This document shows, one piece after another, positions 1-16,010 of a stretch of 16,010 nt of DNA (position 1 is the stretch's first letter; each line of letters starts with the position of its first letter). The stretch comes from Mesotoga sp. (GTDB taxonomy: Bacteria; Thermotogota; Thermotogae; Petrotogales; Kosmotogaceae): positions 1 through 16,010 of the forward strand of contig WOZY01000088.1 in the NCBI GenBank assembly GCA_011620045.1, read 5' to 3'. The position numbers and the translations under genes are program-made. Under the pieces are notes generated by a model, which was not told the origin of the DNA, did no database searches, and worked only from the letters and a program-made list of their open reading frames with translations.

Positions 1-574
1 GCCTATCGTAGACCTCCAGCTTTCCCCGTGTGACCACGCTTGTGGCCATATCGAGAATGAAATCTCTCTTCTCTCCCGGGATAGCTATCGAGAATGGATT
101 AGTGCCAAGGACCGCCTCTTTGCCGAAGGTCGGAACGACAAGCGGATAGCTGTTTGTCATGGCAATTCCTATCATTCCCTCTGTAAGTGCCCTCTCCGAG
201 TAAAAGGCGGAGATCCCGTAATGGTTCGAATTCCTTACCGAAACGAGCCCGATCATGGACCGCTGTGCCTTCTGTATTGAAAGATCCATTGCATACTTGG
301 AAACACATTGTCCAGGACCGCCCCTGCCGTCGACTAATGCTGATACGGGTGTGTTATGGATTATTTCCGGTTCGGAATCTATGCGGATATTTCCGCGTTC
401 TCTCTCTTTTATATAGCGGCCCAGCCTGGCCACTCCGTGAGAGGGAATATCTCGGAGGTCGGCCTCCAGCAGAACCTCGACGATGTCTGAGGCCGTTCCA
501 TCGGGAAAGCCTTCGGCTCGGAGGATCTCTTCACACAAAGTTTTGAGGTCTTTATATGTCACATTCAGTCCCAT
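1..574 (-). CDS. Ldh2-family malate/lactate/sulfolactate-type dehydrogenase (partial, C-terminus off window)
   Basis: I translated this frame from the ATG at 572-574. It stays open for 191 codons to the window edge, so the C-terminal part is missing (full-length members have about 330-360 residues). It matches the Ldh2/YlbC/ComC family of NAD(P)-dependent 2-hydroxyacid dehydrogenases, which are unrelated to classical LDH/MDH Rossmann enzymes. Landmarks are DIPSHGVARLGRY (residues 42-54), the RNSNHYG block with candidate catalytic His118, and AMTNSYPLVVPTFG followed by LGTNPFSIAIPG (138-167), then FILDMATS. The likely reaction is 2-oxoacid to 2-hydroxyacid interconversion in the cytoplasm; substrates in the family include malate, lactate, sulfolactate and ureidoglycolate. 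The start shares one base with the TAA stop of the upstream M20 gene (TAATG), and AAAGGA lies about 10 nt upstream. It is the last operon gene visible. Family certain, substrate unknown. Confidence 0.88.
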   Translation of the reverse strand, partial: MGLNVTYKDLKTLCEEILRAEGFPDGTASDIVEVLLEADLRDIPSHGVARLGRYIKERERGNIRIDSEPEIIHNTPVSALVDGRGGPGQCVSKYAMDLSIQKAQRSMIGLVSVRNSNHYGISAFYSERALTEGMIGIAMTNSYPLVVPTFGKEAVLGTNPFSIAIPGEKRDFILDMATSVVTRGKLEVYDR

Positions 575-1680
575 TACGATTCCGTCCTTTCAAAGAATTG
601 TTTTGCAATCTCCAAGTACAGTGTTCTAGCAGTTCGAACTTCTTCCAGATCGACGTACTCATTCGATTTGTGAGCCATGGAGGCGGCGCCCGGTCCCAGT
701 ATTACAGTCTCAATACCGTTAGCTGCGGTGAAGGCACCGTCTGTGAAATATGTCATTGTGAGGTCGTCGGAGCTTAAGGACCGCTTCTTCAGAACATCCT
801 TCACGGTCAGGGCTAGCGGTCCGGACGAACTGAATGATTCTCTGCTAAGAAGAGTTGCCCATTCGGAGTCCTCGTATTTACAGATAACGTCGTCTACAAG
901 TTTTTCCAGAGCGGAGGAACCGGTATTCTCGGCAAATCGGATATCTATAATACACTCGGCTTCATCCGGTACTGTATTCTCTTTCGATCCACCACGAACA
1001 ATATTGAGACTTTGGGTAAGTCCTTCTATTCTGCCAAGAGCGTCGGAGAGTTCACTGTATGCGTTGAACAGTTTCAGAATGGCGTTGACGCCATTTTGCG
1101 GCTGCGAGCCGTGAGCGGATTTGCCCCTGAATTTCAGTCTAAGCCAGAGTGCGCCCTTCTCTCCGGTGGCAAGTCCTAAAGAAGTCGGCTCACCAATCAC
1201 TACAGCCGAGATGTCGAATGGTTTGTGTTCAAGAAAGTACTGTATTCCCGAGCAACCTACTTCTTCATCGCACGTGGCGAGAAGAGCCACGTTTCCGCAG
1301 AACTCCCTGTCTTCCGAAAGATCGACAAATGCCGCAATTAAAGCCGAAAGACCGCCCTTCATATCTGCGGAACCTCTGGCATAGAGCTTCCCGCCTATCT
1401 GTTCAGGTTTGAAAGGGTCGGTATTCCAGTTTGAACCGGCGGGTACCACGTCCATGTGACCGGAGAAGACTAAATACGGCATTCCAGGATCGCGTTCGAT
1501 CCTTGCAAGGAGATTTGAACGGTTGTCGGCGACTCGCTGAATTTCTACGCTAATTTCTTTCAGAGCGAGAGTTCTCTCGATAACCGATACGGCGAGATCT
1601 TCATTGCCCGGAGGATTCGTTGTGTTGGCAGAACACAACTCAAAGAGAAGACTTTCGAGTTGGGAATCGGTGTAACTCAT
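574..1680 (-). CDS. M20 family metallohydrolase (ArgE/DapE-type deacylase)
   Basis: A 368-residue protein of normal length for the ArgE/DapE/CPG2 group of di-zinc amidohydrolases, which remove acyl groups from N-acyl amino acids or related amides. The metal-binding scaffold is complete: SGHMDVVP (His75, Asp77), ARGSADMKGG (Asp106), TCDEEVG (Glu139 as general base, Glu140), GEPTS (Glu164) and MAHKSNE (His337). His190 in KSAHGSQP marks the dimerisation/substrate domain. There is no signal peptide, so it acts in the cytoplasm. The ATG overlaps the TGA of the preceding uxaA-like gene (ATGA), and a GGGG Shine-Dalgarno-like run lies 8 nt upstream. There is no arginine or lysine biosynthesis gene nearby, so a role in hydrolysing the imported substrate is more likely than ArgE or DapE proper. 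Substrate unknown. Confidence 0.9.
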   Translation of the reverse strand: MSYTDSQLESLLFELCSANTTNPPGNEDLAVSVIERTLALKEISVEIQRVADNRSNLLARIERDPGMPYLVFSGHMDVVPAGSNWNTDPFKPEQIGGKLYARGSADMKGGLSALIAAFVDLSEDREFCGNVALLATCDEEVGCSGIQYFLEHKPFDISAVVIGEPTSLGLATGEKGALWLRLKFRGKSAHGSQPQNGVNAILKLFNAYSELSDALGRIEGLTQSLNIVRGGSKENTVPDEAECIIDIRFAENTGSSALEKLVDDVICKYEDSEWATLLSRESFSSSGPLALTVKDVLKKRSLSSDDLTMTYFTDGAFTAANGIETVILGPGAASMAHKSNEYVDLEEVRTARTLYLEIAKQFFERTES

Positions 1681-2852
1681 AGTTTTATCCCCACATTCCA
1701 GATTGAGAAGTCGTCCTGTCCCAGAAACTCCGATTTCGTCTGCTCCCCTTCGGCAACCCTTAGAACAAGATCGAAAAGCCTTCTTCCGCTTTCCTCAAGT
1801 GTTTCCTCACCTGATATCACCGAGCTGCAATCGAAGTCGATATTCTCGCGCATTTTCCTGGCAGTTTCATGGTTCCCGGTTATCTTAATGACCGGGGCTA
1901 TAGCATTTCCCGTAGGTGTTCCCTGACCTGTCGTGAAGAGCACAACGGTCGCACCGCCGGCCACCATGCCGGTAACCGATTCAACATCATATCCAGGCGT
2001 ATCCATGAGGTAGAGGCCGGGGCGGGAAGCTATCGCTTCACCGTACTCGTTCACGCCCACAACGGGGACCTTTCCGCCTTTGATCATAGCTCCAAGGGAT
2101 TTCTCTTCAAGCGTAGTCAACCCCCCTCTGACATTTCCAGGGGAGATGTTGTTTGGGACGCTTTCCTTGTCCACCACGTCTCGACTATTCTTCATACTTT
2201 CATTTATCATTCTCTCGAGCATCCTGGCGAATCGCCGCTTCATCTCTTCGTCCTTCATTCTCTCAAAGAGGAGGTGTTCTGCACCGACCAGTTCAGTAGT
2301 CTCGGAGAGTATCACACGACCTTCTTCCTTCCATAGAATGTCGGCAGCCTGGCCGACTACCGGATTTGCCGACAGACCCGAAGAGAAGTCGGAACCACCG
2401 CATTCCATGCCCAGGACCAGTCTCGAAAGCGGAACTTCCTCTCTTTCAATCTTCGAGGCTTCCTCCACCATTTTCCTGACTATTGAGGTTCCCCTTTCAA
2501 CAGCCTCTACGGTTCCGTAGTCTTGAACCATTATCAGTTCGGCAGGCTTTCCGCTGTCTAGAATCACGTCCCTGAGTTCATGTGGGGAAACTCTTTCACA
2601 ACCGAGCCCAACAACAAGAACGGCTGCCACATTAGGGTTTAGCGCAGTATTTATCAGCGTTCTTCTAGTCTGCCGAAAATCATCCCCCAGTTGAGCGCAG
2701 CCTTGATTGTGGCTGGCCACTACTGATCCGGGAACAGCGGCCGAAATCTTTCTGGCAACATTCGAAGAGCAAAGAACACTGGGGAGAACGAGGACGTGAT
2801 TTCTCACTCCAACACTTCCGTCGCTTCTTAAATAACCCATCATGGTCTTCAT
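1677..2852 (-). CDS. UxaA/SuyB-type lyase, large subunit (C-terminal UxaA family domain)
   Basis: Large catalytic part of the altronate dehydratase / galactarate dehydratase / (R)-sulfolactate sulfo-lyase family, which eliminates water or sulfite from a hydroxyacid. From the chosen ATG it has 391 residues. Family blocks are GYLRSDGSVGVRN (6-18), SHNQGCAQLGDD with His48 and Cys52, VVGLGCE with Cys85, and GMECGGSDFSSGLSANPVVG with Cys151 (149-168). UxaA proper is one chain of about 495 residues carrying the SAF domain at its N-terminus; here that domain is a separate gene upstream, as in SuyA/SuyB. I chose the ATG at 2850-2852, with AGG nine bases upstream and a 10-nt gap after the previous stop. 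A GTG at 2874-2876 extends the frame by eight residues, but it sits directly against the GGAGG and would leave no spacing. Substrate cannot be assigned. Confidence 0.9.
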   Translation of the reverse strand: MKTMMGYLRSDGSVGVRNHVLVLPSVLCSSNVARKISAAVPGSVVASHNQGCAQLGDDFRQTRRTLINTALNPNVAAVLVVGLGCERVSPHELRDVILDSGKPAELIMVQDYGTVEAVERGTSIVRKMVEEASKIEREEVPLSRLVLGMECGGSDFSSGLSANPVVGQAADILWKEEGRVILSETTELVGAEHLLFERMKDEEMKRRFARMLERMINESMKNSRDVVDKESVPNNISPGNVRGGLTTLEEKSLGAMIKGGKVPVVGVNEYGEAIASRPGLYLMDTPGYDVESVTGMVAGGATVVLFTTGQGTPTGNAIAPVIKITGNHETARKMRENIDFDCSSVISGEETLEESGRRLFDLVLRVAEGEQTKSEFLGQDDFSIWNVGIKL

Positions 2853-2862
2853 AATATCTGGC

Positions 2863-3162
2863 CTAAGCCCTGACACCTCCCTCTTTGATCTCCGTTCGTT
2901 CGCTTACAACATTTTGGACGTGAACATGCTGGCCTGTCGAGATGTCCGAAGTTGCAATCCCTATCTTGTTATTGTATTTGATTATTCTTTCGTTTCTTTT
3001 GATGTTCTTCACGGCAACTTTGTGACCGAAAGGTATTTCTTCCTTCGCAACTAGCATCTGCAATCCGGAAACACCCTTCACCTCTATCACTTCGCCGATA
3101 TCCACTTTCTCAAGCACCGTTGCGACATTGTCGTTCAAAGACAGCAGAATAGCATGCTTCAT
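2863..3162 (-). CDS. SAF-domain small subunit of UxaA/SuyA-type lyase
   Basis: A 99-residue protein consisting essentially of one SAF domain, equivalent to the N-terminus of UxaA or to free-standing SuyA. Diagnostic blocks are IPFGHKVAV with His47 (43-51), KYNNKIGIAT (62-71) and GQHVHVQNV (77-85). In this family the small domain completes the active site of the large lyase subunit, which is encoded immediately downstream. I chose the ATG at 3160-3162 because GGAGG sits seven bases upstream. The frame is open further upstream to 3234, but that stretch lies inside the gntR gene and lacks an SD. The gene starts two bases after the gntR stop, so its SD lies inside the end of gntR, which implies translational coupling. 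Confidence 0.87.
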   Translation of the reverse strand: MKHAILLSLNDNVATVLEKVDIGEVIEVKGVSGLQMLVAKEEIPFGHKVAVKNIKRNERIIKYNNKIGIATSDISTGQHVHVQNVVSERTEIKEGGVRA

Positions 3163-3164
3163 TT

Positions 3165-3890
3165 CTAATCCTCCAATCGGGCAAAGTTTCCTTTGGCAGC
3201 ATAATCGATATGGTTGGAGCTGAGTATAGAACATATCATATTCATTGAGTGCTTTAGATGATCTTCCAGGGCACTAGAAGCCTTCTCCAGGTCTCCTTCT
3301 AGGATGCCCTGCGCGATTTTGAAATGTTCCTCCATCTCGTTAATTATCCAGTCTTTTTGCTGTTCAAGAAGATAGTATTTGATCACGTTCCGCATTCTCG
3401 TAAGCAGTATCGAGATCTTCGACATCATTTCGATTAGATATTCATTATTGCAGTTATTGAGTATCTCCCTGTGCAGCCTGTAGTCAATATCGTAAGGAAC
3501 TTTATTCTTTGTCACCTCCGGTTCCGAGAGGTGTCTTCTCATCCGCACGATCAGATTCGATATGATCTCTCTATCGATCCGATTAATTGATTCGCTCAAT
3601 GCAAGTTTCTCCAGCACCAGTCTTATCGGGAAGAGCTTCCTGACGTCATTTTCGAGAATCTCCTTTACGTAAAAACTCTTGGCGGCTCCCGGTGCGACAA
3701 GACCATCTTCCTTCAGCTTGTGGAGAGCCCCCCTTACCGGAGTAGAAGAAACTCCGTAGATTCTCTTCAGCTTCTCGATCGTCAATCTCGCTCCGGGAGG
3801 GATTTCCAGTTCTACGATGCTATCCCTTATTGATCTGTAGAGCTGCTGCTGGATTCCTTGAAACTGATTCGCGTCTGCCGATGTGTTCAA
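3165..3890 (-). CDS. GntR family transcriptional regulator, FadR/FCD subfamily
   Basis: A 241-residue DNA-binding regulator. The N-terminal winged helix-turn-helix spans about residues 12-75, with LTIEKLKRIYGVSSTPVRGALHKL as the recognition region. The C-terminal all-helical FCD ligand domain carries the usual metal-binding set: Asp136 and His140 in DYRLH, His189 in EEHFKI and His211 in EDHLKH. FCD regulators typically sense organic acids and often repress the operon that encodes them. The start is TTG at 3888-3890, overlapping the TGA of the upstream gene and preceded by a G-rich stretch. No better in-frame ATG exists before the wing helix. Its position inside the operon argues that it controls this operon; the palindrome on the livK promoter is the obvious candidate site (inference). 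Confidence 0.92.
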   Translation of the reverse strand: MNTSADANQFQGIQQQLYRSIRDSIVELEIPPGARLTIEKLKRIYGVSSTPVRGALHKLKEDGLVAPGAAKSFYVKEILENDVRKLFPIRLVLEKLALSESINRIDREIISNLIVRMRRHLSEPEVTKNKVPYDIDYRLHREILNNCNNEYLIEMMSKISILLTRMRNVIKYYLLEQQKDWIINEMEEHFKIAQGILEGDLEKASSALEDHLKHSMNMICSILSSNHIDYAAKGNFARLED

Positions 3891-4717
3891 AGTGATCCCC
3901 CCAGGATGTGAGGAAAAGCTTTCAAAAATGAAGCAGTTTCCCTTAGAGTTTCTATCTGATCTTCATCGCAGAAAACCTCGACACTGTATTCACCGGCATA
4001 ACCGGCTTTGCTCAGCATATCCAAAAAGCTCTGAAAATCAATCGCGCCCCGTCCCAGAGGTTTGTGATTCGTATCTGCAAGATGAACGTGTTTTATCAGC
4101 TCGATGTTCGAACTTACAAAAGAGCGATCCTTTTTCTCGTTGAAATGGTCAGAGTCAAGGAGAATTCCGAAACTCTTCAGTTCTCTCTCCGAAAAAAACG
4201 AGGCGGCTTCGGCGCAGCTATTAAGAATAGGGCAGACCACCTTTCTCAATGGTTCTATCAGAACGGACAACCCCTCGAGTTCACTTCTCACATACGAATC
4301 GATTCTTTCCAGCGATTCGCCAAGTCTCTCGAGTGACCTCTGGAGGCCGTCGGACCATATTACTCCCCTGAGCCTGCCGATGTTTAGATTAACTCCCAGA
4401 TCGTGAGCCTTTCTAGCTGCCAGCAAGAAGGAATTCAGCGCTCTTTTTCTTTCGTTTACGTCTATGTGGTTCAGGTAAAGGCCGGCAGTTCCAGCCATCT
4501 CGCCGGTGCAGAGAAATACGCACTTCAAAGAGAACTGTCTCTCAAGGCGTTTAACCTTTGCAACATCCACCTTTTTCGGATCTGCAATCATAAGCTCAAA
4601 GGAATTGAAACCCGCGCCTGCTACCGCGGAGAGCGTTTCTTCCAACCTGCCGGTGAGCCCAGTGACCTTTGCACCGGCCGGAATATCTTCGTTGGCCACC
4701 ATAAAACTTACTGCCAT
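3887..4717 (-). CDS. Sugar phosphate isomerase/epimerase-like TIM barrel protein
   Basis: A 276-residue protein of the xylose-isomerase-like / AP-endonuclease family 2 TIM barrel superfamily. Acidic and histidine residues fall at the expected strand ends: Glu155 in LIEPL, Asp188 and Asp190-His191 in LLDSDHF, His212 in HVHLADTNHKPLGRGAIDF, and Glu247 in YSVEVFCDE. This pattern matches the divalent metal site of D-tagatose 3-epimerase or hydroxypyruvate isomerase type enzymes, so an isomerase, epimerase or dehydratase acting on a hydroxy- or ketoacid is plausible. I chose the ATG at 4715-4717, with GAGGTG six bases upstream; an upstream in-frame codon at 4741 would overlap ptb. The SD overlaps the ptb stop (TGAGGTG). 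Specific reaction not identifiable. Confidence 0.78.
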   Translation of the reverse strand: MAVSFMVANEDIPAGAKVTGLTGRLEETLSAVAGAGFNSFELMIADPKKVDVAKVKRLERQFSLKCVFLCTGEMAGTAGLYLNHIDVNERKRALNSFLLAARKAHDLGVNLNIGRLRGVIWSDGLQRSLERLGESLERIDSYVRSELEGLSVLIEPLRKVVCPILNSCAEAASFFSERELKSFGILLDSDHFNEKKDRSFVSSNIELIKHVHLADTNHKPLGRGAIDFQSFLDMLSKAGYAGEYSVEVFCDEDQIETLRETASFLKAFPHILGGSL

Positions 4718-4727
4718 CTCTTTCACC

Positions 4728-5630
4728 TCAGCCCGCCGCACTCACTAATGCCATTGAGAGCGACACCTCTTTTGCGAATTCATTGTCGCTCCTCGATGTG
4801 AGAACAACGGGGAATCCTGCTCCCAAAAGAAGCCCGGCCGTCTTGGCTTTGCCTAGATGTACGAGGCCTTTTATGAGGTTGGCCGCAGATTCAAGATTGG
4901 AACAGACTAGTATGTCGGCCTCGCCTCCAACCTTTGACGTAATTCCCTTCTTCAGGGCCGCGTCCTTTTTCAGGGCAGTATCTATGGGCATTGGCCCGTC
5001 TACGAGACACACTCCGAATTGCCCTCTTTCTGCCATTTTTGATAACACCGCTCCTTCAACGAGGTCGCGATTTGTTACCGATACTCGCTCGTTTATACCG
5101 ATTACCGCCACCTTTGGTTCACTGATCCCGATCGATCTTGCAAACTCTACGGCATTCTTGAGTATCTCCGCCTTTTCCTTCAAATCCGGTGAGATGTTGA
5201 CCGTCCCATCCGTTATGAAAAGTAGTCTTGGATACTCCGGGATCTCCATACAGGAAATGTGACTTATAAGCCTTCCGCTAGCCTTTACCCTGCCGCTCTT
5301 GAAGAGCGCTCTTAGAAACACGGTGGTATTGATGTCGCCTTTCATTAGAACGGCGGGAATATCTCCCTCCAAAGCAGAGACTGCATTTGAAGCATTTTCC
5401 TCTTCAGATTCCCCTTCGACAACATGCGTCATCTTCAGAAACCCTTCAGATGCTGCCTCATTCATCTCTTCTAATCTTCCGAAAAGAGTGAATTCAAAAT
5501 TCCCGTTAGAGGAGGCAACTGACTCTATGGCCTCCATCGTCTTACGGTCATGCGGCTGCACGCAATTTACTCTCACGCGCTTCTCTAACTTGCTTGCTTC
5601 AAGAATGAACTCAGAAAGGGAATTAACCAT
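4728..5630 (-). CDS. ptb: Phosphate butyryltransferase (phosphate acetyl/butyryl transferase family)
   Basis: A 300-residue protein, the standard Ptb length and shorter than most Pta enzymes. It should exchange CoA for phosphate on butyryl-CoA or another short or branched acyl-CoA in the cytoplasm. Family features are the C-terminal GADILVCSNLESAANLIKG-type block and GLLLGAGFPVVLTSRSD near the end (about residues 265-285), with DGPMPIDTAL in the middle. The adjacent butyrate kinase gene supports Ptb over Pta, since the two act in sequence to turn acyl-CoA into carboxylate plus ATP. The start is ATG with GAGGTG eight bases upstream, and this SD overlaps the buk stop. There is an 11-nt gap to buk. 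Acyl specificity cannot be read; isobutyryl, isovaleryl or propionyl chains are possible. Confidence 0.87.
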   Translation of the reverse strand: MVNSLSEFILEASKLEKRVRVNCVQPHDRKTMEAIESVASSNGNFEFTLFGRLEEMNEAASEGFLKMTHVVEGESEEENASNAVSALEGDIPAVLMKGDINTTVFLRALFKSGRVKASGRLISHISCMEIPEYPRLLFITDGTVNISPDLKEKAEILKNAVEFARSIGISEPKVAVIGINERVSVTNRDLVEGAVLSKMAERGQFGVCLVDGPMPIDTALKKDAALKKGITSKVGGEADILVCSNLESAANLIKGLVHLGKAKTAGLLLGAGFPVVLTSRSDNEFAKEVSLSMALVSAAG

Positions 5631-5641
5631 CGATTATCACC

Positions 5642-6682
5642 TCAGTATTCCAGGGCCTCTTCGATCCCCCGTATTACTCTGTGCACTCCGTCTGCAAGGC
5701 TTTCCATCTCGAACTCTCCCGGGAAAAGGAGAACCCTGATACCCTTCAGTTTCTCAAGAAGTCTTTCTCTGACGTAGTCACACTTCACTACGCCGCCCGT
5801 AATGGCAAGGGCGTCGGGAAATCCGTCAAATACGGCCAGCAGACTGTATGAGTATTTTGCAATGTTGTAAATGTACGCTTCAAGCGGTGTAGAATCGATT
5901 TCTCCATTCTTGACGCCTTCGGCGATCCGTTCAACGTCACGCATTCCGAAGTGGGAAAACAGGCCGCCCCTGTGAGTCAGGTATTCGAGATAATCGTCTC
6001 TTGAGCGAGCGAATTCCGCCAATTCGTGAGTAGGGAGGGCGCCCGCTCTTTCCACAGAAAAGGGGCCCTCCTTGTCACTGTTGTATAAATCGACCATCTT
6101 TCCGTTTAGATGGGCGCTTACAGACGAGCCGCCTCCGAGATGGGCCACTATGAGCTTCGCTTCTTCGTAGCTCTTTCCCAGTTCGGTTGCAGCTTTCTTC
6201 GCGACTGCCTTCATGTTCAACGCGTGGGACAGTGAATTTCTTCTGATCTCCTCTATTCCCGTTATTCTAGCCCACTCGGCCAGTTCGTCCACACTGATCG
6301 GGTCGACTGTAAAAGCCTGCATTCCGAATTCCTGAGCCAGTTCAAAAGCTATCACGACCGCCGTATTTGCGGCGTGAATACCCTGAAGGCCCTTTCTGGC
6401 GTCATCGACCATCTCTCTGTTAATGCGGTAAACTCCGGAATTCAAAGGTTTCAACCTTCCTCCTCTGGCCGCCACGGCAGTCAGTTGGGATGGCCTTATC
6501 TCGTTTCTGTCCAGTTCTTTGAGGATCTGATCCTTCCTTATTGTGTACTGATCGGGAAAAAGGGGAAGGTCGAGCATATCATCGTCAAGGGGAAGCGTCT
6601 TCTTGAACACTTCTTTCCCATCTCCGAAGACGGCTACCTTGGTTGATGTCGAACCGGGATTTATGACGAGAATCAGACTCAT
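5642..6682 (-). CDS. buk: Butyrate kinase
   Basis: A 346-residue ASKHA-fold carboxylate kinase, close to the usual 350-360 for Buk and shorter than acetate kinase (about 400). It makes ATP from butyryl phosphate or a related acyl phosphate. Motifs include the N-terminal phosphate loop VINPGSTSTKVAVF (6-19), AARGGRLKPL (71-80), TVDPISVDELAEWARITG (125-142), SLSHALNMKA, the second phosphate motif IVAHLGGGSSVSAH (178-191), GPFSVERAGALP and the adenosine-site ITGGV near the C-terminus. These blocks are those of Buk rather than AckA. Its ATG overlaps the TGA of the upstream DRE-TIM gene (ATGA), and ptb follows 11 nt downstream. The buk-then-ptb order is the reverse of the clostridial ptb-buk operon. 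Confidence 0.92.
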   Translation of the reverse strand: MSLILVINPGSTSTKVAVFGDGKEVFKKTLPLDDDMLDLPLFPDQYTIRKDQILKELDRNEIRPSQLTAVAARGGRLKPLNSGVYRINREMVDDARKGLQGIHAANTAVVIAFELAQEFGMQAFTVDPISVDELAEWARITGIEEIRRNSLSHALNMKAVAKKAATELGKSYEEAKLIVAHLGGGSSVSAHLNGKMVDLYNSDKEGPFSVERAGALPTHELAEFARSRDDYLEYLTHRGGLFSHFGMRDVERIAEGVKNGEIDSTPLEAYIYNIAKYSYSLLAVFDGFPDALAITGGVVKCDYVRERLLEKLKGIRVLLFPGEFEMESLADGVHRVIRGIEEALEY

Positions 6683-7932
6683 TTCATGTAATCTCCGACT
6701 ATCCTCTTGAATTCGTCAAGTTCGAGGACCGCGTTTCTTATTCGTCCTTCCTTTCGCACGATTTCCGTCAGTTCTTCAAGCTGGTCTTCGCTCGCCTCTA
6801 TACCCAATCTCTTCAGCCAGTATTTTATGCTTGCCTGGCCGCTGAAGGCACCGAGCTTCACGTCTATCTCGCCCATTCCTACAAGCGAAGGAAGGTACGG
6901 GGTCATGGCGGCGTTAATCCCGGCCGCATTCAACTTGTCGATTGCGTCAACGACGATGCCCGATTCGACCCAGAAGAGGCGCTTCCCAACGACCGGCTTG
7001 TTGTTCGCCACCTGGATTTTCGAAATATCCTCGACCAGTCGCGAAGTGTATCCTATCTTCGTCAGATCGACTCCAGTATCTATCCCCATCAGGAGTTTCA
7101 GGCCGGCGGCAACCTCTTCAGTAGCTACGTTGCCCGTCCTTTCGCCAAGCCCGTTGATCGAGCTGTGAATGCCTGATACACCGGCTCTTACAGCGGCAAA
7201 AACCGATCCCATTGCCAGACCGAATTCATTGTGGGCGTGGAATTCGAGCGGGATGTCCGGGATGGCCTTTCTAAGCTCAGTGAAGATGAACTCGATTGCA
7301 AACGGAGAGGCGACTCCAAAACTGTCTACGAAGACAATACTCTCCGGTCTTGCTTGCTTTGCCACTTCTGTGAAGACTTTCAGGACATAATCAGGGGTCG
7401 ATCTTGTTGTGTCCCAGCCCATGAATGTCGGCTTCATGCCCTGTTCCTTCGCATAGAGAATTGCTGAAATTATTCTGTCAATGAGTTTTTCTGGAGACAC
7501 ACCGTAGACAAGCTCGTTATCGTATGGATTTACCGCGTGTTCAACCACTACTCGTGTGGCGCCGCAATCGGCAGATTCATCTATATCCTTCTTCAAAGAC
7601 CTTGCGAACGGAACGATTTCAGAATCGAGGTTCATGTCAACGAGTCTACGTATCGCCCTCTTGTTCTCGTCGGAGACTACCGGCATTCCGACCTCAATGG
7701 ATTTCACACCCAAATCATTCAACGCAACTCCGATTCTCACCCTTTGATCCTCGCTCCAGGTAAGACCACAAGTCTGTTCTCCATCTCTCAGCGTAACGTC
7801 GTGTATGTAGATACTGTCTCTTGCGTTTTCTCCCCGGATTTCTCTCTCATAGTTGAGAGGACTTACCCAGCGTGATTCATCGAAGTATGGTGTTCCATTT
7901 AACTTCATGTAGTCAAGATCTTTCGGTTTCAT
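6679..7932 (-). CDS. DRE-TIM metallolyase of the LeuA/homocitrate/citramalate synthase family
   Basis: A 417-residue member of the HMGL-like TIM barrel family, which forms or breaks a carbon-carbon bond between an acyl-CoA and a 2-oxoacid using a divalent metal. The signature DVTLRDGEQ (45-53) has metal ligand Asp50, EFHAHNEFGLA (230-240) gives His232 and His234, and SINGLGERTGN (258-268) is the conserved glycine-rich loop. About 40 residues precede the barrel, including WVSPLNYE. The C-terminal part after the barrel (roughly from 300) is about 115 residues and does not leave room for the complete LeuA regulatory domain of about 500-residue 2-isopropylmalate synthases. No leuBCD or lysine genes are nearby, so leucine biosynthesis is unlikely. 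SD AAGGAGG lies seven bases before the ATG, which overlaps the larA TGA. Substrate and direction unknown; next to ptb-buk, a cleaving role is an inference. Confidence 0.87.
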   Translation of the reverse strand: MKPKDLDYMKLNGTPYFDESRWVSPLNYEREIRGENARDSIYIHDVTLRDGEQTCGLTWSEDQRVRIGVALNDLGVKSIEVGMPVVSDENKRAIRRLVDMNLDSEIVPFARSLKKDIDESADCGATRVVVEHAVNPYDNELVYGVSPEKLIDRIISAILYAKEQGMKPTFMGWDTTRSTPDYVLKVFTEVAKQARPESIVFVDSFGVASPFAIEFIFTELRKAIPDIPLEFHAHNEFGLAMGSVFAAVRAGVSGIHSSINGLGERTGNVATEEVAAGLKLLMGIDTGVDLTKIGYTSRLVEDISKIQVANNKPVVGKRLFWVESGIVVDAIDKLNAAGINAAMTPYLPSLVGMGEIDVKLGAFSGQASIKYWLKRLGIEASEDQLEELTEIVRKEGRIRNAVLELDEFKRIVGDYMK

Positions 7933-9179
7933 AATTGTGCCTCCTTATTCGATATTTCCGGCAAGACAAGTGAGTTCTGAAGAACCGCAATGCTTTTGCC
8001 GGCCGTGGCCACCCGGTCAACAACCGATTGAATATCTGGATGGACCTTTAAACCAAGTTCATTGAACTGATCTGCGAATTTAGTGTTGCTCACGATGTGA
8101 ATCCTTTTCTTCTCGATCACTTTCCTTACGGCATAGGCCGCCACATATGCAAGCGGGTCTTCGGTAGTGATCACGTCAAGTCTTTCTAAGATCTTTTCAG
8201 CCTCCATCTTGAGTAATGAGGCAAATAGAGGATGATCGCCAAAGCCTTCATCGAGTGAAGAGACCATCACGATATCTCCTCCATTTCTGGTAACCAGATC
8301 GGAAGTGTACAGCGCTTTGCCGCACTGCCAGAAATCGGTCACAGAGGGGAATGAAGATATCACGGTGACATCTGCTTTTTCCGAGTACTCTCGAAGCAGC
8401 TCTTCTCTCGCCACTTTGACGCCTTCCCTGTGTGCCGTCACGTGATTGCCCGATACACATCCGGCGATTCTTCCCTCGATATCGTAGTAGAAATTAATTA
8501 TGAAATCAAGTCCCACTCGTCTTCCGGTTTCATCTATAAGTTCTCTAAACTCATTGTCAAGAACTCCGACGTCGGCTCTGCTCTTCAGTATAGCCATTCT
8601 GTGTGACTTAAAGACAGTTTCATATGCAGAGACGCCCGGAATCACAATTTTCGCTCCGCCCGACCATCCGGAGAACCTGTGAGGAACGATCGAGCCAACT
8701 CCAACTGTGAGGTCAGCTCCAACCGCTTCGTTTATCTTAATCGGTACTCCAAGGAATTCTCCATAGTCTTTCATCCTGCTGGTTGCTTCTGCATCGTGCT
8801 GGATGATTTTAGTATCCCGAGAAAAACTTCCGAACTTCTCGCTTAGCTCTTCAGCCGTCATCTGTCTGTGAGTCCCAGTCGCGACAAGCAAGGAAACTTT
8901 GCTCCAGGGAATCTTATTTTCGGCGAAAAGCGATTTCAAGAAAGAGAGAGTCTCAAAAATGGGAGAGTGCCTTGTGTGATCCTCTACGATAAGGACTATC
9001 TCTTTCGCAGATTCCGCAAGCTCCAGGATCGGAGCAGCATCAAACGGCTTCAGTAGCGACTCTCGCAGTGAGCTGCCCTCTCCGCTTCTCTCAGCAGGTG
9101 AGGTCGGAAGAAGTACTCTTCCCGCCGGAACTTCCAGCTGAAGTTTCTCCTTCTCTCTATAGTCAAGCGAAAACTTCAT
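7929..9179 (-). CDS. larA: Nickel-dependent lactate racemase family protein (LarA)
   Basis: A 416-residue LarA-family racemase/epimerase of 2-hydroxyacids that uses the nickel-pincer nucleotide cofactor. The catalytic set known from Lactiplantibacillus LarA is present: DHTR with Asp67 and Arg70, ATGTHR with His104, the signature PHRFSGWSGGAK with His167 and the cofactor-linking Lys177, and ETVFKSHRM with His193. The enzyme should therefore be active if the cofactor is supplied; larB, larC and larE are not in this window. Characterised family members act on lactate, malate, 2-hydroxyglutarate, phenyllactate, gluconate or short aliphatic hydroxyacids, so 'lactate' is only a default. I chose the ATG at 9177-9179, one base after the livF stop with GGTGG upstream; a GTG at 9191 would overlap livF without an SD. 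The 3' end overlaps the DRE-TIM gene by four bases. Confidence 0.9.
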   Translation of the reverse strand: MKFSLDYREKEKLQLEVPAGRVLLPTSPAERSGEGSSLRESLLKPFDAAPILELAESAKEIVLIVEDHTRHSPIFETLSFLKSLFAENKIPWSKVSLLVATGTHRQMTAEELSEKFGSFSRDTKIIQHDAEATSRMKDYGEFLGVPIKINEAVGADLTVGVGSIVPHRFSGWSGGAKIVIPGVSAYETVFKSHRMAILKSRADVGVLDNEFRELIDETGRRVGLDFIINFYYDIEGRIAGCVSGNHVTAHREGVKVAREELLREYSEKADVTVISSFPSVTDFWQCGKALYTSDLVTRNGGDIVMVSSLDEGFGDHPLFASLLKMEAEKILERLDVITTEDPLAYVAAYAVRKVIEKKRIHIVSNTKFADQFNELGLKVHPDIQSVVDRVATAGKSIAVLQNSLVLPEISNKEAQL

Positions 9180-9180
9180 C

Positions 9181-9897
9181 TTACTTACCACCGAAGTACA
9201 TTTCTCGAATTCTCTCGTCGCTCTTCACTTCATCAACAGAGCCTTCAAGTTTTATTTGACCTTGTGACACGATGTAGACTCTGTCGCTCATCGGAAGCGA
9301 GAGCTTTGCGTTCTGTTCCACGATCAACATGGTCAGACCCGTATCCTTGACGTAATTCTCCAGAGTCTCGAATATTCTCTTCACAATAACAGGAGCCAAT
9401 CCCATGGAAGGTTCGTCTATCATCATAATCAGTGGGTCTGAAACGATGCCCCTTCCAATTGCAAGCATCTGTTGCTCTCCCCCGGAGAGCGTGCCGGCCA
9501 TCTGGTTTTTCCGAGACTTCAGTTCCGAGAAAAGCTCATAGACTTTCTCGATGTTTGGGCGAGCCTTTGCGAGTCCGATTCTCGTGGCAGCCACTTCAAG
9601 GTTTTCCTGAACGGAGAGTTCCGGGAAAACCTGTCTTCCTTCAGGAACGTGAATAACCCCGAGTCTTGTTATCTTGTGTGGGGGAAGATGCTGGATCTCT
9701 TCTCCGTTCAAAAGGACCTTGCTTCCGGGTTCAGAAGATACAAGTCCTGAGATGATCTTCAGAAGAGTCGTCTTTCCCGCTCCATTAGGACCGAGCACGG
9801 AGACGACTTCTCCTTTTGAGGCCTTTATTGATACTTTTCTGAGAGCGGGAACCTCGTTATATGAAACTGAGAGATCACGGGTTTCAAGCAAAAACAT
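9181..9897 (-). CDS. livF: Branched-chain amino acid-type ABC transporter ATP-binding protein LivF
   Basis: A 238-residue ATPase subunit of a HAAT-family importer. Walker A GPNGAGKT is at 36-43, the signature TLSGGEQQ at 136-143 and Walker B LIMMIDEP at 156-163, followed by the typical SMGLAP and IVEQNA (switch His replaced by Gln-Asn, as is usual for LivF). It pairs with LivG on the cytoplasmic side of LivH/LivM. I chose the ATG at 9895-9897, with GGGAGG seven bases upstream; an in-frame TTG two codons earlier sits too close to that SD. Two bases separate it from the livG stop, and larA begins one base after its own stop, joining transporter and catabolic genes into one unit. Confidence 0.95.
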   Translation of the reverse strand: MFLLETRDLSVSYNEVPALRKVSIKASKGEVVSVLGPNGAGKTTLLKIISGLVSSEPGSKVLLNGEEIQHLPPHKITRLGVIHVPEGRQVFPELSVQENLEVAATRIGLAKARPNIEKVYELFSELKSRKNQMAGTLSGGEQQMLAIGRGIVSDPLIMMIDEPSMGLAPVIVKRIFETLENYVKDTGLTMLIVEQNAKLSLPMSDRVYIVSQGQIKLEGSVDEVKSDERIREMYFGGK

Positions 9898-9899
9898 AA

Positions 9900-10658
9900 T
9901 CAATCCTCCCCCAGATAGGCTTTGAGAACTAGCGGGTCCTTTTCGATATCATCGAATTTTCCCTTGGCAATCACCTGACCAAAGTTAAGAACATAGACCC
10001 AGTCTGCAACGGCCTTGATAAAGTCCATAGTGTGTTCCACAAGAAGAATCGTAATTCCTCTTTCTTTGAGAATCATCATCAGGTCCATTATCACTTTGAA
10101 TTCGTCTCTGGTCATTCCGGCAGCAGGTTCGTCCAGGAACATCAGCTGAGGTTCGAGTGCAAGAGCTCTTGCGATTTCCAGACAACGCCGTAATCCATAT
10201 GCCATACCTGTCGGAGAGTCGTATGCCCTATCTTCAAGGCCCACGAGCTTCAGAAGTTCCATAGCCTTCTCTTTGTTTTCTTTTTCTTCTTTTCTGAATT
10301 TGGGAGTGCCGAGAACTACGCTCATAGGGCCGGACTTGTAAAAGGGTTTTCTGGCTACAAGAACGTTCTCAATCACTGAGAGATTCTCGAAAAGCCTTAT
10401 CTTCTGGAAGGTCCTCGCAATACCCAACCTGCTTATCTTGTTTATATCCATTCCCGATATGTCCTGATCCTTGAAGTAGACCTTTCCGCTGGTAATAGGG
10501 TGTACTCCCGTTGCAACATTTATGAATGTCGTTTTGCCCGATCCGTTGGGACCGATTAAGGCTGTGATCTGCCCTTTGGGAATTCCAATCGACAGATTAT
10601 CGTTTGCCACGACTCCACCGAATCTCTTGGTCATGTTTTCAGTTCTGAGTATGTCCAT
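9900..10658 (-). CDS. livG: Branched-chain amino acid-type ABC transporter ATP-binding protein LivG
   Basis: A 252-residue ATPase subunit. Walker A GPNGSGKT is at 36-43, the Q-loop Gln is in ARTFQKIRLFENL (Gln85), Walker B LMFLDEPAAGM gives Asp176-Glu177, and VEHTMDFI holds the switch His. The ABC signature is unusual: where the family has LSYGQQRRLEIARAL or a close variant, this protein reads MAYGLRRCLEIARAL (152-166), so the conserved Gln is Arg and the following Arg is Cys. The rest is intact, so I treat it as functional. The ATG at 10656-10658 has AGGTGG about seven bases upstream and follows the livM stop by 12 nt. Confidence 0.95.
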   Translation of the reverse strand: MDILRTENMTKRFGGVVANDNLSIGIPKGQITALIGPNGSGKTTFINVATGVHPITSGKVYFKDQDISGMDINKISRLGIARTFQKIRLFENLSVIENVLVARKPFYKSGPMSVVLGTPKFRKEEKENKEKAMELLKLVGLEDRAYDSPTGMAYGLRRCLEIARALALEPQLMFLDEPAAGMTRDEFKVIMDLMMILKERGITILLVEHTMDFIKAVADWVYVLNFGQVIAKGKFDDIEKDPLVLKAYLGED

Positions 10659-10670
10659 TTTCACCCCACC

Positions 10671-11633
10671 TTACAACGTCTTTGTGTTGCTTCTCTTCAA
10701 TCTGAATATCTTCCTGAAGAGGCTTTCGAGAATGGGCCCAAGTCCCATGGGCACGAATATGATAATCAAAATGACAATTATCGAAGTCACCATGAGATAG
10801 TAGTTTTCCCATCCGCCGAATCTTAGAAATTCTGGAAGAAGAGTAAGACCAATTCCGCCTACGACTCCGCCGCTCATGTGTCTTAAACCACCAACGACCG
10901 CCATTGCGACAAAATTCGATGATTCAAAGAATGTGAATGGTTCCGGTGAGAGAAAGCCTGCCAGATGAGCGTATAGTGCTCCTGCCAGTCCCGCTAGGCC
11001 TGCAGAAAAGCCAAAAGCCGCCATCTTGAGTCTCTTTGTAGAAATTCCACAGGTTTCCGTGGCAACATCATCGTCATTCATTGCAAGCATAGCTCGACCA
11101 AAGTGAGAATGTTTTATACGGTACATAATGAATACCGATACGAAGAGCAGCCCGCCAAAGAGCCAGAAGACCTGCCCGAAAGAAAGCATGTTGTTTCCCA
11201 CCGAGTAGAACGGTATGCCAAAAAAGCCGGACGGTCCGCCGGTTATCGGAGTGAGGTTTATCACAAGCATCCAGACTATCTGTCCGAAAGCGATTGTCAC
11301 AAGAGAAAGGAAGAAAGCCTTGAGCTTGAACGAGGGAATACTTAGAAGAAATCCGGCGACGACGCTGATGACAATTCCCGCAATTACTCCGACTGTGATT
11401 GGCATTCCTAGCTTCACAGTGAAGTAAGCGGAAGTGTAGGCCCCTATTGCGTAGAAACCAGCCTGTCCGAGCGATATCTGGCCGGCGAAACCAGTCAGAA
11501 AGACCAGTCCGGTAGCAAGAATCGCGTGAATAAGAGCTCTGTTCATCAGGTAGAGATGGTACGAATTATTAGTGAAAATGGGAAACAGTACTATGAGTAG
11601 AATTGCCCCGACAACGAATATCAACTTCTTCAT
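10671..11633 (-). CDS. livM: Branched-chain amino acid-type ABC transporter permease LivM
   Basis: A 320-residue inner-membrane permease with about eight to ten hydrophobic segments, starting with a membrane helix at residues 3-20. LivM-type blocks are GLVFLTGFAGQISLGQAGFYAIGAY (about 42-66), the cytoplasmic coupling loop GRAMLAMNDDDVATETCGIST (about 180-200) that contacts the ATPases, and GLAGLAGALYAHLAGFLSPEPF. It forms the translocation channel with LivH. The ATG has a G-rich SD (AGGGGGTG) four bases upstream and follows livH by 10 nt. The C-terminus ends in a basic tail (KIFRLKRSNTK). Confidence 0.93.
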   Translation of the reverse strand: MKKLIFVVGAILLIVLFPIFTNNSYHLYLMNRALIHAILATGLVFLTGFAGQISLGQAGFYAIGAYTSAYFTVKLGMPITVGVIAGIVISVVAGFLLSIPSFKLKAFFLSLVTIAFGQIVWMLVINLTPITGGPSGFFGIPFYSVGNNMLSFGQVFWLFGGLLFVSVFIMYRIKHSHFGRAMLAMNDDDVATETCGISTKRLKMAAFGFSAGLAGLAGALYAHLAGFLSPEPFTFFESSNFVAMAVVGGLRHMSGGVVGGIGLTLLPEFLRFGGWENYYLMVTSIIVILIIIFVPMGLGPILESLFRKIFRLKRSNTKTL

Positions 11634-11643
11634 CTTGCACCCC

Positions 11644-12534
11644 CTATATCTTCTTTCTCTTCCAGTTGAATATTCCGGAAGGTTTCAGTATCAGAACGGC
11701 TACAAGAACCGAGAAGGATATTATGTCTCTGTACGTAGAGGATATATAGAGGGTTGAAAAGTTCTCCAGGAGGCCAAGAGATATTCCTCCGAGTATCGTT
11801 CCGTAAGGATTGGTCAATCCTCCAAGTACGGCCGAAGCAAAGCCTTTAACCCCTATCGAGCCTCCTCCAAGTTCTAGAGACACGAAGTAGATGGGTGCAA
11901 GGAGTATTCCGGCGATTCCCACGACGACTGTCGCCATAATGAAGGATAGAGAGGTCGTTACCTTCACGTCAATTCCCATGAGAGCTGCCGCTTCCCTGTT
12001 CTGAGCAGCTGCACGGAATGATTTTCCAATAAGCGTTTTGTTCAGTATGAAATAGATGAAAACCATCAGTATTGCAATTACGAGATAGATGTTCAAGTAG
12101 AGAGAGGGAATTCTTATGCCTCCGAGTGAAATGAAGTCGTTGCTTCCCCCGAATACCGGCGGAAAGGGCTTTGGTAGAGCCCCGTAAACAACAATTATCA
12201 AGTTGAGCCAAAAGGTGCACAGCATAAGCGTGGCGACAACGAATTCGAGACGTCCACCTCCTCGCTTCCTTATGGGCTCATATATAAAGACTCTTAATCC
12301 CAACCCATAGAGTGCTATTACGCCTATAGACAAAACGAAAGAGATGAAAAAACCCAAGTTCAGCTGAGTGTAGAAACTGTAGAACAGATAGGCTCCCAGC
12401 ATCGCCGACGAGATGTTCGCAAAATTTATTCGGGAGATCGTCAGCCAGAGGAAAACTACGCCGAGTCCTACAAGTCCATATGTGGCACCGATTGAAGCCC
12501 CTGAAACTATGTTCTGGAGAATGTCTTGAAGCAT
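11644..12534 (-). CDS. livH: Branched-chain amino acid-type ABC transporter permease LivH
   Basis: A 296-residue inner-membrane permease of the LivH type with multiple hydrophobic segments. Typical features are the N-terminal GASIGATYGLVGLGVVFLWL helix, RINFANISSAMLGAY, the coupling loop GKSFRAAAQNREAAALMGID (about 168-187) and SAVLGGLTNPYGTILGG. The ATG at 12532-12534 has AAGGAG eight bases upstream. It is separated from livK by 65 nt containing a hairpin, which probably sets a lower expression level than livK. The C-terminus ends with a positive KRKK cluster. Confidence 0.93.
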   Translation of the reverse strand: MLQDILQNIVSGASIGATYGLVGLGVVFLWLTISRINFANISSAMLGAYLFYSFYTQLNLGFFISFVLSIGVIALYGLGLRVFIYEPIRKRGGGRLEFVVATLMLCTFWLNLIIVVYGALPKPFPPVFGGSNDFISLGGIRIPSLYLNIYLVIAILMVFIYFILNKTLIGKSFRAAAQNREAAALMGIDVKVTTSLSFIMATVVVGIAGILLAPIYFVSLELGGGSIGVKGFASAVLGGLTNPYGTILGGISLGLLENFSTLYISSTYRDIISFSVLVAVLILKPSGIFNWKRKKI

Positions 12535-12562
12535 TGTTCACACTCCTTGTAAGGAAAGTAAA

Positions 12563-12590
12563 CGGGAGGTAGGCAGAGCGCCCCCTCCCG
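12563..12590 (-). terminator. Intercistronic hairpin after livK (attenuator or mRNA-end stabiliser)
   Basis: Seven perfectly complementary bases, CGGGAGG at 12563-12569 and CCTCCCG at 12584-12590, enclose a 14-nt loop that can form an inner GGC/GCC pairing. On the minus strand the 3' arm is followed by TTTACTTTCC, a short and imperfect T-rich tract. It lies 10 nt past the livK stop. This is the usual place for partial termination or 3'-end protection that lets the binding protein be made in excess over the permeases. The tail is too weak for a strong terminator. Confidence 0.55.
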
Positions 12591-12599
12591 CAAAGAGGC

Positions 12600-13718
12600 T
12601 TAGTACAACTTAGTGATTATCTGCCAGTCTTTTCCGTCGAACTGGGAGATTAGACAGACATTTGTGAAATTATGGTGTTCGTCGCACTTCAGTTCGCCCT
12701 GCACACCAACGATTCTGGCTTCATTTGCAAGGTATTCCGCAAGCTTTGTTCCGTCAGTTCCTACATTTCTTAAAGCATCTGCGAGCAGGTACATTCCGTC
12801 ATAGTAAGCCTGTGCCGGGTCGCTGGGTTCTTTGCCGTCCCATCTGGCCTTGTAAGCTTCAACAAAAGCCTGAACCGCAGGATCGGGATCGACGGGGTTG
12901 AAACCCTGAACAGAATACACACCTACAGCCGCTTCAGGAGCGAGGTCTGTGAATGCGGGAACACCCCATGCAGAGAATCCGATAATGGGCACATCGATCT
13001 GTAACTGTCTAAGCTGGTTAACCGATACTGCTGCTTCAGATTCGTGAGTGAGTCCTATTAGTCCATCGAATCCAGCGTTCTTCAGCTTCAACAACTGCCC
13101 AGTTGCATCCTTGTCCCCTTCTTTGATCTGTTCCATTGCCACTATTTCGATTCCGTACTTCGGGAACTCCTCTTTGGCAACTTCAAGAGCAGCTATACAG
13201 TAGTCGGTTGAGCCGTAGATAATTCCAGGTTTCTCGATTCCAAGAACCTCAACTGCGTATTTTACCAGCTGAATAACCTTGACCTTGTCGTCGGCTCTGA
13301 GTCTGAAGAGGAAATCATTGGGAATAACCGAGTACCTGAATGAAGGAGAAGTCGCTCCGACCAGCATTGGAACCTTTGCCTGCTGTGCCAGTTGGTGAAC
13401 GCCAATGACTGAACTGCTCATGTTCGGTCCAAATACGGCCACAACGTTGTCCTGAAAGAGAGCTCTTCTTATGACATTTGCAGCCGTGCTTGGATTTGCT
13501 GCGTCGTCATACACGATCATTTCGAGCTTATCACCGTTGACTCCGCCTGCAGCGTTGATCTCTTCAAGCGCCAACTGTGCGCCCATCTTGATGTAGTCGC
13601 CAAGAATAGAACCCAGTCCTGTGAATGGTGCAACCAATGCTACCTTGATCGGTGCGCCAAGTGCAGCAACCCCAATTAGCATGACCATTGCGACTACGAG
13701 TACCTTGTTTAACTTCAT
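12600..13718 (-). CDS. livK: Branched-chain amino acid-type ABC transporter substrate-binding protein LivK
   Basis: A 372-residue periplasmic binding protein of the Leu/Ile/Val type (Peripla_BP_6), first gene of the operon. A signal peptide covers about residues 1-21 (Lys3-Lys5, hydrophobic VLVVAMVMLIGVAAL) with cleavage near ALG-AP. There is no lipobox Cys, so the mature protein is soluble in the periplasm/toga space rather than lipid-anchored. The mature start IKVALVAPFTG, the GPNMSSSVI segment (98-105) and GATSPS (121-126) are the family's ligand-contact regions near the hinge. Proteins of this family bind amino acids, amides, aromatic acids and other carboxylates, so the ligand may be the organic acid handled by the downstream enzymes. 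The ATG has GGAGG seven bases upstream. Confidence 0.94.
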   Translation of the reverse strand: MKLNKVLVVAMVMLIGVAALGAPIKVALVAPFTGLGSILGDYIKMGAQLALEEINAAGGVNGDKLEMIVYDDAANPSTAANVIRRALFQDNVVAVFGPNMSSSVIGVHQLAQQAKVPMLVGATSPSFRYSVIPNDFLFRLRADDKVKVIQLVKYAVEVLGIEKPGIIYGSTDYCIAALEVAKEEFPKYGIEIVAMEQIKEGDKDATGQLLKLKNAGFDGLIGLTHESEAAVSVNQLRQLQIDVPIIGFSAWGVPAFTDLAPEAAVGVYSVQGFNPVDPDPAVQAFVEAYKARWDGKEPSDPAQAYYDGMYLLADALRNVGTDGTKLAEYLANEARIVGVQGELKCDEHHNFTNVCLISQFDGKDWQIITKLY

Positions 13719-13747
13719 CCAAACACCTCCATATGCGGGACCGTCGT

Positions 13748-13762
13748 AGAACGCCCCGTTCT
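13748..13762 (-). promoter_or_regulatory. Perfect dyad in the livK leader
   Basis: AGAACG, three bases, then CGTTCT: a six-base perfect inverted repeat 30 nt before the livK start codon and downstream of the proposed transcription start. It could be a small RNA hairpin in the 5' leader or a protein site. The half-site spacing does not fit the Bacillus-type LexA box. Confidence 0.35.
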
Positions 13763-13790
13763 TTGAGAAGAAAGATTAACAAATAATGAA

Positions 13791-13811
13791 CACGATGCAT
13801 TATACATCATG
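13791..13811 (-). promoter_or_regulatory. 21-bp imperfect palindrome covering the liv -10 box (candidate operator)
   Basis: Read on the minus strand, the left arm CATGATGTAT and right arm ATGCATCGTG match in 8 of 10 pairs around a central A, and the TATAAT box sits inside. A regulator bound here would block RNA polymerase. The only regulator gene in the operon is the FadR-type GntR protein, a dimer that would need such a dyad. The link between the two is inference. Confidence 0.45.
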
Positions 13812-13845
13812 CAAAGTGTACCATCTCTTTCGTGCAGATCGTCAA
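13799..13845 (-). promoter_or_regulatory. Candidate promoter of the liv-lar-buk operon
   Basis: A perfect TATAAT occurs on the minus strand at 13799-13804. At a 17-bp spacing the -35 region (13822-13827) is poor (GAGATG), so the promoter may need an activator. A second possible pair is TTGACG (13840-13845) with TACACT (13815-13820) at a long 19-bp spacing. Use of the first would give a leader of about 74 nt. No other promoter-like site was seen ahead of the operon genes. Confidence 0.45.
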
Positions 13846-14078
13846 TGCCGTTATAGCCAATCACGATCAAAGAGGAGAAAATAACATTGATTATCTGGCT
13901 ATAGTTCGACTGTTCGCAGCTGCGAATTGTTTTCCAGGGAAGCCTATCGGTGATAATAGCTTCACTTTTCAGCTAGAAAAGAAGAGTCGACTGCCACGGC
14001 AAATGCTTTCTGAAAGCCATCGTCGCTATTGGGCGGTTTATAGTGAAAAGAAGGGCGGGTTCATCGTATGGCTTTTTC
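13846..14078. other. Gene-free intergenic stretch with a 14-bp perfect palindrome
   Basis: Together with the liv promoter region this makes a 442-bp gap (13719-14160) without a convincing gene. At 13913-13926 there is a perfect 14-bp palindrome, TTCGCAGCTGCGAA, with no loop, which suits a dimeric DNA-binding protein better than an RNA hairpin. A 100-codon open frame from 13832 to 14134 shows no domain, has no good SD and runs through the promoter of the next gene. No tRNA, ncRNA or terminator was recognised. Confidence 0.45.
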
Positions 14079-14106
14079 TTGCTCTTCCTTGCGCTTGGTT
14101 TATAAT
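14079..14106 (+). promoter_or_regulatory. Candidate promoter for the exported beta-rich protein
   Basis: A perfect TATAAT at 14101-14106 with a partial -35 TTGCTC at 14079-14084 (16-bp spacing). Transcription starting near 14113 would give a leader of about 48 nt before the GTG at 14161. Confidence 0.4.
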
Positions 14107-14160
14107 AGCTTATGTGTTCGGTTGTTGTTTCTGAAACCTTCTCATCTGGGGGTGTTGTCT

Positions 14161-14640
14161 GTGAGAGTGTTCTTTATTGTGATTCTTTCTCTAGTCCTGG
14201 TTTCTACTATGATTGCTGTAGAGATCGATCTTGGGATAGGCGTTGACATTACTCAATCTGATCAAAGCAGCCTTAGCTGCGCCAGACTTTCGCTTCTCGG
14301 CAGTATTGGGCCTATCTCTCTTGATATACCTTTCGCTCAAGTGTGGCCCTCGGAAAGAAGGATTGAGTTTTCAGATCCGTTTTTGAGTTATGCAGGCCTG
14401 AATTTCAAGCTTCCCATAACTGTTCTATATATAAAGGCGGGCTTGGGGGTTCAGGTCAGGGGATTGATTGACGTACTTGGAGCCAAAATCGAAGGCTGGG
14501 ATCTCCCGGCCAGAATTCGGGCTGGCTTAGGTGTGTCTGATTCCGGCCTGTTTCTTGAGGGTGGCTTGAATCTCGATTTCACGCCTTCGCTGGAGAATAT
14601 GAAATTCTGTCCTTATATTGCTGCGGGATTGGTGTTTTAG
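14161..14640 (+). CDS. Small exported beta-rich protein, possible outer-membrane/toga barrel
   Basis: I do not recognise a named family. The 159-residue product starts at GTG (14161) with GGGGGTG six bases upstream. The frame is open upstream to 14068, but those codons lack an SD, overlap the promoter and precede the signal peptide. Residues 1-19 form a clear signal peptide (Arg2, hydrophobic core, TMIA). The mature part alternates short hydrophobic strands with Gly-rich turns. AGLGV occurs twice (93-97 and 121-125), each in an amphipathic strand, and the chain ends PYIAAGLVF with a terminal Phe, as in many outer-membrane beta-barrel proteins. It has two cysteines (40 and 150). At this length it could form about an eight-strand barrel. 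It is monocistronic and its stop abuts the stop of the convergent gene. Export likely; barrel is an inference. Confidence 0.7.
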   Translation: MRVFFIVILSLVLVSTMIAVEIDLGIGVDITQSDQSSLSCARLSLLGSIGPISLDIPFAQVWPSERRIEFSDPFLSYAGLNFKLPITVLYIKAGLGVQVRGLIDVLGAKIEGWDLPARIRAGLGVSDSGLFLEGGLNLDFTPSLENMKFCPYIAAGLVF

Positions 14641-15372
14641 CTAATCGACCTGCAGTAATCGGGAGAATTCTTCTCTGACATTTTCGTAAGCCTCGGTACT
14701 GAGCCATCTCTGCCAGCCGAATTCTCTGTAGATGTCTCTAACCTGAAAAGTGTAGTTCATTGGATCTATGTGTACCTGTTCGACCCTCTTTGAAAGCTCA
14801 AAGGCAACTCTGGTCGCGTTCATCGGGAGAACCGGACCGACAAAGGCACCGACGTCGATGCCGTTGGCAATAAGCATGTCGATTGTCTCGAGCCTTTCTT
14901 CAAAGGAAGATGAACCTGGTTCAAGAATCTTTCTGACATCGTCTATGTCCGTAGTTACCGTTATCAAAACCCTCGCTTCTCCTTCAGAGGCTTTCAGCAG
15001 GTCTATATCTCTTCTGACCAAAGTGGACTTTGACATTACGAATACAGGAATCCGATGAGAGATAAGTATTCTCAGTATTTCACGGGTGATTCTATACTTC
15101 TCTTCTACATGCTGATATGGATCACAGGCCGTGCTGAGAAACACGGCTCGCCTGGGATGGTAAGTGATCTCTTTTCGCAGAAGAGAGACAATATTCTTAC
15201 GAACCTGAATGTCTCTGCCCCATTTGCCGTGGCAGTACTTGAAAGAGCCGATGAACCTTGCAAAACAGTATTTGCAGCCAATTGTGCATCCAACATAAGG
15301 ATTGACCGTGAAATCCGTCAAAGGAATGCCTGATTTTGTAAGGGCTTTGCTTGCTCTTATCTCTTCAATCAT
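14641..15372 (-). CDS. Radical SAM protein of the spore photoproduct lyase-like (SplB, COG1533) family
   Basis: A 243-residue radical SAM enzyme. NPYVGCTIGCKYCFARF carries the CX3CX2C cluster ligands Cys29, Cys33 and Cys36; next come RRAVFLSTACDPYQHVEEKY and RITREIL, hallmarks of the SplB-like group found widely in bacteria that do not form spores. True spore photoproduct lyase repairs thymine dimers in spores and is longer (about 340), so the actual substrate here is unknown. I prefer the ATG at 15370-15372 because the family usually begins shortly before the KSGIPLTDFTVNPY block. An upstream in-frame ATG at 15424-15426 adds 18 residues; neither has a visible SD. It is divergent from ridA and converges with the exported protein gene, with no intergenic base between their stops. 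Confidence 0.82.
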   Translation of the reverse strand: MIEEIRASKALTKSGIPLTDFTVNPYVGCTIGCKYCFARFIGSFKYCHGKWGRDIQVRKNIVSLLRKEITYHPRRAVFLSTACDPYQHVEEKYRITREILRILISHRIPVFVMSKSTLVRRDIDLLKASEGEARVLITVTTDIDDVRKILEPGSSSFEERLETIDMLIANGIDVGAFVGPVLPMNATRVAFELSKRVEQVHIDPMNYTFQVRDIYREFGWQRWLSTEAYENVREEFSRLLQVD

Positions 15373-15451
15373 ATATAGATCGATTCTACATTGTTTCTCT
15401 TCACGAATGCGTTTTTGAAAGTGCATATGCGTCGCTGCATCTATTCTGTAA

Positions 15452-15460
15452 TGATATAAT
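15452..15460 (+). promoter_or_regulatory. Extended -10 promoter of ridA-thrS
   Basis: TGATATAAT is a perfect TGn plus TATAAT extended -10 element, consistent with the lack of a recognisable -35. Transcription from about 15467 leaves a leader of under 20 nt that carries AGGAGG. There is no room for a T-box or other long leader upstream of thrS in this unit. Confidence 0.55.
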
Positions 15461-15483
15461 TAACCAAAATAGGAGGTGTTACT

Positions 15484-15861
15484 GTGTTGAGGGTTATCAG
15501 TACTGACAAGGCGCCGGCGGCGGTTGGACCATATTCTCAAGCAATTGCGGCGGGTGGTTTTCTCTTTGTTTCTGGACAGATCCCCCTCAACCCGTTGACC
15601 GGTGAGCTGGTGACGGATTTCGAAGGAGCATGCAGACAGTCACTGGAGAATTTATTCGCGGTTGTCGCCGCCGGCGGGTCGAGTATGGACAATATCGTGA
15701 AAGTGAACATCTATGTTAGGGATATGGGAAAATTCTCGATACTAAACGAAATCTACATGACGTATTTCAAGGAGCACAAGCCCGCGAGAGCTGTCGTTGA
15801 AGTCTCTAACTTGCCGAAGAATGCGCCAGTAGAAATGGAAGCTGTGGCGATAATACCGTAA
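15484..15861 (+). CDS. ridA: RidA family reactive intermediate/imine deaminase
   Basis: A 125-residue protein of exact RidA (YjgF/YER057c/UK114) length. It hydrolyses reactive enamine/imine intermediates such as 2-aminoacrylate and 2-iminobutanoate, released by PLP enzymes like threonine/serine dehydratase, to the 2-oxoacid and ammonia. Key residues are present: Tyr17 in VGPYSQA, Arg102 in PARAVVEVSNLP (equivalent of the substrate-carboxylate Arg105 of E. coli RidA) and Glu117 in PVEMEA. FLFVSGQIPLNP is the typical N-terminal strand region. The protein forms cytoplasmic trimers in the family. The start is GTG at 15484 with AGGAGG seven bases upstream. thrS follows after 13 nt. Confidence 0.95.
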   Translation: MLRVISTDKAPAAVGPYSQAIAAGGFLFVSGQIPLNPLTGELVTDFEGACRQSLENLFAVVAAGGSSMDNIVKVNIYVRDMGKFSILNEIYMTYFKEHKPARAVVEVSNLPKNAPVEMEAVAIIP

Positions 15862-15874
15862 TTAGGAGGATATT

Positions 15875-16010
15875 ATGGGTATTTCTATAAAACTGCCCGA
15901 CGGTTCTATAAGAGAATACGGGCGAAGAGTGACACCAGCGGAGATTGCAAGAGACATCTCCAAGGGGCTGGTCAGGCGAACTTTGGGTGCGATAGTTGAT
16001 GGAGAGCTTT
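15875..16010 (+). CDS. thrS: Threonine--tRNA ligase (partial, N-terminal TGS domain only)
   Basis: Only 45 codons lie in the window. The ATG at 15875 has AGGAGG five bases upstream, 13 nt after the ridA stop. The peptide IKLPDGSIREYGRRVTPAEIA followed by DISKGLVRRTLGAIVDGEL is the N-terminal TGS domain of bacterial threonyl-tRNA synthetase. RelA/SpoT and some GTPases also carry TGS domains, but not at the very N-terminus with this IVDGEL ending. ThrS charges tRNA-Thr in the cytoplasm. The catalytic and editing domains are beyond the right edge. Confidence 0.85.
   Translation, partial: MGISIKLPDGSIREYGRRVTPAEIARDISKGLVRRTLGAIVDGEL

Follow-up and report, generated by a model that had tools for sequence, protein, structure and literature searches.

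We propose that a single regulated operon in a Mesotoga contig serves the catabolism of a polyhydroxy (sugar-type) carboxylic acid, in which the dehydrated acid would be cleaved with CoA and ATP would be gained from the resulting acyl-CoA; we hold this reading tentatively, with a probability of about 0.45. The window, that is, the whole stretch of DNA analysed, covers the 16,010 bases of the contig; the fifteen ORFs of the operon all lie on its minus strand between positions 2 and 13718 and mostly overlap. The pathway was read from sequence, namely from gene content, conservation, an operator-like site, residue losses and retained cysteines.

Gene content and a candidate operator

Pfam and NCBIfam models backed every named family across the fifteen ORFs, in agreement with the initial annotation, which had described fifteen same-strand genes in near-continuous overlap. 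From 13718 downwards, the operon begins with a HAAT importer, consisting of a livK-type substrate-binding protein (12600..13718; Peripla_BP_6, 1.4e-56; best solved relative 4gnr, 6.1e-35), livH- and livM-type permeases (11644..12534 and 10671..11633; both BPD_transp_2), and livG- and livF-type ATPases (9900..10664 and 9181..9903; both ABC_tran, with LivG and LivF as the respective best NCBIfam matches, below cut-off). The relatives of LivK found by the solved-structure search were amino-acid binders; this search indicated no ligand and leaves other families possible. The importer genes are followed by a LarA-family 2-hydroxyacid racemase/epimerase (7929..9191; Lar_N, 7e-41), a LeuA-like DRE-TIM enzyme (6679..7932; HMGL-like), a butyrate-kinase-family acyl kinase with a putative acyl substrate (5642..6682; TIGR02707, 320.4 bits, above the cut-off of 289.1), and a Ptb-family phosphotransacylase (4728..5630; PTA_PTB, 8.1e-31) that stays below the cut-off of the phosphate butyryltransferase model (TIGR02706, 235.4 against 410.5 bits). 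Next come a xylose-isomerase-like TIM barrel related to 5-keto-L-gluconate epimerase (3887..4741; AP_endonuc_2, 6.1e-28; IolO model 112.9 bits against a cut-off of 300; best solved relative TM_0416, 2zvr, 5e-16) and a GntR/FCD regulator (3165..3890; GntR and FCD domains). The last four genes encode the SAF-domain small subunit (2863..3162; SAF, 5.3e-6) and the large subunit (1677..2876; GD_AH_second and GD_AH_C, the latter 1.2e-94; galactarate dehydratase 6u7l, 8.9e-57) of a UxaA/GarD-type dehydratase, an ArgE/DapE-type M20 hydrolase (574..1680; TIGR01910, 224.9 bits, above the cut-off of 217.6), and a partial Ldh2/MDG-type dehydrogenase (2..574; Ldh_2, 1.1e-69).

Neighbouring genes are spaced by −14 to +11 bases, with the exceptions of livK–livH (65 bases) and an apparent 70-base overlap between the GntR and SAF genes. 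The latter is an artefact of taking the longest ORF, because an ATG at 3162, rather than 3234, is preceded by GGAGG; with this corrected start the GntR/SAF gap is 2 bases. The Ldh2 gene is truncated by the contig end, so the operon may extend further; the full gene in a relative encodes 359 aa (L112:1162-2241).

Upstream of livK lies a 19-bp near-palindrome with one mismatch, ATGATGnATnATnCATCAT (13792..13810), which overlaps a TATAAT and is a candidate operator of the GntR/FCD regulator. An alignment of the sequences upstream of livK from seven loci shows it as conserved. A pattern written from seven of the nine loci concerned matched a single site per genome, upstream of livK only, in 9 of 11 Mesotoga-family genomes, and the reversed control pattern matched none. 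Within the window, one match was found against 0.10 expected (up to three mismatches), and 18 of 200 shuffled sequences also yielded one. No promoter was called at 13792..13810 by the promoter scan, and visual inspection of the livK upstream regions of L035, L036 and L037 did not reveal the palindrome. The GntR/FCD protein may bind this palindrome.

A core gene set in distant anaerobes

The DRE-TIM gene, the two-subunit UxaA-type dehydratase, the acyl kinase and the phosphotransacylase occurred together in 18–19 of 20 loci of the DRE-TIM clade, which span Thermotogota, Spirochaetales, Cryosericum and Bacillota, against 0–2 of 72 loci belonging to remoter DRE-TIM relatives. These counts cover same-strand matches within 10 kb, obtained with probes from the window and from L036/L076, and omit L032, which shares a contig with L117. 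Such co-location argues that the cassette is not a local accident. Gene order was identical in seven other Mesotoga-family loci (L112–L118), two of which are truncated by the end of a contig or stretch; in the loci of Spirochaetales, Cryosericum and Bacillota the gene set was present in rearranged order. A search of plasmids with the DRE-TIM protein returned 31 records, whose best places were all below 60% identity and, where annotated, mostly of nifV/leuA type, and no cassette was seen among the matches listed. The genes might have proved scattered in relatives, yet the block was intact in all seven Mesotoga-family loci carrying the DRE-TIM gene. Together with the single operator-like site upstream of livK, this conserved block supports the earlier view of a single catabolic-type unit that has a dedicated importer and regulator.

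Where the initial annotation spoke of an exact set of genes, seven component types in fact vary between lineages: the importer, regulator, kinase, phosphotransacylase, M20, Ldh2 and TIM-barrel genes. Importers of HAAT, DctP, RbsB and NMT1 type interchange, which fits a polar organic acid as substrate. Ldh2 is missing from several cassette loci. PduL stands in place of Ptb in L036 and L155, and among more distant loci AckA replaces Buk in L076 and a succinyl-CoA:acetate CoA-transferase replaces both Buk and Ptb in L064; these substitutions fit acyl-CoA turnover as a step of the pathway. The Ptb–Buk pair of butyrate formers belongs to the same families and is likewise encoded by adjacent genes, whereas the cassette carries no butyrate-forming genes, its Ptb scores below the equivalog cut-off, and PduL or AckA takes over in relatives.

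The PduL loci also carry IlvD, which in L036 is a true IlvD by NCBIfam score and lies beside LarA; closely similar copies occur in L043 and L155. Buk and Ptb are generally known to favour branched acyl groups, and both observations would suit a pantoate- or dihydroxyisovalerate-like pathway, in which M20 would open an amide, the 2-hydroxyacid would be handled by LarA and Ldh2, IlvD or UxaA would act as dehydratase, and isobutyryl-CoA would pass to Ptb–Buk. We consider such a branched-acid pathway very unlikely, since the loci of Thermotogota, Spirochaetales and Cryosericum lack IlvD and the DRE-TIM enzyme would be left with no clear role.

Active-site residues of the cassette enzymes

In the DRE-TIM enzyme, the family's metal and 2-oxoacid site is intact, with R49, D50 and Q53 (LRDGEQ), S204, and the HxH pair H232 and H234, and the metal His was kept in all 90 clade rows. 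The enzyme carries W173, V327 and M343 (N340 in the pairwise alignment) where isopropylmalate-type synthases have the Glu, His and Tyr that, as stated in passages of PMC11532901, activate acetyl-CoA. Compared with 2-isopropylmalate, homocitrate and methylthioalkylmalate synthases, the clade has thus replaced Glu227, His388 and Tyr399 (BjMAMS numbering) and gained a conserved Glu131 (E131); the cassette clade also has an EHxxNPY motif. None of the 90 clade rows, one of which is gapped at two of these positions, retains a Claisen residue (Glu, His, or a Tyr at 343); each of the 18 canonical rows retains all three. The clade rows comprise the 80 best matches to two peptide patterns, together with relatives and with duplicates kept; the canonical rows were assigned as such from motif and length rather than from annotation. 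In a tree built after the removal of three rows, the cassette sequences formed one clade (13/13, support 0.999). The analysis found no member of this clade whose function has been tested. In a more distant branch with Tyr173, an intradiol dioxygenase was encoded in 14 of 27 loci and a malonyl-CoA decarboxylase in 5 of 27, so this branch also looks catabolic.

The initial annotation had taken the protein for a plain isopropylmalate-type acyl-CoA enzyme, a description that does not hold with the Claisen triad gone. Its fold and the greater part of its sequence are indeed LeuA-like, as expected of a biosynthetic synthase of the usual leucine or citramalate type that lies in a mixed operon by chance, but the lost triad, scores below cut-off for every LeuA, HCS and CimA model of NCBIfam, and the conservation of the gene together with catabolic genes make this a quite improbable explanation. 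A Claisen condensation is conceivable: E131 might replace the lost Glu in function, and the missing Tyr might be substituted by Y346 (13 of 14 cassette rows) or by a different Tyr. A citramalate or isopropylmalate synthase running in reverse with a net gain of ATP was set aside as unlikely on general thermodynamic grounds.

Two other roles for this enzyme were weighed. As a hydroxyacyl-CoA lyase, comparable to citramalyl-CoA lyase, it would split a 3-hydroxy- or malate-type acid, activated at the expense of ATP by Buk and Ptb (or by the CoA-transferase of L064), into acetyl-CoA and a 2-oxoacid. AckA and PduL, which fill this place in other loci, normally work in the direction of ATP formation, and the DRE-TIM enzyme keeps the LeuA-type GLGERTGN loop, both of which speak against the lyase and lead us to regard it as unlikely; HMG-CoA lyase has a catalytic Cys. 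As a class II pyruvate aldolase, it would convert 2-oxo-3-deoxy acids to pyruvate and an aldehyde, and Ptb–Buk would serve acyl-CoA from 2-oxoacid:ferredoxin oxidoreductases encoded elsewhere. The aldolase motif RDGxH reads RDGEQ here, however, and the kinase and phosphotransacylase travelling with the DRE-TIM gene across phyla would be left unexplained, which renders this second role distinctly unlikely.

For the dehydratase, C36, C60, C93 and C159, matched by spacing and a GarD row to published cysteines, were present in all 20 cassette large subunits, so that a SAF domain, a large domain and four iron-site cysteines were found together, as in UxaA/GarD enzymes. SuyAB shares the two-subunit organisation (SAF and large), but passages of PMC6336799 describe it as lacking these four cysteines. 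Judged by these residues, the two-subunit lyase is a sugar-acid-type dehydratase, and the SuyAB reading of the split lyase in the initial annotation has to be given up. In a sulfolactate operon, LarA would racemise sulfolactate, SuyAB would free sulfite, and Ldh2 would be sulfolactate dehydrogenase. Besides the two subunits of the lyase, the best NCBIfam match of the full-length Ldh2 relative (L112), L-sulfolactate dehydrogenase, points in this direction, but that model gives 230.7 bits where its cut-off is 500, and the DRE-TIM enzyme, Ptb and Buk would have no role; given these and the cysteines, we reject the sulfolactate operon as extremely unlikely. In six plasmid neighbourhoods of UxaA relatives, the pair occurred with FAH-family and DHDPS-family genes in three, and a 2-keto-3-deoxygluconate permease lay beside the pair in three.

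In LarA, eight positions were identical in all 32 aligned rows, some of which are copies of one gene: D71, R74, H108, H171, K181, H197, Q289 and K292. They include the catalytic His pair, the cofactor Lys, the Ni-ligand His and the carboxylate-site Arg, Gln and Lys, with roles as given in passages of PMC11851776 and PMC12611868. LarA shares these eight cofactor- and substrate-site positions, the full set checked, with lactate and malate racemases. Its best NCBIfam match, malate racemase LarAH6, scored far below its cut-off (230.6 against 500 bits), and LarB, LarC and LarE were not found above cut-off in any of the 13 tested genomes of the DRE-TIM clade with cassette and LarA (completeness 79% for the source genome and 98–100% for several others). 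By family, LarA likely sets stereochemistry; with these three proteins not found, its part in the pathway may differ from the one supposed here.

A possible route from sugar acid to ATP

From this evidence, the substrate, the order of steps, the cleavage chemistry and the direction of Ptb–Buk can be proposed as follows, with the import of one acid, its cleavage and the yield of ATP as the presumed outcome. The LivKHMGF importer would bring in the polyhydroxy acid, and M20 would remove an acyl or amide group where one is present. LarA, acting on the C2 hydroxyl, the TIM-barrel epimerase and Ldh2 would tune configuration and oxidation level, after which the iron-dependent UxaA-type enzyme would dehydrate the acid to a 2-oxo-3-deoxy acid. 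The DRE-TIM enzyme, its metal/2-oxoacid site kept and its acetyl-CoA enolate machinery lost, would then cleave a C–C bond with CoA to give a 2-oxoacid (e.g., pyruvate) and an acyl-CoA, from which Ptb and Buk would form the acid and ATP. The enzyme would most likely split a 2,4-dioxoacid by thiolysis, with CoA in the part that hydrolysis plays in Route III; there is no obvious 4-dehydrogenase among the cassette genes, which counts against passage through a 2,4-dioxoacid.

Passages of PMC6336799 describe non-phosphorylative Route III, acting on D-/L-2-keto-3-deoxypentonate, rhamnonate and fuconate, as a pathway that a UxaA/GarD-type dehydratase can start, that cleaves a C–C bond to give pyruvate and an acid, and that has clustered importer and regulator genes, all features shared with the cassette. 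As published there, Route III relies on an SDR 4-dehydrogenase and a 2,4-dioxoacid hydrolase of the FAH family and yields no ATP at cleavage, whereas neither enzyme is encoded among the fifteen genes and the cassette has the DRE-TIM enzyme, kinase and phosphotransacylase instead. A bolder proposition, which we regard as doubtful, is that the DRE-TIM clade constitutes a new C–C-cleaving class, a 2,4-dioxoacid (acylpyruvate) thiolase that frees a metal-bound 2-oxoacid enolate and passes the acyl group to CoA, that the cassette is an energy-conserving, anaerobic Route III spread between phyla, and that the LarA cofactor comes from a source other than LarB, LarE and LarC.

Among openly licensed papers (CC0, CC BY and CC BY-SA), we found no account joining LarA, UxaA, butyrate kinase and isopropylmalate synthase, and no reports of a LeuA-like retro-Claisen enzyme, of a Mesotoga butyrate kinase or of larA without larB. 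Within that literature, and given that the core set recurs in distant anaerobes, the pathway looks real and undescribed. If our reading is right, these anaerobes would have a route for burning sugar acids that saves the energy of cleavage as ATP, and a function would be assigned to proteins widely annotated as "LeuA family" or "homocitrate synthase", probably wrongly. LarA, in turn, raises the question of how many LarA-bearing anaerobes obtain or replace the nickel-pincer cofactor.

Layout and conservation of the operon

The window spans an entire contig (16,010 bases) from a draft Mesotoga genome that totals 1.75 Mb over 317 contigs and is 79% complete. The 15-gene, single-strand operon claimed in the initial annotation lies on the minus strand, from livK (13718) to an Ldh2 gene truncated where the contig ends. 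Gene families were supported by Pfam and NCBIfam, and adjacent genes overlap or nearly touch, the sole exception being livK and livH (65 bases apart). The start of the gene for the small subunit (SAF) of the UxaA-type dehydratase was moved from 3234 to 3162. Upstream, set apart from the operon, lie an ORF without assignment, a radical SAM gene (14641–15426) and a RidA gene. The radical SAM protein is short and akin to the PA0069/Rv2578c families, scoring far under their cut-off; its RidA adjacency is kept in another genome, G002.

For the DRE-TIM (LeuA-like) enzyme (DRE; 6679–7932, minus strand), the closest protein is labelled Mesotoga sp. (96% identity). In a search of 61 genomes, the gene was found at ≥78% identity in the source genome and seven relatives, all seven of which contained the operon block (L112–L118); in L113, livK is absent at the contig start and its remainder sits on another contig. 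A DRE pattern scan of 84,980 species genomes yielded at least 80 loci; with loci from further searches, same-strand neighbours within 10 kb of DRE were counted at 92 loci, 20 with DRE at ≥48.5% identity and 72 below. The co-occurrence of larA, DRE, buk-ptb and the UxaA pair, which the initial annotation had proposed to check, was found at most of the close loci: the 20 contained the UxaA large subunit (19), SAF (19), acyl kinase (18), Ptb or PduL (19) and LarA (15), with a xylose-isomerase-like TIM barrel in 13 and LivK plus LivH in 11, whereas the 72 distant loci contained UxaA in 2, SAF in 2, LarA in 2, kinase in 1 and Ptb/PduL in 0. The close loci that lack core genes are ones cut by contig ends; the L043 contig stops 12 bases past DRE, and that of L038 begins 972 bases ahead of it. 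The two distant exceptions, L064 and L076, have a CoA-transferase or AckA-family kinase in place of the usual genes.

In the tree, all 13 of the cassette DRE proteins included formed one clade (support 0.999). The cassette is rare: across three sampled groups, 3/72, 1/296 and 2/391 genomes had a DRE match with an E value of 1e-100 or lower, and of the two in the third group, G505 has no cassette genes alongside DRE on its 4.7 kb contig. This thin scatter over distant lineages suggests transfer.

Another branch of the DRE clade, Alphaproteobacterial and more distant, adjoins malonyl-CoA decarboxylases (5/27) and intradiol dioxygenases (14/27), a context consistent with a catabolic cleavage enzyme. 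The dioxygenase loci, whose DRE has Tyr173 (L081, L086, L089, L092, L093, L096, L097, L100, L101, L103, L105, L106, L107 and L109), probably represent an undescribed aromatic-acid route; a nitroreductase and a DctP-type gene are often there too. Five Dehalococcoidia loci (L045, L046, L047, L048 and L050) carry a tandem pair of clade DRE-TIM genes, one with Gln for Glu131, and a further Trp173 branch adjoins Pfam 'Putative cyclase' genes (L057, L061, L063, L012, L066, L069, L071 and L073).

A candidate operator upstream of livK

A 19-bp near-palindrome (13792–13810) is a candidate operator of the GntR/FCD regulator, through which the operon, judged from sequence, is predicted to be controlled as a single unit. 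The block around ATGATGTATAATGCATC, upstream of livK, is common to seven loci. A pattern based on ATGATGTATAATGCATC, with one mismatch allowed, matched exactly once per genome in 9 of 11 Mesotoga-family genomes, and the reversed control pattern had 0 matches in the 11. Comparison of genome and locus coordinates placed all nine sites approximately 70–90 bases upstream of livK; seven of the nine loci had served to write the pattern, G002 and G005 being independent. In G002, the site, livK and livH are present, the contig stops within livM, and cassette DRE was not found; G006 and G007 lack both site and cassette DRE. In the Spirochaetales locus, the region upstream of livK contains a perfect palindrome whose core is again GATGCATC. 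At L035, L036 and L037, no similar palindrome was seen by eye upstream of livK, and the same-strand count within 10 kb found no such GntR gene.

LarA and its cofactor

LarA (7929–9191) still retains all eight site residues. LarB, LarC and LarE were not found over cut-off in any of the 13 tested genomes of the DRE clade that carry LarA with the cassette (G000, G001, G003, G004, G005, G008, G009, G013, G061–G064 and G066). LarC was found in 3/21 genomes, and LarE and LarB over cut-off in 3/18 and 2/18; among those tested, these genes were confined to G065, G068 and G070, the G068 LarB being a near miss in pieces. Across the Thermotogota class, 53 of 103 genomes had a LarA-type match (51 over cut-off) and 15 had LarC; list comparison gave LarA with LarC in 12 and without it in 41. 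Published work reports larBCE without larA in about 15% of genomes (PMC11796402); for the converse, our literature search found no published statement in the text portions accessible. A different cofactor source, or a different cofactor, would be needed for this LarA and for its Thermotogota-class kin in genomes without LarC. In another Mesotoga, a distinct LarA (L164, G007:C21) adjoins EtfAB-, GlcD-, AOR- and aldolase-like genes, as seen by eye.

Dehydratase, acyl-CoA step and proposed pathway

The closest solved relative of the two-subunit lyase is galactarate dehydratase (8.9e-57), and the lyase is a predicted dehydratase. Four cysteines are conserved across the superfamily except in sulfolactate lyase, according to PMC6336799; their presence in 20/20 cassette rows argues against the SuyAB half of the UxaA/SuyAB assignment in the initial annotation, and L064 and L076 have them as well. 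Plasmid relatives have them in 5/7 rows, both others being haloarchaeal. Those at ~48% identity adjoin genes for FAH-family and DHDPS-family proteins and for ketoglutaric semialdehyde dehydrogenase, in one case with AllD.

Buk scored above its curated NCBIfam cut-off and Ptb below its own. In some loci, non-homologous or distant counterparts replace kinase and transacylase, as would be expected if acyl-CoA turnover, in either direction, were the conserved function.

Four kinds of polar-acid importers accompany the cassette. UxaA, the TIM epimerase, Ldh2 and LarA (sometimes IlvD) are of sugar-acid type, and the predicted end point is acyl-CoA/ATP. The reading that best joins enzymes, importers and end point is that a dioxo or hydroxy-oxo acid is cleaved in a CoA-dependent step. 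Its weakest link is the absent 4-dehydrogenase. In the non-phosphorylative Route III for pentoses and deoxyhexoses, as described in PMC6336799, 2,4-dioxoacids are hydrolysed to pyruvate plus glycolate or lactate, whereas DRE would split a 2,4-dioxoacid by thiolysis. If this is true, the anaerobe would retain the cleavage energy that Route III hydrolysis gives up.
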